NCBI GenBank assembly: GCA_016795365.1
Contig: JAEUHN010000046.1
Location: 1-64,000 of the forward strand
DNA from: Verrucomicrobiaceae bacterium
GTDB taxonomy: Bacteria > Verrucomicrobiota > Verrucomicrobiia > Verrucomicrobiales > Verrucomicrobiaceae
Direction: 5' to 3'
Length of the DNA: 64,000 bases
The notes beneath the pieces were generated by a model, which was not told where the DNA came from, made no database searches, and worked only from the letters and a program-made list of their open reading frames with translations. Below, piece after piece: positions 1 to 64,000 of the stretch. Every line of letters starts with the position of its first letter. Position 1 is the stretch's first letter. Made by a program: the position numbers and the translations under genes.

Positions 1-1
1 C

Positions 2-1678
2 GGCACGGGCAAAGACTGGTCGGAGAAGATCTGGATCTTCCACCGCGATGTCGCGCGGCGTTTGGAGAAGTCGCATCCGGGCAGGCAGGTGACGATGATG
101 AGCTACATCCTCACCGCCGCGCCGCCGAAGAGCTTCAAAGCCTTCCCTTCAAACACCTGCATCATGCTCACCGGCACGAACGAGGAGGACATCGCGCCGT
201 GGCGGGGCAACCCCGTGCCGCGCGGCTTCACCGGCTACGTTTACAACTGGTGCCCGAACCTCGGCACGCGCTACACGCCGATGCGCACGCCCGGCTACAT
301 CGAGCAGCAGGTGCAACGGCTCGCCACGAATCGCATCCAGTCGCTCTATCGCGACGGCCCCGGCCAGCTCTTCGGCCTCGAAGGCCCCGTCTATTACACC
401 ATGGGCCGCATGTTTGACGATCCAGCGAACAACCACGCGAAGGACCTCGTGCCCGAGTTCTGCGAAGCCGCGTTTCAAAACAAGAGCATCGCCTTCTCCA
501 TGCGCGCTTTTTACGACGAGCTGTATCACGCCATCGCGCTCTACTCGGACCACATCGGCACGCGCAGCGACGTGTGGACCTACAAACCGCTGCCCACCGA
601 CGCTCGCGGTCGCAAGACGGTGCAGGACCCGTTTCAGCTCATCGCCTTTCTCTACACGCCGCGCGTGCTCGCCACGATGGAGGGCCATCTCGCGCAGGCG
701 GAAAAGCTCGCCACCACGCCGAAGGTGAAAACACGCCTCGCACTCGTGCGCACCGAGTTCGACTACTTGAAGCACTTCGCCAAGGTCGTGCACCTGCATC
801 AGGCCTGGCAAATGCTGCCCGACACCGGCTCGCTGCATCGCCTGCTCGATGCCATCGACGCGCGAAACGCCTTCATCGCCAGGCTTTACGTCAAAGGGCA
901 TCAAAAAGAGTGGAATCACGTCCTCTTCCCCTTTCCCGGTCACGACGCCAAACACCTGCAACTCGCCCACGACGGCTATCAGGAGCCCTACGCCAGCACC
1001 TGCTTCAACTGGGACACCAAGGCCATGCGCAACGCCCCGCCCATGGGCCTCAAGAAACTCACCATCGCCAAAACGGCCGCCAAACTCACGCTCGACAGCC
1101 CCGAGTGGCAAAACGCCACCGCACACGAACTCACGCTCCTCCCGCCGCTGCACACGCTGCCGCGCCACACGACCATCCGCCTCCTTTACGACGACAAAGC
1201 CCTTCACCTCCGCGCCGAAGCCGAACTCGGCGACGAAGCGACCTTCGCCGCCTTCAAGCGAGATCGGCTCCTCACCAATCAAGAGGCCTTCGATGTCTAT
1301 CTCGCTCCGAATCCCGCCCAGCCGCTCTTCTACCGCCTCACCCAAGGCGCGAACGCCGAATCCAAGTATGACGCCCTCAACGGTCGCATCACCGACGTCA
1401 TGGACCCCCGCCACGGCAAAGACGACCCCACCTGGAACGGCGACTGGACCAGCGAAACCCGCGTCGATGCGAAAACCAAACGCTGGCATGCGCATCTCGT
1501 GATTCCCTTCACCACCCTCGGCGTCGAACCACCCACCCAAGGCATCATCTGGAAAGCCAACTTCGGTCGCAACTACGCGATGCCACGCGAAATCATCGAC
1601 TGCGCAATCTGGTCGTCCTCGTTGACGAGCACGAGCATGGATGACACGTCCGTGATGGGTGATATCGTGTTTGAGTAG
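2..1678 (+). CDS. DUF4838 domain protein with C-terminal CBM9-like domain (5' end outside window)
   Basis: The frame is open to the left edge, so only the last 559 codons are seen and the true start lies upstream. The visible N-terminal half (motifs GYVYNWCPN, GPGQLFGLEGPVYYTMGRMF, then DDPANN) matches the DUF4838 family, glycosidase-like proteins frequent in Verrucomicrobiota and Planctomycetota. The last ~180 residues, from about TIRLLYDDKALHLRAEA to WKANFGRNY, resemble the CBM9-like sugar-binding sandwich often found at the end of such proteins. A role in polysaccharide breakdown outside the cytoplasm is inferred; the signal peptide cannot be checked. It is convergent with the tRNA-Val locus, and a strong hairpin lies about 140 bp after its stop. 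Confidence 0.75.
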   Translation, partial: GTGKDWSEKIWIFHRDVARRLEKSHPGRQVTMMSYILTAAPPKSFKAFPSNTCIMLTGTNEEDIAPWRGNPVPRGFTGYVYNWCPNLGTRYTPMRTPGYIEQQVQRLATNRIQSLYRDGPGQLFGLEGPVYYTMGRMFDDPANNHAKDLVPEFCEAAFQNKSIAFSMRAFYDELYHAIALYSDHIGTRSDVWTYKPLPTDARGRKTVQDPFQLIAFLYTPRVLATMEGHLAQAEKLATTPKVKTRLALVRTEFDYLKHFAKVVHLHQAWQMLPDTGSLHRLLDAIDARNAFIARLYVKGHQKEWNHVLFPFPGHDAKHLQLAHDGYQEPYASTCFNWDTKAMRNAPPMGLKKLTIAKTAAKLTLDSPEWQNATAHELTLLPPLHTLPRHTTIRLLYDDKALHLRAEAELGDEATFAAFKRDRLLTNQEAFDVYLAPNPAQPLFYRLTQGANAESKYDALNGRITDVMDPRHGKDDPTWNGDWTSETRVDAKTKRWHAHLVIPFTTLGVEPPTQGIIWKANFGRNYAMPREIIDCAIWSSSLTSTSMDDTSVMGDIVFE

Positions 1679-1820
1679 TGGTCGGCAAGTCTTACTCCAT
1701 CCTGGTGTTCAGAGACAACTGGCCCGTTGTGAGTGTCTCGGGGCTTGTGGAGTTCAGCAGCGGCAGAAGTGAAGATGTAGCTCCATGATCCCAAACCCTG
1801 CGAGATTGTCTCGCCCGCTC

Positions 1821-1844
1821 GGAGGCTTGATACCTCAAGCCTCC
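1821..1844 (+). terminator. Strong hairpin downstream of the DUF4838 gene
   Basis: Perfect 10-bp stem GGAGGCTTGA / TCAAGCCTCC with a 4-nt loop (TACC). No T-run follows, so it is either a Rho-independent-like stem without a U-tract or a processing or stabilising hairpin. It is the only strong structure seen in the ~250 bp between the gene and the left end of the island; no gene is seen in that stretch. Confidence 0.45.
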
Positions 1845-1932
1845 ATCTGAAGACCGACAACCCGGTGCCGACATGGAACTGTCTCTTTGGATTGAAGCGG
1901 ATCCAGACAGTTGATTCACCCGCTTGATGATA

Positions 1933-1962
1933 GCGTGCACGGAGAGGGATTCGAACCCCCGA
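1933..1962 (-). other. Left attachment site: 30-nt copy of the tRNA-Val 3' end
   Basis: Thirty bases identical to 12639-12668. On the minus strand it reads as the TpsiC arm plus acceptor 3' strand (GGTTCGAATCCC, then TCTCCGTGCACGC) without the rest of a tRNA. A lone tRNA 3' end 120 bp from a tyrosine integrase, matched by an intact tRNA at the other end, is the standard signature of site-specific integration. The core crossover lies within these 30 bp. Confidence 0.88.
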
Positions 1963-1982
1963 ATCGCCCGCCCGCTTTTCGT

Positions 1983-2003
1983 GGCGCTGGAAGCCTTGAT
2001 TTT
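1983..2003 (+). repeat. 21-nt repeat inside the left island end
   Basis: Begins GGCGCTGGAAGCC and ends TTGATTTT. It is identical over 21 nt to 12613-12633 at the right end, in the same orientation. It sits 20 nt inside the left core and is probably part of the recombination site (accessory protein or integrase binding). A 15-nt piece also occurs at 16755-16769. Confidence 0.7.
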
Positions 2004-2046
2004 CCGATATAGGCACTTTTCAAAAGTGCTCAAAATCAATGGCGTT

Positions 2047-2066
2047 ATTCTTACCCTCATTCTTAC
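2047..2066 (+). other. Putative integrase arm-type sites, left end
   Basis: Two copies of ATTCTTAC, 12 bp apart (2047-2054 and 2059-2066). The same doublet with the same spacing is at 12580-12599, inside the right end. Tandem short direct repeats flanking the core are typical arm-binding sites of lambda-type tyrosine integrases; binding is inferred. Confidence 0.55.
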
Positions 2067-2105
2067 CTTGAACCCAACAAATTGAGCGACAAGTTCGATT
2101 CACTT

Positions 2106-3254
2106 ATGGCATCTCTTTGGAAGCATCCGAAAAGCAAGTTTTGGGTAGCGTGTTACACGGACACGACGGGACGGCAGCGCAAGGTTTCAACGAAGATCGT
2201 CGCGACGGAGAAGACGCGAAAGCAGGCGATGCGCATCGCGGATGAGATGGAGTCGGCGCACAAGACACGGGCGACAACGACTCAAATCGTGCGGATGCTG
2301 GGTGGACTGGTGAAGGAAGTCACAGGGCAGGACATGGCGTCGATGACCGTTCGCGGCTTCATCGAAGGCTATCTGAAGCGGCGCAAGGGTGAGGTGAAGC
2401 CGAACACTTTCGCGGCCTACAAGACGGCGGCAGAGACGTTTTTGAAGTGGCTGGGCGAGTCGGCAGAGGATGACATGTTCCGCATTGAGCGGCAGCACAT
2501 TCAGGGCTTCCGCGATCATCTGGCAACGAGGCTCTCGACGGTGTCGGCGAACAAGTATCTGAAATACCTGCGGGTGTTCTTTGCAGATGCGAAGCGGGAC
2601 CGGGTGATTTTTGAAAACCCTTGTGAGGACGTGGCGACGTTGAAGCAGCAGACGGCAGGCACGTCGCGCCGGGGCTTCTCGTTGAAGGAACTGGGCGTGG
2701 TGATGCGCGAAGTGGCGGGCACGGAATGGGTTTCGCTGGTGCGCCTGGGGCTCTACACAGGGCAGCGCATAGGTGATCTTGCGGGGCTGCGGTGGGGAGC
2801 CGTTGACCTGGTTCACGATGAGATTCGATTCACGACGGCGAAGACGGGCCGCGTGGTGATTGTGCCCATCTGTGCGCCGTTGAAGGAGCATCTTCTTTCC
2901 CTTCCGGCCAGTGATTCGCCGGATGCCTTGGTGCATCCGCGCGCGGCATCGCTCGGCACGAATGCGTTGTCGCGTGAGTTTGGCGAGGTGCTGGCGCGGT
3001 GCGGTTTCCGGGCGCGGGCATCACATCGCAAGATCGAAGGGCGCGAGGGTGGACGAAGCAGCGCACGCAAAGGCAACGAATTGTGCTTTCACTCTTTGCG
3101 ATACAGTGCGGTGTCGATGATGAAGAACGCGGGCATTTCATCTGCCATCGTGCAGGACGTGGTAGGCCACGAAAGCGCGGAGATTAGCGCCCATTACACA
3201 CATATCGACAACGACGCAAAACGGAAGGCGGTGGCGTCTCTCCCGAAGATCTAA
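2106..3254 (+). CDS. Tyrosine recombinase / island integrase
   Basis: A 382-residue phage-type integrase. The full catalytic set is visible: R221 in TGQRIGDLAGL, H329 and R332 in FHSLRYS, H355 in VVGHES and the nucleophile Y364 in HYTHI. The N-terminal half (LWKHPKSKFWVACYTD) resembles the arm-binding domain, and the core-binding SAM-like domain spans about residues 75-165. It should join the 30-bp tRNA-Val cores at 1933 and 12639. An upstream in-frame TTG at 2082 would add 8 residues; I chose the ATG because it directly precedes the conserved N-terminal pattern. No clear Shine-Dalgarno. It lies 143 bp inside the left core, reading into the island. Confidence 0.93.
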   Translation: MASLWKHPKSKFWVACYTDTTGRQRKVSTKIVATEKTRKQAMRIADEMESAHKTRATTTQIVRMLGGLVKEVTGQDMASMTVRGFIEGYLKRRKGEVKPNTFAAYKTAAETFLKWLGESAEDDMFRIERQHIQGFRDHLATRLSTVSANKYLKYLRVFFADAKRDRVIFENPCEDVATLKQQTAGTSRRGFSLKELGVVMREVAGTEWVSLVRLGLYTGQRIGDLAGLRWGAVDLVHDEIRFTTAKTGRVVIVPICAPLKEHLLSLPASDSPDALVHPRAASLGTNALSREFGEVLARCGFRARASHRKIEGREGGRSSARKGNELCFHSLRYSAVSMMKNAGISSAIVQDVVGHESAEISAHYTHIDNDAKRKAVASLPKI

Positions 3255-3266
3255 TAACGTCGCTCC

Positions 3267-3467
3267 ATGACACAAACTATTTACGACTCGACGCCGAACC
3301 CAATCGACCCAGAAGGCGACTTAACCCCCGAACACATCAAGCGATGGAACGAAGAAAGTCGCTTGCTTGAACTTAATCCAGTCAAGATGCCTGAGAACTT
3401 CCTCAATTGGGACCCTGAGCATTTCAAAAAGCACAAACTCGCTCCCTGTTCTGATGACGAGCTTTGA
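3267..3467 (+). CDS. Small acidic hypothetical protein
   Basis: 66 residues, rich in D/E/P (starts MTQTIYDSTPNPIDPEGD), no membrane segment, no family recognised. It starts 12 bp after the integrase stop in the same direction, so it is probably co-transcribed. Position and composition would fit a small accessory factor, but nothing in the sequence identifies one. Confidence 0.55.
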   Translation: MTQTIYDSTPNPIDPEGDLTPEHIKRWNEESRLLELNPVKMPENFLNWDPEHFKKHKLAPCSDDEL

Positions 3468-3563
3468 ATGAAACCGGGGGCGGGGATGCGCTTCGTAGCT
3501 GTGCTCGTGTGGAGAGTGTTAGATTCGACAGCGCAAAAATTTTGGCAAAGGGGCAGGGACCGC

Positions 3564-3836
3564 TCACACTCGCGAAGTTGGATAGTTACTGCCCAAAAGG
3601 GACCAGTCCACACCATCAAAGAGAACGTCATACAGGCGCTTCTCGTCTTCTGTGAACGGTGTAAGTGTGTGCAGCGTTGACACAGCGACGTGCAAGGCCA
3701 TGCCCGCATAATCCGGCCTGTATAGTAGAGGCGTGAGAAAGTAAAGTCGCACTGCCTCGCGTTCTTCCTCGGTCCACTCGGCATAGGGCGTGGTGAGCAA
3801 GTGAGGTGGATAGGCTGGGCCGCGATCAAGAGTCAT
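3564..3836 (-). CDS. Small hypothetical protein
   Basis: 90 residues from the ATG at 3836 (MTLDRGPAYPPHLLTTPY). The frame stays open further upstream to 3935, but that extension looks like non-coding sequence. Acidic patches (EWTEEEREAVRLYF, TPFTEDEKRLYDVLFDGVDW) suggest a soluble alpha-helical protein. It is antisense to its neighbours, and a 33-nt island repeat lies about 120 bp upstream of the start. No family recognised; moderately likely to be real. Confidence 0.45.
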   Translation of the reverse strand: MTLDRGPAYPPHLLTTPYAEWTEEEREAVRLYFLTPLLYRPDYAGMALHVAVSTLHTLTPFTEDEKRLYDVLFDGVDWSLLGSNYPTSRV

Positions 3837-3958
3837 TCGGCAATGATGTGAGGACTTGCGGCAATGCAAGTGGACGCCTTTGCGCCAGGAAGAAGAGGGA
3901 ATTATCTCTCTTTCTCTACCCAATGCCCGGCGCATTTTTTCCCTGGACGGATTTCCCT

Positions 3959-3991
3959 TTCATCACGCCAACGACGCCAAGCGTTCCGTCC
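3959..3991 (-). repeat. 33-nt island repeat, copy 1 (minus orientation)
   Basis: On the minus strand it runs from GGACGGAAC through GCTTGGCGTC to TTGGCGTGATGAA. It matches 8383-8415 at 31 of 33 positions in the opposite orientation. Both lie in gene-free sequence upstream of small genes, so a shared regulatory or recombination site is possible. Confidence 0.6.
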
Positions 3992-4124
3992 GCTTGCACT
4001 CGCTTATGGAAAGGTGGAATGGATGGCGCGGGTAGCGTGAAGGCTTCCCGTCCTTGAAGGCTATCATCGCGCAGCCTTCCAAATTCTCCCGCGCGCAGTG
4101 GAATCATCCAGACATCTTGACGTA

Positions 4125-4979
4125 ATGCCGAACGAGACATCCGACACCCGCAAGAGACTCCGCCCCTACATGGAAAAAGAGAGGCTCAGAACGCCGACCG
4201 GTATTCAACAGATGACTGAGGCCGCATTTGTTCGCGGCGTGGAAATTGCTAGAATGGCAATCGAAATAGCGCGACTCAATCGAAGCGCCGAACCAGAGGC
4301 GTTTTTGAATCGAGCTGTCACCCTAATAAACCGGGGCGCGGAGTGCAGCTACTTTGACCCTGACAAGGCTCTGCACGAATCAATTGAATGTGCGGAATAT
4401 GAATCGAGGATTCCGTATGCCCAAGTAGTGGGCTATCATGCGGAAGATCGCTTTGAGCTTCACTACATTGACGACGACGACAAGGAAAAGACTGCTTGGA
4501 TCAAGCGCTATTCTGCGAGCGAGAATGCAAAGGGTTTCCGGGGGTTTCTGATGACGTATTTTCGCACACAATGGGTGCGAAGAGATCAACGCGCTTTCAT
4601 TCAGTTGCTGGCTGGGAACCGGAAGAACAAGATTCGCGGTGTCCGCACGCTGTTGAACAAAGGCTACTACAGAAATCGTGCCCACTTGGTTGATCAGGCT
4701 TTCCAGCTTGTCGGAGACGGTAAAGGCAAAAGGTGGGCAAAACGCGTCTATGATCAGTGGTTGGAACTTGGGGCAGCAGAAGCATCCAGTGAATTGATCC
4801 AGGACGCGAAAGAGAACGGTTTCAGTCTGGTGGACTTGCTGGCCTTCTCCCGTGTGAAACAGACAACGAACAAGCTGAAAGGCAGGCGGAAAAAAGAGCA
4901 GGTAGAAAAAACAGCCCTCCCGGAACTGAAGGATCGAAAGAACTCGGAGAAGAGTCGAAAAAACAGCCGCAATCAGTAG
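4125..4979 (+). CDS. Hypothetical protein with lysine-rich tail
   Basis: 284 residues from the ATG at 4125 (MPNETSDTRKRLRPYMEKE); a GTG at 4098 would add 9 residues. The centre is a globular, mixed-charge region containing FELHYIDDDDKEK and WIKRYSASENAKGF. The last ~45 residues are almost entirely K/R/E/S/N (KGRRKKEQVEK onward), suggesting nucleic-acid contact or a disordered tail. It precedes the HTH-primase-ATPase genes in the same direction and may belong to the same transcription unit. No family recognised. Confidence 0.7.
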   Translation: MPNETSDTRKRLRPYMEKERLRTPTGIQQMTEAAFVRGVEIARMAIEIARLNRSAEPEAFLNRAVTLINRGAECSYFDPDKALHESIECAEYESRIPYAQVVGYHAEDRFELHYIDDDDKEKTAWIKRYSASENAKGFRGFLMTYFRTQWVRRDQRAFIQLLAGNRKNKIRGVRTLLNKGYYRNRAHLVDQAFQLVGDGKGKRWAKRVYDQWLELGAAEASSELIQDAKENGFSLVDLLAFSRVKQTTNKLKGRRKKEQVEKTALPELKDRKNSEKSRKNSRNQ

Positions 4980-5078
4980 AAAGCCAAGAAATCACTAGGG
5001 ACTGAGTAGAACCATCTGCCGTGCCTCTGAGCATTGTTTGAATGTCGTCACGTTCGCCAAAAGCGCGGACGTGCTGCT

Positions 5079-5402
5079 ATGACGCCAAACACTGAAACAC
5101 ACAAAACGGGACCGGCCACACTTGCCGGTCGAATCCCTCACGGAGGCGAGAACGTCCTTCAACCTGCACCGCTCGCAGATGCGGAGTTTTGCAGACTGCC
5201 AAACCCTCGCCGTGGGCGCTGTCCCATCAGCGGCTTGTCACGTTCGGCGCTCATTGATTTGGGCGTTACCGTGCCGGGCTTGCTAGTGAGACTGCGCAAG
5301 CCGGGGGCTGTGCGTGGCGCGGTGCTGATGCACTTGCCTACCTTGCGGCAATACCTGCGCGACATGCGCGAGGCTCAACTCAAGAGAGAGGGGGAACAAT
5401 GA
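5079..5402 (+). CDS. Putative HTH / excisionase-like DNA-binding protein
   Basis: 107 residues from the ATG at 5079. Residues ~45-100 (FCRLPNPRRGRCPISGLSR, then SALIDLGV, LLVRLRKPGAVRGAVLMHL, LRQYLRDM) have the layout of small winged-helix DNA-binding proteins of integrative elements: a CPISGLSRSAL recognition region, a basic hairpin and a final helix. Its stop overlaps the primase start (ATGA at 5399-5402), so the two are translationally coupled, and a purine-rich GAGAGGGGG lies just upstream as the next gene's ribosome site. Excision control or replication initiation are the likely roles; which one cannot be decided here. Confidence 0.65.
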   Translation: MTPNTETHKTGPATLAGRIPHGGENVLQPAPLADAEFCRLPNPRRGRCPISGLSRSALIDLGVTVPGLLVRLRKPGAVRGAVLMHLPTLRQYLRDMREAQLKREGEQ

Positions 5403-6628
5403 AGGCTGATGCTCTCTCGATTGAGGAAATCAAAGCGAGGCTCACGATTCCCGACGTGTGGCGAATCCTGCAACTTCCGGGTGCGCCGGGCAAGTCGTGT
5501 GCTTCTCCGTTCCGGCCTGACAAGAAACCTTCGTTTTCTGTCTTCGATGACGAGCGACGGTTTCGAGATCATGCCACGGGCGAGGGCGGGACGGTGATCG
5601 ACTTCATTCAGCTCGCGTTGAACGCGCCGCTGGATGGTGCCTTGAAGTGGGCGCGGCAGCAATGCGGCGGTGCGGTCCCCCTTGGCGCTTCGGACGCCGG
5701 TAGGCCCACAGGGATCAAGCGCAATATCTCCGAGCAATCGCGCCTAACCCCAGGATATACCGTATGCTGTGATGGTGCTGCTAGCGGAGCGAGTGGTCAA
5801 CCACCAAACGCCAAGGCGGAGAGACCTGCTGCTGCGGACAGCGGAAACTCCACAGGGATCAAGAGCAATATCTCCGAGCAATCGCGCTCAACCCCAGGAT
5901 ATACCGTATGCTGCCACAATGCGGCGGGTGGTGGCGACGGTCAAATGAAGAAGCCAAAGCCTCCGCCGAAGCTGCGACCGGGCACGGAGGCGGAGCTTGA
6001 AGACTTGTCGGAGAGGCGAGGCTTCACGTTGACGACGTTGCACGAGGCACAGGCACGCGGTTTGCTGGGCTTTGCCAAGGTGTTCGGCAAGGTGGCGTGG
6101 TGCGTGAGCGATCCGAGCGGGCGCATCATGGAGGCGCGGCGTTTGGATGGCGAGCCGTGGGAGGCATTCGGCAAGATGCCTGCGCGGAAGTGTCACGCCT
6201 TCGGCCACGGCAAGACGTGGCCGGTAAATCTGGATGCTGCGGCGAAGCTGTCGAAGCTGGCATTGTGTGAGGGCGGGCCGGACTTGCTCGCGGCGCTGGA
6301 AATCGTGCGCCGTGAGGGAAAGGCGGAGAGCGTGGGCGTTGTCGCCATGTTGGGCGCGGCAAACACGCGCTTCGATGAGGCGGCTTTGCCTTTGTTCCGT
6401 GGCAAGATGGTGCGCATCTTCTGCCATGCGGATGAGGCGGGCCAGAAGGCAGCGAAGGCTTGGGCGCGGGCGCTGGTGGATGCTGGCGCGGGGCGAGTGG
6501 ATGCCTTCGATCTGTGTGGGCTGGCGCGCCTTGATGGACAGCCGGGCAAGGACGTGAACGATTTGCTGAACATCGCGCCGGAGTGCCGCGCGCAGTGGCT
6601 CAAGTTTCAAGGGGAGGTAATGCCATGA
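5399..6628 (+). CDS. CHC2/Toprim-type DNA primase-like protein
   Basis: 409 residues. The N-terminus (SPFRPDKKPSFSVFDDERR, then FRDHATGEGGTVIDFI) is the CHC2-primase fold but keeps only one of the usual zinc-ligand cysteines, a degenerate form known from phage and island primases. Residues ~95-185 are a low-complexity linker carrying two copies of a 64-nt DNA repeat. The C-terminus is a Toprim domain: acidic residue E291 in LALCEGGPD, the D345-E346 pair in FCHADEAG, and GKDVNDLL near the end. It likely makes primers for island replication with the adjacent ATPase, whose start overlaps its stop region (6625-6628). Confidence 0.82.
   Translation: MKADALSIEEIKARLTIPDVWRILQLPGAPGKSCASPFRPDKKPSFSVFDDERRFRDHATGEGGTVIDFIQLALNAPLDGALKWARQQCGGAVPLGASDAGRPTGIKRNISEQSRLTPGYTVCCDGAASGASGQPPNAKAERPAAADSGNSTGIKSNISEQSRSTPGYTVCCHNAAGGGDGQMKKPKPPPKLRPGTEAELEDLSERRGFTLTTLHEAQARGLLGFAKVFGKVAWCVSDPSGRIMEARRLDGEPWEAFGKMPARKCHAFGHGKTWPVNLDAAAKLSKLALCEGGPDLLAALEIVRREGKAESVGVVAMLGAANTRFDEAALPLFRGKMVRIFCHADEAGQKAAKAWARALVDAGAGRVDAFDLCGLARLDGQPGKDVNDLLNIAPECRAQWLKFQGEVMP
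5706..5769 (+). repeat. 64-nt repeat inside the primase gene, copy A
   Basis: Matches 5850-5913 at 61 of 64 positions, with unrelated sequence between. It encodes TGIKRNISEQSR then LTPGYTVCC (residues 104-124). It contains the small palindrome ATACCGTAT. Confidence 0.85.
5850..5913 (+). repeat. 64-nt repeat inside the primase gene, copy B
   Basis: Second copy, 144 bp (48 codons) after copy A and in the same frame; encodes TGIKSNISEQSR then STPGYTVCC (residues 152-172). DNA identity is as high at synonymous as at non-synonymous positions, pointing to recent copying of the DNA. Confidence 0.85.
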
Positions 6629-7785
6629 ATCAAGCGAGCGGTGTCTTCAATCCTTTGGGCGATGACGACGGCAACCACGCTAAGCCGCAGGACTCGGCGA
6701 AGCCTGCGACGGTGAAACGTCCGTTGCTGGAGTTCGCAGGGGTGGACTACTTTTTGAACTACGTGGAGCCACCGGGTTTCTTGTTGGGCGGTGATCGCCA
6801 TTTCAGTCGGGGCAGTGTTTCCGTGCTGGCAGGTATGCCAAGCATTGGCAAGACGGGGTTAATGCTTCGACTTGCTGTGATGCTGGCCACGGGGCGCGGC
6901 ACTTGGTGCGGCATCGAGATCAAGGCGCGGGTGCGCGTGGTGATCTTCCAATCCGAGAACGACGACGAACGATTCAGCAAAGAATTCCAGCGGATGAGGG
7001 ACGAGGGGCTTTTGACCGAAGACATCAACGAATGGCTTCGCATTTCAAAGATACCGTTGTGCGGGTTGGACTTGGAGCGCGCGGAGTTCCGTGCCATAGC
7101 ACTTGCAGAAATGACGGCGTTTCAGCCGGGTTTCGTCATGCTCGACCCGTGGAACTCGGCGGCGAAAAAGGACATGATCGACGACTATCAGCGGGCGTTT
7201 GAGGCGCTGCTGTCACTGGCGGAGGTGCTGGACGAGCCGCCGGGATGGTTAATCGTGCATCACTTGAAGAAGTTGAAAGTGGACGATTTCAAGTTGCGAG
7301 GGCGTTCCTTGATGGCGCTGCTCGCCGGTAGCTACTTGATCAACAGCCGTCCGCGCTCTGTCTTCGTGGCGATGGAGGAAAGCCCTTTCGTGCATGAGCC
7401 GATGGTGATCGTGACGTGTGCGAAGAACAACAACGGGAAGGACGGTCAACGTGCGGCGATGCGCCGCGATGGTAGCACACTCCTTGATATTTCTGAGAGC
7501 TACGACTGGACGGCGTATGATTCAGGCGAGTTGCTGGGAGGAAGGCCAGGCGGCAGCAATGCGAAGGTCGAGTTTCATCACCTTGAGGAAATCTTCGATC
7601 ACGGTAAGCGTTGGCTTCACAAAAATGATGCCACCAAGAAACTAATGGAAGTGGCAAGCTGCGGGCATTCGACGGCATACGACACACTTAGCAAAGTGAA
7701 GTCACGCTTCGCGGACAAGCTGCGAGTGCGTGACGGCGGGGAGATGACGATTGAATCGCCGTGGCCGGATGAGGACGACGAATGA
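6625..7785 (+). CDS. RecA-like (RepA/AAA_25) replication ATPase
   Basis: 386 residues. Walker A is GMPSIGKT (residues 70-77) and Walker B VMLDPW (D174); VIFQSEND and VHHLKK further match RepA/AAA_25 helicase-like ATPases of plasmids, phages and islands. The last ~100 residues hold a helix-rich region (STAYDTLSKVKSRFADKL) resembling a winged helix. The ATG at 6625 follows GGGGAGGT and overlaps the primase stop, so the two are translationally coupled. It is expected to act as a hexameric helicase or loader at the island's replication origin, which I could not locate. Confidence 0.83.
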   Translation: MNQASGVFNPLGDDDGNHAKPQDSAKPATVKRPLLEFAGVDYFLNYVEPPGFLLGGDRHFSRGSVSVLAGMPSIGKTGLMLRLAVMLATGRGTWCGIEIKARVRVVIFQSENDDERFSKEFQRMRDEGLLTEDINEWLRISKIPLCGLDLERAEFRAIALAEMTAFQPGFVMLDPWNSAAKKDMIDDYQRAFEALLSLAEVLDEPPGWLIVHHLKKLKVDDFKLRGRSLMALLAGSYLINSRPRSVFVAMEESPFVHEPMVIVTCAKNNNGKDGQRAAMRRDGSTLLDISESYDWTAYDSGELLGGRPGGSNAKVEFHHLEEIFDHGKRWLHKNDATKKLMEVASCGHSTAYDTLSKVKSRFADKLRVRDGGEMTIESPWPDEDDE

Positions 7786-7799
7786 TGCAAGGGTGAGGC

Positions 7800-8231
7800 T
7801 CAACGTTTGAACCACGTCTTGAACCACGAGACGAAGCCTGGTGAGGGCGCGGGCCTAACGAAATGGCGTCCGAGCTTTTTCGGACCACTGCCTTTGAGCG
7901 CATCCGCTTCGCGTTCGAGCCAAATGTTGGTCAGCTCTTGGATCGACATTGGCGGCGTTGTTTCGGCCAATCGCTGAGGTGGCACGGGGCGTTCGTTCAC
8001 TTTGTCCATGTGCTCCAGCGTTAGGCGCAGCGTTTCAGCACCGCGATGCACGAACGTGCTGTCCGAGGTTTCAGGCAACGGCACCGCCGCATCGTGCAAC
8101 GACTGCCGCACGGCCTTCAATCCTTCCACTCCGCCCGGCTCGCTTCGCAAAGCCTCGGCGAATGCTTCTCGGTTTTGCTTCCTTCGGGCGAGTTCTTCGG
8201 CTGAAACCGGGCTGTGTGATGCCGTGCTCAT
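7800..8231 (-). CDS. Hypothetical protein
   Basis: 143 residues from the ATG at 8231 (MSTASHSPVSAEELARRKQN); the open frame extends further upstream, but this ATG fits the change in composition. Predicted helical and charged, ending in a basic aromatic stretch (PGFVSWFKTWFKR). Convergent with the ATPase gene (stops 14 bp apart). No family recognised. Confidence 0.5.
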   Translation of the reverse strand: MSTASHSPVSAEELARRKQNREAFAEALRSEPGGVEGLKAVRQSLHDAAVPLPETSDSTFVHRGAETLRLTLEHMDKVNERPVPPQRLAETTPPMSIQELTNIWLEREADALKGSGPKKLGRHFVRPAPSPGFVSWFKTWFKR

Positions 8232-8382
8232 GCAATGGAAATGGTCTCCTCGGGGAAGACTCCTCCCCAAGGAAATCTTGTGATGCGTTGAACACAGGAG
8301 CCTGCTGGCTTCACAAGTCACCGAAGCTATACGAGGACGGGCATTGCGCGTCCAGTCCAGATTCGTCTAAGTGGGTGGAGGT

Positions 8383-8415
8383 GGACGGAAGGCTTGGCGT
8401 CATTGGCGTGATGAA
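8383..8415 (+). repeat. 33-nt island repeat, copy 2
   Basis: GGACGGAAG, then GCTTGGCGTC, then ATTGGCGTGATGAA; 31 of 33 positions match the inverted copy at 3959-3991. Lies 51 bp before the start of the small gene at 8467. Confidence 0.6.
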
Positions 8416-8466
8416 TTGCCCGCTGGCTGGATTGACACGGGCACGCCGTCGCCTAGTGTCCGAGAC

Positions 8467-8670
8467 ATGAACTCAACGTCGAAAATCACGCACGACAGCG
8501 ATGCAAAACCTGTGCGCCAAGCACTCACGATTCATAGCGAAGGGATGCGGGAAAAGTTCGAAAGACTCGATCAGCAGGCTTTGGAGAGTCTGCGCGCGGC
8601 AGGCAGGGCGCGGCGGGCGATGGAGAAGGAGTCACAGGCTGATTCACCCAAGCCGCCCGGTCTGCCCTGA
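8467..8670 (+). CDS. Small hypothetical protein
   Basis: 67 residues from the ATG at 8467. One long charged helix is likely (REKFERLDQQALESLRAAGR, then ARRAMEKE). No family recognised. It sits between copy 2 and the partial copy 3 of the island repeat. It could be a small regulator, but nothing proves it is translated. Confidence 0.4.
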   Translation: MNSTSKITHDSDAKPVRQALTIHSEGMREKFERLDQQALESLRAAGRARRAMEKESQADSPKPPGLP

Positions 8671-8691
8671 TAGGCGGATGCGAGGGAAGGC

Positions 8692-8707
8692 GGACGGAAT
8701 GCTTGGC
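8692..8707 (+). repeat. Partial third copy of the island repeat
   Basis: GGACGGAATGCTTGGC matches the first 16 positions of the 33-nt repeat except position 9, where all three copies differ. The similarity then fades. Confidence 0.4.
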
Positions 8708-8718
8708 TTTCGTTTGGC

Positions 8719-8907
8719 TCAGTCTATCGGGAACTTGCGCGGGAGATAGCCTGCCGCCTTCTGCTGCGAGTTCACATAGGGGTGCTCTGGCACTACATGC
8801 CCCAGTGCTCGCCGAATCCGGGCGCTCGCGCGAAGCTGTCGCACCAGCTGTTCCGAGGTCACTGGAGAAGTTTGCGGCTTTGAAGGAACTGGCTCTGGCT
8901 GGGTCAT
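8719..8907 (-). CDS. Possible small protein downstream of the restriction operon
   Basis: 62 residues from the ATG at 8907 (MTQPEPVPSKPQTSPVTSEQ), ending basic. It follows the restriction endonuclease on the same strand after 62 bp. Composition resembles the other small island proteins (proline-rich start, then a basic helix LVRQLRASARIRRALG). Weak evidence only. Confidence 0.3.
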   Translation of the reverse strand: MTQPEPVPSKPQTSPVTSEQLVRQLRASARIRRALGHVVPEHPYVNSQQKAAGYLPRKFPID

Positions 8908-8969
8908 GCGTCGAGTCGATTTTCATCGACAATGGCGTTATGTAAAGAGCGCGCGTTGACGCTGTAACT

Positions 8970-9968
8970 TTAGTTCAGCGTGTCTGGCATCGCATCGGGA
9001 TAAGGTCCAAGGAACTTGTCGCCGTTGAAATGGATCATGTGGGCGGGGTCTTCTGCAATCCACACTTCCGATTCCCACGCAATCGAAGCGAGGAATGATT
9101 GCATGACGCGGCGCGTGTCGAATGCCGTCACGAACACGAGGCCCGCTTTGCTGCCTGCGAATAGCTCTTTGAGTTCTTTTCGTCGTTTTCCATCCACAGG
9201 CCCGGCACTTGTCACGGCTTCAATCAAGAGTAGCCAATTCCGCTTCACGCAATGAATGATCACGTCCGGCATCTTGGCGGCGCTATCGAGTGAGACGCCA
9301 AGCCCGGCGAGATAGTCAGCTTCCAAGTGGGCGAACTTGTTCTCTGTGTCGCCGATGTAGGCAACGACGCCGCCGGGCGCGAAGTGTGGGCAAAAGTCTT
9401 CAATGATGGCTTTGATCAGCGGGTTCTGTCCACCGGGCGAAAGCGCTACCTTTTTGCCATCTGGGAGAGTCACGGGCACACGCGCCATTTCACGATGCCG
9501 GGCAATCTCGCGCTTCACTGCCTCCACATTGACGAGGTAGGCTTTCAACGCGCCGGGCCATTCCAGCGTGCCGAACGTGCGAAGCAAGGCGAGGGCCGAA
9601 GGTTCCACCTGATAGACTGTGTTTCCGCTATTGGTCGGGCGGTCGGGTTTGTCAGGGTTCCGCAACAACAAGCCCGCTTCAACGAAGAACTTCACGGCTT
9701 CATCACGAATCGTTTCCCGTGTGTTTGGAGCGTAACGATTGCCGTAGGCTTCTGCGATGAAATCAATGATGGGAGTGATGCCGCGCAACGGGCTTTCCGC
9801 TTCGCTCCATTCCTTCGCTGGCGAGAGATCAAGCAACGCCAAGAGAGTGTAGGCAGCGGTGTCGTTCCTCTGTTTCGGGCCGAACTGCAACGCGGTCAGT
9901 GCTTCGATGGCTTCTGCGAGGCGGTGCTTTCTCGCGTTACTTTTGCGGTCGGGTTTGTTGGAAGCCAT
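8970..9968 (-). CDS. BsuBI/PstI-family type II restriction endonuclease
   Basis: 332 residues, close to PstI and BsuBI in length. The C-terminal catalytic domain shows the family motifs: IGDTENK (205-211), MPDVI (233-237) and LIEAVTSAGPV (248-258). These supply the acidic metal-binding residues of the PD-(D/E)xK-like centre in this family. The N-terminal ~150 residues form the helical family domain. PstI and BsuBI cut CTGCAG; the same target is plausible but unproven. The start overlaps the methyltransferase 3' end by 32 bp, so the nuclease is made only from a transcript that already encodes the protecting methylase. Confidence 0.92.
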   Translation of the reverse strand: MASNKPDRKSNARKHRLAEAIEALTALQFGPKQRNDTAAYTLLALLDLSPAKEWSEAESPLRGITPIIDFIAEAYGNRYAPNTRETIRDEAVKFFVEAGLLLRNPDKPDRPTNSGNTVYQVEPSALALLRTFGTLEWPGALKAYLVNVEAVKREIARHREMARVPVTLPDGKKVALSPGGQNPLIKAIIEDFCPHFAPGGVVAYIGDTENKFAHLEADYLAGLGVSLDSAAKMPDVIIHCVKRNWLLLIEAVTSAGPVDGKRRKELKELFAGSKAGLVFVTAFDTRRVMQSFLASIAWESEVWIAEDPAHMIHFNGDKFLGPYPDAMPDTLN

Positions 9969-11469
9969 GAAGGTGATGCTCTACAAGGTGATCTAGTTCG
10001 TCTTGGGATGAGTCGGAGCGTTTCAATGCGGTTCCCATCGCTTCCAGTGTGGCGCGGTCGGGATAGGCGAGCTTGCGCAAGTCTGTTGCGTTGACCTGCG
10101 TGTGTCCGCTGAAACATCGGAAGTATTGGTCAACAAGTGTCGAGTTCAGATAGACGAACAAGCCAAGCGCGAGCTTCCTTTCCAGCCCCTTGCCATTGGC
10201 GTGGAAGTAGTTCAGATGATTTTCAAAGCCAATCCATTCCGCCTTCACGTCGGCAGGATCAAACAGACAAGCCACAAGTCGCCGCCGTTCCTCCTTGGAG
10301 GTAAAGCGCTTCGTGAGCAAATAGAGGCCTGATGGCACAAGCCAAGGGCGCGTCTCCGCATTGTCGAGAATCGCGTTTGGCTTGCGTGCTTCCAGCTTGG
10401 GCCAGTGAACCGTTCCACCGTTGAAATGGCACGGGTAGAGCAAGGGCACTGTTCCCGGCCCCGGCGCGGGGCGTAACGCGTTCTTCAATCGGAAATCGAC
10501 CACGCGCCCCGTGGAGACGGTCAAGCCAAGCGAAGCCAGGCTAGCGGGTAAATCCGAAAGCAGCGCCGTTGCGCTGGCGTGGCCCGTGTCGGCTGGAATA
10601 TGAATGAACCGCTCCGCGTCATTTGGGTAAACGATTTCAGCAAAAGGAAACCCCTTCGCTGTGATCGAAGCGCCCGCCTCTCCGCTGCTAGATGACACCG
10701 TGACAATGGGCGGTTGCGCCTTGCCCTTTATGGCTTGGAAAATCACGTTCTCTTGCAACACGGCATCATCACGAAAAGCGGCATCGCGTGACTCGAAAAC
10801 GTGAAGGCGTTGAAGCTCCATTTGATTCAGAAAGTCTTCACGGAATGGGCGGAAGTAGGGGCCATTGCAAAAGCTCCGGGGCGTGATGGCTACGAGTTGC
10901 CCGCCATCGTCCAGCAATCGCGCCAGAAGCCCCACAAAGCCCGTGTAGAGGTTGCTTGTCTCCAAGCCAACGGAACGAAGGGCGAGGCGCTCAGGGGAGG
11001 CTGTGTTGATCTTCTTGTAAGGCGGATTGGCGATTGCCACGTTGAACAGTGGCGCGGAAGTGCTGAACAAGTCGCCCGACAACTTCCCGGCCATCGTTTG
11101 AATAAAATCCGCGTGATGAACTTCCGTCGTGAAGGAAACCCCCCGCGTCCTGCAAAGCGATTCACACTCTGCCAGTGTCGCCTGCAGTGCCGGGAGAATC
11201 TTCGTATCGAGTTCGTAGGCCGTTGCGTGAATAGACTTCACCCCCGAACCCTTTGCACAAGCACGCCGCACAAATGCCACAGTGAGCGCCCCGGCCCCGG
11301 CTCCCGCATCAATCAACCGCACGTCACGCGGCAGAGTCGAGAACAGCGAGGCCATGAAATCCCCCACAGGTGAGGGCGTGAGGAACTGCCCAAGGGCTTC
11401 CTGCCGCTCTCTACCGTCCAGCGTTGGCGCTAGGGTGGTAAGGTCGGAAATCATGTGTTCATCATGCAC
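9937..11469 (-). CDS. Type II N6-adenine DNA methyltransferase (PstI/BsuBI partner)
   Basis: 510 residues. AdoMet-binding motif I is DAGAGAGAL (54-62); the catalytic NPPY is at 148-151 in VAIANPPYKK. QFLTPSPVGDFMA near the N-terminus is the motif X region typical of Eco57I/PstI-like gamma-class enzymes. The C-terminal half (WPKLEARKPNAILDN, LLTKRFTSKEERRRL, YFRCFSGHTQVNATDLRKL) is the target-recognition region. It would methylate adenine in the nuclease's target. ATGs at 11469 and 11454 are both possible starts. A predicted promoter (TTGCCA, 18 bp, TACACT) lies ~65 bp upstream. The gene itself contains CTGCAG at 11182. Confidence 0.92.
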   Translation of the reverse strand: MHDEHMISDLTTLAPTLDGRERQEALGQFLTPSPVGDFMASLFSTLPRDVRLIDAGAGAGALTVAFVRRACAKGSGVKSIHATAYELDTKILPALQATLAECESLCRTRGVSFTTEVHHADFIQTMAGKLSGDLFSTSAPLFNVAIANPPYKKINTASPERLALRSVGLETSNLYTGFVGLLARLLDDGGQLVAITPRSFCNGPYFRPFREDFLNQMELQRLHVFESRDAAFRDDAVLQENVIFQAIKGKAQPPIVTVSSSSGEAGASITAKGFPFAEIVYPNDAERFIHIPADTGHASATALLSDLPASLASLGLTVSTGRVVDFRLKNALRPAPGPGTVPLLYPCHFNGGTVHWPKLEARKPNAILDNAETRPWLVPSGLYLLTKRFTSKEERRRLVACLFDPADVKAEWIGFENHLNYFHANGKGLERKLALGLFVYLNSTLVDQYFRCFSGHTQVNATDLRKLAYPDRATLEAMGTALKRSDSSQDELDHLVEHHLHGFQQTRPQK

Positions 11470-11534
11470 TCACGAACGGGCGTGAGTCAACGCATTGCTA
11501 CCCGAACGAGGCGCAAGAAGATCACCAGGGCGCA

Positions 11535-11648
11535 AAGTGTATTCAAATAATCATCATGCTGGCAAGGAACGGAATTGAGCGGGATAGAGGGGCGAAAAGG
11601 TGCTGTTTTGTTGTATTGTAGAAAACAGTTGATTGATTGAATACACTT
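11535..11648. promoter_or_regulatory. Inverted repeat in the divergent control region of R-M operon and serine recombinase
   Basis: AAGTGTATTCAAATAATCA (11535-11553) is repeated in inverse orientation at 11630-11648 with 17 of 19 matches, the outer 12 perfect. Each arm carries TACACT pointing outward, toward the methyltransferase on the left and the recombinase on the right. A second inverted pair, CTGTTTT (11603) and AAAACAG (11622), lies between, and ACACTtggcAGTGT overlaps the right arm. This reads as a shared operator for two divergent promoters, or as a recombination site for the adjacent serine recombinase. Confidence 0.55.
11536..11565 (-). promoter_or_regulatory. Predicted sigma70-type promoter of the methyltransferase-endonuclease operon
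   Basis: On the minus strand: -35 TTGCCA (11565-11560), an 18-bp spacer, then -10 TACACT (11541-11536). The expected start is near 11529, giving a ~60-nt leader. The -10 box lies inside the left arm of the inverted repeat. Confidence 0.45.
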
Positions 11649-11662
11649 GGCAGTGTGGAACA

Positions 11663-12319
11663 ATGAAAGCAAGCACCGCCCCGAAAACAGTTCCCGTCGC
11701 CATCCTCGTTCGCGTGTCCACCTTGAAGCAGGAGACGGCGCGCCAAGTGACCGAACTCAAAGCAGTCGCGAAGGCGAAGGGCTGGGATGTGGTGGAAGTC
11801 TGCGAAGAACTCGGAATCTCTGGCCGTGCTGATGAGTCAGAGCGCCACGGCTTGCAGCGTGTCGAGGCGCTGGCGACCGGGGGCAAGATCAAGAAGGTGC
11901 TGGTGCATGAAGTCTCCCGTGTAGCTCGTCGCAACTCGCTGGTGCATCAGTTCGTGGAGACGCTGGAAGAGCACGGCGTTTCCCTCTACTGGCACGCGCA
12001 GGGCATTGAAACGATGATGCCCAACGGCAAACGCAATCCAGCGGCAGGCGTGATGCTGGCGCTACTGGCAGAGATGGCGCGCAACGAGACTGAGAAGCTA
12101 CGCGAGCGAATCAACAGCGGCCTCGCCGAAGCGCGGCGCAAGGGCGTGAAGCTGGGCAGGCCGAAAGGCAGCGGCTACGACACGGCGCGTTTGTTGGACG
12201 AACACAAAGACATCGTGAAGGCATTGAAGGCCGGGCACAGCATCCGCAACGCGGCGAAGATTACGGGCAAGGGAGGCTCTACCGTGCAACGTGTGGCGGC
12301 AGCGATGAAGGCGGCGTGA
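11663..12319 (+). CDS. Serine recombinase (resolvase/invertase family)
   Basis: 218 residues from the ATG at 11663; an upstream in-frame start at 11633 would run through the inverted repeat. The catalytic serine is in VAILVRVST, followed by VTELKAVAKAKGW. The core ends with the long helix MARNETEKLRERINSGLAEARRKG, then a GRPKGS linker and a C-terminal HTH (IVKALKAGHSIRNAAKITG), the normal small resolvase/invertase layout. It may resolve island multimers or invert DNA locally. It is the last gene before the right end of the island and is divergent from the restriction-modification operon. Confidence 0.9.
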   Translation: MKASTAPKTVPVAILVRVSTLKQETARQVTELKAVAKAKGWDVVEVCEELGISGRADESERHGLQRVEALATGGKIKKVLVHEVSRVARRNSLVHQFVETLEEHGVSLYWHAQGIETMMPNGKRNPAAGVMLALLAEMARNETEKLRERINSGLAEARRKGVKLGRPKGSGYDTARLLDEHKDIVKALKAGHSIRNAAKITGKGGSTVQRVAAAMKAA

Positions 12320-12579
12320 CTTGGGCGAGGAGTCCGGGCGCGGCGGGGGAAGGTGGAATGATCGGCGTTCATTGCCGGAAGGTGCAGAGTTCACATTCTT
12401 GCGGCGGTGGGCGTGAAGCAAACGCCGCTTGGCTGTAGTAACATAAAAAGATGTGACCCAACTGGAGGACCATAAAAAGACCGGGGGCGGGGGTGCGATG
12501 GAGGGGCGAACCACCCCTTCCAAGATGGGTTTGAACGCCGAGAAAAAATCACCAAAGGCGTCGGCGTTGTCAGCGCTCT
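12320..12579. other. Gene-free DNA near the right island end
   Basis: No gene seen. It holds two short similar stretches, CATAAAAAGATG (12443) and CATAAAAAGACCG (12470). It also has ACCGGGGGCGGGGGTGCG near 12480, which resembles a stretch at ~3473, just after the integrase region at the other end of the island. Confidence 0.4.
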
Positions 12580-12599
12580 ATTCTTACTTTCATTCTTAC
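12580..12599 (+). other. Putative integrase arm-type sites, right end
   Basis: ATTCTTAC at 12580-12587 and 12592-12599; same motif, spacing and orientation as 2047-2066. Lies 40 bp inside the right core. Confidence 0.55.
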
Positions 12600-12612
12600 T
12601 TTGCCCCTCGGA

Positions 12613-12633
12613 GGCGCTGGAAGCCTTGATTTT
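12613..12633 (+). repeat. 21-nt repeat inside the right island end
   Basis: Identical to 1983-2003 and in the same orientation; only 5 bp separate it from the 30-bp core. Confidence 0.7.
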
Positions 12634-12638
12634 ACAGG

Positions 12639-12668
12639 GCGTGCACGGAGAGGGATTCGAACCCCCGA
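12639..12668 (-). other. Right attachment site (3' end of the intact tRNA-Val)
   Basis: The 30-bp sequence shared with 1933-1962. Here it is part of the complete tRNA gene, so integration left the tRNA functional. Confidence 0.88.
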
Positions 12669-12713
12669 CCAACTCGGTGTAAACGAGCCGCTCTACCACT
12701 GAGCTATCCATGC
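12642..12713 (-). tRNA. tRNA-Val (anticodon UAC)
   Basis: 72 nt on the minus strand. Acceptor GCATGGA pairs with TCCGTGC (one G-T pair). The D arm is GCTCAGTGGTAGAGC. The anticodon stem GCTCG/CGAGT holds the loop TTTACAC with anticodon TAC. The T arm is GGGGG-TTCGAAT-CCCTC, followed by discriminator A. CCA is not encoded. The gene is the integration target of the island on its 3' side. Confidence 0.95.
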
Positions 12714-12809
12714 ATTGCGGGTGCGGCGGTAGAGTGCGCATGATCGGGCGGATGGCAAGTCGATCTATCAGTCATGCGAGAGATCTCGAGGTTATCGCGT
12801 TCAGGAGCC

Positions 12810-13979
12810 ATGCGATGGGCTTTGACGCGCTTGTGTTTCATCGGATGGGCCACGGCGGCGATGGTCGTGGCGGCTGATCCGTATCGTGAACTAGAGGCTC
12901 GGGATGCGCGTGAGGGGACGAAGGACGAGCCGTTCATGCGCACACTTTCGCTGCCTGATGCGGCGGGGTTTCTCGATGAAGGGGCTCACTTGGTGGAGCA
13001 CAATTGCTACGCGTGTCACTCCACCTTCACCTATCTGGCTGCGCGGAGCATTCTTGATCCGTTGGCTCCAGAGGTGATGAAGTCGCGCGTCATGCTGGAG
13101 CGGTTCAATGCGTTGATGTTTGATCCACAGAAGGTGAAGCTGGTGAAAACGCATCATGTCTCGCGAGTGCGCGTGCTGTCAGCCATCGAGCTGGCGCGAC
13201 ATGATGCGGTGACGACGGGCACGCTGGCTCCGACGACGCGACGGATGCTGGATCATCTGTGGTCGTATCAAACACACGAGGGTGGCATCGACTGGATTTG
13301 GGTGAAGGAGGCTCCGCAGGCGATCGACAACTACTGGCCGGCGATGATGATGGCGGTCGGTGTGGGAGTTGCGCCCGATGGGTATGCTGCGACTGACAAA
13401 GCCAAGGCGGGGCTGGACAAGCTGCGTGGGTGGTTCAAGGCGCATCCGCCGCAGACGATTCATGAGCGAGGGCTGGTGCTGATTTCGCACGCGGCGATGG
13501 GCGGACTCTTGAGTGAGGGTGAGGTTCGAGATCATGTGGCGGCGATTTTTGCCAAGCAGCATTCCGATGGCGGATGGAGCATGGTGGACCTTGCGCCCTG
13601 GACGAGGAAGGACAACAAGCCCCTCGATCCCTCGCTGACGGATGGATACGCCACGGGCTTCCTCATGGTCGCGCTGGCCAAGGCTGGTGTGACAAGGAAG
13701 GACGAGCGGCTTCAGCGGGGCATTGCATGGATCAAGACGCATCAGCGGGCCAGTGGCGGATGGTTCACGCAGTCGCCGTTTCATCGTGACCGAATCGCGA
13801 CCAACACCGGCACTTCATGGGTGGTGCAGGCCCTCGAAGCCTGCGGTGAGATTGTCCGGCCCTTCGTCACGGCTGAGCAATTCGCTGCGGCTCATGAGGA
13901 GGCAGAGAAAGCGGTGCCGGTGGGCGTGTTCCTGCCCGATCAGGATCATCCGCTTCTGACGGCTGGAGCGAGTCCGTGA
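12810..13979 (+). CDS. Secreted c-type haem protein with terpene-cyclase-like alpha/alpha toroid
   Basis: 389 residues from the ATG at 12810, which gives a clean signal peptide (MRWALTRLCFIGWATAAM, cleavage near VVAA/DP); an ATG at 12774 would add 12 residues. A single haem-binding CYACH lies about 65 residues in. The rest resembles the squalene-hopene-cyclase/prenyltransferase alpha-barrel, with QW-like repeats QTHEGGIDW, QHSDGGWSM and QRASGGWFT. I see no DxDD cyclase motif, so terpene cyclisation is unlikely. A periplasmic electron-transfer or sensing role is inferred. Haem-toroid proteins of this kind are known from Verrucomicrobiota and Planctomycetota but lack an assigned function. Confidence 0.78.
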   Translation: MRWALTRLCFIGWATAAMVVAADPYRELEARDAREGTKDEPFMRTLSLPDAAGFLDEGAHLVEHNCYACHSTFTYLAARSILDPLAPEVMKSRVMLERFNALMFDPQKVKLVKTHHVSRVRVLSAIELARHDAVTTGTLAPTTRRMLDHLWSYQTHEGGIDWIWVKEAPQAIDNYWPAMMMAVGVGVAPDGYAATDKAKAGLDKLRGWFKAHPPQTIHERGLVLISHAAMGGLLSEGEVRDHVAAIFAKQHSDGGWSMVDLAPWTRKDNKPLDPSLTDGYATGFLMVALAKAGVTRKDERLQRGIAWIKTHQRASGGWFTQSPFHRDRIATNTGTSWVVQALEACGEIVRPFVTAEQFAAAHEEAEKAVPVGVFLPDQDHPLLTAGASP

Positions 13980-14025
13980 GATTGCCGATGATCGAAGCGC
14001 GATCCTCTGCTCAAGGTGGAGGCGG

Positions 14026-16554
14026 ATGATCGACCAACTGCATCCTCGACTGGCGGCGTGGTTCACCGGAAACTTCGGTGAGCCCACGGATGCGCAGTCA
14101 CAGACGGTGCCGCACATTCTGGCGGGACGCAGTGTGCTGCTTTCGTCGCCCACGGGCAGTGGCAAGACGCTCGCAGGGTTTCTGGGTGTGATTGATCATC
14201 TGATGCGTTTGCATGAAGCCGATGCCTTGGGTGATGCGATCCACGCGATCTACATCTCGCCGCTGCGCGCGCTGACTTACGACATCCAAAAGAACCTGCA
14301 CGAGCCACTCGCAGGCATCGGGATGAGTGAGGTCATTCGCGTTGGCATGAGGACTGGCGACACGACGGCAACGGAGCGTGCGAAGATGAAGCGCAAGCCG
14401 CCGCACATCCTGCTCACCACACCGGAGAGTCTAGCGATCCTGCTGGCGCAGGAGGCGTATCGCGAGGCGTTGGCGGCATGTCGGTTTGTGATCGTGGATG
14501 AACTTCATGCGCTGGCCGAGAACAAGCGCGGCGCGCATCTCGCGGTGTCGATGGAGCGGCTGGCATCGCCGGGCGTGTGTCGCATTGGCTTATCCGCCAC
14601 AGCAGCACCGTTGCCACTGTTGGCGCAGTTGCTCGTGGGCGTGAATCGACCATGCGAGATCGTGAAGGCAAAGGTCGCACGTAAGCGTCGCGTGGAGGTG
14701 CTGTCGCCGTTGAGGCGTGATCCGTATCCGTCCGCCGGCTGGACCGCACAACGAGTCCTGCGCGACATCGCGAAGCTGGTCGAGTCGAAGCGTTCAGTGA
14801 TCGTGTTCTGCAACACGCGCAGCACCACGGAGAGCCTGGCGCATCGGTTGAAGCTAGCGCTGCCAAAGCTCGCGGATCAGATCGAAGCGCATCATGCGTC
14901 GCTGGATCGCGATGTGCGGCTGGAGACGGAGGACAAGCTGAAGCGTGGCGAACTGCGAGCCGTGGTGTGCAGCACGAGCTTGGAGCTGGGCATCGACATT
15001 GGCAGCGTGGACTGCGTGGTGATGATCTCCACGCCGAAGGGCATCAGCCGCGCCTTGCAACGCATCGGCCGCAGCGGGCACAGCATTCACGAGGAAAGTC
15101 ACGGCGTGCTGGTGGCCACGAATATCAACGACCTGATGGAGTGCATCGTGTGCGCGGAGATGACGCGGCACGAGCAGCTCGACGAGGTGCGCGTGCTGGA
15201 GTGTCCGCTCGATGTGCTCGCGCAGCATCTCGTGGGCATGGCGATGGAGGGCACCTGGACACGCGACTCGGCCTTCGCGGCGATTCGTCGATCACTGTCG
15301 TTTGCGAAGCTCAGTGAGGAGCAGTTCGACAGCGTGTTCCGCTACCTGCAAGGCGGCGGCAAGTCGCTCGAACGACAGTATGCGGAGACCTTTGGCAAGC
15401 TGATCGAAGTGGATGGCAAGCTCGCGGTGCCATCGAAGAAGGTGGAGCGCGAATACCTCGTCAACATCGGCGTCATTCACAGCGAGGGCATGGTGAACGT
15501 GTATCTGGGCAAACGGCGACTCGGCCAAGTGGAGGAAGGCTTCATCAAGGGGCTGCGGCTGGGCGACATCTTCGTGCTTGCGGGCCGCACCGTGCGGCTG
15601 GTCGAGACAGATGTGGGCGAGGCGATCGTGGAAGACGCGAACGGTCGCTTGCCGACGGTGCCATCGTGGAACGCGAACAAGATGCCGCTCTCGTCGGGCT
15701 TGTGCCGCGAGGTCACGCACCTGCGCACCGAGCTATCGCAACGCATCAAGCGCGGTGACGACGATGACTTGCTCAGCGACTGGCTGGTGGAGCACTTCAC
15801 GATCTCGATGACCAACGCGGCGGCCATCGTTCAGCACTGTCGCAACCAGTGCCTCGTGTCCGAGATTCCGCGCGAGGGCTTGTTCTTGATCGAGCGCTTC
15901 ATCGACGAGCGCGACGAAGACTACGTGCAGTTCTTCTTCCACTCGCTGATCGGGCGCGCGGCGAACAACGCACTCAGCCGCATCGTCGCGCATCGGGTGA
16001 AGGAAGCGGTCGGTGGCAACGCGATGGTGACCATCGACGACTACGGCTTCCTGCTCACGCTGAAGTCCTTCCAAAGCCTGGGCGCCGACGAGTGGCGCGA
16101 GTTGTTCGGCCTCGAGGGCGCGGAGCAATCGCTGCGAGCGGCGCTGGACGAGAGCGATCTGGTGAAATGGCAGTTCCGTGGCGTGGCGCAGACCGGGCTC
16201 ATGATCCCGCGCAACCGACCGGGCAAGAAGCAAAAGGTCCGCCAGCTGCGCACCAGCGCCGAGGTGCTCTTCCGCGTGCTGGTCGAGCACGAGCCCGACC
16301 ATCCGATGCTGGTCCAGGCCGTGCGCGAGGCGACCCACACCTTCCTCGACATGCCCGGCGCGCTCGACTTCCTGGCCAAGGCGCAGTCCCTCGACTGGCG
16401 GCTGGTGGAGGTGCCGGTCGTGAGCCCGTTTGCCTTCGGCCTCTACGCCAGCAAGATCCGGGAGGGCCTGATGCTGGAGGCCCCGGAGGAGGCGATCGAG
16501 CGTCTGTGGCAGGACTTCCAAAGGAAAACTCACAGGCCTACCGAGGCGATGTGA
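14026..16554 (+). CDS. Lhr-like / ligase-associated DEXH-box DNA helicase
   Basis: 842 residues, matching the shorter Lhr-core helicases linked to DNA repair. Motif I is PTGSGKT (42-48), motif II VDELH (157-161), motif III LSATAAP, and motif VI RIGRSGH. LHALAENKRGAHLAVSMERL and FCNTRSTTESLAHRL are typical of the family. The second half carries the winged-helix and beta-barrel Lhr region (LRLGDIFVLAGRTVRLVE, then PLSSGLCREV). It is expected to unwind or anneal nucleic acid in DNA-damage repair. The usual partners (LigD-type ligase, metallo-hydrolase) are not in this window. It follows the toroid gene after 46 bp and may share its transcript. Confidence 0.9.
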   Translation: MIDQLHPRLAAWFTGNFGEPTDAQSQTVPHILAGRSVLLSSPTGSGKTLAGFLGVIDHLMRLHEADALGDAIHAIYISPLRALTYDIQKNLHEPLAGIGMSEVIRVGMRTGDTTATERAKMKRKPPHILLTTPESLAILLAQEAYREALAACRFVIVDELHALAENKRGAHLAVSMERLASPGVCRIGLSATAAPLPLLAQLLVGVNRPCEIVKAKVARKRRVEVLSPLRRDPYPSAGWTAQRVLRDIAKLVESKRSVIVFCNTRSTTESLAHRLKLALPKLADQIEAHHASLDRDVRLETEDKLKRGELRAVVCSTSLELGIDIGSVDCVVMISTPKGISRALQRIGRSGHSIHEESHGVLVATNINDLMECIVCAEMTRHEQLDEVRVLECPLDVLAQHLVGMAMEGTWTRDSAFAAIRRSLSFAKLSEEQFDSVFRYLQGGGKSLERQYAETFGKLIEVDGKLAVPSKKVEREYLVNIGVIHSEGMVNVYLGKRRLGQVEEGFIKGLRLGDIFVLAGRTVRLVETDVGEAIVEDANGRLPTVPSWNANKMPLSSGLCREVTHLRTELSQRIKRGDDDDLLSDWLVEHFTISMTNAAAIVQHCRNQCLVSEIPREGLFLIERFIDERDEDYVQFFFHSLIGRAANNALSRIVAHRVKEAVGGNAMVTIDDYGFLLTLKSFQSLGADEWRELFGLEGAEQSLRAALDESDLVKWQFRGVAQTGLMIPRNRPGKKQKVRQLRTSAEVLFRVLVEHEPDHPMLVQAVREATHTFLDMPGALDFLAKAQSLDWRLVEVPVVSPFAFGLYASKIREGLMLEAPEEAIERLWQDFQRKTHRPTEAM

Positions 16555-17120
16555 ACAACTGTGGAAACAGGGCTCCCTGCTAGGTGGGACAAGGCCTGGC
16601 AGGTGACGTGAACGTTACACGATCGTAATGTCAGGAGGTCCAGAGCGGACCTGCGAAAGGGGAGGGGGATACGTGCAATTCTGTCTTTGCTAGGTGAATT
16701 GCCGGGCGATTCCGGAGGATACCCCGAGATCATTAGAAGTTCTCTCGGAGCCCATGGAAGCCTTGATTTATGGGGGGGGCAGCGTCGCGTGTGCATCCAT
16801 GCCTTGCAGGGGTGATGTTCCACACGTGGGTTGCCGCAGAGGGCTCTTGCTGTCGTGGAACACTTTTGTCACCAACCTCAGGCTGTGTGGAAGAAGATCG
16901 GTGGGCGAGGACATCTAACTCTTGCTCACCGTGGGCTAACAACCTGTGAATAACCTGTGGAGAAGTCGTGGAACCCTTCTGTGGCAATGCCGGAAAGCGC
17001 TTCAAGAATGTGGCGGCTGCCCTGACCGGGGGCAGTCTTCCCATAATCCGGTTAAACGGCACTACATGGCGATCCTCGCCAGGACGCAACCCCGGTGAGG
17101 ATCTGCTTTGGAATGTGAGA
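16555..17120. other. 566-bp intergenic region with DnaA-box-like motifs
   Basis: No convincing gene. On the strand written, TGTGAATAA (16945-16953) is a perfect reverse DnaA box (TTATTCACA). TGTGGAGAA (16956-16964) and TGTGAACAA (16550-16558) have one mismatch, and 16560-16568, 16816-16824 and 16886-16894 have two. It also contains a run of eight or more G at ~16772 and a 15-nt match to the island-end repeat. No long AT-rich unwinding tract is seen, and flanking genes converge on the region, which argues against a chromosomal origin. Confidence 0.35.
16755..16769 (+). repeat. 15-nt third copy of the island-end repeat
   Basis: TGGAAGCCTTGATTT is identical to the inner part of the 21-nt repeats at 1983 and 12613, but lies 4 kb outside the island and next to no integrase. 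It could be a secondary target or the scar of a lost element. Confidence 0.5.
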
Positions 17121-18656
17121 TCAGTAGCTCTTCGCGAACACCACGCGGCGGGAGCTAGGCTTGCCGGTGAAGAAGCACTTGCCCTCCTCGGCGTATTCGT
17201 CGCCGAGCGGGATGCAGCGGATGGTGGTCTTGAATTCGGCGCTGAGCTTGTCTTCGTCCTCGGAAGAGCCGGCCCAGTGCATCAAGGCGAAGCCGCCATG
17301 GATCTCGGGCTTCTCAGCGTTCTTCGGTGTGAAGAAGGCTTTGAACTCGTCGAAGGTCTCCAGCTTCTTCGTGTGCTCGTTGCGCAACTTGAGGGCGCGG
17401 TCGAGCAAGTTGGCCTGGGCCTGATTGAGAATGTCCTCCACGTTCTGGATGAAGTCTTCCTTCGGCATCGCTTCCTTGGCCTTGGCACCGAGGTCACGGC
17501 GACCGACCATGACGGTGCGGTTCTCGATGTCGCGCGGGCCGATCTCAACACGGAGAGGAACGCCCTTCTTGATCCACTCCCAGTTGCGAGCGCCGCCGGG
17601 CAGGTCGCGCTTGTCCACATGCACGCGGATGGGTTCACCGGCATAGGTTTGCGAACGCAAGGTGCGGGCCAGGGCTTCGCACGAGTCGATGACAGCGTCG
17701 CGGGTGTCGGGCTTCGGTGTCACAGGGAGGATGACGATCTGCTGCGGTGCGACGCGCGGTGGCAAGATGACACCGTCATCATCAGCGTGCGCCATGATGA
17801 GCGTGCCGATGGTGCGCGTGCTGACGCCCCAGGACGTGGTCCAGGCAAGCTGCTTCTTGTTGTCGCGACCGAGAAACTCAATGCCCGCGGCCTTGGAGAA
17901 GTTCTGGCCGAGGAAGTGCGAAGTGCCGGCCTGGATGGCTTTGCGGTCCTGCACCATGGCTTCCACAGTGAAGGTGTTGAGCGCGCCGGGGAAACGTTCG
18001 CGTGCCGTCTTCTCGCCTGCGATCACCGGCACGGCGAGAAAGTCGCGCAGGAAGGTCTCATACACCTTGTGCATGAGCTTGGTCTCCTCCATCGCCTCCT
18101 CGGCGGTCTCGTGAGCGGTGTGGCCTTCCTGCCAGAGGAACTCGGCGGTGCGCAGGAACAGACGCGGACGCATCTCCCAGCGCATGACGTTGGCCCACTG
18201 ATTGATCAGCAGCGGCAGGTCGCGGTAGCTCTCCACCCAGCGGGCGAAGGCGGCACCGATGATGGTTTCGCTGGTGGGACGAATGACATAGGGCTCGGCG
18301 AGTTCGCCGGTGGGGATCATCTTCGTCGTGCCGTCGGGCTGCTTCTGCGCCTCCAGACGATGATGCGTGACGACCGCGCATTCGGTAGCGAAACCTTCCG
18401 CGTGCTCGGCTTCCTTTTCGAGGTAGCTCAGCGGGATCAGCAGCGGGAAGTAGGCGTTCGTGTGCCCGGTCTCCTTGAAGCGCGCATCGAGGTAGCGCTG
18501 GATGTTCTCCCACAAGCCATAGCCCCAGGGCTTGATCACCATGCAACCGCGCACTTCGCTGTTCTCGGCGAGATCGGCGGCGCGCACGACCTGCTGATAC
18601 CATTCAGGGAAGTCTTCTTCGCGGCGGGGAGAGATGGCGGATTGGGGGGCGCTCAT
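17121..18656 (-). CDS. proS: Prolyl-tRNA synthetase (archaeal/eukaryotic-type short form)
   Basis: 511 residues. It charges tRNA-Pro with proline. Class II motif 2 (YVIRPTSETIIG, then RWEMRPRLFLRTAEFLWQEGHTAH) and motif 3 (ISRTI-like GVSTRTIGTLIMAHAD) are present. The anticodon-binding domain follows, with a Cys/His-poor C-terminal zinc-type tail ending in VVFAKSY, as in the ProS type lacking the editing insertion between motifs 2 and 3. The start at 18656 gives MSAPQSAISPRREEDFPEWY, the usual N-terminus of this type. It is transcribed alone and converges on the 16.6-17.1 kb intergenic region. Confidence 0.95.
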   Translation of the reverse strand: MSAPQSAISPRREEDFPEWYQQVVRAADLAENSEVRGCMVIKPWGYGLWENIQRYLDARFKETGHTNAYFPLLIPLSYLEKEAEHAEGFATECAVVTHHRLEAQKQPDGTTKMIPTGELAEPYVIRPTSETIIGAAFARWVESYRDLPLLINQWANVMRWEMRPRLFLRTAEFLWQEGHTAHETAEEAMEETKLMHKVYETFLRDFLAVPVIAGEKTARERFPGALNTFTVEAMVQDRKAIQAGTSHFLGQNFSKAAGIEFLGRDNKKQLAWTTSWGVSTRTIGTLIMAHADDDGVILPPRVAPQQIVILPVTPKPDTRDAVIDSCEALARTLRSQTYAGEPIRVHVDKRDLPGGARNWEWIKKGVPLRVEIGPRDIENRTVMVGRRDLGAKAKEAMPKEDFIQNVEDILNQAQANLLDRALKLRNEHTKKLETFDEFKAFFTPKNAEKPEIHGGFALMHWAGSSEDEDKLSAEFKTTIRCIPLGDEYAEEGKCFFTGKPSSRRVVFAKSY

Positions 18657-18830
18657 GAGGGATTAGAGATTGGGGCGCGCATGGTAGAGTCGATGCGGCG
18701 GGGGTCAAATGGTGGATGCGGCCGCGAGCCAGCCGCCAACGACTACGGATTCATGACAAAAGCAGTCCTCGGCCACACGTAGTAGGCGGCACTCTCGCAC
18801 GTCATGGGCACGCCACTCTTCCGACCAGCC

Positions 18831-20237
18831 ATGGACCGCCGGGCCTTCATCACGGCCTCGACGATGGGGCTGACGTCGCTGGGTTTCGGCACCAAGGTGC
18901 GAGCCTCGGGCAGCGCCATGTTTCCGAGTCCGGTCTCGTCTAAGCCCGCGAAATCGACGGTGCTTTTCTTCCTCTGCGGCGGATCGTCGCACATCGACAT
19001 GTGGGACATGAAGCCCGAGGCCCCCATGGAGTATCGCGGCGAGTTCAAGCCCATCCGCACCACAGGCGAGGACATCCGCCTGTGCGAGCATCTGCCCTTG
19101 CTCGCGAAGCAGGCGCATCGCTTCGCTCTCGTTCACGGCGTCACGGATGGCGGCCGCGCCACGGGCGATCATCACGCGGGCTACTATTACAATCTCACCG
19201 GCCACGCCCCCGATCCCACCTTCAAGCAGCAAGGCAATGACCGCCGCCCCTACCCGGAGGACTGGCCCTACATGGGATCCGTGATCGCCTCGAAGCGTGC
19301 GCCGCATCCGTCCTTGCCCCAGCTCATCACCTTGCCCCACAAGCCGAGCAAGCTGCCCTTCACCCGCCCAGGCCAATTCGCCGGACGCATCGGCATGGAG
19401 CACGATCCGTTCTTCCTCAACGGCAGCTTCGATGAGCCGCTCAAGTTCGACTCGCCCACCATCTCGCTCGGCGGCGCGATGACCGCCGAACGACTTCGAG
19501 ATCGCCAATCTTTGCTCCAGGCGCTCAATGAATCGCGGCACGACCTCGATCACGAACTGCAAGTGCAGGGCCTCATGAAGCAGCAGGAGCGCGCCTTCCA
19601 GATGCTCTCCTCCAGCTCCACCGCGTCCGCCTTTGATCTCAAGGCCGAGTCCCCGGCGCTTCTGGAGCGCTACGGCCATCACATCAACGCCACCAGCCTC
19701 GTCATGGCGCGTCGTCTCGTGGAGGCAGGTGTGCCGTTCGTCACCGTGTTCTGGAAGGAAGACGAGAGCACCGCGAAGCAATGCAAGAGCGCTGGTGGCT
19801 GGGACACGCACGGCGACAATTTTAATTGTCTGAAGAAGTATCTCCTGCCCAAGTTTGATCAGGCCTTCTCGGCCTTCCTTGACGACATGGCTTCGCGCGG
19901 ACTGCTGGATGAAACGCTTGTCCTCGTCACCAGCGAGATGGGCCGCACCCCCAAGATCGGCGACCGTCGCTCCGGCGGCGTCGCAGGCGCAGGTCGCGAT
20001 CACTGGACCGCCTGCATGAGCGTCCTCATGGCCGGAGCCGGCATCCGCGGCGGTCAGGTCATCGGCGAGACCGACGCCAAAGCCGAGCTGCCCAAGGACC
20101 GACCCATCTATCCCGAAGACATCACCAAGACCGTCTATTACGCGATGGGCATCAATGACCTCGGAGCCAAAGACAAGGTCGGCCGCACCTACAACCTCCT
20201 CGAAGAAGGCAAGGTGCTGACGGAGTTGTTTGGGTGA
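18831..20237 (+). CDS. DUF1501 protein, Tat-exported
   Basis: 468 residues from the ATG at 18831, which begins MDRRAFITASTMGLTSLGFG, a twin-arginine export signal; an ATG at 18804 would add 9 residues. Family landmarks: LFFLCGGSSHIDMWDMKPEAP, DHHAGYYYNLTGH, WDTHGDNF, TSEMGRTPKIGD and AGRDHWTACMS. DUF1501 proteins belong to the alkaline-phosphatase/sulfatase-like fold, are abundant in Planctomycetota and Verrucomicrobiota, and usually sit beside a DUF1549/DUF1553 cytochrome-like gene. No such partner is present here. Substrate unknown. Confidence 0.88.
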   Translation: MDRRAFITASTMGLTSLGFGTKVRASGSAMFPSPVSSKPAKSTVLFFLCGGSSHIDMWDMKPEAPMEYRGEFKPIRTTGEDIRLCEHLPLLAKQAHRFALVHGVTDGGRATGDHHAGYYYNLTGHAPDPTFKQQGNDRRPYPEDWPYMGSVIASKRAPHPSLPQLITLPHKPSKLPFTRPGQFAGRIGMEHDPFFLNGSFDEPLKFDSPTISLGGAMTAERLRDRQSLLQALNESRHDLDHELQVQGLMKQQERAFQMLSSSSTASAFDLKAESPALLERYGHHINATSLVMARRLVEAGVPFVTVFWKEDESTAKQCKSAGGWDTHGDNFNCLKKYLLPKFDQAFSAFLDDMASRGLLDETLVLVTSEMGRTPKIGDRRSGGVAGAGRDHWTACMSVLMAGAGIRGGQVIGETDAKAELPKDRPIYPEDITKTVYYAMGINDLGAKDKVGRTYNLLEEGKVLTELFG

Positions 20238-20304
20238 GTCCCCACCCTCTCCGGCCTGAATGGCGGGACCTTTCGGTGGCATGAGCGGGTGCCCCTCACT
20301 CCGG

Positions 20305-20425
20305 CGGCAACGCTAGAAAAGCCTTTTTAGCTCTCCCGGATTTCCGGCAGCACTGGAAAAGCCTTTTTTGGCCTTCCCGGATTCCCGGCAGCATGAGAAA
20401 AGGCTTTTTAGCCCTGCCGGGGGCG
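20305..20425 (+). repeat. Three tandem ~41-nt palindromic units
   Basis: Units start at 20305, 20345 and 20386. Each reads CGGCA(A/G)C..., then GAAAAGCCTTTTT (third unit GAAAAGGCTTTTT), then a CC(C)GG-rich palindrome such as CCGGATTTCCGG. The units have diverged by a few bases, so the array is not recent. Position between two convergent genes (20237 and 20455) and the T-runs suggest bidirectional termination. No gene is seen in 20238-20454. Confidence 0.7.
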
Positions 20426-20454
20426 GTGGAAGGACGGCGCTGGCGTTAGACAGG

Positions 20455-21312
20455 CTACTCCTCGGCCCGTTGTCCGTCGTTCCACGAGGGCTGGATCCAG
20501 CGCTTCTCCTCCACGGATTTCACTCGGTCACTGCGTTCGTCAAAGAGGGTCATCACCCGGAATTCCTCTGGGTTCCGACGCCACAGAAAGGCAGGGGTGA
20601 GATTGCCGGAGGTTCCGGTTTTGGGCCATTGATAGTGCACGGTGCCGATCTTCATGCCCGTGATCCACGCGGGCAGCCTGCGCACCAGATCGCGGGCGAC
20701 TCGCTCCGCCTCTTGGGGCAGCCCAGGGTCCTTGGGACTGCCTTCCACTTCCAGGTTCGCCCGTAGAGTGTAGGTGCCAGCCCAGGCGGTGGACTGCACG
20801 CTGGCGTGCCGGACGTGCGGGTCATCTTTGAAGTGCTTCCCCACCGCCTGCGACAGCCGCCACACGCGGTCACTGGCCACGTAGTCGAAGGCGGCAGCGA
20901 TCACGTCCACATGCATTTCCCACTTCTCTGCCAGTTCCGAGTATGCGCCCGGCCAGCGGCGGACGCCAAGGTAGAAGTCGCCATTCCAATCCATCACACA
21001 CAATCTGCGGTAGAGATGCTCCGTCTCGGCCAGGGACATGCCTTTGACGGCCTCGGGTGGCGGAGGCAGGGATTTCCACAACTCCACCAGGGCGGCATCC
21101 GGCTGCGGTCCCGGCTGCGCCGGTGCAGGGGGGATGACTGCGCTCGGTGTTGTTTCCGCTGCCGTGTTGGAAAACAGGGAGACGGTGGCCATCAGCACCA
21201 GCAGCGCCAGGATGAGAGTGCCACCCACACTGAGAATCCAACTGAGACGCAGGCGACGCGCGACCACACTGAGTGCGATCCAGACCAGGAGAAAGAAGAC
21301 AAGCCAGAACAT
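20455..21312 (-). CDS. Membrane-anchored hypothetical protein
   Basis: 285 residues. Two hydrophobic segments near the N-terminus (FWLVFFLLVWIALSVVA and WILSVGGTLILALLVLMATV) are followed by a proline-rich linker (TPSAVIPPAPAQPGPQP) and a ~200-residue soluble domain. That domain contains WNGDFYLGVRRWPGAYSELA and FLWRRNPEEFRVMTLFDERS. No family recognised. It lies 141 bp after the 124-residue gene on the same strand and may be the last gene of that cluster. Confidence 0.7.
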   Translation of the reverse strand: MFWLVFFLLVWIALSVVARRLRLSWILSVGGTLILALLVLMATVSLFSNTAAETTPSAVIPPAPAQPGPQPDAALVELWKSLPPPPEAVKGMSLAETEHLYRRLCVMDWNGDFYLGVRRWPGAYSELAEKWEMHVDVIAAAFDYVASDRVWRLSQAVGKHFKDDPHVRHASVQSTAWAGTYTLRANLEVEGSPKDPGLPQEAERVARDLVRRLPAWITGMKIGTVHYQWPKTGTSGNLTPAFLWRRNPEEFRVMTLFDERSDRVKSVEEKRWIQPSWNDGQRAEE

Positions 21313-21453
21313 GAGAATCGAGGATCAAAACGGCAGACAGAGTAGGAAGGGAGCGCGGGCACTCCTGCCCGCCATCGAAAAGGTGGGGCGGCGTAGCCGC
21401 GAAAACGAATGAAGCAGGCGGGAGTGTCCGCGCTCCTTTGATCAAGGGCACGC

Positions 21454-21828
21454 TTAAAGCAGGTGATCGAACTCGTTCGTCTCCCACAGCCGCCGCTGGG
21501 ACTCGTCCTGCTTTCTCCTAACCAGGGAGCGCCGGATGTCATCACACATGCATTCCACGCTGGCACGGCCTTGCTCTGTGAACTCTTCTGGCCCCGTGGT
21601 GAGCCAGTTTTCCAGCCAGGAGACGATGCGTTGGAGTTGATCTGGCGCGAGGCGCGGTGCCCCCCAGAACATGCGGACATGTCCCAACGACTCCGACCAC
21701 CACACGCCGGTCACACGGTGATCATCGTCCACAAACAACATCGTGATGAGCTGCGGCAGGTCGCTCGAAGGCACAAAGGGCCAGTTCAGCTCCGTCTCAC
21801 GCTGGGGATCTTCAGGACGGGAATTCAT
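21454..21828 (-). CDS. Hypothetical protein
   Basis: 124 residues from the ATG at 21828 (MNSRPEDPQRETELNWPFVP). Soluble and acidic, with tryptophan-rich stretches (VTGVWWSESLGHVRMFWG, IVSWLENWL). No family recognised. It begins 15 bp after the stop of the 85-residue gene, so the two are probably co-transcribed with the restriction-modification gene upstream. Confidence 0.65.
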   Translation of the reverse strand: MNSRPEDPQRETELNWPFVPSSDLPQLITMLFVDDDHRVTGVWWSESLGHVRMFWGAPRLAPDQLQRIVSWLENWLTTGPEEFTEQGRASVECMCDDIRRSLVRRKQDESQRRLWETNEFDHLL

Positions 21829-21843
21829 CGTAGCGCAGCAACC

Positions 21844-22101
21844 TCATTCGACGGGGTGACCGTCTGCATCCAGCCATTCCACTTCAAAATCCAGGCGAGG
21901 CTGGAACACCAGTTCCCCGATCTGGTCTGCCAGCACGCGATCATGCCGGATCGCGCCCGAAAAGACTGCCAGCGGCACCCCCTGGGGATAAGGCGGACAG
22001 GTGGCATTGTCACGGTAATGCACGCACCCCACGCAATCAGTGTCCACGGCGACAGCGCCCGGCGGCTTCGTGAGTTGAGAGGGATGGACTTGATCGGACA
22101 T
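21844..22101 (-). CDS. Small Cys-containing protein (CxxC-H ... C-PxGxP type)
   Basis: 85 residues. CVGCVHYRDNATCPPYPQGVP followed by FSGAIRHDRVL and a C-terminal VFQPRLDFEVEWL resembles a widespread family of small uncharacterised proteins with the pattern C-x2-C-x-H-x(5-6)-C-x2-[YF]-P-x-G-[IV]-P, probably a metal site. It starts 22 bp after the stop of the large restriction-modification gene, on the same strand. Function unknown; coding status is well supported by the motif. Confidence 0.72.
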   Translation of the reverse strand: MSDQVHPSQLTKPPGAVAVDTDCVGCVHYRDNATCPPYPQGVPLAVFSGAIRHDRVLADQIGELVFQPRLDFEVEWLDADGHPVE

Positions 22102-22123
22102 GGCGACGTCTCGGCGCGCTCTA

Positions 22124-25100
22124 TCAAAACGGCATCCGTGGCGGGGCGGTGGCCCACATCAGTTGCACTTCTGCGGGGGTGAGGCCGTAGGCTTGGTTGA
22201 TGAGGTCGCTGAGGGTGCGTTCGAGTTGCAGGGCTTCGGCGGCGAGGGCACGGGCGGGTTCGATGCTGCGGGTGTATTCCTCGCGCAGGGCGGCGAGGCT
22301 GGCGGCGGTGAGGGGCTGCTTCTTGCCGCGCAGCTTTTTCACTTCGGCGATGAAGGCGTCGGAATCGAGGTCGGTGAGGGCCGCGAGTTTCTGGCTGGGC
22401 TTCTCGATGGCGTATTCCACGCGCAACCAATCGAGCACGGTGCGCTGCGTCTGCTGCTGGCTGGCGGTGATGTCGATGAGGCGGCGCACGGCGGTCTCGG
22501 TGGCGGTGCGGATGGCGGCGGTGGGTTCGGCGATGGGCAGCTCGGCCATCTTGAAGGCCACAGGTGAGAGCGCCTCGTCCTTCATGTGGGGAAGGTAGCG
22601 CCAGTTGTGCCACCACATCAGCGGCGAGTTCAACACGGCGAGGAGGAACAGATCATCGGTGCTGAGGAAGAAGGTCTTGTTGTTGCCGAAGTGTCCAGCG
22701 CCATCGAGCGAGTAGCTCGGATGGAATTGAATCTCCTGGTAGAAGATCTTCGGCTTCTCGAAGGCATCCCAATACGCGCAGGATCGCAACTCCCACCAAT
22801 GACGGCCTTTGTCCTGCCGCTTCCGCAGCGCTTCTTCATGCGGCTTCATTTGCGCGTGAAGGCTGGGGTAAAGCTCACGGAACTTGTCTTCAGCGGCTTC
22901 GCCTTTGAGATCGGCCCATGGCCATGCGTGGTCATTGCTGGACGGCAGCACGATCATCCAAAGCTGATCCCAGTTGGAATGCCAGCGGTCAAGATCGCTG
23001 CCTCGCAAGTAAGGCTTGATGACTTCGCGACAACCTTCGTGGTCTTTGATGAGCTGCCGCTTGGTGGCATCGTCGATGAGGAAGGCATCATTGAAGCCGG
23101 TCTTGATGCCGTATTGAGGAGCTGCACCGACGGTTTGTTTTAGCGTCTTGCCGGTGTGCCTTAGCTTATTGAGCAACGCTGAAACTTCAGCGGGCTCCAG
23201 TTGCCAAGCTTCGGATTTCAACTGCTCGACATCCATCGCTGCGCCTTCCTTCTCGATCTGCACGCTGAGGTCGTCGATACGCAATTGCTCGCGCGGGATG
23301 GTGCAGAGGCGGGCGGTCTTGGGCTTGTCTTCGCTGGTCGGTTTCTCAGCGACGATGATGCAGGGGAAGACATCGGCTTCCTCGAAGATTTGCTTGGCAT
23401 GGCCGAAGTCCACAACGCTGCGCACCCAGGCCTGATCGCGGAAGAAGCGGCGCAGCGGCTCGCCGTAGCCGGCCTTCATCCATTTGTTGGTGACGATATA
23501 AGAGAGCAGACCGCCGGGCTTGAGCAGGCGATGGCCCAGCTCGTAGAAATAGACATAGAGGTCGGCCATGCCGTGGTAGCTGGCGTAGTGCTGCTCCAGC
23601 CAGGGCTTGAAGGGCGTGAGGAGTTCCTGCCGCACATACGGCGGATTCCCCACGACGACATCGAAGCCGCCCTGGGCAAAGACTTCGGGGAAGGCAGTGT
23701 GCCAGTCGAAGGCCTTGGGATGCACGGTGGGGTCGCTTACGACGCTGTTCCCTTCGCGGATGCTATGATCGAGGCTGGTGAGTTGCTTGCCATGCGCGGC
23801 GGTCTTGATCCAGAGGCTGAGCTGGCAGATCTGAATGGCCTCGGCGTTGAGGTCCACGCCGTAGAGGTTGTGCTGGAGGATCTGGCGGTCGAGATCGAAG
23901 AGGCTGCGGTGGCCGCGCAGTTCCTCCAGGCGGGCATTGGAGACTTCGTAATGGGCGTGGAGCTGATCGAAGGATTCGATGAGGAAGGCTCCGCTGCCGC
24001 AGGCGGGATCGAGGATGCGGAGCGTTTTGAGCACTTCCTGCCACTGCTCCCAGAAGCGGATGAGGGCTTTCCTCTGCGGCTCATTGAGCGCGGCGAGGTC
24101 GTAGGCGCTGGGATCGGCGAGGGCTTTCTTAGCCGTGCCGGTGGCGGCGGCTTCCTCGGTGGTGCGGAGGGTCTCAAACTTCTCGCGCAGCACGCTGCCG
24201 AGGGTCTGCTCCACGACGTAGCGGGTGATGAAGGCGGGGGTGTAGAAGGCGCCTTCTTTCTTGCGGCGGGACTTGGCCTGCTTCTCATCCGGCGCGGCGC
24301 TGTCTGCCGCATCGAGGTCCTGCCGCAGGCGCTCGAGGTCGGTGATGGACTGCTCAAAGATGTGGCCGAGGATGTCCACATCAATGACGGGACGAATCTC
24401 GACGCTGTCATCGGCGTCCTCGGCCTCGCGAGCGGGCCGGTAATCGTATTCGGCCAGATCACGGAACAGGGCGCAGACGGGATCGGGCACCGCGAGGGTA
24501 TCGAGGCCTGCGTCATGAGCGAAGAGGCCGCCATTGTAAGCAGGGATGCGGAGCGTGGCATTGCCCACATCGACGCTGCGGAAGAGGCCGCGGAAGTTGT
24601 CCCAGATGGGCCGGGGATTGTAGGGATCGTTGTGCTCGAAAGCTCCGCGCACGGTATTGGGCGGGAGCAGGCCGCGATCCTCGCAGAAGGAGCAGAAGAG
24701 AATGCGGTCGAGGAGCTTCTGGGTGCAGCGGAGGATTTCCTCTGGCGGCACGGCGGCATTGCTCAGGCGAAGCTGGAGGAAGACCTGCTCGCGAATCTGG
24801 GCGTAGAGCGCGTAGAACTGGTTGGTCAGCTCACGGCCCGCATTCTCAGACGAGCGCAGGAGGGTATCGAGATGGCATGGGCCGCTGGCGGGCACCACGC
24901 GCTCCGCACCGAGCAGGAAGACAAAGCGCTTCAGCAGGGATTCATCGACCGCGAGGCGGGTGGTCTCAAAGCGCTCGTAAGTCTGCTGGTTGGAGCCTTT
25001 GTGATACAACCGCGTCTCGCGCATGGAGGTGACGATGATCCAATCGCACGGGAGATTGATGGCGTAGCGATAGGCCTGATCGACGGCGGACATGCGACGT

Positions 25101-25480
25101 CCAGCAAACGGTCGCTCCAGCGGATCGCGCGTGCCTTTGCCCTCGACGGCGACGGTGAACTTCTTTGCCTCGGTGGTGAAGCGTCCGAGCGCGGCATCGG
25201 CGAACTGGCCGTCCACCTCGACATGCGTCTCCCGCAGCAAGGTGAAGCAGTCGCCCGCACCGGCTGGGCCCGTGTAGCCGAGGAGCTGACCGAAGATGTC
25301 GGTGAGGAACTCGGGGAGCAGGGCGGTCTCTTTGAAGGTGTCTGCCTTGCCCGAAGCGATGAGGTCGGCCCAGTGCTGGAGGCGCGGACGGGCGGCGGCA
25401 ACGGTATCGGGCAGCGCAAAGGTGTGGACTTGCTGGCGGACGAGTTCGGGATTGAAGAGGGGCTTGGTTTCAACAGCCAT
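22124..25480 (-). CDS. Type IIG-like restriction endonuclease-methyltransferase (Eco57I family)
   Basis: 1118 residues in one chain. The N-terminal nuclease domain shows D95 and E113-x-K115 (VAVEGKGT), a PD-(D/E)xK arrangement. The central N6-adenine methyltransferase has motif I DPACGSGAFL (491-500) and NPPY (612-615). GAFYTPAFITRYVVEQTL before motif I is the motif X region. The C-terminal third (QYGIKTGFNDAFLID, YLRGSDLDRW, then HFGNNKTFFL) is a TaqI-like target-recognition region. It would methylate and cut its own target; defence against foreign DNA is the usual role. It is the first gene of a minus-strand cluster and divergent from the propeller gene. A methylation-only or inactive variant cannot be excluded. 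Confidence 0.9.
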   Translation of the reverse strand: MAVETKPLFNPELVRQQVHTFALPDTVAAARPRLQHWADLIASGKADTFKETALLPEFLTDIFGQLLGYTGPAGAGDCFTLLRETHVEVDGQFADAALGRFTTEAKKFTVAVEGKGTRDPLERPFAGRRMSAVDQAYRYAINLPCDWIIVTSMRETRLYHKGSNQQTYERFETTRLAVDESLLKRFVFLLGAERVVPASGPCHLDTLLRSSENAGRELTNQFYALYAQIREQVFLQLRLSNAAVPPEEILRCTQKLLDRILFCSFCEDRGLLPPNTVRGAFEHNDPYNPRPIWDNFRGLFRSVDVGNATLRIPAYNGGLFAHDAGLDTLAVPDPVCALFRDLAEYDYRPAREAEDADDSVEIRPVIDVDILGHIFEQSITDLERLRQDLDAADSAAPDEKQAKSRRKKEGAFYTPAFITRYVVEQTLGSVLREKFETLRTTEEAAATGTAKKALADPSAYDLAALNEPQRKALIRFWEQWQEVLKTLRILDPACGSGAFLIESFDQLHAHYEVSNARLEELRGHRSLFDLDRQILQHNLYGVDLNAEAIQICQLSLWIKTAAHGKQLTSLDHSIREGNSVVSDPTVHPKAFDWHTAFPEVFAQGGFDVVVGNPPYVRQELLTPFKPWLEQHYASYHGMADLYVYFYELGHRLLKPGGLLSYIVTNKWMKAGYGEPLRRFFRDQAWVRSVVDFGHAKQIFEEADVFPCIIVAEKPTSEDKPKTARLCTIPREQLRIDDLSVQIEKEGAAMDVEQLKSEAWQLEPAEVSALLNKLRHTGKTLKQTVGAAPQYGIKTGFNDAFLIDDATKRQLIKDHEGCREVIKPYLRGSDLDRWHSNWDQLWMIVLPSSNDHAWPWADLKGEAAEDKFRELYPSLHAQMKPHEEALRKRQDKGRHWWELRSCAYWDAFEKPKIFYQEIQFHPSYSLDGAGHFGNNKTFFLSTDDLFLLAVLNSPLMWWHNWRYLPHMKDEALSPVAFKMAELPIAEPTAAIRTATETAVRRLIDITASQQQTQRTVLDWLRVEYAIEKPSQKLAALTDLDSDAFIAEVKKLRGKKQPLTAASLAALREEYTRSIEPARALAAEALQLERTLSDLINQAYGLTPAEVQLMWATAPPRMPF

Positions 25481-25594
25481 AGGGAGGAGCGCGCATCCTA
25501 ACGGTATCCGATGGGCTGTCTCGCTGTTTCATTGCTGTGGAGATGCCAGCACCTCGCTGATATGCCCGCCTTCGATCACTCGTAGTGGGCCGTC

Positions 25595-27919
25595 ATGATG
25601 AAGCCGCTCCTCGCTCTCGCCTTTCTCGCCGTCGTTGTTCATGCCGAAGACTGGGCGCAATTCAGGGGGAGCAATGGCAGCGGGGTGTCGTCGAGCACGG
25701 GGCTGCCGGTGGAGTTTGCAGCGGACAAGCAGGTGGCGTGGAAGGCGAAGGTGGGAGATGGCGTGGGCTCGGCGATCGTGAAGAGCGGCCGGGTGTTTGT
25801 GACGGCGATGGTGGCGGAGCAAAAGTTGGGCGTGCTGGCTTTCGACGCGGTGAGCGGGAAGCCTTTGTGGAAGAGCGAGATCGACACGGGCAAGCTGCCG
25901 CGCATCACGCCGCCGAACAGCCATGCGTCGTCCACTCCGGCGGCGGACGACGAGCGGGTGTATGCCTACTTCAGCACGGTGGGGCTGGTGGCATTCGATG
26001 CTGCGAGTGGCAAGGAAGCGTGGCGCTACGCGATGCCGAAGCCTGCGTATTTGATGGACTGGGGCGCGGCTTCATCACCGATGGTTTACAACGGCACGGT
26101 GTTCTTCTGCCAGGACGATGACCTGACGCCGTTCGTGGTGGCGGTCGATGCGAAGACTGGCCAGGAGAAGTGGAAGACGCCGCGCAAGGACATGCTGGCG
26201 GGCTACGCGCTGCCGGTGATCTGTGAGGCGAATGGGCGCACGGACTTGATCATCGCAGGCAGTGGCAAGCTGAAGGGCTACGATCCGGCGACGGGTCAGG
26301 AACGGTGGACGTGCAACACCTTGCTGCGCACGATCATGACCTCGCCCGTCGTGAATGACGGCATCATCTACATCGCAGTGCAGAGCTACGGCGACTCGAC
26401 GCGCACGCTGAAGCATGCACTGCTCGAATGGCTGGACACGAATCAAGACGGCATCCTGGCGCGTGAAGAAATGCCGAAGGAGTTCTATGAGCGCTTCGAT
26501 GTGTCGGACAAGAACCACGATCGCAAGATCGGTCCCGACGAGATCGACACCGCCTTCCAATCGCCGGACAACATGGCGGCGGGCGGCAATATCATTCAGG
26601 CGATCAAGGGTGGTGGCACCGGCGATGTGACCAAGACGCATGTGCTTTGGAACATCGATCCAAAATCACCGTCGAACCTGTCCTCGCCGCTGCTTTACAA
26701 CGACCGCCTCTACGTGGTGAAGGCGGGTGGACTATCGAGCTGCTACGATGCGAAGGATGGCAAGGTGCTGTGGGACCGGAGTCGCCTGGGCAACTTCGGC
26801 GACTACTTCGCCTCGCCCATCGCAGCGGATGGCCGGGTGTATATCGCGGGGAAGAATGGGTTCATCGTGGAGATCGCGGATGGGCCAGAATTGAAGGTGA
26901 TCGCCAAGCACGACATCGGCGAAGAGATCATCGCCACGCCCTCGATTGCGGATGGCCGCATGTATGTCCGCACGCGCGAGAGTGTGTTCTGTTTTGCCTC
27001 GAACGCGACACAGCCCGCCTCGGTGCTGACGGTGAACACCGGTGCGAAGCAGAGTCTCTTCGGCGATGCACTGCTGCCTGCGAGCGGCTCGCGGGTGTGG
27101 AATGGCTACACGGGCAACGCGATGGGACAAGAGGCGTGGAGCGATGAGGAACTCGATGTGCGCTTGCAGCAGTTGAAGAAGCAGGGCTACACGGCCATCG
27201 CGATTCCGCGGGAAGTAAAACCGTTCGCACCCATCGCGGTCGATGGCGATACGGGTGGTCGCAAGGCCTTCCGTGGCGCGAAGACGTTCGCGAATCCTGA
27301 TGTGGTCGCGATCACCGAGCGGCTGCGCGGCAAGGCGAAGGCCCTCGGCTTTGAAGTCGTGATCGCAGAACCCGTCGCGCGATCCGTGCTACCGGATCAC
27401 CCGTTCACCAATGAGAAGGCGCTGGCCGCGATGATCACACCGATGTGCGGTGAAGGCGTGGCTGAGCCGCTGTGGCTGGGTTTCCAAGAACTCGACAAGG
27501 CGGCGCAACTCATCACGAAGCATGATCTGCTGCTCGGCTATCCTTCCGCCAACATGGTCAGCCGTCATCTCGAGGCCGAGGGTCCGCCGCCCGAATGGCT
27601 GACGCAGGTGAAGGCCCACTACCTCAAGGCGATGAACGAGATGTATCGCGCCAACACTCGCGCCCGCGAAGGCTCGCGCAGCTTCACGCTTTATCAGGCG
27701 AAGCGGCTGGAGTTCACCTTCCACTTCATCTCCGCCATCGAGTCGATCTACAAGTCGCACGATCCCGCCGCGCGCGCCGAGTCCCTGGCCGCTGCGGTGG
27801 ACAGCATCTACAACGCGCTCAACTCCTGGTCCGATGTGGCTCGCGATGCCAGCGATCGCGGTGCCATCGCCTTGCTCAACGAGCATGCGTATCGCGTGCT
27901 GCTGAAGGCGGTGAAGTGA
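25595..27919 (+). CDS. Secreted PQQ-type beta-propeller protein with EF-hand pair
   Basis: 774 residues. Signal peptide MMKPLLALAFLAVVVHA, then EDWAQFRGSNGSGV, the usual entry to this family. Propeller blades are marked by repeats such as VVAVDAKTGQEKWKTP and LKGYDPATGQERWTC. Two EF-hand loops (DTNQDGILAREE, residues 281-292, and DKNHDRKIGPDE, 305-316) are inserted between blades, so calcium binding is likely. After the propeller (~residue 480) a ~290-residue C-terminal region of unknown type follows (EELDVRLQQLKKQGYTAIAI, ending ALLNEHAYRVLLKAVK). No catalytic PQQ-dehydrogenase motif is seen, so a non-enzymatic or unknown surface role is more likely. Confidence 0.85.
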   Translation: MMKPLLALAFLAVVVHAEDWAQFRGSNGSGVSSSTGLPVEFAADKQVAWKAKVGDGVGSAIVKSGRVFVTAMVAEQKLGVLAFDAVSGKPLWKSEIDTGKLPRITPPNSHASSTPAADDERVYAYFSTVGLVAFDAASGKEAWRYAMPKPAYLMDWGAASSPMVYNGTVFFCQDDDLTPFVVAVDAKTGQEKWKTPRKDMLAGYALPVICEANGRTDLIIAGSGKLKGYDPATGQERWTCNTLLRTIMTSPVVNDGIIYIAVQSYGDSTRTLKHALLEWLDTNQDGILAREEMPKEFYERFDVSDKNHDRKIGPDEIDTAFQSPDNMAAGGNIIQAIKGGGTGDVTKTHVLWNIDPKSPSNLSSPLLYNDRLYVVKAGGLSSCYDAKDGKVLWDRSRLGNFGDYFASPIAADGRVYIAGKNGFIVEIADGPELKVIAKHDIGEEIIATPSIADGRMYVRTRESVFCFASNATQPASVLTVNTGAKQSLFGDALLPASGSRVWNGYTGNAMGQEAWSDEELDVRLQQLKKQGYTAIAIPREVKPFAPIAVDGDTGGRKAFRGAKTFANPDVVAITERLRGKAKALGFEVVIAEPVARSVLPDHPFTNEKALAAMITPMCGEGVAEPLWLGFQELDKAAQLITKHDLLLGYPSANMVSRHLEAEGPPPEWLTQVKAHYLKAMNEMYRANTRAREGSRSFTLYQAKRLEFTFHFISAIESIYKSHDPAARAESLAAAVDSIYNALNSWSDVARDASDRGAIALLNEHAYRVLLKAVK

Positions 27920-27995
27920 TGGTGTAGTGCCCGTCTTCAAGCTGGAGCGGTGGGTAGGGTGGCGATGGTCGGCTCGCTCCAATGGCAAGCCCCGT

Positions 27996-28089
27996 CAAGC
28001 CGGAGGCTTGGCAGCCATTAGCCTGTGGTCGAGCGAAGCGACGATACCACCGGACCGCAGCCAAACCCACACGCATCCCAGAGGGATGC
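27996..28089 (+). repeat. Composite palindromic intergenic element (three hairpins)
   Basis: Three hairpins in a row: CAAGCC-gga-GGCTTG (27996-28010), GTGGT...ACCAC around CGAGCGAAGCGACGAT (28025-28050), and GCATCCC-aga-GGGATGC (28073-28089). The combination looks like interspersed repeats I recall from Planctomycetota and Verrucomicrobiota intergenic DNA; only one copy is in this window. Confidence 0.6.
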
Positions 28090-28683
28090 CCGCCAGATCG
28101 AGGCAGAGAAGAGACGCGGTTGCCTTCATGCCTTCATCCGTTCACCTCCCAGTTCACGCCATGGGAGAGATTTGCTGCCCCGGGTCTCAGAAAAATCTTG
28201 CCTTTCGCCGTCAGATTTAGAGCATCTGTTCACTTATGCAGGTGGGGCTTTCTCTTCTTACGCACGACGCGGCATCTGATGGGGTGCTCCGCTGTAGTCA
28301 GGGATGGGTGAGGAGCTGCGGGAGGCGTGAGGCACCGCATAGGGTGACCGTCATCGAGGGGCCTGCCAGTGTGGCACACGGCATTTCGTCCGTCGTTTTC
28401 AGCTCTGCCAGTGGCAGTCGGTCCAGCGTCCGCTCGTTGCCTCGTCTGCCAGGCTGGCACAGCCCCCAAAGGCGGTCGTTGGCGGGGTTGGCAGTCGGGC
28501 AGCCGTCTCGGCGTCGGGTGGACGATGGGGGGCCAGTCGGGCTACCGGCCTGGGGCTCGTCATTGAGGGCGCTATCACACGGTCAGCCGGTAAGATTTTG
28601 GCCTTTGGCTGCCTTGCCATGCGGGCGGGCCCCTCGCTGGCCGACGTTGCGCCGCTTGCCCGCCTTCCGCCGCCTCTCCTGCC
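28090..28683. other. Gene-free stretch before the FN3 protein gene
   Basis: About 590 bp without a convincing gene on either strand; the short open frames here have no recognisable motifs. It contains only weak inverted repeats (for example CTGCC-agt-GGCAG near 28407). It may hold the promoter of the gene at 28684, or decayed sequence. Confidence 0.4.
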
Positions 28684-29781
28684 ATGAAACCTCTATTCTG
28701 GGACGCGATCAATCCCTTCACCGGCCAGCCCTTTACCTGGGATGACCCGAATCTCCGCTGGGGAGACCCCAGCTACTACCTGGAGCCGGGTGATCCCGGC
28801 TTTGTTCCCTACGCTGCTTCCACTCCCGCTCCGAAACCGAAACGCAAACCACGCAACTATATGGCCTCCAACCCTACTCCTGATCCCATCGGCGAGCTGA
28901 TTGCCGCTGGTGAAGACCTCTACGACGGCCTCGTTCAGCACGCCGTCGGCTGCAATATCAAGCAAAATACCCCGGCGGCCTTCCGCGCTGATCTGGATGC
29001 CCTCATCGCCGCGCAGAACGCCCTCGTGGCCGCTGAAGGCGAGGAACCCGCCGCCTACGCCACCCTGCGCACTGCCGATAGCAATGGCAAGGGCTTCATC
29101 GCCCGCGCGATCAAGGTGCTGAGCATCTCCCTGGGCAATGACTGGACGGCGGAATGGACCGCCACCGGCCTGCCGGACCAGACAGTGGGCATCCCCAGCA
29201 CCCAGGACAAGCGCTTCACCGCCCTCGGCGGTCTGGCTGCTTACCTCACCGCGAATCCGGCGAAGGAAAACGCCCCGCTCGAGGTCACCGCTGCCATCGC
29301 CACCACCCTGCACACCGCCGTCTCGGATGCACGCCAGGGCGTGGGCAATGCCTTGAATAAAACCAAGGCAAAACTCCTCGCCCGCAATGAAAAGCGGGAC
29401 GCCTTCCGCCTCCGCTTCCGCGGCACGATCAATGAACTGGAGCAGTGCCTGAGCATTGACGACCCGAAATGGTATGACTTCGGCCTCAACCGCCCTGACG
29501 ACCCCGCTACTCCCGGCCAGCCCAGCAACGTCCACGCCACCGCTCTGGGCACGGGTCGCGTCTTGATCCAGATCGACGGTGCCCGCCGCGCCAACAGCTT
29601 CAATTACTACAAGCAAGTGGTGGGCACGGACGCGGAGCCTGTGAAGCTGCTCAATACCCAAGGCACCCAGCACACGGTGGAGAACCTGCCCGCCGGGGCC
29701 ACCGTGCAAATCACCGTCACCGGCGTAAACAAGGCCGGCGAAGGCCCGGCGAGCGAGCCGGTGAGTGTGGTGGTGACCTGA
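28684..29781 (+). CDS. Fibronectin type III domain protein
   Basis: 365 residues, no signal peptide (MKPLFWDAINPFTGQPFTWD). Residues 1-60 are proline- and tryptophan-rich. About 65-250 form an alanine-rich helical domain (IGELIAAGEDLYDGLVQHAV, later AVSDARQGVGNALNKTKAKL). The last ~85 residues are a fibronectin type III fold (PGQPSNVHATALGTGRVLIQ, ending ASEPVSVVVT). Proteins of this layout are repeatedly found in Verrucomicrobiota; function unknown. It stands alone, with ~80 bp to the next gene on the same strand. Confidence 0.75.
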   Translation: MKPLFWDAINPFTGQPFTWDDPNLRWGDPSYYLEPGDPGFVPYAASTPAPKPKRKPRNYMASNPTPDPIGELIAAGEDLYDGLVQHAVGCNIKQNTPAAFRADLDALIAAQNALVAAEGEEPAAYATLRTADSNGKGFIARAIKVLSISLGNDWTAEWTATGLPDQTVGIPSTQDKRFTALGGLAAYLTANPAKENAPLEVTAAIATTLHTAVSDARQGVGNALNKTKAKLLARNEKRDAFRLRFRGTINELEQCLSIDDPKWYDFGLNRPDDPATPGQPSNVHATALGTGRVLIQIDGARRANSFNYYKQVVGTDAEPVKLLNTQGTQHTVENLPAGATVQITVTGVNKAGEGPASEPVSVVVT

Positions 29782-29862
29782 AAGAGGCGCGTTTTTCACC
29801 GATATTAAGTCTTGTAGCCGTCTCGATCACGGCCCCACTATGCTCGCGCCTCCATCCCCGCC

Positions 29863-31548
29863 ATGACCACCCGCCTCCTGCTCCCGATTCTCGTCCTTCA
29901 GCTTTCATCGTTCGTCCTTTCCCACGCTGCGCCACCGCCGGAGCTGAGTCTCCTTCAGGAGCAGTATGACAAAGCCGTGCTCGCACCCCATGCGGCGGCG
30001 GTATTCGATTTGAATACCAAGTTCATCTCCGCGCTGGGCAATTCGATCACCGCCGCCAAGCAGGCGGGGAAGTTGGAGGAAGTGCTGGCGATGCAGGAGG
30101 ACCAGAAGCGTCTGACCAACAAACTGCCCATCCCCGATGACGATGAGAAAACGCCGGAAGGACTCAAGAAGCTCCGCGGCATCTACCGCGACCAGCTCGC
30201 CAAGCTAGAGGCCCAGCGCACCGCCAACCACACCGCCCTGCTCCCCGCCTACACCGCCAAGCTCAAGGCCCTGGAGGCTAACCTCACCAAGGTGGACCGC
30301 ATCGAGGAGGCGAAGGAGGTCATGACGTATCGGGAGGGACTCGCGGCGGGTGCGCCAACTCCGCAAGCGGTGGCTAAAGCGAATGCTCCGGCGCCCCCCT
30401 CGTCGCCGACTGCTCCAGCCGCAGCGCAAGCACCCAAAGTCAGAGGCGACGACCGCAAGGCGGCGGAGTGGTTGATCAAAGTGGGCGGACATTTCGAGAT
30501 CGAAGAGCGCGGGAAAAAATTAACCCCTTCCAAGCCTGAAGATCTTCCCAAAGGCAAGTTCGTGATCACCTCCGTTGGCCTCGACGGACGCGACACGAAG
30601 GAGGCGATCAATGCTGAGGGACTTAGCAACCTGGCCGGACTCCAGAATGTGCATACCCTCATAACAGGGCAGCTTCCGCTGACGGACAGTGACCTCGCGT
30701 TCGTTGCGACCCTTCCCGCGCTGGAGCGGGCAACCTTCACACGAGGAGCCAAGATCACCGATGCCATCGTCGATCACCTCGTCGATTTGAAAGCCCTCTG
30801 GCACTTCGGCGTGACGGACGTGGGCACGTTCACGGGCGCTACCTTGGGCAAATTCGCCCAGAGCAAAACCATCACCCGGATGGAATTCATCTCGACCGGC
30901 TTCGACGATAAGGGTGCAGAAGCCATTGCACTTTGCCCAAAGATCAACTCCCTGACGCTGGAAGGCTGCCAGAAGTTCACAGATGCCGGTCTCACCCACA
31001 TCGCCAAGCTGCGAGACCTTCGCAATCTGTCCCTCTGCAACTCGGGCTGCACTGCGGAAGGCGTTGCGGCCCAGAAGCTCAAGATCGAGCACTTCGATTT
31101 CAATAAACTCGCCGGGAAGCTGCCGCGAGACACCGCATCCATCGTTGGCCCCGCTTACCCCACTGTGACATCGGTCCGGTTTGCTCAATCCGAAACTTTG
31201 ACTCAAGAAGACATCCAAGCCCTTGCCCATTTCAAGTCCCTCAAAAGCTTCAGCCCACTGGCCATCAAAGACACCTCTGCCTGGGCGGGCCTCGCTTCCG
31301 TGACAAGCCTCGAAAAGCTTTTCATCGACCGCAATCCCTTCAGCGATGCTGAGATCGATCACCTGGTGGCCGTGTCGAGTCTTGTCGATCTGACGTTCGG
31401 CAACGTCGATGTCACCGATGCAGGCCTCCTCAAGCTGGCTGGCATGAAGAAACTCAAACGTCTTGGCCTCAAGCCATGCCCGAAAGTGACAGAAGCTGGC
31501 ATCGCCGCGCTCAAGAAGCTGCGCTCTGACATTCAGATCAGCCGTTGA
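29863..31548 (+). CDS. Secreted protein with coiled-coil and leucine-rich-repeat-like domain
   Basis: 561 residues. Signal peptide MTTRLLLPILVLQLSSFVLS, cleavage near SHA/APP. Residues ~25-150 are a charged helical segment (YRDQLAKLEAQRTANHTALL, VDRIEEAKEVMTYREGL) of the kind common in verrucomicrobial secreted proteins. After an A/P-rich linker, residues ~200-560 contain leucine-rich-repeat-like units (ITDAIVDHLVDLKALWHFGV, FTDAGLTHIAKLRDLRNLSL, VTDAGLLKLAGMKKLKRLGL). A protein-binding role at the cell surface or in the periplasm is inferred. Confidence 0.8.
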   Translation: MTTRLLLPILVLQLSSFVLSHAAPPPELSLLQEQYDKAVLAPHAAAVFDLNTKFISALGNSITAAKQAGKLEEVLAMQEDQKRLTNKLPIPDDDEKTPEGLKKLRGIYRDQLAKLEAQRTANHTALLPAYTAKLKALEANLTKVDRIEEAKEVMTYREGLAAGAPTPQAVAKANAPAPPSSPTAPAAAQAPKVRGDDRKAAEWLIKVGGHFEIEERGKKLTPSKPEDLPKGKFVITSVGLDGRDTKEAINAEGLSNLAGLQNVHTLITGQLPLTDSDLAFVATLPALERATFTRGAKITDAIVDHLVDLKALWHFGVTDVGTFTGATLGKFAQSKTITRMEFISTGFDDKGAEAIALCPKINSLTLEGCQKFTDAGLTHIAKLRDLRNLSLCNSGCTAEGVAAQKLKIEHFDFNKLAGKLPRDTASIVGPAYPTVTSVRFAQSETLTQEDIQALAHFKSLKSFSPLAIKDTSAWAGLASVTSLEKLFIDRNPFSDAEIDHLVAVSSLVDLTFGNVDVTDAGLLKLAGMKKLKRLGLKPCPKVTEAGIAALKKLRSDIQISR

Positions 31549-31854
31549 TGCCTTGCTGGACTCTCGTGAACCACACACGACGGAAACGTGCATTGCCATA
31601 AGGTGTTTTGGCAGACGTCGAGCGCTGGCGGTTGATCGTCACTTGCTTCTCAGCGGCTTCAAGCCCTAAGGCGAAGGAGGTGGCGACGAACAAGCGACTG
31701 CGTGCCACTGCTCTGGCGCTGGGATTGTCCGTGGTTTCGCTGCCCTGGGGTTCTTGCGAGAGCCGCACCTCCATGAGGCCCGCGTTTGATTGGCAGGAGA
31801 GTGACGGAAAACCCGTTGCCATGGCATGGCTCTAGCGCTTTATGGCGCTCCTCC
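31549..31854. other. Intergenic region before the isomerase gene
   Basis: 306 bp without a supported gene. Just before the isomerase start is a small hairpin (AGCGC-tttatg-GCGCT, 31834-31849). TTTTGGCAGACG near 31608 resembles the -35 region proposed upstream of the gene at 37054. Confidence 0.4.
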
Positions 31855-33426
31855 ATGAGCACCTCTTCATCGTCCTGGTCGCGCTTTCAGAAGCACTTCG
31901 TTCGTTACTCCGATCTTGGCTTTTCCATCGACATCAGCCGCATGGCTTTTGCGGATGATTTGTTCCAGCAGCAGGCGGCGGGCATCGCGCGGGCGCTGAA
32001 GGACATGAAGGATCTCGAAGCGGGCGGCATCGCGAACCCGGATGAGCAGCGCATGGTAGGCCACTACTGGCTGCGCAACGCTGACCTCGCGCCGACGGCG
32101 GAATTGAAAAAGGAGATCACCGAGACGCTGGACGCGACGCTGCAATTCGCGGCAGACGTTCACGCGGGCAAGATTGTGGCGGCGAACGGGAAGAAGTTCA
32201 CGCGCGTGCTGGTGGTGGGCATCGGTGGCTCGGCGCTGGGACCGCAGCTCGTGGCGGATGCCTTGGCTCCGGCGAGGCCGCTGCTGGCGATTGATTTCTT
32301 TGACAACACGGACCCGGACGGCATGGACCGAGTCGTCGCGCGCATCGGTGCAGAGTTGGCCACGACGGTGACGCTGGTAATCTCGAAGTCCGGCGGCACG
32401 AAGGAAACGCGCAACGGCATGCTGGAAGCCGAGGCGGCCTACAAGGCGCAGGGGCTCGACTTCGCGAAGCACGCCGTGGCCGTGACGGGCCTGGGCAGCG
32501 AGCTGGACAAGCACGCGGTCGCACAGGGTTGGATGACGCGTTTCCCGATGTGGGACTGGGTGGGCGGACGCACGAGCGTGATGAGCGCGGTGGGCACGAT
32601 CGCGGCGGCGCTGCAAGGCGTGGACGTGCGCGGTTTCCTGGCTGGCGCGGCGGCGATGGATGCGAAGACGCGCAGCCTGCCAGCCGAGCAAAACGCGGCG
32701 ATGCTGCTGGCGCTGATGTGGTTCAGCGCGGGGAAGGGCAGGGGAGCGAAGGACATGGTGGTGCTGCCTTACAAGGACCGGCTGGTGCTGTTCTCGAAGT
32801 ATCTCCAGCAACTCGTCATGGAGTCGCTGGGCAAGGAGCACGACCTGAACGGCAAGGTGGTCAATCAGGGCATCGCGGTCTATGGCAACAAGGGCTCGAC
32901 CGACCAGCACGCCTACGTGCAGCAGCTTCGCGATGGCGTGAACAATTTCTTTGCCACGTTCATCGAGGTGGGCAAGTCACGCTCCGGCACGAGCATGGAA
33001 GTCGATCCCGGCTTCACCAGCGGCGATTACCTGCAGGGCTTCCTGCGTGGCACACGGAAGGCTTTGGCCGAGAGCGGTCGTGAGTCGATCACGCTGCACA
33101 TCAGCGAAGTCGATGCGTTCCATCTCGGATTGCTCGTGGGCTTGTTTGAGCGTGCGGTGTCCTTCTACGCGAGCCTCGTGAACGTGAATGCCTACCACCA
33201 GCCAGGTGTGGAGGCAGGCAAGAAAGCGGCGGGCGACTTCTTGAAGCTGCTCGGTCAGGTGCGCGGTGCGTTGAGCGCCAGCGGCCAGACGGCGGAAACG
33301 ATTGCGGCCGCGCTCGGTGCGGATGCGGAGGATGTGTTTCACTGCCTGAATCACCTGGCAGCGAATGGTGTGGCGAAGCTGACCCTTGGCAGCAGCCCGG
33401 CACACGACCAATATCTTCTCGCGTAA
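31855..33426 (+). CDS. pgi: Glucose-6-phosphate isomerase
   Basis: 523 residues from the ATG at 31855 ([20 protein letters not shown]); an in-frame ATG at 31786 lies in non-conserved sequence. It interconverts glucose-6-phosphate and fructose-6-phosphate in glycolysis and gluconeogenesis. Both family signatures are visible: [14 protein letters not shown] around G237-R239, and [12 protein letters not shown] (446-457). [11 protein letters not shown] is the sugar-phosphate binding loop and [15 protein letters not shown] the catalytic region. Slightly shorter than the ~550-residue enterobacterial enzyme. It stands alone among cell-envelope genes. Confidence 0.95.
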
Positions 33427-33492
33427 CGGTTAGAAATGTTGCGTGGGGGCGGATTGCTTCCTAGACTACCGGTTCAGTTCCTCCCACCCACC

Positions 33493-33897
33493 ATGCCTTC
33501 TGCCTTGCTGGACATGCACTTCCTCCTCGCAGACGCGATCATGCCTCTGAAGTATGAGATCGCGTGCATTGTCCTGACGGCGATGTTCTTCTTCGCCTTC
33601 AGTGTGGCACGCGAACCTCGGGGCTGGCGTCGTCTTTTCCAGTCGATGTTCTCGAGCAGCGCTGACTTCTCGGTGAACCGGAACAAGGTCATCGACGAAA
33701 GCCTGAAGCGCTATGGCATCGTCGTGGCGATGGCGATCCTGGTGCTGGACGTTGGCTTGTTTGTCTGGGGCGTGACCTACCGGAATCGCAAGTCGATGGA
33801 AAGCATGTCCCAGGAAGAATGGCTTCGATACAATGAGTATCAGAAGATCCAGGGTGGCCAGGGAGCAGCAGGTGCTCGCAAGTCGGTCTCGCAGTAG
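33493..33897 (+). CDS. Small two-helix membrane protein
   Basis: 134 residues from the ATG at 33493 (MPSALLDMHFLLADAIMPLK). Two transmembrane segments, IACIVLTAMFFFAFSVA and YGIVVAMAILVLDVGLFVWGV, are separated by a basic cytoplasmic-type loop. The C-terminal tail (SMSQEEWLRYNEYQKIQGGQ) is soluble. It lies 66 bp after the isomerase on the same strand. No family recognised. Confidence 0.75.
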   Translation: MPSALLDMHFLLADAIMPLKYEIACIVLTAMFFFAFSVAREPRGWRRLFQSMFSSSADFSVNRNKVIDESLKRYGIVVAMAILVLDVGLFVWGVTYRNRKSMESMSQEEWLRYNEYQKIQGGQGAAGARKSVSQ

Positions 33898-33903
33898 CCT
33901 GCG

Positions 33904-35376
33904 CTAGGAGATCCATTCTTTGATGACCTTGCCCGCCACATCGGTAAGGCGGAAATCGCGCCCCTGGAACCGGTGCGTGAGCTTGAGGTGATCGAAGCCG
34001 AACTGGTTCAGCATCGTCGCGTGGAAGTCATTGATGTGGACCGGGTCCTTCACGATGGACCAGCCGATCTCGTCAGTCTCGCCATAGGTATGTCCGGCTT
34101 TGATCCCGCCTCCGGCCATCAGCATGGTGAAGGCGAAGGGGTGGTGGTCGCGCCCGGTGGCATTGGGATTGCCGCCGCGATTCTCACCTAGCGGCGTGCG
34201 GCCGAATTCGCTGCCCCACACGACCATCGTGGAGTCGAGCAGGCCGCGTTGTTTGAGGTCCTTCACGAGCGCTGCGATGGGCTGGTCGGCCATGCCTGCG
34301 TTGTAGGCGAGTTCGTTGTTCAGATTCGAGTGATGGTCCCAGCTCGCGTGCATGATGCTGACGAACCTGACGCCGCGCTCGACGAGTCGGCGGGCGAGCA
34401 GGCAGTTCGCGGCGAAGGACTTGTATTGGCCCGGCCCGCCGCCGCGAGAGGCCTTCACGTCGAGGTCTTTGCGATTGACCCCATACTCCTCCAGCGTGCG
34501 TGGGTCCTCCTTGCTCAGGTCGATGAGTTCCGGCGCGGCAGTCTGCATGCGGAAGGCCAGCTCGTAGGCGGCGATGCGGCTGGCGATCTCGGGGTCTTTG
34601 AACTGATCGTAGCGTTGCTGGTTGAGTTCGAGGAGGGTGTCGAGGCCCTTGCGTTGCAGCTCGGGCGGGAGCCCGGCGGGGTTCTGCAAGTTCAGCACCG
34701 GCTCGCCTTTGTTCCGAAACAAGACGCCGGCATACACGCTGGGCAGGAAGCCGCTCTGCCACAGGGACGCGCCGCCGCTGGTGCCGCGCCCGGCGGTGAG
34801 CACCACGTAGCCGGGCAGGTTGCGCGATTCGGAGCCCAGGCCGTAGTTCAGCCACGAGCCCATCGTCGGCAGGCCGAATTGCGCGCGACCGCAGTGCAGC
34901 ACGAGCTGGCCGGGATGGTGATTGAACTGCTCGGTGTGCAGGGAGCGCACCATGAGCCAGTCGTCCGCCGTCCTGGCCATGTGGGGCAGGAGGTCGCTGA
35001 ACTCCATGCCGCTCTGCCCGTGCTTGGCGAACTTGCGCGGGCTGCCCATGAGCTTAGCGGTCTCCTTCTTGATGAAGGCGAAGCGGACGTTCTTCGTCAT
35101 GCTCTCGGGCAACGACTGGCCGTTGAGTTCGTTGAGCTTCGGCTTCGGATCGAACAGATCCATCTGGCTGGGCGCGCCCTCCATGAAGATGAAGATGCAA
35201 TTCTTCGCCTTGGCCGGGAAGTGCGGGGCCTTCGGCAGGAGTGGATCGGCGGCGATGGGTGGGGCAGCCTGGAGCACGCCGTCCTCGGTGAGCATCGAGC
35301 CGAGTGCCATCATGCCGAGACCATTGGCCGTGGTGGTGAGGAACTCTCGACGCGTGTGCTGGAGGAGGGGATGCAT
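33904..35376 (-). CDS. DUF1501 protein, Tat-exported
   Basis: 490 residues. Begins MHPLLQHTRREFLTTTANGL, a clear twin-arginine signal. Landmarks: FIFMEGAPSQMDLFDPKP, FNHHPGQLVLHCGRAQFG, HASWDHHSNLNNELAYNAGM, WGSEFGRTPLGENRG and GRDHHPFAFTMLMAGGG, typical of the DUF1501 branch that accompanies DUF1549/DUF1553 cytochrome-like proteins. That partner normally sits directly upstream; here the upstream neighbour is a divergent metallopeptidase, so this copy is an orphan within the window. It differs strongly from the copy at 18831. Its stop is 6 bp from the stop of the convergent membrane protein gene. Confidence 0.9.
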   Translation of the reverse strand: MHPLLQHTRREFLTTTANGLGMMALGSMLTEDGVLQAAPPIAADPLLPKAPHFPAKAKNCIFIFMEGAPSQMDLFDPKPKLNELNGQSLPESMTKNVRFAFIKKETAKLMGSPRKFAKHGQSGMEFSDLLPHMARTADDWLMVRSLHTEQFNHHPGQLVLHCGRAQFGLPTMGSWLNYGLGSESRNLPGYVVLTAGRGTSGGASLWQSGFLPSVYAGVLFRNKGEPVLNLQNPAGLPPELQRKGLDTLLELNQQRYDQFKDPEIASRIAAYELAFRMQTAAPELIDLSKEDPRTLEEYGVNRKDLDVKASRGGGPGQYKSFAANCLLARRLVERGVRFVSIMHASWDHHSNLNNELAYNAGMADQPIAALVKDLKQRGLLDSTMVVWGSEFGRTPLGENRGGNPNATGRDHHPFAFTMLMAGGGIKAGHTYGETDEIGWSIVKDPVHINDFHATMLNQFGFDHLKLTHRFQGRDFRLTDVAGKVIKEWIS

Positions 35377-35684
35377 GGGGCAGGGGAGTGCAAAACGTGG
35401 GCTGACTCCGTGTTCGATCAGGAGGTCACCACGACTGACTCGACAAATGAAGACGTGAGCTTGGTTTCAAACAAGATTCCAAGTCGAATGGGCCGCGACT
35501 GAGCACGGAGAATGGAGCCATGCCCCATTCATCGTGATTCGCGTGTCAGTCGTTTTCATTTGTGTCGCAACCGAGGTGAATTTTGCCCCTGGGGCAGTGG
35601 CTGATGGGAGTGGCGAGGGTGGTTGGGGATTTCCTTGCCTTGCGGTGAGGGCAAATGTCTGGCTAATTTCCATAATTCCCTCCC
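35377..35684. promoter_or_regulatory. Divergent intergenic region (DUF1501 / metallopeptidase)
   Basis: 308 bp between two divergent starts, so it must hold both promoters. No well-spaced -35/-10 pair stood out. The stretch around 35530-35590 is more AT-rich than its surroundings, and there is a small CCCCTGGGG palindrome at ~35586. Confidence 0.35.
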
Positions 35685-36998
35685 ATGTCGTCCGAGTTGC
35701 CACGCTCTGCCTATCGCCGGCCTTCACCTTCTGTGCCCCAGGTGATTGAATTGGGTCCTCCTCCGCAGAAGTCAAGACGCTGGGGGCGTTGGCTGGTCCT
35801 TGTCGCGGTCTTTGCGCTGACGTGGTTCTATCGCGCTGAGATTCGAACTGCGGGAAGTGCCATCCAGACCAGCTTTCGGCAAGCCTTCCCGTCCGCCGAA
35901 GCAAAGCCTAGCTTCGGAGTGAGCAAACCCCGCCCGTTACCCCCACCTGTGGTCAAGCCTCTCGAAGTTGAAGCGCCTGCGCCCGTGGATGAAAGTAAAA
36001 AGATGGTGCTCAAGTCGATTGGGCCGCCTGCGCGATCGACCATGCCCCCTTCGGTGGCGATCGAGGGCACCCCGGAGGTGACCGTCGTTGTCGAGGACCC
36101 GGCAGCGAAGAAATTCATTTACCGGACGCCGCACTACGAGTTCCAAACCGACGTCATGGTTGGCGCGGATGCCGTGCGGACCTTCTCGCGCATCTTTGAG
36201 GCCACCTTCCTGGTGAATTGTCTGCTGCCCTTTGACTACAGGCCTTCGCCCGAAGAGGGTCGGGAGCGATTCGTGGCTCGACTGTTTTCATCAGACTTCA
36301 ATTACTTCGCCGAGGGCGGCATGCCGGGATCAGCTGGGGCTTACAGCCGCACTCACGCAGCCCTGCTCGCGCCGATCAGCAGCATAGGCGTCAAGACGGT
36401 GAATGACCGGATGCAGTTGGACCGGTCAGGGGCCACCGAGGTGTTGATCCATGAGATCACCCATCAGATGATGAATCCCTGGCTGGCACATTTGCCCATG
36501 TGGTTCTCGGAAGGCGCGGCGGAATATGTGGCCATGGCGGACTATGTGCATGGGAAGTTCGTGCTCAATCAGATGGATATCCGTCTCCGGACGTATCTGA
36601 AGCGTCGGCAGCCGTTCGGGAATCCTCCTGATATCCGCTCCATTCCTGAGCTGATGGGGATGTCACCTCAGACATGGAACGAGGCCGTTTCGAGTATTCC
36701 AAAGGTCGCCAACATGAACTATTCCTCCGCGACCATGCTGGTCTATTACTTCTACCACCTGGATGGCCGTGGTGATGGCGCAGGGGTGAAGGCCTACCTT
36801 CGGGCTATCGAAGCGGGAACACCCGAGGTGAACGCGGCGGAGAAGCACCTGCTACGCGACCGGTCGATCGAGGTGCTGGAAGCCGATGTGCTGAATGCCT
36901 TTTTGAAGATCCATCTGCCGCTCGGAGTGATCCAGCGGGGAGGCAATCGCTGGCGTCCAGCTCCACGGGCTGCCTCGGCGACCGCCACATCTCCGTAG
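35685..36998 (+). CDS. Membrane-anchored HExxH metallopeptidase-like protein
   Basis: 437 residues. A basic N-terminus leads into one membrane segment (WGRWLVLVAVFALTWFY, ~33-49), then a proline-rich linker (PRPLPPPVVKPLEVEAPAPV). The C-terminal domain has the zinc motif H256-E-x-x-H260 (LIHEITHQMM) and a downstream glutamate E276 in MWFSEGAAEYVA, the gluzincin pattern. VFALLNC-like FEATFLVNCLLPF and FVARLFSSDFNYFAEGG resemble the DUF1570 family of Planctomycetota/Verrucomicrobiota. The peptidase domain is outside the cytoplasm. Substrate unknown. Confidence 0.82.
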   Translation: MSSELPRSAYRRPSPSVPQVIELGPPPQKSRRWGRWLVLVAVFALTWFYRAEIRTAGSAIQTSFRQAFPSAEAKPSFGVSKPRPLPPPVVKPLEVEAPAPVDESKKMVLKSIGPPARSTMPPSVAIEGTPEVTVVVEDPAAKKFIYRTPHYEFQTDVMVGADAVRTFSRIFEATFLVNCLLPFDYRPSPEEGRERFVARLFSSDFNYFAEGGMPGSAGAYSRTHAALLAPISSIGVKTVNDRMQLDRSGATEVLIHEITHQMMNPWLAHLPMWFSEGAAEYVAMADYVHGKFVLNQMDIRLRTYLKRRQPFGNPPDIRSIPELMGMSPQTWNEAVSSIPKVANMNYSSATMLVYYFYHLDGRGDGAGVKAYLRAIEAGTPEVNAAEKHLLRDRSIEVLEADVLNAFLKIHLPLGVIQRGGNRWRPAPRAASATATSP

Positions 36999-37015
36999 CG
37001 ATCTGGATTTTTGTC

Positions 37016-37044
37016 TTGGCAGACGTAAGCAATGCAGGCATAAC
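37016..37044 (+). promoter_or_regulatory. Predicted promoter of the SirB1-like gene
   Basis: TTGGCA (37016-37021), 17-bp spacer, CATAAC (37039-37044). The expected start is ~37051, only a few bases before the ATG at 37054, which would make a nearly leaderless message. Confidence 0.35.
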
Positions 37045-37053
37045 GCCCTTACC

Positions 37054-37899
37054 ATGCCGGACGCCCAACTTTCCCATCTCATCAGGCTTCTCGACGACGA
37101 GTCCGAGGTCGTTCGAGAGGCAGTGAAACGTCAGATCGAGAGCATGAAGAAGGATTTGCCAGACCGGCTGACCTTGCTGGATCGCCCGCTGACGCCTGAA
37201 GAGGATCGAATTCTGGGAGAGCTGCTGGCTCCATCGCGGCGTGAGGACCTGGAGGACAACTGGATGCTCTGGCGGGAGCAGGCGACGGCCGAAGCGCAGA
37301 TCGAGTGGGCACTGGCGCAGCTTTCGGCTTTCCTCAGTGGGTGGAAAAGCCGTCCCAGGGAGCTGACTTCTCGCCTTGATGTCATGGCAGGCATGGCGCG
37401 CGAGTCGATCGGCTCAGCGCAAATCAATGCCCGGGAGCTGGCTGACTGGTTGTTTGCTGGCCGGAATGAGGGTGCCCGGCTCCGAGGGAATTCCAAAGAC
37501 TACTATTCACCTCACAACAGCAATCTCCTCTGGGTGCTGGACATGGGGCTGGGCAATCCGATCAGCCTCTGCATGGTCTATCGGCTGCTGGGGGCGCGCC
37601 TCGGTATTACTGTCGAAGGCTGCAATTTTCCAGGGCATTTCTTGGCCCGAGTGGTTCATGACGACGACGTCTGGCTCGTGGACTGCTTCAACCGGGGAAG
37701 GTTCATGCTGGCCGCCGACGTGGCGCGCCACCATCCGGCTGCCAATCCGGCCATGGAGGAACTGGTCCATCAGACGGCTTCAACGGAGTCGATCCTGCTG
37801 CGGTTCCTCCGCAACCTGGACGATGCCTTTGATAAGATGGGCCAGATGCCCGAGCGCCAGCTCATGCGCCGTCTGGGCGTCAAGATGATGGAAGGCTAG
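37054..37899 (+). CDS. SirB1-family transglutaminase-fold protein
   Basis: 281 residues. The central region (DYYSPHNSNLLWVLDMGLGN, then PISLCMVYRLLGARLGITVE, then FPGHFLARV) is the SirB1/transglutaminase-like core. LCMVYRLLG supplies a cysteine, FPGHFL the histidine, and VWLVDCFNRG the final acidic segment, so the triad of the transglutaminase fold appears complete. The N-terminal ~90 residues are helical and HEAT-like (LSHLIRLLDDESEVVREAVK), as often found in this family. No export signal, so it is cytoplasmic. The family lacks a well-defined reaction; peptidase or amide-transfer chemistry is possible. Confidence 0.85.
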   Translation: MPDAQLSHLIRLLDDESEVVREAVKRQIESMKKDLPDRLTLLDRPLTPEEDRILGELLAPSRREDLEDNWMLWREQATAEAQIEWALAQLSAFLSGWKSRPRELTSRLDVMAGMARESIGSAQINARELADWLFAGRNEGARLRGNSKDYYSPHNSNLLWVLDMGLGNPISLCMVYRLLGARLGITVEGCNFPGHFLARVVHDDDVWLVDCFNRGRFMLAADVARHHPAANPAMEELVHQTASTESILLRFLRNLDDAFDKMGQMPERQLMRRLGVKMMEG

Positions 37900-38335
37900 C
37901 TGGGACATTGTGTCTCCATGAGGCCGGCCCAAAGACGAGGTGCCGGAAGCGGGCCGTGCCTATCCTTTGAGAAGCTGCGCCCACAAAACTGACTAGGTAG
38001 CCCGCGATAATCGCTTCTACCCTGGCCTTAATAAGGGCGGGCACCAACCGTCTCAATTTTGAGAAAAGAACGCGGAAATTTGTAACTCGCAGGCCAGAAA
38101 TAGGTTGATTGAAGTCATGCAATTGTGTTTACAATGATAAATTCGCAGAAAACTCATTCCTTTGCCGATCAAAACCAACAGTTCAGCGGTCTCAAACGCT
38201 TGTGGCTACGTCCACGGAACAGCCGTGCCTTTGTCTTTCGTCGGTCTAGAAATGCTCTGTGAATCTCCCATCCCTTCGTTGATCTCCCGCTAACTCTGCC
38301 AAGTTCCCCGCTTCGCAATTCAGTCCCCAAAGCTC
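37900..38335 (+). promoter_or_regulatory. Leader and promoter region of the giant gene
   Basis: 436 bp without a supported gene and more AT-rich than either side. A possible promoter is TTGATT (38105-38110) with TACAAT (38130-38135), though the 19-bp spacing is long. That would give a ~195-nt leader. A short hairpin CACGG-aacag-CCGTG lies near 38215. The in-frame stop TAA at 38291 and the lack of another ATG fix the start of the giant gene at 38336. No clear Shine-Dalgarno. Confidence 0.4.
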
Positions 38336-41300
38336 ATGAATCTAACCAGTTCCTCCACCTCTCACCAGCGCAAGCAAAGTCCTGCTTTGGCCTGGATGCG
38401 TCGTTATCTTCGAGTGCCAGTCACCGGCCTCCTGCTAGCAAGCTTCAGTCTTTGGAGCACACAGCTCAAGGGGGCGACATATTACTGGGATGCTGACGGA
38501 GTTACGGTTAATAATGTGCTGACCGGGGCTGGCCTCGGTGGAGCGACGGCTAATGGTATTCCTACCTGGAGCACAACCGGCTCGAACTGGTGGAATGGCA
38601 ACAACTTGGCTCCGGCGAGTCTTTCTGCATGGAATAATGCAGGTAACGACATCGCAGTTTTCACGGGCACGGCGGGCGCGATTACCCTGGGGACGGGTGT
38701 CACGGTTGGTGGGCTTCAGTTCAACACGACGGGTTACACGCTTGGGGCGGCGACTAACACGAATGCGATCACGTTTGGCGGGACTACAAACAATATCGTG
38801 CTCAACAATATCGCGGCAGCAGCGATCAACGGGCCGTTGGCAGGTGGAGCCGGAAACGCTGTTGTGCTGACGGGCGGTGCTTTTGGCGGGGCCACTGCGG
38901 GCGTCCTTACGCTGTCTGGAACGGCCGCAGGTTTGACCGGCTACAGTGGTAGCACGACGATTAACAACGGCATGACCATGTCGTTGACTCAAAATAATCA
39001 GGCCCTTTCGAATACGTCGGGAATCACCCTGAATGGCGGATCTATCTCGTTGACGAACACCACCGCTGCTGAAGCGGCGCTGAATCGCATCAACAACTCA
39101 GCGGCAATCACTTCGAATGGTGGCGTCATCAACGTCACGAACACCGTTGCAGCCGCCACCCCTTACTCAGAGACCATCGGTGCTGTGACTCTCGGCTCTG
39201 GGCGTTTCAATATCAATCAGGCCAATGCTAACACAGGTGGCACTCAGGTGCTCATTCTGACCAGTCTTACCCAGACCGGAACAGCTTCTGCCGCAGTCTT
39301 CGGTGGTGGTGGCTTGAATACTTCAACGAACCGGGTGAACAATGCGGGCTTTGGTGCCGCAACGCCTGCAAATCAAATTGTCGGTCCCTGGCTTATCACG
39401 GGGGCAGGTAACACAACTCTCACTGATTATGTGGTGTATGACGCTTCAGGCAACCTCCTTCCCGCGAATATCGCAGCCAGTGCAGAAACGACGTGGACCA
39501 CGGCAGCAAATAGCTACGTGCTGGGTGCTGCCACGACGCTTACCGGAACCCGCAACATGGTTAGTTTGCGATACACCGGCGCGGCAGCAAGTCTGGCTCT
39601 GGGAACCTTCAATCTGGGAACGACGGGTATTTTGAATGGCGGCAGCGGTTTGCTGACGATCAGTGGGGGTGGTGCAGTGACTTTGCCATCCGCGACGAGT
39701 GCGAATCTTTACCTCTCGCCGAGCAACGGTCAGGGTATCACCATCAGTTCGCCGATCAACGACAACGGTGCTGGCGTTCTGACCTTGGTTAATATTGGCA
39801 CGAATACGACGACATTGAGTTCCACGGCCAGCACATACAGCGGTGGGACTGTGATCAATGCGGGAACCATTAGCATTGGAGCCAATACGAATCTGGGTGC
39901 GGCGGCTGGTGGTCTGACTTTTAACAACGCAGGCAACACGGCTGGCGGTCTGACACTGACAGCTGGCACGACGCTTGGCACTGTGGGGACACCCGTCAAC
40001 CGTGCGATCACCTTGAACAATGGATCCCTTGCCACCATCACGACAGGTGCATTCAATCACTCCTTTATCGGCAACATCAGTGGCACCGGGGGATTCATCA
40101 TCGCGGGAAATAGTGGAAATACCTTGACCTTTGGTCAGAGTGGCTCAACCAGCACCTATACAGGCCCCACGATCGTTAATGCCGGGACTCTCAAGGCTGG
40201 TATCGTCAACGCTTTCGGCAATGGATCGGCAGTTACGTTGAGCAACACCGCAGGGGTGGTTCTTGACATCACTGGCTTCAATGTCGCCATCGGGTCACTT
40301 TCAGGCGGTGGCACGACGGGAGGTAACGTCACTCTCGGTGCAGCCACCCTTTCGATCGGCGGCAACAATGAAAACACGACCTTTGGTGGGGTGATCTCCG
40401 GAACAGGAACGATCGCGAAAACCGGGAGCGGGGTATTGACTCTCACTGGCTCTAATACCTTCACGGGAACCCCGTCGATTACTGGCGGGATGGTCAACAT
40501 CATCCACAATCAGAACCTTGGGAATGGCACGGCGATTAGCATTGATGGTGGTGGTATTCAGTTCGCACCTGTCAATTCATCAGTTACCAACGACATCTCT
40601 GCCCGCACGGTTACGATCGGCGTTGGTGGTGCTACGTTCGATACCAATAACTATCAGGTCGTTTTCGCCAATCCGATCGGAAACGCTGGCACTGGCAGCC
40701 TGACCAAGGCGGGCAACGGAACGCTTGTGTTGCGCGGGGCAAATACCTTCACGGGTGCTACCAACGTTCGAAATGGCGTTCTTCGTCTAGAGAACGCCCA
40801 AGCCCTGGGAACAGGCTCATCCGGCGTAGCTGTCCAAACGGGTGCGGCACTTACATTGGCGGGCGGTATTACGACGGGAGGGGCTGGCTTGGGTGGATCT
40901 TTGACGTTGAACGGCAATGGATCACTGGCTGGACAGACGGGCGCTTTGGTCAATGCAGCCGGAACCAATACTTTCGCAGGTGCGATCATCCTCGGTTCAT
41001 CTTCCTCCATTGCTGTTGACGTCGGTTCACTCACTCTTTCCAACGCGACTGCGACTTCGGGTTCTGGTGATCTAACGCTCACAGGCTCCGGCACCGGCAC
41101 TTTGGCTGGTGCCTTGGGGCATTCAGGTGGCTTGAATAAAACTGGGACTGGTGCTTGGACCCTCTCGGGGACAGGCGGCACATTCACTGGTGCTCTGGCA
41201 GTGACCAATGGCACTCTGAATTTCGCGGCGGGCTCGTTGGGGACGCCGAGTGCCACGACACTTGGTTCAGCCACTCTCAATCTGACTAGTGGTAGTCAGT

Positions 41301-44300
41301 CGATCGGAGACCTCACCCTTACAGCTGGCTCGAATAGCAATATCATCGCAGCAGCATCGGCAGCACTTACGACGGGTGCCATTACCCGCAATGCCGGGGC
41401 CGTCGCAAATTTCAATATTTCAGCCTCAGGCAGCAGCTTGCCTACTTCGGCCACGGGATCCGGGGCCAACAGCCTTCTCGGATATGCTCGCGTTACGGAT
41501 GGAACTGGAACTGGAATCGGCTATGTGAGTGGAGGGAACATCCTTCGGTTCAATGCCACGACGACGGGAACACTTCTGACGGATAGCTCCAATTTCGCCA
41601 CCACCGATTATCACACGAACGGCATCACCAGTCCGCTTGCTTGGGACAATGGAATTACGACGCGTGCGGTGAACTCGCTGACGTTTGATACATCCGGCGG
41701 AGCGCAGGTCGTTCATATGGGCGCGGTAGGCAACGTTCTCTCCATCTCCAGCGGAGCACTGGGTTTCACTGGGGCTTCAGATGGCACCCTGCTGGGTGGT
41801 CAGGTTGGTGCTTCCAATTCCGAGGTCATCGTGCATCAGGATGGTGCTGGAGTTTTTGCAATCAACAGCCCGATCACCAGTGGGACAGGTAGCTTGATCA
41901 AGTTCGGCACAGGCACCTTGCAGCTGTCGGGCGGAACTTCCGTGGCTAGCGCTACGCTGAATGGCACCACGTCTGTGACAGTTGCCAGCAATGCCGCATT
42001 GGCTGTGGGCCAAGCTGTATCAGGTGGTGGTATCGCTCCGGGCACGACCATTGCGGGCCTAACTGGTGCCACAACGGTTATTCTGTCTGCACCGGCAACT
42101 ACGTCGATGACTTCAAGCCTGACATTTGGTTCTGGAAGCAGCTACACTGGATCGACGCAAATCCTTGGGGGCACCTTGCAGGCCACATCTTCAAGTATTC
42201 TCTCCCCTGGAGCAATTCTCAACAACGTCGCGGGCTACCAGACTTACTCTGGAGGACCTGTGGGTCCTACCAGCGCAGTGACCTTGGCCAACGTTGCGGG
42301 CACCAGCCTTGACGTCAATGGCAATACGGTTGTCATCGGCTCACTTGCAGGCGGAGGTTCGACGGGAGGGAATGTGAATCTCAGTGGTGGCGGCACCTTG
42401 GTTATTGGCGGTGGCAATCTGATTCAAAACCTCAGCAATGTAGCCGCCCGCACCACTTTCGATGGCCAGATCACAGGCAACGGCAATCTCGTTGTGACCG
42501 GAGGTGGGACCACCGTCCTCACCAACAGCTCTAACAACTTCACCGGCCAGATCAATTTGAACTCGGGCACCTTGGCGGTGACCAATCCCTCCGCCTTGGG
42601 TTCCGGCACGTCTCCGATCTTTGTCAATGGTATTGCCAGCGGCGCGCTCAATGGCACCGCACTACCTGCCGGGATGCTGGTCATCGACGGCGGCACCTCG
42701 GGCTCCACCATTACGCGAGACATCGTCCTTGCGGGCCGAGGCAACAACACTGTAGGCGCAAACTTTGTGAACATTGGTAACAACACTTACTCCGGCAACA
42801 TTTCGGCCAACTCGAACACGGAAGGTCGTCTCGGCAATGCGGCTGGCACGATGACCATTACAGGCACACTCACGGCTTCCAATGACCAGCGCTTTTATTT
42901 CCTCGGTGGCCCCGGTAACCTTGTCGTCTCCGGACTGGTCAGTGGTGGCGTGGCCGGCACCAGCGGCATCAACAAGTCGAGCCGTGGTGGCTTGAACAAC
43001 GTGTTGGTGATTACTAACAACGCGAATGACTACATTGGGGACTGGCGCACGGATTCTGGAAACACCCTCGTTTCAAATGGTGCTCAGCTCGGTCTTAATA
43101 CGGCCTCCAATACCAAGATTCGCGGCTCTGGGGGAACATGGGAGTTCCGCACTGACAGTGTTGCTAGCTTTGCTCCTTACCGAATTAGCCAAGCTGACGG
43201 CAGCCAGACGATCTTTGTTGATCGAGGCATTGGCACTCTGGGAAGCGGTGGCATCAACCAAACGGTGTCCTTCGCGAACTTCGCGCAGACGAATAATCGA
43301 ACGACGACTTTTGCGGGACGCAATGGATACAATATCACGCTGGCAGCGGTCAGTGGCTCGGGTAGTGGTGCCAACGACGATGGCATCACTGTGACCACGA
43401 ATGGCACAACCACCATTACCGGAAATGTGTGGGGAGAAGCGGACACTACCGCAAGGCAGTATGTCGTGAGCGCTGTGGGCGAGACGCTGATCAATGGCAA
43501 TGTCCTTGCTACAGGGGCTACTCACCACTTGGTCAAGCGCAGTGCAGGGGTTCTGACCGTGGGAGGAAACGTGAGCACGTTCACTGGCGAGACTCGAATT
43601 CAGCAGGGAACTCTTTCGGTCAGTTCATTTGGTGGTTTGAATGCCAATACTGCCGTCATTAGCATCGGTGGTATCGGGGGAACCAATCTCCCTGCCGAGA
43701 CCCTGACCGGCACTTTACTTTACACCGGCGCGGGTGAAACCACAGGCAAGGTCGTTAATCTTCGAGGAACAACTGGTGGTGCCATTCTTCTGTCGAGCGG
43801 TTCGGGTCCCCTCGTGTTTAGCAGCGCTTTCACCGCTACTGGTCAGTCCGCTGCGGGCAGTAAGACGCTTACTCTCGGGGGCACGAATGCCGGTGCTAAC
43901 ACCATCCAGGGGGCGATTGTGGACAACTCGGGCACCAATATCACGTCGGTGGCGAAGATTGGCACAGGCACGTGGGTCCTCTCTGGGGCAAATACCTTCA
44001 CTGGCTCCACCACCATCTCGGGGGGCACGCTGGCAGTGCAGGACACTTTCTCAGGTTCGTCGAGAAATGTTCTTCCAAATGCGGGCGCTGTTATCTTCGC
44101 TGCCGAAACCTTTACCCAATCAGCGGGTGGCACCTTCTCTTACTTGGGTGCCGCTGGTTCAGCCAGCACCGAGGCCGTGGGTGCGCTCACTCCGTCGGCC
44201 GGTGCCGGAACCATCATCCTCACTCCTGGGGCAGGTGGTAGCACAGCACTGACGTTTGCTTCACTGGGCACTGTAACCAATGGTTCGGGTATCAATATCT

Positions 44301-47300
44301 CGGCGGCTTCTGGCACAGTGACGATCACCGGAGTAGCCACCAGCACCGCGACTACCTTGCCTGGCGCTGGTCACATCTACATCAACGGGGCCGACTTCGC
44401 TCGCTCCAATGGCGGGGCAATGGTGACTCCCGTTTACGGAACCGACGCTGGCTTCGTCAATGCGGGTGCTGCTCTGACCGCTGCGAGCCACAACCGCGTC
44501 GCAGCCAACACCAGCACCGGTGCACTGACCGTGAGTTCGTTGAAGATTGATGGTGCGCAGACAGTGACTCAGACGGGCCTCCTTACGGTGAACGTCGGAG
44601 CCAATACCTCCGGCGGTATCTTGCAGACTGGCGGCTCGGGCACGATTACGGGCACGGGGATCACTTCCGCTGGGACTGGGGAATTGGTCTTCCGTGTCAA
44701 CGGTTCTGGGGATCAACTCACACTTTCCGCACCCATCACAGCTACCACCACGGGCGGTTGGACGAAGAATGGAGCAGGCTTGCTGGTGCTTAACGCAGTC
44801 AATGCCCAGACGACTGCGGGCGCGATCAATATTAATGAAGGAACCGTGCGCCTCCAAGGGGCTACGACCACCATGGGTGCTACCAATTTCAATTTGAACC
44901 TGCGTCAGGGCGCTATTCTAGAGTTGAATGGTGTCAATGTGAACGCCTCGACGGCCTCCATGAACAGCCTCAATGGCGCCGGCACGATTCGCAATGGTGC
45001 AGCGGCAAATGTGGTCTTGAACGTGGGAAATAACAGTGGTTCGGGCTACTTCACTGGGTTGATCGAAAACGGCACGGGTGGCGGAACGCTGTCCCTTAAC
45101 AAGGCTGGCACTGGAACACTGTCTTTGACGGGACTGAATACCTTCACCGGACCGCTCACGTTTACCGGTGGCGTTATCGCTGTCACCTCTTTGGCCAACA
45201 TTGGTCAGCCCAGTGGTCTTGGGGCGGGCGTGGCTACCAGCACAGCAACCAATCAGGCAAGCATCGTGTTCGCCAGCGGCACGACAGGAACCATCCAATA
45301 CACGGGTTCTAGCGCTACCATTTTCCAAGCAACCCAGACTCCATCCGTTTCCATTGACCGTCTTTTCACGATCACGGGGGGGGCGACTGGAACGATCGAC
45401 TCATCAGGAACCTACGGAAACAATGTCGTGGGATCAGGCGGGGCCAACAATGCAGCCTTGATCTTCAATAATACCAATCCCATTGCTTACACGGGAACAG
45501 GAACTGCGACTCTTGGTCTTGCGGGAACCTCCACCGGAGATAATGAGTTCCGCCCACAACTGGACAACGCGAATTTCGCTATCACAAAGTCGGGGGGCAG
45601 CCTGTGGATTCTCAATCCGTCCAGCGCCAATACATATGCGGGTCCCACCACGATCACGGGTGGTGCGCTCCGTGCGGTGGATGGCGTAGGACTCTCGAGC
45701 GGCAGTGCACTCCGCTTGGCTGGTGGTGTGTTGGAGACATCCGGCACTTTCACTCGCTCGATCGGCACCGCAGTGGGTCAGGTAGCCTGGACTGATGCCG
45801 CTGGCACAGCGGTTAATCAGGCGGGCGGTTTCGCAGCCAGCACGGCACCACTTACGGTCAATCTTGGAGGTTCGGGAGCGCAGGTCTCCTGGGGCACGGG
45901 CGGCATCGGAAACGGAACTGGCACCCTGATCCTCAGTTCTGCTAGCGCTTTGTCAGATGTGACCTTCCTCAATCCCATCAATCTGAACGGTGGCTCTCGC
46001 ACGATCCAGGTGGATGATAATACCAGTTCCTTCCTTGATTACGCCACCGTTTCCGGTGTTATCAGTGGCACGGGCGCTCTGACCAAGAGCGGTGGTGGTG
46101 TGCTTTATCTCACAGGCAACAATACCTATACAGGCAATACCACCTTGAGCTTGGGTGGCGTGGTAGTCCGGTCCATTGGTGGTGGCTCGACAGCTTCATC
46201 TGCTTTCGGTGATGGCACCGGAATCCTCGGCCTCAATGGTGCTCACCTCCAGTATGTGGGTGTTGGCGAGACCGTGAACCGCCAGATCAACCTCACTGCA
46301 AGTTCTACGATCGAAAATAGCGGCACTGGCCCCTTGGTGATCAACAATTTCGTCAATGCCTCGGCGGGTGCAAAGACTCTTACTTTGTTTGGATTCAATA
46401 CCGACACGAACATTATCAACTCCAACTTGGTGGACAACGGTGGCGCGCTTTCGGTGACCAAAGGTGATGGGGGCACCTGGATTCTTGCTGGAAACAATAG
46501 CTATACCGGCACCACGAGGATTACTTCAGGCTTCCTCGGCCTTGGCGGCACGACCATGGGTGGGGCGGGCACGCCCACTGGCACCATTTCGGTGTCTAAT
46601 GCAGGACTCTTCGCTACCAACCCTGCGGGCCTAGTCATCAGCAATCCGATGTCGATTGATGCGAACACCTCCGTGACTTTCACCGGCACCAATTCAATCA
46701 CTTACAATGGCTTGATCTCCGGTGCGACGAGCAACGCTTGGCAGATAGCCAACACGATTTCCGGCGGCACTCTCACCATCAATGGCAACGTCAACAGCAA
46801 TGAAACTTCCTCTGGACGCACATTCGTTTTCCAGGGAACCGGCAATACGGTCTTCAATGGCAACATGACCAGTAGCGGCGCCGCGGTTGGCTTGGGCGTC
46901 AACACTTCAGGCACCTTTACCATTGGTGGTGCTGTGGCGGCCGGGGCCTTGCATACTTCGAGCACCATTACGCAGGGTCGAATCATCGTGAACAAGGCGG
47001 GTAGCCTCAATCCTTTCGGTAGCAACAGTGTAATTGATATGGGCGGCGGTAGCATTGAGTCCAACTTTGCGCTTACCGGTGCTGACGGACTTACCAACGC
47101 GCTTCGTCTCAGCAATATCTACGGCGTCTTCAGTGGCACCAACAGCATCGAGTTCAAAGGTAATGCGACGTTCGGATCTTTCGAGAACAGCGCTGGTGAC
47201 CGCCGCGTGACCAACAATCTCACCGGCCCGGCCTCACTGACCTTCAGCACTAACACCTTCGATCTTTCGAACGATAACACCGCGCGAACCGCTACGCTTC

Positions 47301-50300
47301 AAGGCTCGGGCATTTACAACATCTCCGCGCAGATCACCAACGGCGGCACCGGCCTCAGCGCACTAACGTATTCCGGCAACGGGACCCTTAACCTTACGGG
47401 CAACAGCCCTGGTGGTGCCACCGCTACCACTTGGGGTGGTGCGATGACTCTCAATGGCGGCACCACTAACATCAGTGGTGCTGGCACCGTCGGTTCCACC
47501 GGCGTGCTAACTGTGAGCAACGGCGCTCTCTTGAATTTGGACAATGCCGGCACCAATACTGCCAACCGCCTCGGTGCACGCGCGGTGACCCTGAATGGTG
47601 CAGGGCTTACGCTGGTGGGCAATGCGGGTGCTACTACCAGTGAAACGGCGGGCAACCTCACGATTGGTGGCGGCCAGAGCACCATCACTCTGACCAACAA
47701 TGGCCAGAATCTCGCCCTCGGTTTTGGCACGCTTGCCATCAACACTGGCGGCTATCTCAATTTCGCCTCCAATGCCGCACTGGGCACTGCTGCCAATGCC
47801 ATTACCTTCTCCACAGCTCCGACCCTCGCTCCGGCCACGGTGGGCATTCTTAACCGCGCCACCGTCAACGGCACCGAATTTGCCACCTACAACACCAACG
47901 GTCTCACCGCCAATACCGGCGGTATTCAGGCCTTTGCTGCGTATAACGTGCCCACCCTGAGCACCACCACCAACAGCACAACAACGGTTACGGTTCCTAG
48001 CACGGCTGGACTCACAGCGGGCATGGCGGTCTTCGGCCCTGGAATCCCTGTTGGTGCGACGATCGCCAGCATCACGAACGGCACCTCTTATGTGCTTTCT
48101 GCCGCCGCTACCACCACCGGAACCAGCACATTGACCTATGGAACAGCCGGATATACCGACATCAACTCCGCGTTGATCCCTGCTTCCACTGACACCATCA
48201 AGATCGGCACCAGCTTCATCACCACCGATGATCTCAATGCCAACCGCTCCTTCAATGCGATGAACATTGCTGGCAACGGTCTGAATGTGAGTGCAGCCAA
48301 GAATGCGCTACTCACCCTTTCCGGTGGTGGCTTGATTGTCTCCGGCGGCAGCAACACTCTCAGCGTGCCGAGAATTGCCCTGGGTGCGGAAGGTGCCTTC
48401 CACATCAACAGTGGTTCTACTCTCATTCTGGATGGAGCCATTGTCAGTGGTGGTGCTGGCCTGAACATCAACCTTGGTGGCGCATTGACCGTCAACACCA
48501 AGCAGTTCTACTCCGGTCAAACGACCGTCAACAATGGCACGCTCAAGCTCGCTAGCGGAGTGACCAATACGCTGTTCCCGAACCAGACCATGCAACTGAA
48601 CAGCGGTGCGACGCTGGACCTCAATGGCACTACGCAGCACGTTGGAAGCTTCTTGAGCAGCAATCAGACGATCCCTGGCCTTGGTGGCACAGTCGTCAAC
48701 ACCGCCGGAACGACAGCCAATCTTGTCGTCAATGGTTCGAACGGTGCCTTCGTAGGCTCGATCAATGGCAACATCAGCTTCAGCCGTCTGGGGGCAAACA
48801 ACCTGACTCTGGAATCCGCCAGCAGCTATACCGGGGTCACCAATATTCTCGGCGGCGGCATCGTGCTGCGTGACAACGCCACGTTGCTCAACACCAGCGC
48901 CATTAACATCAACTATGGCTCGCTGTTCTTCCGCAACACCGACAACCTCTCCATCGACAACACCAATCGAGTCAATGATGCGGCTGGCATCACCATGCGC
49001 GGCGGCACGATTGACTATGCCAGCCGTGCGAACAGCAACAGCTTCGAGCAGCTGGGAGCTATCACGATTTTGGAAGGTGGCAATACGATCACCAACTCGA
49101 TCAATACCCTCGGTGCTTACCAAACCTCAGACCTTCGAATCGCCAGCCTCACGCGCACTGGTGTTGGTTCGACTGTTAACTTCACCACTGGTGCTGGCAC
49201 TCTGGGTGCCGAGGGTAGCAATCCTCGAATCCTGTTCGATACTGCGCTTGCCAATAACAGCTCCAATATCATCGGATCGTGGGCTATCGCGAACAGCACC
49301 GACTATGCCGCCTACAACGTCGCACAGGGCGTGGGCGCTGTCGGAACGGCTGGTTATGTAGGATACGATACTGGTTTCGCATCTGGGAACCTTACCAACA
49401 TCATCCGCACAGCGGATACGGTGACGACTCTGCCCGGTAACACTACCACCGGAGTGCTTCGCCTTGCTGGCAGTGTGATCAATAGCATCGCATTCACCGG
49501 TGGAAGCGATGTGCTGAACCTTGAGCACGGGGGCTTGCTCCGTAGCAACAACGCAAACTTTACCTCCATCGGCAACAGCACGTTGCGGGGGATTCTGACC
49601 GCAGGCGGCACCGAAGCGAGCGGCACGCGAGAACTGGTGGTGTATAACAACGCCGCAGGAACCGCGAACTTCACGGGCGGAACGACGACGGTCGGAACCA
49701 GCACCATCTCAATGACTTCCACTGCCGGGCTTCAGCCTGGTATGACTGTCACCAACGCCAACCTGCCTGTTGGCACCTATATTGTGTCGGTGGACAGTTC
49801 TACTCAGGTAACTGTGAGTCAGAATGCCACGGCCTCCGCCGGCACTCAGACATTTGTCGCGGGCTCGGGCAACATGGTGATCAATTCCGTGATCGCTGAC
49901 AACGGTTCTGGAAATAGTGTCCGTCTGGTGAAGTCTGGTGCAGGCGTGCTCAATCTTTCCGCTTCTAACACCTACACAGGCGGCACGGTGTTCAATCAAG
50001 GCACGGTAAACCTCATCGGCTCCGGCACCACGGTTCCGGCTGGCGGTGTGACGCTCAACGGTGCAACGCTGGTGGTCAATACGGCGGCCAATCAGATCGC
50101 TACCACGAACAACGTCACACTCAATGACAGCTCCGCATTGACCTTCAATACAGGGCTGGGCTTGGGTGTCACAAACACTCTGGCATCTGTCACTTTCAAT
50201 AACTCCGGCGGTTCCGGCACGCCTGCTATCACCTCGCTCGCTGGTAACGTGCTCTCACTCACGGGATCAGCCCCGATCACCGTCACGACGAATAATGCAG

Positions 50301-53300
50301 CCACCATTCCTGCCATCAATGGCGGCACCTTGAGCCTCAGTAATGGAACCAACACGTTGAACATCGGTGCGATTGTCCTGCCGGGCACCTCTACGGTTTA
50401 CAACGACATTACCACTTCTCTCAACATTACCTCGCCAGTGATCGGTGCTGGAAGTGGCACCGCGATTACAAAGACCGGTAATGGTCTGCTCCAGCTGTCT
50501 CCAAGTTCTTCATTCGGCAATGGCTCTACAACAGTTGGCTCCACGACGCTGACACTTCCTTCCACGGCTGGTCTTTCCGTTGGTCAGGCAGTCAGCGGCA
50601 CGGGTATTGCGAGTGGAGCTTATATTACGGCTATTGTTAACGGCACCACGGCGGTGATGAGTCAATCGGCAGTCAGCACGCAGACATCGACGGCGGTTAC
50701 CGTCTCGGGAAGCAGTTTTGCTGGTGGAGTCAATGTGAATGCAGGCGGGCTTGTTCTTGGCGGCAGCAGTGTGGTGACCACACTCTCTACTCTTGGGGGA
50801 ACGGTCGCAGGTCCGATAGGGACCGGCACTTTGGCAATGGCGTCCGGCACTCGCTTGCTGGTCGATAATGCTAGCCGCACCTTGCATAACAATGTCACCT
50901 TCGCTGGGAATCCAATCTTTGACAGCACAGGTCTTACTGGCGCAACTCTGACGCTGAACGGAGCGATCACCACACCAAATGCTTTGGTGGTTAATGTCAA
51001 TAATCCTGCCCTCACGGTGGCAATGAACGGATTGTTCACCAATGCGGGCTCGATCACTTCGATCACCAAGAATGGCTTGGGCAATTTCACCATGAATTTC
51101 ACGGATGTGGGATCGACGGTGCCGGTGACGCTCAACAATGGTGGCAATCTTGGTCTCTTGCATGATGGTGACGGCACGGGTGGTTTTGAGACCATCACGA
51201 TGGGCACCATCACCATGGATGCGGCGCTTCCAAACATCACCATTGGACGCGCAGGGACCGAAACCTACTTCACCACAGCGATCAACAAGACCATCTCGCC
51301 CACCCTCGTGGCTTGCCTGGAGAATGGCCTGACGCTGACCAACAACAACGGTTATGGGCTCCTGCTCAATAACAACATTGCCTTGAATGCGACGCTCGGC
51401 ACTGCGGGTGCGATCTACAGTGTTTCGGGTGCCAGCGGTTCGTTGCAAGTGGATGGCCTCACTCTCAGTGGTGTGATCAGTGGGGGGGCATCGGGTGCCA
51501 ATAATGTGGTGCTTACCAAGGCGGGCGGGGGCACACTGGTGCTTTCCAATGCCGCCAACACCTTCGGTGGCGCTGCTGGTGGTATAATTGACATCACGGG
51601 CGGTTACCTTTCCGTCGCCGCCGACGCTGCGCTGGGCGATTCAGACAACCTTGTCCGGATCAACACCAACAGTGCGACCCAGGGCTTCCGCGCGACTGAC
51701 ACCTTCTCCACCAATCGGACGTTTGTGCTCAATGGTGCTGCCAATAATGGCTTCGAAGTTAGCAAGGGAGAGATTTTCACGATCAACAGTTCGTTCAGTA
51801 TCCCAACCCTGACGACTGGCATCGCAAAGAATGACTTGGGCACCTTGGAATTGGCCGCAGCCAACTCCACGTGGACGGGTGTCCTCACCATCAACCAGGG
51901 CGCTGTCCGGATCTCCGATTCCAATGCCTTGGGCACCACAGCTGGCGGTGTTGTCCTCGCTGGCGTGCTCAACTCCGCTATCGAACTCTCGGGCGGAGTC
52001 ACCGTCTCTGATCCGCTGGCAATCAACATGGGGAACAACAATACCAACCGTGGTATTGATGGTCAGGGGGCGGTGCGCAGTGTTTCCGGCATCAACACTT
52101 ATGCAGGCGCGATTACCTTGGCTGTTTCGACTGCTAATGGACAAAATCGCTCCGCCACTGTGACTGCTGATTCATTAGCAACACTCAACATCACAGGAGG
52201 TGTCGTTGCGGGCGTCGGCGGAACCACGGGTGAAAGCCGCCATTCGGGTATCGGATTTGGTGGCGCAGGCACCATCAATCTGACCACGACCGGCATGACC
52301 ATCAATGCTGGTGCTGTGGGTGGTATCTTCCAGGCGACAAAGTTCGGCACGGGCACGCTGAATGTCCAGGTGGCCAATGCCCACGCGGGACGTGATTTGA
52401 TCGTCAAGCAGGGCACGGTGTCCATCAATGGAGCAGGCACGCTCGGCACGCTCGGCACGGCTCAGGGCGCGACGCGCAACACGCACATCGCAGAGCAGGG
52501 CATTCTTGAGTTGAATAACATCTCCACCAACGTCAACAACCGCCTCAGCACCAGCACCCTGACCCTCAATGGCGGCACACTCAATGTGCTCGGCAACTCC
52601 ACTGCGACTACGACGGAAACGACGGGCACGATCACCATCAATGCCGGGGACTCGGTTATCACCCTGGATGCCGATGCTGCTCAGCAATTGAATGTCACGA
52701 CTGGCACTGGTGCGCGTGGCGCAGCAGGCACTCTGCTTCTGCGCGGCGATGGACTTGGCTCCGCAGCTGGCGTTGGTGTGGCCACCTTCGTGGGCACTAA
52801 CACTCCATTCATTGGTCAGTTGGGTGGCACTGGCAGCAAGTTCAAGGGCATTCTGCCTTGGGCCATCGGCGATACCAGCATCACAGGCACAGGTCTCGGC
52901 TTCCTCACTGCTGACTCTGCAGCCAGCGGAGCCAATACCGGAGCCAATCGCTGGCGCCTCTTGGATGCTTCCGAGCAGGTCACGGCCATCCAGGCTCCTA
53001 CGGTCGCTGGCACCTTCGAGAACGTGGCACTCTCAGCCGCCTATACCTACCTCTCTAATGATTGCTTGGCCAATTCCTTCATCGTCAACTCGCTCAATCT
53101 ACAGAGCGGAGGTGGTCTGACCGTTGGAGGTATGCGTTACCTTGGCATCGAGAGCGGTGGCCTGATCGCACAGACGGGCAATGCAGGCATCCTCAACGGT
53201 AACAGCCTGCTCTTGGCGGGTCAGATCACCAACGCCATCGCAGCGCCAGTGGTAGCCAACCGTGAACTCATCATCACCAACCCCGGCAATCTGACCATCG

Positions 53301-56300
53301 CCAGTTCCATCGTGAATGCTGGCTCCGCCGCAGGTGCTGGTCTGACCAAGTCGGGTGCGGGCTCTCTGGACCTGACATCTGCCAACAACACCGTTACTGG
53401 CGCGCTGACGGTCAATAACGGCACCCTGAAGCTTAACAGCACCAACTTCTCCTACTTCCCCAATCAGACGCTTCAGTTGCTTGGTGGCAGCCTGGATTTG
53501 AACGGAAGCGTGCAGAACTTCAACAACCTTCAGGCAGCGACGGGAACGCTTGCCGTCAACGATTTGTATGTGGCTAACTCGGGCGGCAACGTGATCAATA
53601 CCTCGGCAACGGAGGCCACCCTGGCCTTGACCACCGCGAATGTCAGCTTCTTCGGACGTATCGGAAATGACACACCCTCAGAGAGCGATATTGCATTGGT
53701 TCGCTCCACTGCTGCTGGTGCTACAGTGGATTGGAATCTCTACGGCAACAATACCTACACAGGCGCAACGCTCCTAAATGGTGGTCGTGTCCAGTTGCTC
53801 GACCAGGGACGTATCAGCGGCACCTCGTCGATCGAACTTTCCAATGCTACCCTGTTGCTGGCTGGCACCAATACCTCATACGAGTTTGCTGATTCCAATC
53901 TGGATCGCATTAACAACTCGGCTGCTATCATTCTGCGTGGAGCTATGTTCCAAGGCCGCGCAGTCCCTGCCACCACGGTTGCTGAAACCCTTGGCGCACT
54001 CACTATTGGTGCAGGCACGAGCATCCTTGATGTGGCCGAGCCCGGCACAGCGTTGAATCAGATCGATTACACTTTCGCGAGCCTTGCGCAGACCAACAAG
54101 GGGACGCTGCGCGTTTTGAACGTGGATGCCAACGTGGGATCATCTGCCGGCGGTCTTGCGCGGACATTCTTCTCGGCTGCTCCAACGCTGACCAACAACA
54201 TCATCGGCGGTTGGGCGCTGTCTGAGCGTGACTTCGCTAGCTACAACAGCCAGGGCATCGGTGGTCTGGGTGCCACTGGATTTGCTGGATACTCTCCGCT
54301 GACTGATATCAATGCTGCCGCTAGCACCGACAATATCCGTCTGTGGGCTGGCACACCTCTGACGCCGGGCACCGTCACCCTCACAGGTGATCGCACAGTT
54401 CATACTCTCTCCTTCTTGTCCGGTCAGCATTTAACGGGACAGAGCATTGGTGTGACCGCTTCGACTTTGACTCTGTCAACGGTGTTAGGACTTGCGGTCG
54501 GACAGTCGGTCAATGGAAATGGGAACATTCAGGCTGGGACTACTATTACGGCAATCAATGGCACCACCATCTCTCTTTCTTTGCCAACCACGAACGGCAC
54601 AGCAGGCACGAACAATCAGGCCTTCAGTTTTGGAGGAAATACCACGCTCGATCTCGGTGGCTTCACCCTCACACTTGGATCGGGTGGCTTGATGGTTTCG
54701 CCAGCAGGGGAAGGAACCACTTCAACGATCCAGAATGGTAGCTTAACGGCTGGAACACCTGGTGTCGGTGGAGACCTCTACCTCCACGGGGTGACTTGGT
54801 TCAACGGTCAGAATGACAATACCGGTAATCGCGACATCACCGTCAGTGCCAATATCGTGAATAACGGCGCTGGTCCGGTAAGCCTCATTGTGGCAGCCAA
54901 CAATGGCCGTGGCACCTCTTCCAACCTCAATGACCTGCGTCTCTCGGGAACCAATACCTACACTGGTGGCACTTGGGTCAACTCGGGTCGTCTGGTGCTG
55001 TCCAATCCGTCAGCCAACGGAACGACGGTCACCGCCACGGGTAGTGGCGATATGACCATCGCAGGTGGTTATTCTGGTAACGCCGCTGTTTTTGTTGACC
55101 GCAACACGCGTGTGGTGCTGGAAGGCAACAGCCAGATTGCCAACAGCGCATCCGTGACAGTGATGGGTGGTGGCACGCTCGATCTCAATGGCTTCAATCA
55201 GACCCTTGGTGGTCTGGTATTCGATAATCATGGTGGTGACTCCCCGACCGTTACGACGGGAACAGGCATCCTGACCCTCAATGGCAACGTCACCGCCAGT
55301 GGCCAGAATTTGGGCTCGGTCTCGACGATTTCTACTACAGGCGTTGGCCAGGTCAGTCTGGGCGGCAGCACGCGGACGATCACGGTGAATCCTGTGACGT
55401 GGAACAGCGACATCCTCAGCCCTTACCAGCCTAATCTCAATATCTCGGGAACAGTGACTGGCACCGGTAGCGAAGGTCTGATCAAAGCAGGCAACGGCAT
55501 CCTCCAGTTGAGCGGCCAAAGCACTTTCACAGGTGGCGTTGATGTTCAGGCGGGTGGCCTCTTGATTGGTGCAAGCAGCACGCCGTCTGCCTATGGCTCG
55601 GTGCTCACCTCCGGTCCGTTGGGAACAGGTAGCTTTAACATTGGTGCTAATACCTTCTTGTTGTCGTCAGCTGCGGCGAACACCGTTGCCAACCCCTACA
55701 CCATTGGCGGCAATTTCTCTTTCCGCGGAACCACGGCACTCACTCTCAATGGTGACACCACTCTGCCATCAGGAGCAACGACGATCACGGTTGATTCACC
55801 CATCACCACTTACAATGCAAGTTCTGGCGCACTGATCCTGGGTGGTGTGCTCAGTGGCACCGATGGCACCTCTGCCCTGATCAAAAATGGACTAGGCACC
55901 CTGGTTCTCAATAACAACAACACCTTTGCCGGTGGTGTCATCCTCAACGCAGGTAACCTCGTTCTTGGGGGGCTGCCTGCCACCAACACGGTGTCACCGC
56001 TGCCCTCAGGCAGCTCGGTGCTGATCAATTCCGATCAAGCTCTGCTGAGCTTCATGAACAACGGTGGTGGTTCGGGTGGTGTGATCACTTACGCCAACGA
56101 TGTGAATATTCTCAACACCCTGACACAGGCAAATCTTCATGGTGGGAACTTCACTGCCAACACCGGCAACGTGATTGAGGTGCAGAACCTGAATGTTACG
56201 AGTGGCCAGACGATCAACATCTCAAGCTCGAACGCTTACAACCTGCGCCTTCTCAACTTGAATACCTCGGGTGCGACGCCCGTGAATATCAATGTCGCGG

Positions 56301-59300
56301 GCGGAACGACGGTTCTAGTGTTTAATTACGGCACGTTGCAGCCGGTCAATACTGGCAAGGGAACACTGCTCTTCCCTGACCAGCCGCTGATCAATCAGAC
56401 CAACACTCTCAATGGTGGGGCTGCGATCGCCCTCAGTGGAACCTACCCCTTGGTCCCAACGTTCCAGGCTTTGGGGACATCGGCTCCTTCTGGGTTCACA
56501 TCGGGTGGCTTGTCCACTACCTATTATTCAACCAATCCAGTCGTGGCAGGGAATCAGAACATTATCTCGGTGGGCTCCTCCGGCATCGCACCATCGGGCA
56601 CATTTGCTTCCGTGTCCGTCTTGGGTGACACCGCCTTTTCAAATCGTCCGCTGGGTGTGACTAATGCATCTGGGCCTGCTGCTAATACCATGGCGGTCAT
56701 GACTGGCCTCATCGAGATCACTACTGGCGGCACTTATTCGTTCACTACGGCTGTAGATGACCAGTCACTCTTGATCATTGATGGTCAGACCGTGGTCGGC
56801 AAAAACGCCGCTGGTGGTGGCACTGGCATTGGTGACTTCACAGCGACAAGCACGGGCACGGGCACGATCACGCTTTCGGCAGGGTTCCATACCATCACCT
56901 ACAAGAACAACAACTCGGGTAGTGGTGGCGGTTACCATCTTCTTTACTCGGGGCCGGATACCAATGGCAACAATCTGGTTCCCAATACCGGTGTTGGCAC
57001 AGGTGGATTCCAGGCTGTCCCGGCTAACAAGCTCTATTTCAACAACAGCGCAGCTACCGTTGGAAACAACTATCTCCTCGCTGCTCAGATTACCAATAGT
57101 GCTAGCGTAGCAGCGGCAACGACTGCCACGATTGATACCTTCGGAACGCAATTCAATACGACTTTCGCTGACCTGACTTTGAATGCAGGTTCACGTCTGA
57201 ATGTTGTCAACGGCTCGGGCAATATCGGAGTTAACTGGCTCGGTGTGGCTGGTGCGACGACCATCTCCGGTGCAGGCGCGATTGTGAATCCAGGTAGCAC
57301 CGCAACTTCCGGTGCAGGAATGCTGAACCTGATTGGGGGAGTCACTGACTCCGGCAACGGCCTGACCAAGTATGGATCTGGCACACTCATCATGGGCGAC
57401 AACGCAAGTAACTTCACAGGGGCTTTCGATGTTCGCGCTGGCACTGTGATGCTCACCCATGCAGGTGGCCTCTCGACTGGCACCAATACCATCGGAAGTG
57501 CCACCACGGTTCTCGCCAGCTCAACCACCACCATCAACAATGCAACGGTGGGTGTCTCAAGCACGGCTGGCTTGGTCGTGGGCCAGATCGTCAATGGCAC
57601 CAATATCCCTGCGGGTGCATTCATCGAAAGCATTGGTCCGGGCAATCAGATTGTTCTGTCGGCCGCTGCGACAGGAACCGGTTCGGTGACGCTTAATATC
57701 GGTGGTGCTAGCTTGGATCTCAACGGTGTAACAGGCGTCACAGGCAATGTGACTGTTAGTGGCCTTGGTCAGAACGCCATGATCGCAAACTCGGCAACGC
57801 CTGTAGCGAGCGGGTTTACCGGAGCTTTGTGGAACAGCAGTTTCAACGCAGCAAGTATGACAGGCTCCGTCACTATCGGTGCGCCTGGAACCGTCATCGG
57901 CGGCTACGGAGACATTACTCTCAATGGAGCTGTGAATTCAATTTCTGCCAATGGGTTGGTGGTTTCCGGCATTGGCACGCTCAATCTTAACAACGATAAC
58001 ATCGCCACCTTGCTTGGTGGAGTGACGGTTAACTCGGGTGCTGTCGTCAAGCTTGGTAATGCCAACGGACTTGGTGCTACGGCGACGGCCGCTGTCTTTA
58101 ACGGTGGCTCTATCTTGGACCTTAATGGCCAAACGACAGCTAAGACTCTGACCATCAACGGCGCGGGTCGGACAAACTTCGGAACGGGTGTGAATTCCCT
58201 TGGTTCAGTGATCAATAGCTCGTCAACGACGGCCGTAATGAATGGCACGTTGACGCTAGGTGCTGCTTCAAGCATTGGCTCCAATCGGGTCAATGCAACC
58301 TCCGGTGTTGCCAATGCAGGGGACATCACAGTCAATGGCATCATCAGCGGGGCATTCCTCCTGAGCAAGGTGGGTGACAATACGCTGACGCTAACCAACG
58401 CCAACACACAGAACGGAGTCACGATCACCAGAGGCACTGTTGTTGTCAGCGGTGCATCTGGCGCGGCCGGAAGCGGGGGTAACCTAACTGTCGGCCCTGG
58501 CACCTACTCTGGTCTTACCGCAGGTAATGTGCTCACCTTCAATAACACCTCTGCGGCGTTTAACGGCCGCGCAGGTGGTGCAGCTGCAAATCGTTCGATC
58601 ATCCTGAACGGTGGTGCATTTAACCTCATCGGCAACGCTTCCACAGCCGTTAATGAGGCCATCGGCACTGGTAATCTCCAGATCAACAATGCTAGCAATG
58701 TTGTCACGCTCTCCAACGCGGGTGCCGATGTGCAGTTGACTGCGGCTTCGATTACTCGTGCCAACCAGGGCACCGGGCTCATTCGCGGCGTGACCTCCAA
58801 TGCCGCCTCGGGCCTTACCTTGACGACTGCTGTAACCACTGTTGGTCAGGCAGGTGCGAACGGTGCCAAGAACAGGGCAATCGTTCCTTGGTTGCTGGTG
58901 GACACTAGTGTGACCGGTGTGGGTGCCAGCTTTGCAGTTTCGGAAACCGGAACTGGTCTTGGTGTCCGTCCGCTCAACGTGACCACTGAAATGGACACAA
59001 CATTCACCGCGAACAACAACATTCGCATGAACAGCGCACTGTCAGCTGGTGCCGCTGCTGCGAACTATACCTCGACCACGATTAACTCGCTGACCGTCGA
59101 GGCAACGGGCGCTCTCACTATCAGTACGAATCGCAATGTGGCTCTTGATAGCGGCGGTATCCTTGCGCTTGCCGATGGCTCCATCAGCGGTGCGGGTTGG
59201 CTGAACACAACCAGCAATCGCGAGTTCATCATTCACACAGCCGGATCGACTACCGACTTCAGCATTGATTCAGCGGTCGGTGGCGCAGTTGCCCCTAGCA

Positions 59301-62300
59301 CTGGCGGTCTTACCAAAGCGGGCGAAGGTAATCTCGTTCTGGGTTCGACCAGCGGGAACTTCTACACGGGTGCTACTCGCATCAATGGCGGTAAGATTCA
59401 GCTTGCCTCAGGTGCTCCGAACAACGCTCTGTTCTATGGTTTCTCTGTCCCACCAGCTATTACAGCGACGGGAACAGGTGCTCCTGGCCAAAACATCATT
59501 GTCAATGCGGGGGGGACATTTGACATCAACGGAAACAACCAGCTTATTGCAGGATTGAACCTCAATACTCTGGGCGTCGGTTCACTGCCTGGTTCGGCGG
59601 GAATCGTAACGAACAGCGATTTAACTAACGCTGCCATCCTTACCATCGTTGGAAACACCAACACGTCGGACTTTGCAGGCTCGATCAACGGAAACCTTAG
59701 CCTGGTAAAGTCAGGCGCAGTGAATCTTGTTCTTCGTGATGACAATGCCTACACAGGCTCCACTCTGTTCCTCAGCGAACTCAATCAATTGATCGATCAG
59801 GGCCGTCTCTCGGGAACGAGTTCCATCACTCTGAATCGTGCGGTTCTTGATTGGAACGATACAGGTATTCAAGCGATGAATAATCGTATTGGCTCCTCCA
59901 CTCCGATCACCATGAATGGCGGTGCTTTCCTTTACACCAGCCGCAGCGGCACGGATGGCAGCATTTCGCTCGGTGGTGTTACCGCCAACTCCGGCACGAA
60001 CATCCTTCGTATCAATGTTGGCAGCAGTGGTGCCGGCACGGCCAGTATGACGATCGCAAGTCTCAGCCGGACGGCAAACTCTGGAGCCGTTATGGTCTTC
60101 TCGGGCGCAACGGGAGCCATCGGAGACAACCCCTTTATCAAGATCACATCCGCTCCGACGCTAACCAATGGAATGATTGGCGCGTGGGCCGTGACCATGA
60201 ATTCTGCCTCGCCGGAAGTCGGACCGTCCTTTGCTACCTATGATCCGGTGGCCGGCGTGCGGCCGTTGAGCGCCTATTATATGACGCAGACGTTCCTAAC
60301 GTCTTCGAGCACAAGTAATCTCCGTCTGGGTGATGCCGCTCAGACAGTGCCAACCGGTGGTTACCAGGTGAATTCTTTGGCTTGGAATGGATTCTCGGCA
60401 GCTCGTGCTTTGAGCTTTGTCAATGCCTCTGACACACTGACGCTGACCAGCGGGGGCGCTATCTTCGGTATCGAGAACTTCACTCGCACGATTGGCTCCA
60501 CCGCAATTCGTGGAAAGCTTACATCTGCTGGTTCGGAACTGTTCCTGCACAATCCTGAGAGCACGCTGATCGTGAACTCTGATATTACAGGCACTCTTGA
60601 TTTGGTGATGTCTGGTCTTGGTCGTGCTGACCTCGCGCCCGAAATCACCCTCACCAACGCCAACACATACGTCGGCAAGGCTTACGCCAATGGTGTTATC
60701 GTCAACTTGGCAAATGACACAGGCAGCGGCAATGCGGTGACTGGTGATTTGATAATCACAGGTGGGACGAACCTGACGACAGGCAGCGCGGCGAGCACGG
60801 CTTCTCTTGTTCGCGTGGCTACAACTCTGAATCCCGCGACACAGAGCAATCTTCAGATTGCCGATACATCCACCGTCACGGTTCGTGGTGGTGCGCAGCT
60901 TGACCTTCAGGGTATCAATGAAACGTTCGCAGCCTTGGTGTTCAACAACGAGGGCGGTGGAACCAACAACCCGGTTGTCCAAACGGGAGCAGGTGTTCTT
61001 ACTCTGACTGGGGCGATCCCGATCAGCGCTACCAACCTTCTCGATCCACGTGCTATCGCCGTTGTTTCGGGCAATGTTAGCCTCCCCGCGACTTCGACCA
61101 TCGCCGTTGATCCGGTGGCGAATAGTGAAGTGGTTCGCAACGGAACCAACGGTCTCATCGGCCTCCAGATCAATGCGAACATATCTGGCGCAACAACCGT
61201 GAACAAGACTGGCAATGGCGTGCTGGGTCTGGGTGGCGTGAGTAACAGCATCACGACCGTCAATCTCGATGGCGGCGCGATTGTGTTGGGTGCGAACGCT
61301 AACTTCAAGAATGCGAAGTTCGACCTCGATTCGGGCACCATCCTTGACATGCGCGGTAACACCAATCTGATGGCGGGCACAATCGTTGGAGCTGGCACGA
61401 TCAAGAACTTCGCCATTGGCACGGCTGGAACTCTCGTGATGGGAGGTGACAACCTGGATGGCACATTCAGCGGGCTGATGACTGGTGAGTTCTCCAATGC
61501 TCTTCTCAATGTGATCAAGACCGGAACCGGCAACTGGAACCTGAGCGGTGACAATTCATTGAGCCTCCTGGGCAACCTTCAGATCAACGGTGGAACAGTG
61601 ACCCTTGATGGTGCTTCGGCGAAGACTGGCTTCATCACGACCATTCTTGGCGAAGGTGGCACCCTCACCTTGGATAACAGCACCAACGTTTTGAACAATC
61701 GTCTCGGAGGCACTACCAGCATTTCGTCAGCCACGGCGGATCGAGTGTTCTCCAATCGCGGCGGCGTGTTCAACTACATTGGCGGCGCTAGCGCGGTCTC
61801 GGAAGCTCTCAGCACAGTCACCAATCTGGAAGGAACCACCACATGGAATCTGACGGCCAGCGGGACCAGCTCCACTTCTATCAATATCGGCACGGTGAGT
61901 GCATCAAGCACAACAAATAGAGGATCTCTGTATTTGAATGCTGGAACCGCTACGCTTGGCGGAGGAGCAGCAGGAGCCAATCGAGTGACCGTATTCTCAA
62001 CAACGCCAACTTTGGTTGGTGGTGGTGGTGGTGCAGGAACAAAGACGATGAGCATCCGACCTGACATGATCGGCATCGACAGCACGGGATCAGGACTGGT
62101 GACTCATGACGCGAACGGATTCCGACTTCTCACCGCTTCTGAGTATCAAGCCCTGCCTGACGCGGCCAGCGGTCTTGGTGCAGTCATTGCCGGGTTCACC
62201 ACGAACGGATCGGGTATTGTAACGTTGCCATCCGTTGCCGGGCTTGTTGCCGGTCAGAGCTTGGCAACTGCGGTTAATGGTATTGCGACAACAGCGACTA

Positions 62301-64000
62301 TCAGTTCCGTGAACAGCTCTCTGGGTCAGGTGACATTCAGTGCGAATGCGACCTCAGGTGCAGTCGGACGATTCAACCTGATCGTTCCTGCTACTGCCAA
62401 TGTTCGCACGGCTACAGCCTCGCAGCTCTATCAGGCGGCTACGGTCAACAGCATCACCTTGGACAGTGGTGGTGGTCTTACAGCCAATGGCAACCTAATG
62501 ACCTCGGCAAACTGCCCAACAGGCCTCAATTTTGGCATCAATGGTGCGCTTAATACCTTGACTGTGACGACCGGAGCGGTGGTGGCAAATACCGGCAACA
62601 CTGGATTCAATCAGGGAGCAATCACCGCTGGAGGTGCCTTGCTCCAGTTCCATACACTGGGCAATCTCACGGCCAACAACTACATCCTTGGCAGTGGTGG
62701 CATCGTCAAAGATGGTTCAGGAACCCTCACCCTTGGAAAGCGCAGCTACAATACAGCCCAGCTGTTCGTGAACGAGGGGACTGTGGTCCTGAATGGCGGA
62801 GCCAACACGCTGCTCGTGGTTCCGACTGGAACGACTGCCACAGTGGCGGATTTGGTGGTCAATGCGGGCACTCTTGACCTAAATGGCAACAGTCAGGCAG
62901 TCGCTCGTGTGACCAATACGACCACGACCCTCTACCCGAACGGAGCTGGCACTATCACCAATACCAGCGGAACCGCAGCTACTTTGACGGTTAACAATCC
63001 TGCGACGACTTTCGCAGGGGTCTTGGCTGGCAACTTGGCTTTGGACAAGGCTGGAGCCAATGCATTGACTCTTCTGAGTGCCAACTCTTACACCGGAGCG
63101 ACTAACGTCCGTGGCGGAACGCTCGAACTCAAGGACAGCGCAACCACGGGTGCGGGTGCAGTGAATCTGCTTTATGGCACCTTGCTTCTGAACAACAGCG
63201 GTTTGTCCCACGTCGCCGCACGCACGGGAACGAGCGCAGTCAATATGAGCGGATCAACGCTCTCGCTTACTCCTCGTCTCGAGGGCGACACGACCGCTAC
63301 CACGGGCAATCTCAACCTCACGGCAGGATTCAATGTTGTTGCCTTCCAGGCTCAAACGGGCATCGGTGGCAGCCTGAATTTGGTGACGCCGAACATCATC
63401 ACCAATCGAGTTGCTAATTCGGGTGCCACATTGAATGTCACCGCAGGCACCGGTCAGATCGGCCGTGGTGTCTCTGGCGGCGCTGGTCAGAACCCAATCT
63501 GGACGTTCACCACTAACCCTACACTCGACGATGGTATCATCGGTGGCTGGGCTGTGGGAAGCGGCACTGACTTCCTCACCTACCAGAACACCGCCCATTC
63601 AACGGGTGCGATTGGTGTCGGATTGATGGGTGACACAGGTGCGGGATTCACGGCTTACAACACCACCATCACGGCGGCTGGAGACTTCCCAGCAAGTGCT
63701 GCGAATAACAACATCAAGGTAAATGGAAACTTCAACGTCAACGTTCCTGGTGCTCGCAGCTTCAATGCCATCTCATGGGCGGCGGGTGCGGCTGGTAACA
63801 CGATGACCTGGACCAACCAGACGGATGCATTGACGATCCCATCAGGAGGTCTGATCCGCAGTGGTAACTTCACGGGCTCGATTGGTCAGAGCGTTGACTG
63901 GGGCCGTCTCACGCAGGGTTCTGCGGAATTGTTCATCTACAACAACCAGAGTAATCTGACGATCAATTCTCGTATCACTGGGACCAACAAGGTGGTTCTA
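38336..64000 (+). CDS. Giant autotransporter-associated beta-strand-repeat protein (3' end outside window)
   Basis: The frame is open from the ATG at 38336 to the last base of the window: 25,665 bp, 8,555 codons, no stop seen. I checked the frame at many points (for example 45002, 50402, 55802, 60602 and 63962) and it always reads repeat-like protein. The N-terminus has a long basic n-region and an export signal (RVPVTGLLLASFSLW), with the mature part beginning near ATYYWDADG. The body consists of G/N/T/S-rich beta-helix repeats of the PF12951 type: LNKAGTGTLSLTGLNTFTG, LTKSGGGVLYLTGNNTYTG, LTKAGNGTLVLRGANTFTG and many more. Cysteine is very rare. It is expected to be secreted or surface-bound as a very long fibre or adhesin. 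Whether a C-terminal beta-barrel or sorting signal exists cannot be seen. Confidence 0.95.
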   Translation, partial: MNLTSSSTSHQRKQSPALAWMRRYLRVPVTGLLLASFSLWSTQLKGATYYWDADGVTVNNVLTGAGLGGATANGIPTWSTTGSNWWNGNNLAPASLSAWNNAGNDIAVFTGTAGAITLGTGVTVGGLQFNTTGYTLGAATNTNAITFGGTTNNIVLNNIAAAAINGPLAGGAGNAVVLTGGAFGGATAGVLTLSGTAAGLTGYSGSTTINNGMTMSLTQNNQALSNTSGITLNGGSISLTNTTAAEAALNRINNSAAITSNGGVINVTNTVAAATPYSETIGAVTLGSGRFNINQANANTGGTQVLILTSLTQTGTASAAVFGGGGLNTSTNRVNNAGFGAATPANQIVGPWLITGAGNTTLTDYVVYDASGNLLPANIAASAETTWTTAANSYVLGAATTLTGTRNMVSLRYTGAAASLALGTFNLGTTGILNGGSGLLTISGGGAVTLPSATSANLYLSPSNGQGITISSPINDNGAGVLTLVNIGTNTTTLSSTASTYSGGTVINAGTISIGANTNLGAAAGGLTFNNAGNTAGGLTLTAGTTLGTVGTPVNRAITLNNGSLATITTGAFNHSFIGNISGTGGFIIAGNSGNTLTFGQSGSTSTYTGPTIVNAGTLKAGIVNAFGNGSAVTLSNTAGVVLDITGFNVAIGSLSGGGTTGGNVTLGAATLSIGGNNENTTFGGVISGTGTIAKTGSGVLTLTGSNTFTGTPSITGGMVNIIHNQNLGNGTAISIDGGGIQFAPVNSSVTNDISARTVTIGVGGATFDTNNYQVVFANPIGNAGTGSLTKAGNGTLVLRGANTFTGATNVRNGVLRLENAQALGTGSSGVAVQTGAALTLAGGITTGGAGLGGSLTLNGNGSLAGQTGALVNAAGTNTFAGAIILGSSSSIAVDVGSLTLSNATATSGSGDLTLTGSGTGTLAGALGHSGGLNKTGTGAWTLSGTGGTFTGALAVTNGTLNFAAGSLGTPSATTLGSATLNLTSGSQSIGDLTLTAGSNSNIIAAASAALTTGAITRNAGAVANFNISASGSSLPTSATGSGANSLLGYARVTDGTGTGIGYVSGGNILRFNATTTGTLLTDSSNFATTDYHTNGITSPLAWDNGITTRAVNSLTFDTSGGAQVVHMGAVGNVLSISSGALGFTGASDGTLLGGQVGASNSEVIVHQDGAGVFAINSPITSGTGSLIKFGTGTLQLSGGTSVASATLNGTTSVTVASNAALAVGQAVSGGGIAPGTTIAGLTGATTVILSAPATTSMTSSLTFGSGSSYTGSTQILGGTLQATSSSILSPGAILNNVAGYQTYSGGPVGPTSAVTLANVAGTSLDVNGNTVVIGSLAGGGSTGGNVNLSGGGTLVIGGGNLIQNLSNVAARTTFDGQITGNGNLVVTGGGTTVLTNSSNNFTGQINLNSGTLAVTNPSALGSGTSPIFVNGIASGALNGTALPAGMLVIDGGTSGSTITRDIVLAGRGNNTVGANFVNIGNNTYSGNISANSNTEGRLGNAAGTMTITGTLTASNDQRFYFLGGPGNLVVSGLVSGGVAGTSGINKSSRGGLNNVLVITNNANDYIGDWRTDSGNTLVSNGAQLGLNTASNTKIRGSGGTWEFRTDSVASFAPYRISQADGSQTIFVDRGIGTLGSGGINQTVSFANFAQTNNRTTTFAGRNGYNITLAAVSGSGSGANDDGITVTTNGTTTITGNVWGEADTTARQYVVSAVGETLINGNVLATGATHHLVKRSAGVLTVGGNVSTFTGETRIQQGTLSVSSFGGLNANTAVISIGGIGGTNLPAETLTGTLLYTGAGETTGKVVNLRGTTGGAILLSSGSGPLVFSSAFTATGQSAAGSKTLTLGGTNAGANTIQGAIVDNSGTNITSVAKIGTGTWVLSGANTFTGSTTISGGTLAVQDTFSGSSRNVLPNAGAVIFAAETFTQSAGGTFSYLGAAGSASTEAVGALTPSAGAGTIILTPGAGGSTALTFASLGTVTNGSGINISAASGTVTITGVATSTATTLPGAGHIYINGADFARSNGGAMVTPVYGTDAGFVNAGAALTAASHNRVAANTSTGALTVSSLKIDGAQTVTQTGLLTVNVGANTSGGILQTGGSGTITGTGITSAGTGELVFRVNGSGDQLTLSAPITATTTGGWTKNGAGLLVLNAVNAQTTAGAININEGTVRLQGATTTMGATNFNLNLRQGAILELNGVNVNASTASMNSLNGAGTIRNGAAANVVLNVGNNSGSGYFTGLIENGTGGGTLSLNKAGTGTLSLTGLNTFTGPLTFTGGVIAVTSLANIGQPSGLGAGVATSTATNQASIVFASGTTGTIQYTGSSATIFQATQTPSVSIDRLFTITGGATGTIDSSGTYGNNVVGSGGANNAALIFNNTNPIAYTGTGTATLGLAGTSTGDNEFRPQLDNANFAITKSGGSLWILNPSSANTYAGPTTITGGALRAVDGVGLSSGSALRLAGGVLETSGTFTRSIGTAVGQVAWTDAAGTAVNQAGGFAASTAPLTVNLGGSGAQVSWGTGGIGNGTGTLILSSASALSDVTFLNPINLNGGSRTIQVDDNTSSFLDYATVSGVISGTGALTKSGGGVLYLTGNNTYTGNTTLSLGGVVVRSIGGGSTASSAFGDGTGILGLNGAHLQYVGVGETVNRQINLTASSTIENSGTGPLVINNFVNASAGAKTLTLFGFNTDTNIINSNLVDNGGALSVTKGDGGTWILAGNNSYTGTTRITSGFLGLGGTTMGGAGTPTGTISVSNAGLFATNPAGLVISNPMSIDANTSVTFTGTNSITYNGLISGATSNAWQIANTISGGTLTINGNVNSNETSSGRTFVFQGTGNTVFNGNMTSSGAAVGLGVNTSGTFTIGGAVAAGALHTSSTITQGRIIVNKAGSLNPFGSNSVIDMGGGSIESNFALTGADGLTNALRLSNIYGVFSGTNSIEFKGNATFGSFENSAGDRRVTNNLTGPASLTFSTNTFDLSNDNTARTATLQGSGIYNISAQITNGGTGLSALTYSGNGTLNLTGNSPGGATATTWGGAMTLNGGTTNISGAGTVGSTGVLTVSNGALLNLDNAGTNTANRLGARAVTLNGAGLTLVGNAGATTSETAGNLTIGGGQSTITLTNNGQNLALGFGTLAINTGGYLNFASNAALGTAANAITFSTAPTLAPATVGILNRATVNGTEFATYNTNGLTANTGGIQAFAAYNVPTLSTTTNSTTTVTVPSTAGLTAGMAVFGPGIPVGATIASITNGTSYVLSAAATTTGTSTLTYGTAGYTDINSALIPASTDTIKIGTSFITTDDLNANRSFNAMNIAGNGLNVSAAKNALLTLSGGGLIVSGGSNTLSVPRIALGAEGAFHINSGSTLILDGAIVSGGAGLNINLGGALTVNTKQFYSGQTTVNNGTLKLASGVTNTLFPNQTMQLNSGATLDLNGTTQHVGSFLSSNQTIPGLGGTVVNTAGTTANLVVNGSNGAFVGSINGNISFSRLGANNLTLESASSYTGVTNILGGGIVLRDNATLLNTSAININYGSLFFRNTDNLSIDNTNRVNDAAGITMRGGTIDYASRANSNSFEQLGAITILEGGNTITNSINTLGAYQTSDLRIASLTRTGVGSTVNFTTGAGTLGAEGSNPRILFDTALANNSSNIIGSWAIANSTDYAAYNVAQGVGAVGTAGYVGYDTGFASGNLTNIIRTADTVTTLPGNTTTGVLRLAGSVINSIAFTGGSDVLNLEHGGLLRSNNANFTSIGNSTLRGILTAGGTEASGTRELVVYNNAAGTANFTGGTTTVGTSTISMTSTAGLQPGMTVTNANLPVGTYIVSVDSSTQVTVSQNATASAGTQTFVAGSGNMVINSVIADNGSGNSVRLVKSGAGVLNLSASNTYTGGTVFNQGTVNLIGSGTTVPAGGVTLNGATLVVNTAANQIATTNNVTLNDSSALTFNTGLGLGVTNTLASVTFNNSGGSGTPAITSLAGNVLSLTGSAPITVTTNNAATIPAINGGTLSLSNGTNTLNIGAIVLPGTSTVYNDITTSLNITSPVIGAGSGTAITKTGNGLLQLSPSSSFGNGSTTVGSTTLTLPSTAGLSVGQAVSGTGIASGAYITAIVNGTTAVMSQSAVSTQTSTAVTVSGSSFAGGVNVNAGGLVLGGSSVVTTLSTLGGTVAGPIGTGTLAMASGTRLLVDNASRTLHNNVTFAGNPIFDSTGLTGATLTLNGAITTPNALVVNVNNPALTVAMNGLFTNAGSITSITKNGLGNFTMNFTDVGSTVPVTLNNGGNLGLLHDGDGTGGFETITMGTITMDAALPNITIGRAGTETYFTTAINKTISPTLVACLENGLTLTNNNGYGLLLNNNIALNATLGTAGAIYSVSGASGSLQVDGLTLSGVISGGASGANNVVLTKAGGGTLVLSNAANTFGGAAGGIIDITGGYLSVAADAALGDSDNLVRINTNSATQGFRATDTFSTNRTFVLNGAANNGFEVSKGEIFTINSSFSIPTLTTGIAKNDLGTLELAAANSTWTGVLTINQGAVRISDSNALGTTAGGVVLAGVLNSAIELSGGVTVSDPLAINMGNNNTNRGIDGQGAVRSVSGINTYAGAITLAVSTANGQNRSATVTADSLATLNITGGVVAGVGGTTGESRHSGIGFGGAGTINLTTTGMTINAGAVGGIFQATKFGTGTLNVQVANAHAGRDLIVKQGTVSINGAGTLGTLGTAQGATRNTHIAEQGILELNNISTNVNNRLSTSTLTLNGGTLNVLGNSTATTTETTGTITINAGDSVITLDADAAQQLNVTTGTGARGAAGTLLLRGDGLGSAAGVGVATFVGTNTPFIGQLGGTGSKFKGILPWAIGDTSITGTGLGFLTADSAASGANTGANRWRLLDASEQVTAIQAPTVAGTFENVALSAAYTYLSNDCLANSFIVNSLNLQSGGGLTVGGMRYLGIESGGLIAQTGNAGILNGNSLLLAGQITNAIAAPVVANRELIITNPGNLTIASSIVNAGSAAGAGLTKSGAGSLDLTSANNTVTGALTVNNGTLKLNSTNFSYFPNQTLQLLGGSLDLNGSVQNFNNLQAATGTLAVNDLYVANSGGNVINTSATEATLALTTANVSFFGRIGNDTPSESDIALVRSTAAGATVDWNLYGNNTYTGATLLNGGRVQLLDQGRISGTSSIELSNATLLLAGTNTSYEFADSNLDRINNSAAIILRGAMFQGRAVPATTVAETLGALTIGAGTSILDVAEPGTALNQIDYTFASLAQTNKGTLRVLNVDANVGSSAGGLARTFFSAAPTLTNNIIGGWALSERDFASYNSQGIGGLGATGFAGYSPLTDINAAASTDNIRLWAGTPLTPGTVTLTGDRTVHTLSFLSGQHLTGQSIGVTASTLTLSTVLGLAVGQSVNGNGNIQAGTTITAINGTTISLSLPTTNGTAGTNNQAFSFGGNTTLDLGGFTLTLGSGGLMVSPAGEGTTSTIQNGSLTAGTPGVGGDLYLHGVTWFNGQNDNTGNRDITVSANIVNNGAGPVSLIVAANNGRGTSSNLNDLRLSGTNTYTGGTWVNSGRLVLSNPSANGTTVTATGSGDMTIAGGYSGNAAVFVDRNTRVVLEGNSQIANSASVTVMGGGTLDLNGFNQTLGGLVFDNHGGDSPTVTTGTGILTLNGNVTASGQNLGSVSTISTTGVGQVSLGGSTRTITVNPVTWNSDILSPYQPNLNISGTVTGTGSEGLIKAGNGILQLSGQSTFTGGVDVQAGGLLIGASSTPSAYGSVLTSGPLGTGSFNIGANTFLLSSAAANTVANPYTIGGNFSFRGTTALTLNGDTTLPSGATTITVDSPITTYNASSGALILGGVLSGTDGTSALIKNGLGTLVLNNNNTFAGGVILNAGNLVLGGLPATNTVSPLPSGSSVLINSDQALLSFMNNGGGSGGVITYANDVNILNTLTQANLHGGNFTANTGNVIEVQNLNVTSGQTINISSSNAYNLRLLNLNTSGATPVNINVAGGTTVLVFNYGTLQPVNTGKGTLLFPDQPLINQTNTLNGGAAIALSGTYPLVPTFQALGTSAPSGFTSGGLSTTYYSTNPVVAGNQNIISVGSSGIAPSGTFASVSVLGDTAFSNRPLGVTNASGPAANTMAVMTGLIEITTGGTYSFTTAVDDQSLLIIDGQTVVGKNAAGGGTGIGDFTATSTGTGTITLSAGFHTITYKNNNSGSGGGYHLLYSGPDTNGNNLVPNTGVGTGGFQAVPANKLYFNNSAATVGNNYLLAAQITNSASVAAATTATIDTFGTQFNTTFADLTLNAGSRLNVVNGSGNIGVNWLGVAGATTISGAGAIVNPGSTATSGAGMLNLIGGVTDSGNGLTKYGSGTLIMGDNASNFTGAFDVRAGTVMLTHAGGLSTGTNTIGSATTVLASSTTTINNATVGVSSTAGLVVGQIVNGTNIPAGAFIESIGPGNQIVLSAAATGTGSVTLNIGGASLDLNGVTGVTGNVTVSGLGQNAMIANSATPVASGFTGALWNSSFNAASMTGSVTIGAPGTVIGGYGDITLNGAVNSISANGLVVSGIGTLNLNNDNIATLLGGVTVNSGAVVKLGNANGLGATATAAVFNGGSILDLNGQTTAKTLTINGAGRTNFGTGVNSLGSVINSSSTTAVMNGTLTLGAASSIGSNRVNATSGVANAGDITVNGIISGAFLLSKVGDNTLTLTNANTQNGVTITRGTVVVSGASGAAGSGGNLTVGPGTYSGLTAGNVLTFNNTSAAFNGRAGGAAANRSIILNGGAFNLIGNASTAVNEAIGTGNLQINNASNVVTLSNAGADVQLTAASITRANQGTGLIRGVTSNAASGLTLTTAVTTVGQAGANGAKNRAIVPWLLVDTSVTGVGASFAVSETGTGLGVRPLNVTTEMDTTFTANNNIRMNSALSAGAAAANYTSTTINSLTVEATGALTISTNRNVALDSGGILALADGSISGAGWLNTTSNREFIIHTAGSTTDFSIDSAVGGAVAPSTGGLTKAGEGNLVLGSTSGNFYTGATRINGGKIQLASGAPNNALFYGFSVPPAITATGTGAPGQNIIVNAGGTFDINGNNQLIAGLNLNTLGVGSLPGSAGIVTNSDLTNAAILTIVGNTNTSDFAGSINGNLSLVKSGAVNLVLRDDNAYTGSTLFLSELNQLIDQGRLSGTSSITLNRAVLDWNDTGIQAMNNRIGSSTPITMNGGAFLYTSRSGTDGSISLGGVTANSGTNILRINVGSSGAGTASMTIASLSRTANSGAVMVFSGATGAIGDNPFIKITSAPTLTNGMIGAWAVTMNSASPEVGPSFATYDPVAGVRPLSAYYMTQTFLTSSSTSNLRLGDAAQTVPTGGYQVNSLAWNGFSAARALSFVNASDTLTLTSGGAIFGIENFTRTIGSTAIRGKLTSAGSELFLHNPESTLIVNSDITGTLDLVMSGLGRADLAPEITLTNANTYVGKAYANGVIVNLANDTGSGNAVTGDLIITGGTNLTTGSAASTASLVRVATTLNPATQSNLQIADTSTVTVRGGAQLDLQGINETFAALVFNNEGGGTNNPVVQTGAGVLTLTGAIPISATNLLDPRAIAVVSGNVSLPATSTIAVDPVANSEVVRNGTNGLIGLQINANISGATTVNKTGNGVLGLGGVSNSITTVNLDGGAIVLGANANFKNAKFDLDSGTILDMRGNTNLMAGTIVGAGTIKNFAIGTAGTLVMGGDNLDGTFSGLMTGEFSNALLNVIKTGTGNWNLSGDNSLSLLGNLQINGGTVTLDGASAKTGFITTILGEGGTLTLDNSTNVLNNRLGGTTSISSATADRVFSNRGGVFNYIGGASAVSEALSTVTNLEGTTTWNLTASGTSSTSINIGTVSASSTTNRGSLYLNAGTATLGGGAAGANRVTVFSTTPTLVGGGGGAGTKTMSIRPDMIGIDSTGSGLVTHDANGFRLLTASEYQALPDAASGLGAVIAGFTTNGSGIVTLPSVAGLVAGQSLATAVNGIATTATISSVNSSLGQVTFSANATSGAVGRFNLIVPATANVRTATASQLYQAATVNSITLDSGGGLTANGNLMTSANCPTGLNFGINGALNTLTVTTGAVVANTGNTGFNQGAITAGGALLQFHTLGNLTANNYILGSGGIVKDGSGTLTLGKRSYNTAQLFVNEGTVVLNGGANTLLVVPTGTTATVADLVVNAGTLDLNGNSQAVARVTNTTTTLYPNGAGTITNTSGTAATLTVNNPATTFAGVLAGNLALDKAGANALTLLSANSYTGATNVRGGTLELKDSATTGAGAVNLLYGTLLLNNSGLSHVAARTGTSAVNMSGSTLSLTPRLEGDTTATTGNLNLTAGFNVVAFQAQTGIGGSLNLVTPNIITNRVANSGATLNVTAGTGQIGRGVSGGAGQNPIWTFTTNPTLDDGIIGGWAVGSGTDFLTYQNTAHSTGAIGVGLMGDTGAGFTAYNTTITAAGDFPASAANNNIKVNGNFNVNVPGARSFNAISWAAGAAGNTMTWTNQTDALTIPSGGLIRSGNFTGSIGQSVDWGRLTQGSAELFIYNNQSNLTINSRITGTNKVVL
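41942..62400 (+). repeat. Seven ~60-residue GQxVxGxxIxxG modules within the giant protein
   Basis: A distinct module recurs among the ordinary repeats. Pattern: hydrophobic strand, AGLxxGQxVxGxxIPxGTxIxxI, then V-x-LSxxAT and a T/S-rich end. DNA positions (approximate starts): 41970 (ALAVGQAVSGGGIAPGTTIA), 47975 (GLTAGMAVFGPGIPVGATIA), 49690 (GLQPGMTVTNANLPVGTYIV), 50530 (GLSVGQAVSGTGIASGAYIT), 54445 (GLAVGQSVNGNGNIQAGTTI), 57525 (GLVVGQIVNGTNIPAGAFIE) and 62200 (GLVAGQSLATAV, divergent). Sequence between copies is unrelated. The module may be a small beta-domain decorating the fibre. Confidence 0.8.
49262..64000 (+). repeat. Four IIGxWA modules within the giant protein
   Basis: Starts: 49262 (SNIIGSWAIANSTDYAAYN), 54191 (TNNIIGGWALSERDFASYN), 60170 (TNGMIGAWAVTMN, then SFATYDPVAGVRPLSAYY) and 63530 (DDGIIGGWAVGSGTDFLTYQ). 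Each is followed by ~150 residues with a similar order: a Y-rich segment, an N-I-(R/K) step, a strand ending GGLLRS or similar, an IG...LRG/LTQG turn, then ELVVYNN, ELFLHN or ELFIYNN. They are spaced 3.4-6 kb apart and mark long super-units. Confidence 0.7.
56516..57000 (+). other. PA14-like domain embedded in the giant protein
   Basis: About residues 6061-6222 of the giant protein. STTYYSTNPVVAG opens the domain; GTYSFTTAVDDQSLLIIDGQ, ITLSAGFHTITYKNNN and YHLLYSGPD are the standard PA14 landmarks (D-D pair, idG, aGxHxi, Y-GPD). PA14 domains bind glycans in adhesins and glycosidases, so this may be a ligand-binding unit within the fibre. Confidence 0.8.

Follow-up and report, generated by a model that had tools for sequence, protein, structure and literature searches.

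Proteins with PATR, or autotransporter-associated beta-strand, repeats (PF12951, TIGR02601) share with the giant protein described here repeats above the curated cut-off (20 in the giant by Pfam/NCBIfam) and beta-helix-like models, but the giant is far longer, carries no C-terminal barrel, and has a PEP-CTERM end. Sorting by PEP-CTERM tags and exosortases (EpsH; TIGR02595) was first noticed in Verrucomicrobium spinosum (PMC1569441). With such proteins the giant has in common the PEP motif, hydrophobic helix and terminal poly-Arg, and its genome encodes exosortases, one of them in a polysaccharide-type locus; it differs in size, in its body of PATR repeats and larger modules, and in a tag variant, VPEPxR...RRRR. 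The 'huge' or giant proteins of the PVC superphylum (PMC11573180, PMC12057145) likewise exceed 5,000 aa, are of an extracellular type and come from the same superphylum, whereas in our giant no degradative domains were found and a specific layout of three or four modules is conserved. The surface proteins Giant1-5 of Apilactobacillus kunkeei (PMC12863079) resemble the giant, by description, in that one genome encodes several of very large size, although in another phylum and a Gram-positive envelope.

The stretch of DNA analysed (the window) is 64,000 nucleotides long and forms the initial 64 kb of a 171,167-bp contig (G000:C25) in a 55-contig, 6.74-Mb draft assembly. A sequence-only reading had reported one frame that runs for 8,555 codons or more without closing inside the window and encodes an exported beta-helix-repeat protein above 800 kDa. 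Its coordinates are exact, and on the contig the same frame terminates at a TAA at 67418-67420. The full product, probably exported, has 9,694 aa, ~948 kDa and a pI of 5.1, with abundant Gly, Thr, Ala and Asn, and the frame is intact and contains no N. A strong hairpin resembling an intrinsic terminator, GGGAGACC...GGTCTCCC-TTTTT, lies ~35-65 nt beyond the TAA. Features referred to below are the following.

38336..64000, + strand, giant ORF, residues 1-8555 of 9,694, extending past the window to 67418-67420
38336..38473, + strand, N-terminal leader MNLTSSSTSHQRKQSPALAWMRRYLRVPVTGLLLASFSLWSTQLKGA minus its last residue, delimited by eye (boundary uncertain)
40700..40789, + strand, PATR (PF12951), among the stronger repeats
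43955-44038, 49925-50014, 55877-55966 and 63041-63130, further PATR repeats in the window
41936..42139, + strand, ~65-aa insert (GxGIPxGTxI type), copy 1
47945..48148, + strand, ~65-aa insert, copy 2
48443..49432, + strand, module A (~330 aa), residue 3370
49670..49864, + strand, ~65-aa insert, copy 3
50513..50710, + strand, ~65-aa insert, copy 4
53330..54352, + strand, module B (~330 aa), residue 4999
54452..54622, + strand, ~65-aa insert, copy 5
56516..57025, + strand, intermodule stretch B-C with PA14 (Pfam match 56660-56884)
57512..57709, + strand, ~65-aa insert, copy 6
59300..60331, + strand, module C (~330 aa), residue 6989
62183..62365, + strand, ~65-aa insert, copy 7 (two more, copies 8 and 9, fall past the window)
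62684..63694, + strand, module D (~330 aa), residue 8117
L050:7965-9758 and L051:8768-10482, exosortase genes, one fused to DUF3485/EpsI and one with a separate DUF3485 neighbour

Both other forward frames of the region contain stops throughout, GC3 is uniform along the giant frame (0.57-0.67), and a 9,694-codon open frame would arise by chance with a probability of ~10^-158 at the observed base composition; the frame is therefore a gene and not an accident. Tandem Repeats Finder detected no tandem repeats at the DNA level within the window's share of the frame, which makes collapse or misjoining at repeats improbable. Frames of the same kind are also complete in single- or few-contig genomes of relatives. 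The giant ORF is a real, complete gene rather than an assembly artefact. It is flanked mostly by housekeeping genes (PGI, DUF1501, a transglutaminase-like protein, FecR-like, CvfB-like and pyruvate carboxylase), and no dedicated transporter or obvious secretion partner was found among the adjoining genes. The GC content of the giant (38336-64000) is 0.54-0.58, compared with 0.59-0.64 over much of the upstream region, which may simply reflect a Thr/Asn-rich composition.

Matching 200-residue tiles of the giant protein against itself gave 81 internal matches, versus 0 in a locally shuffled control; whole-protein self-BLAST was uninformative, the repeats being masked by one long self-alignment. 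The best internal matches are ~30-37% identical, and the repetition exists at the protein level only. A profile built from the four best internal repeats, a ~330-aa module in which Pfam recognizes essentially one PATR repeat alone, finds four copies in the window's giant and four in each of six giants from relatives, colinear and similarly spaced throughout. Copies at the same position in different proteins have a mean identity of 46.4%, which 0 of 20,000 label permutations reached (maximum 42.2%), and same-position copies in other species are more alike than neighbouring copies within a protein. In a tree of modules, A groups with A and D with D, B and C are split by two subtypes, and one copy is stray. 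Ten well-assembled genomes in which the module was known to occur contain 16 such giants (frames of at least 5,000 codons with a copy above 180 bits), of which nine have four modules and seven have three; four modules are also present in 12 of 14 complete giants picked from strong matches.

The PA14 domain noted in the sequence-only reading is present as a single moderate Pfam match (residues 6109-6183; 26.9 bits, cut-off 24). It sits between modules B and C, as does the PA14 of relatives belonging to the same subtype; no PA14 was found in the giants of G023, G033 and G028. The ~65-aa insert has no Pfam match in the giant protein and numbers 2 to 23 copies among related giants, some of whose frames are incomplete. 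Searches of PHROGs and of PDB sequences with the giant protein gave no match.

It is quite possible, though we would stop short of calling it probable, that these giants are one ancient family built to a fixed blueprint: three or four modules in set order and at roughly set spacing, a constant position for PA14 in one subtype, and variable length and inserts. If so, the number and order of modules would follow from a fibre of defined architecture and not from elastic padding by repeats, and bodies could be exchanged between genes while the export tail stays. The layout is orderly, conserved among giants of the family and apparently undescribed: it is neither in Pfam nor in the papers searched, and a search that left most subscription journals and preprints outside returned no description of giant PATR/PEP-CTERM proteins in Verrucomicrobia. 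The suggestion of an undescribed surface system thus holds for the architecture of three or four modules, and not for the PATR repeats or for PEP-CTERM/exosortase sorting, which are known.

Strong selection had been invoked to explain how so long a frame stays open, and orthologous giants of relatives agree with this. We calculated dN/dS in every 500-codon window, over the full length, for two syntenic pairs from the family. The G023/G033 pair (7.5k aa, 79% identity) gives 0.04-0.16, approximate figures given that dS is near saturation, and the G025/G032a pair (~8.1-8.4k aa, 71% identity) gives 0.11-0.38; these ratios indicate purifying selection from end to end. In a sister species, the syntenic gene (L084) is interrupted by a contig end and is followed by the same cvfB-like gene. 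Over the last 439 codons it is 72% identical to the window's giant, with dN/dS of ~0.13-0.27, whereas the portion before these codons is 35-49% alike. Its modules C and D (compared with window positions 59300-63694) group with the other subtype while its tail matches the window's giant, which suggests that giants have exchanged gene bodies and retained the export tail. The C-terminal tail of L084 is ~70-86% identical to that of the window's giant (contig 66.2-67.4 kb).

The C-terminus of the giant consists of PEP, a helix and RRRR, the tag of PEP-CTERM exosortase substrates, and TIGR02595 matches the last 24 residues with 21.7 bits (cut-off 16). The sequence-only reading had named this signal, a beta-barrel and a type IX sorting signal as candidates to look for at the C-terminus, and the PEP-CTERM signal is the one present. 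The autotransporter barrel PF03797 is absent from the chain and nowhere above cut-off in the genome, and NCBIfam models run over the last 2,472 aa pick up just the repeat, PEP_CTERM and, weakly, EprS, with no T9SS sorting domain. A C-terminal toxin domain of the polymorphic toxin or CDI type is also absent, this end being PEP-CTERM. All 14 complete module-family giants examined end in a PEP- tag (once PEV-), a hydrophobic stretch and poly-Arg. Two PF09721 exosortases, recovered again with NCBIfam exosortase models, are encoded in the giant's genome. One is fused to a DUF3485/EpsI-like domain, and the other adjoins a separate EpsI/DUF3485 protein, a polysaccharide flippase, a carbamoyltransferase and an AlgX/GDSL protein, a locus of predicted exopolysaccharide type. 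The tag and the exosortases, together with the lack of a barrel, point to exosortase processing of the giant. At the other end, the leader MNLTSSSTSHQRKQSPALAWMRRYLRVPVTGLLLASFSLWSTQLKGA is long, with basic and hydrophobic stretches, and by eye resembles a signal peptide; it is closely like that of a 6,796-aa paralogue on C27 and is common to the giants of relatives.

Module D, modelled by AlphaFold2 with 30 homologues, is all-beta (mean pLDDT 86), and its nearest PDB folds are autotransporter passengers, EspP first (Foldseek E 0.014, probability 1.00). The model of the C-terminal 395 aa (pLDDT 75) is beta-rich with a terminal 20-residue helix, and is nearest to a beta-helix domain from a gut metagenome (E 0.0015), followed by the autotransporter Ssp. 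Comparison with a viral structure library yielded no significant match. These models support beta-helical modules and a beta-helical C-terminal region, with Foldseek E-values (0.014 and 0.0015) that are weak.

Taken with these models, the sequence features make it probable that the giant is a Sec-exported, exosortase-processed surface fibre, a structural matrix component that probably binds polysaccharide and serves adhesion or aggregation. The hydrophobic leader would direct the chain through the inner membrane, where the PEP-helix-RRRR tag would retain it until one of the two exosortases cleaves the tag and releases the giant to the exterior. Outside, PATR repeats and the four 330-aa modules would form a chain of right-handed beta-helix segments, broken up by the ~65-aa inserts and one PA14 domain. 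Such a fibre might measure very roughly 0.2 um, if it is continuous and rises 4.8 A per 20-25-residue rung. In Aquincola, a PEP-CTERM protein promotes flocculation (PMC9850573), and in Nostoc an exosortase is required to form biofilm and to adhere to polysaccharide (PMC12188702). We favour a polysaccharide-associated surface fibre by analogy with these cases and in view of the EPS-type exosortase locus, and by the same analogy the giant may act as a structural, probably polysaccharide-binding part of the extracellular matrix. How the giant is exported and processed, its place at the surface, the shape of the fibre and its role in matrix or adhesion are all predictions.

The giant might instead be an S-layer or cell-wall scaffold, which seems unlikely but fits its repetitive, acidic (pI 5.1), Gly/Thr/Asn-rich chain and the several large paralogues per genome. 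However, length and insert number vary greatly among relatives, unlike those of a lattice subunit, and one genome has many non-equivalent paralogues. Slightly less likely again is a weapon for predation or polymer degradation, as proposed for cell-wall-degrading giants of Omnitrophota and related groups. PA14 can occur alongside glycan-active domains, which would count for such a role. Extracellular giants of PVC relatives have been interpreted in this manner (PMC12057145, citing West-Roberts et al. 2023). Nevertheless, along the whole chain Pfam (E<=0.001) detects no hydrolase, lyase, peptidase, toxin or other lytic or carbohydrate-active domain, and the chain ends in a sorting tag. A classical type V autotransporter passenger, secreted by its own beta-barrel, is very improbable: PATR repeats were defined on such passengers, the models of module D and of the C-terminus resemble their beta-helices, and an autotransporter peptidase model gives a weak match in the giant's C-terminal region, but a chain that terminates in a PEP-CTERM tag and not a barrel already contradicts it, as does the genome-wide lack of PF03797. 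An assembly artefact or a relaxed, functionless repeat expansion, as might be imagined from a 55-contig draft and a giant that is repetitive at the protein level, is hardly credible given the absence of DNA-level repeats, module copies that are merely ~30-37% identical, giants that are complete in relatives assembled into one or few contigs, and dN/dS of 0.04-0.38 over entire ortholog pairs.

Such giants are not peculiar to this genome. Named matches are in Prosthecobacter, a member of Verrucomicrobiaceae, and in unclassified Verrucomicrobiota, so that the window's genome probably belongs to that family or close to it. The ~330-aa module was detected in 46 of 68 genomes of the family. Among the matches listed, at least 31 of these 68 carry it in a frame of at least 5,000 codons (the longest has 14,657). 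Across the phylum, with the same threshold and five candidates scored per genome, the module occurs in at least 13 of 388 genomes. Proteins of this size had been thought rare; giant PATR frames are in fact routine in this bacterial family, and the window's giant is not unusual there. A frame that appears extraordinary in one window is thus the rule in its family, where much coding capacity is spent on giant putative exosortase cargo. The module plan, PEP-CTERM tag and two exosortases make the export and processing of near-megadalton chains testable in cultured relatives such as Prosthecobacter.

The same genome holds further PATR frames of 8,791, 6,796, 5,090, 4,861 and 4,236 aa. The giants of 8,791 aa (L037-L038; G000:C3:89321-115792) and 5,090 aa (L041; G000:C6:209556-224849) have no PEP-CTERM tag; their common C-terminal ending is of another type, GAGxFxLPxL...SGRVxxxP, and they are possibly a second subfamily with another fate. 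In another family of the class, a 2.3-Mb genome has a frame that extends over 17,228 codons or more, with three strong module copies (L136-L139; G183:C2). Elsewhere in the window, positions 5399-25480 include Primase/Toprim-like and AAA genes, a BsuBI/PstI-type restriction enzyme with an Eco57I-type methylase (8970-11469, - strand), an Lhr-like helicase and an MmeI-like methylase-restriction enzyme (22124-25480, - strand). This region, beside a tRNA-Val at 12641-12713, may be a mobile or defence island.
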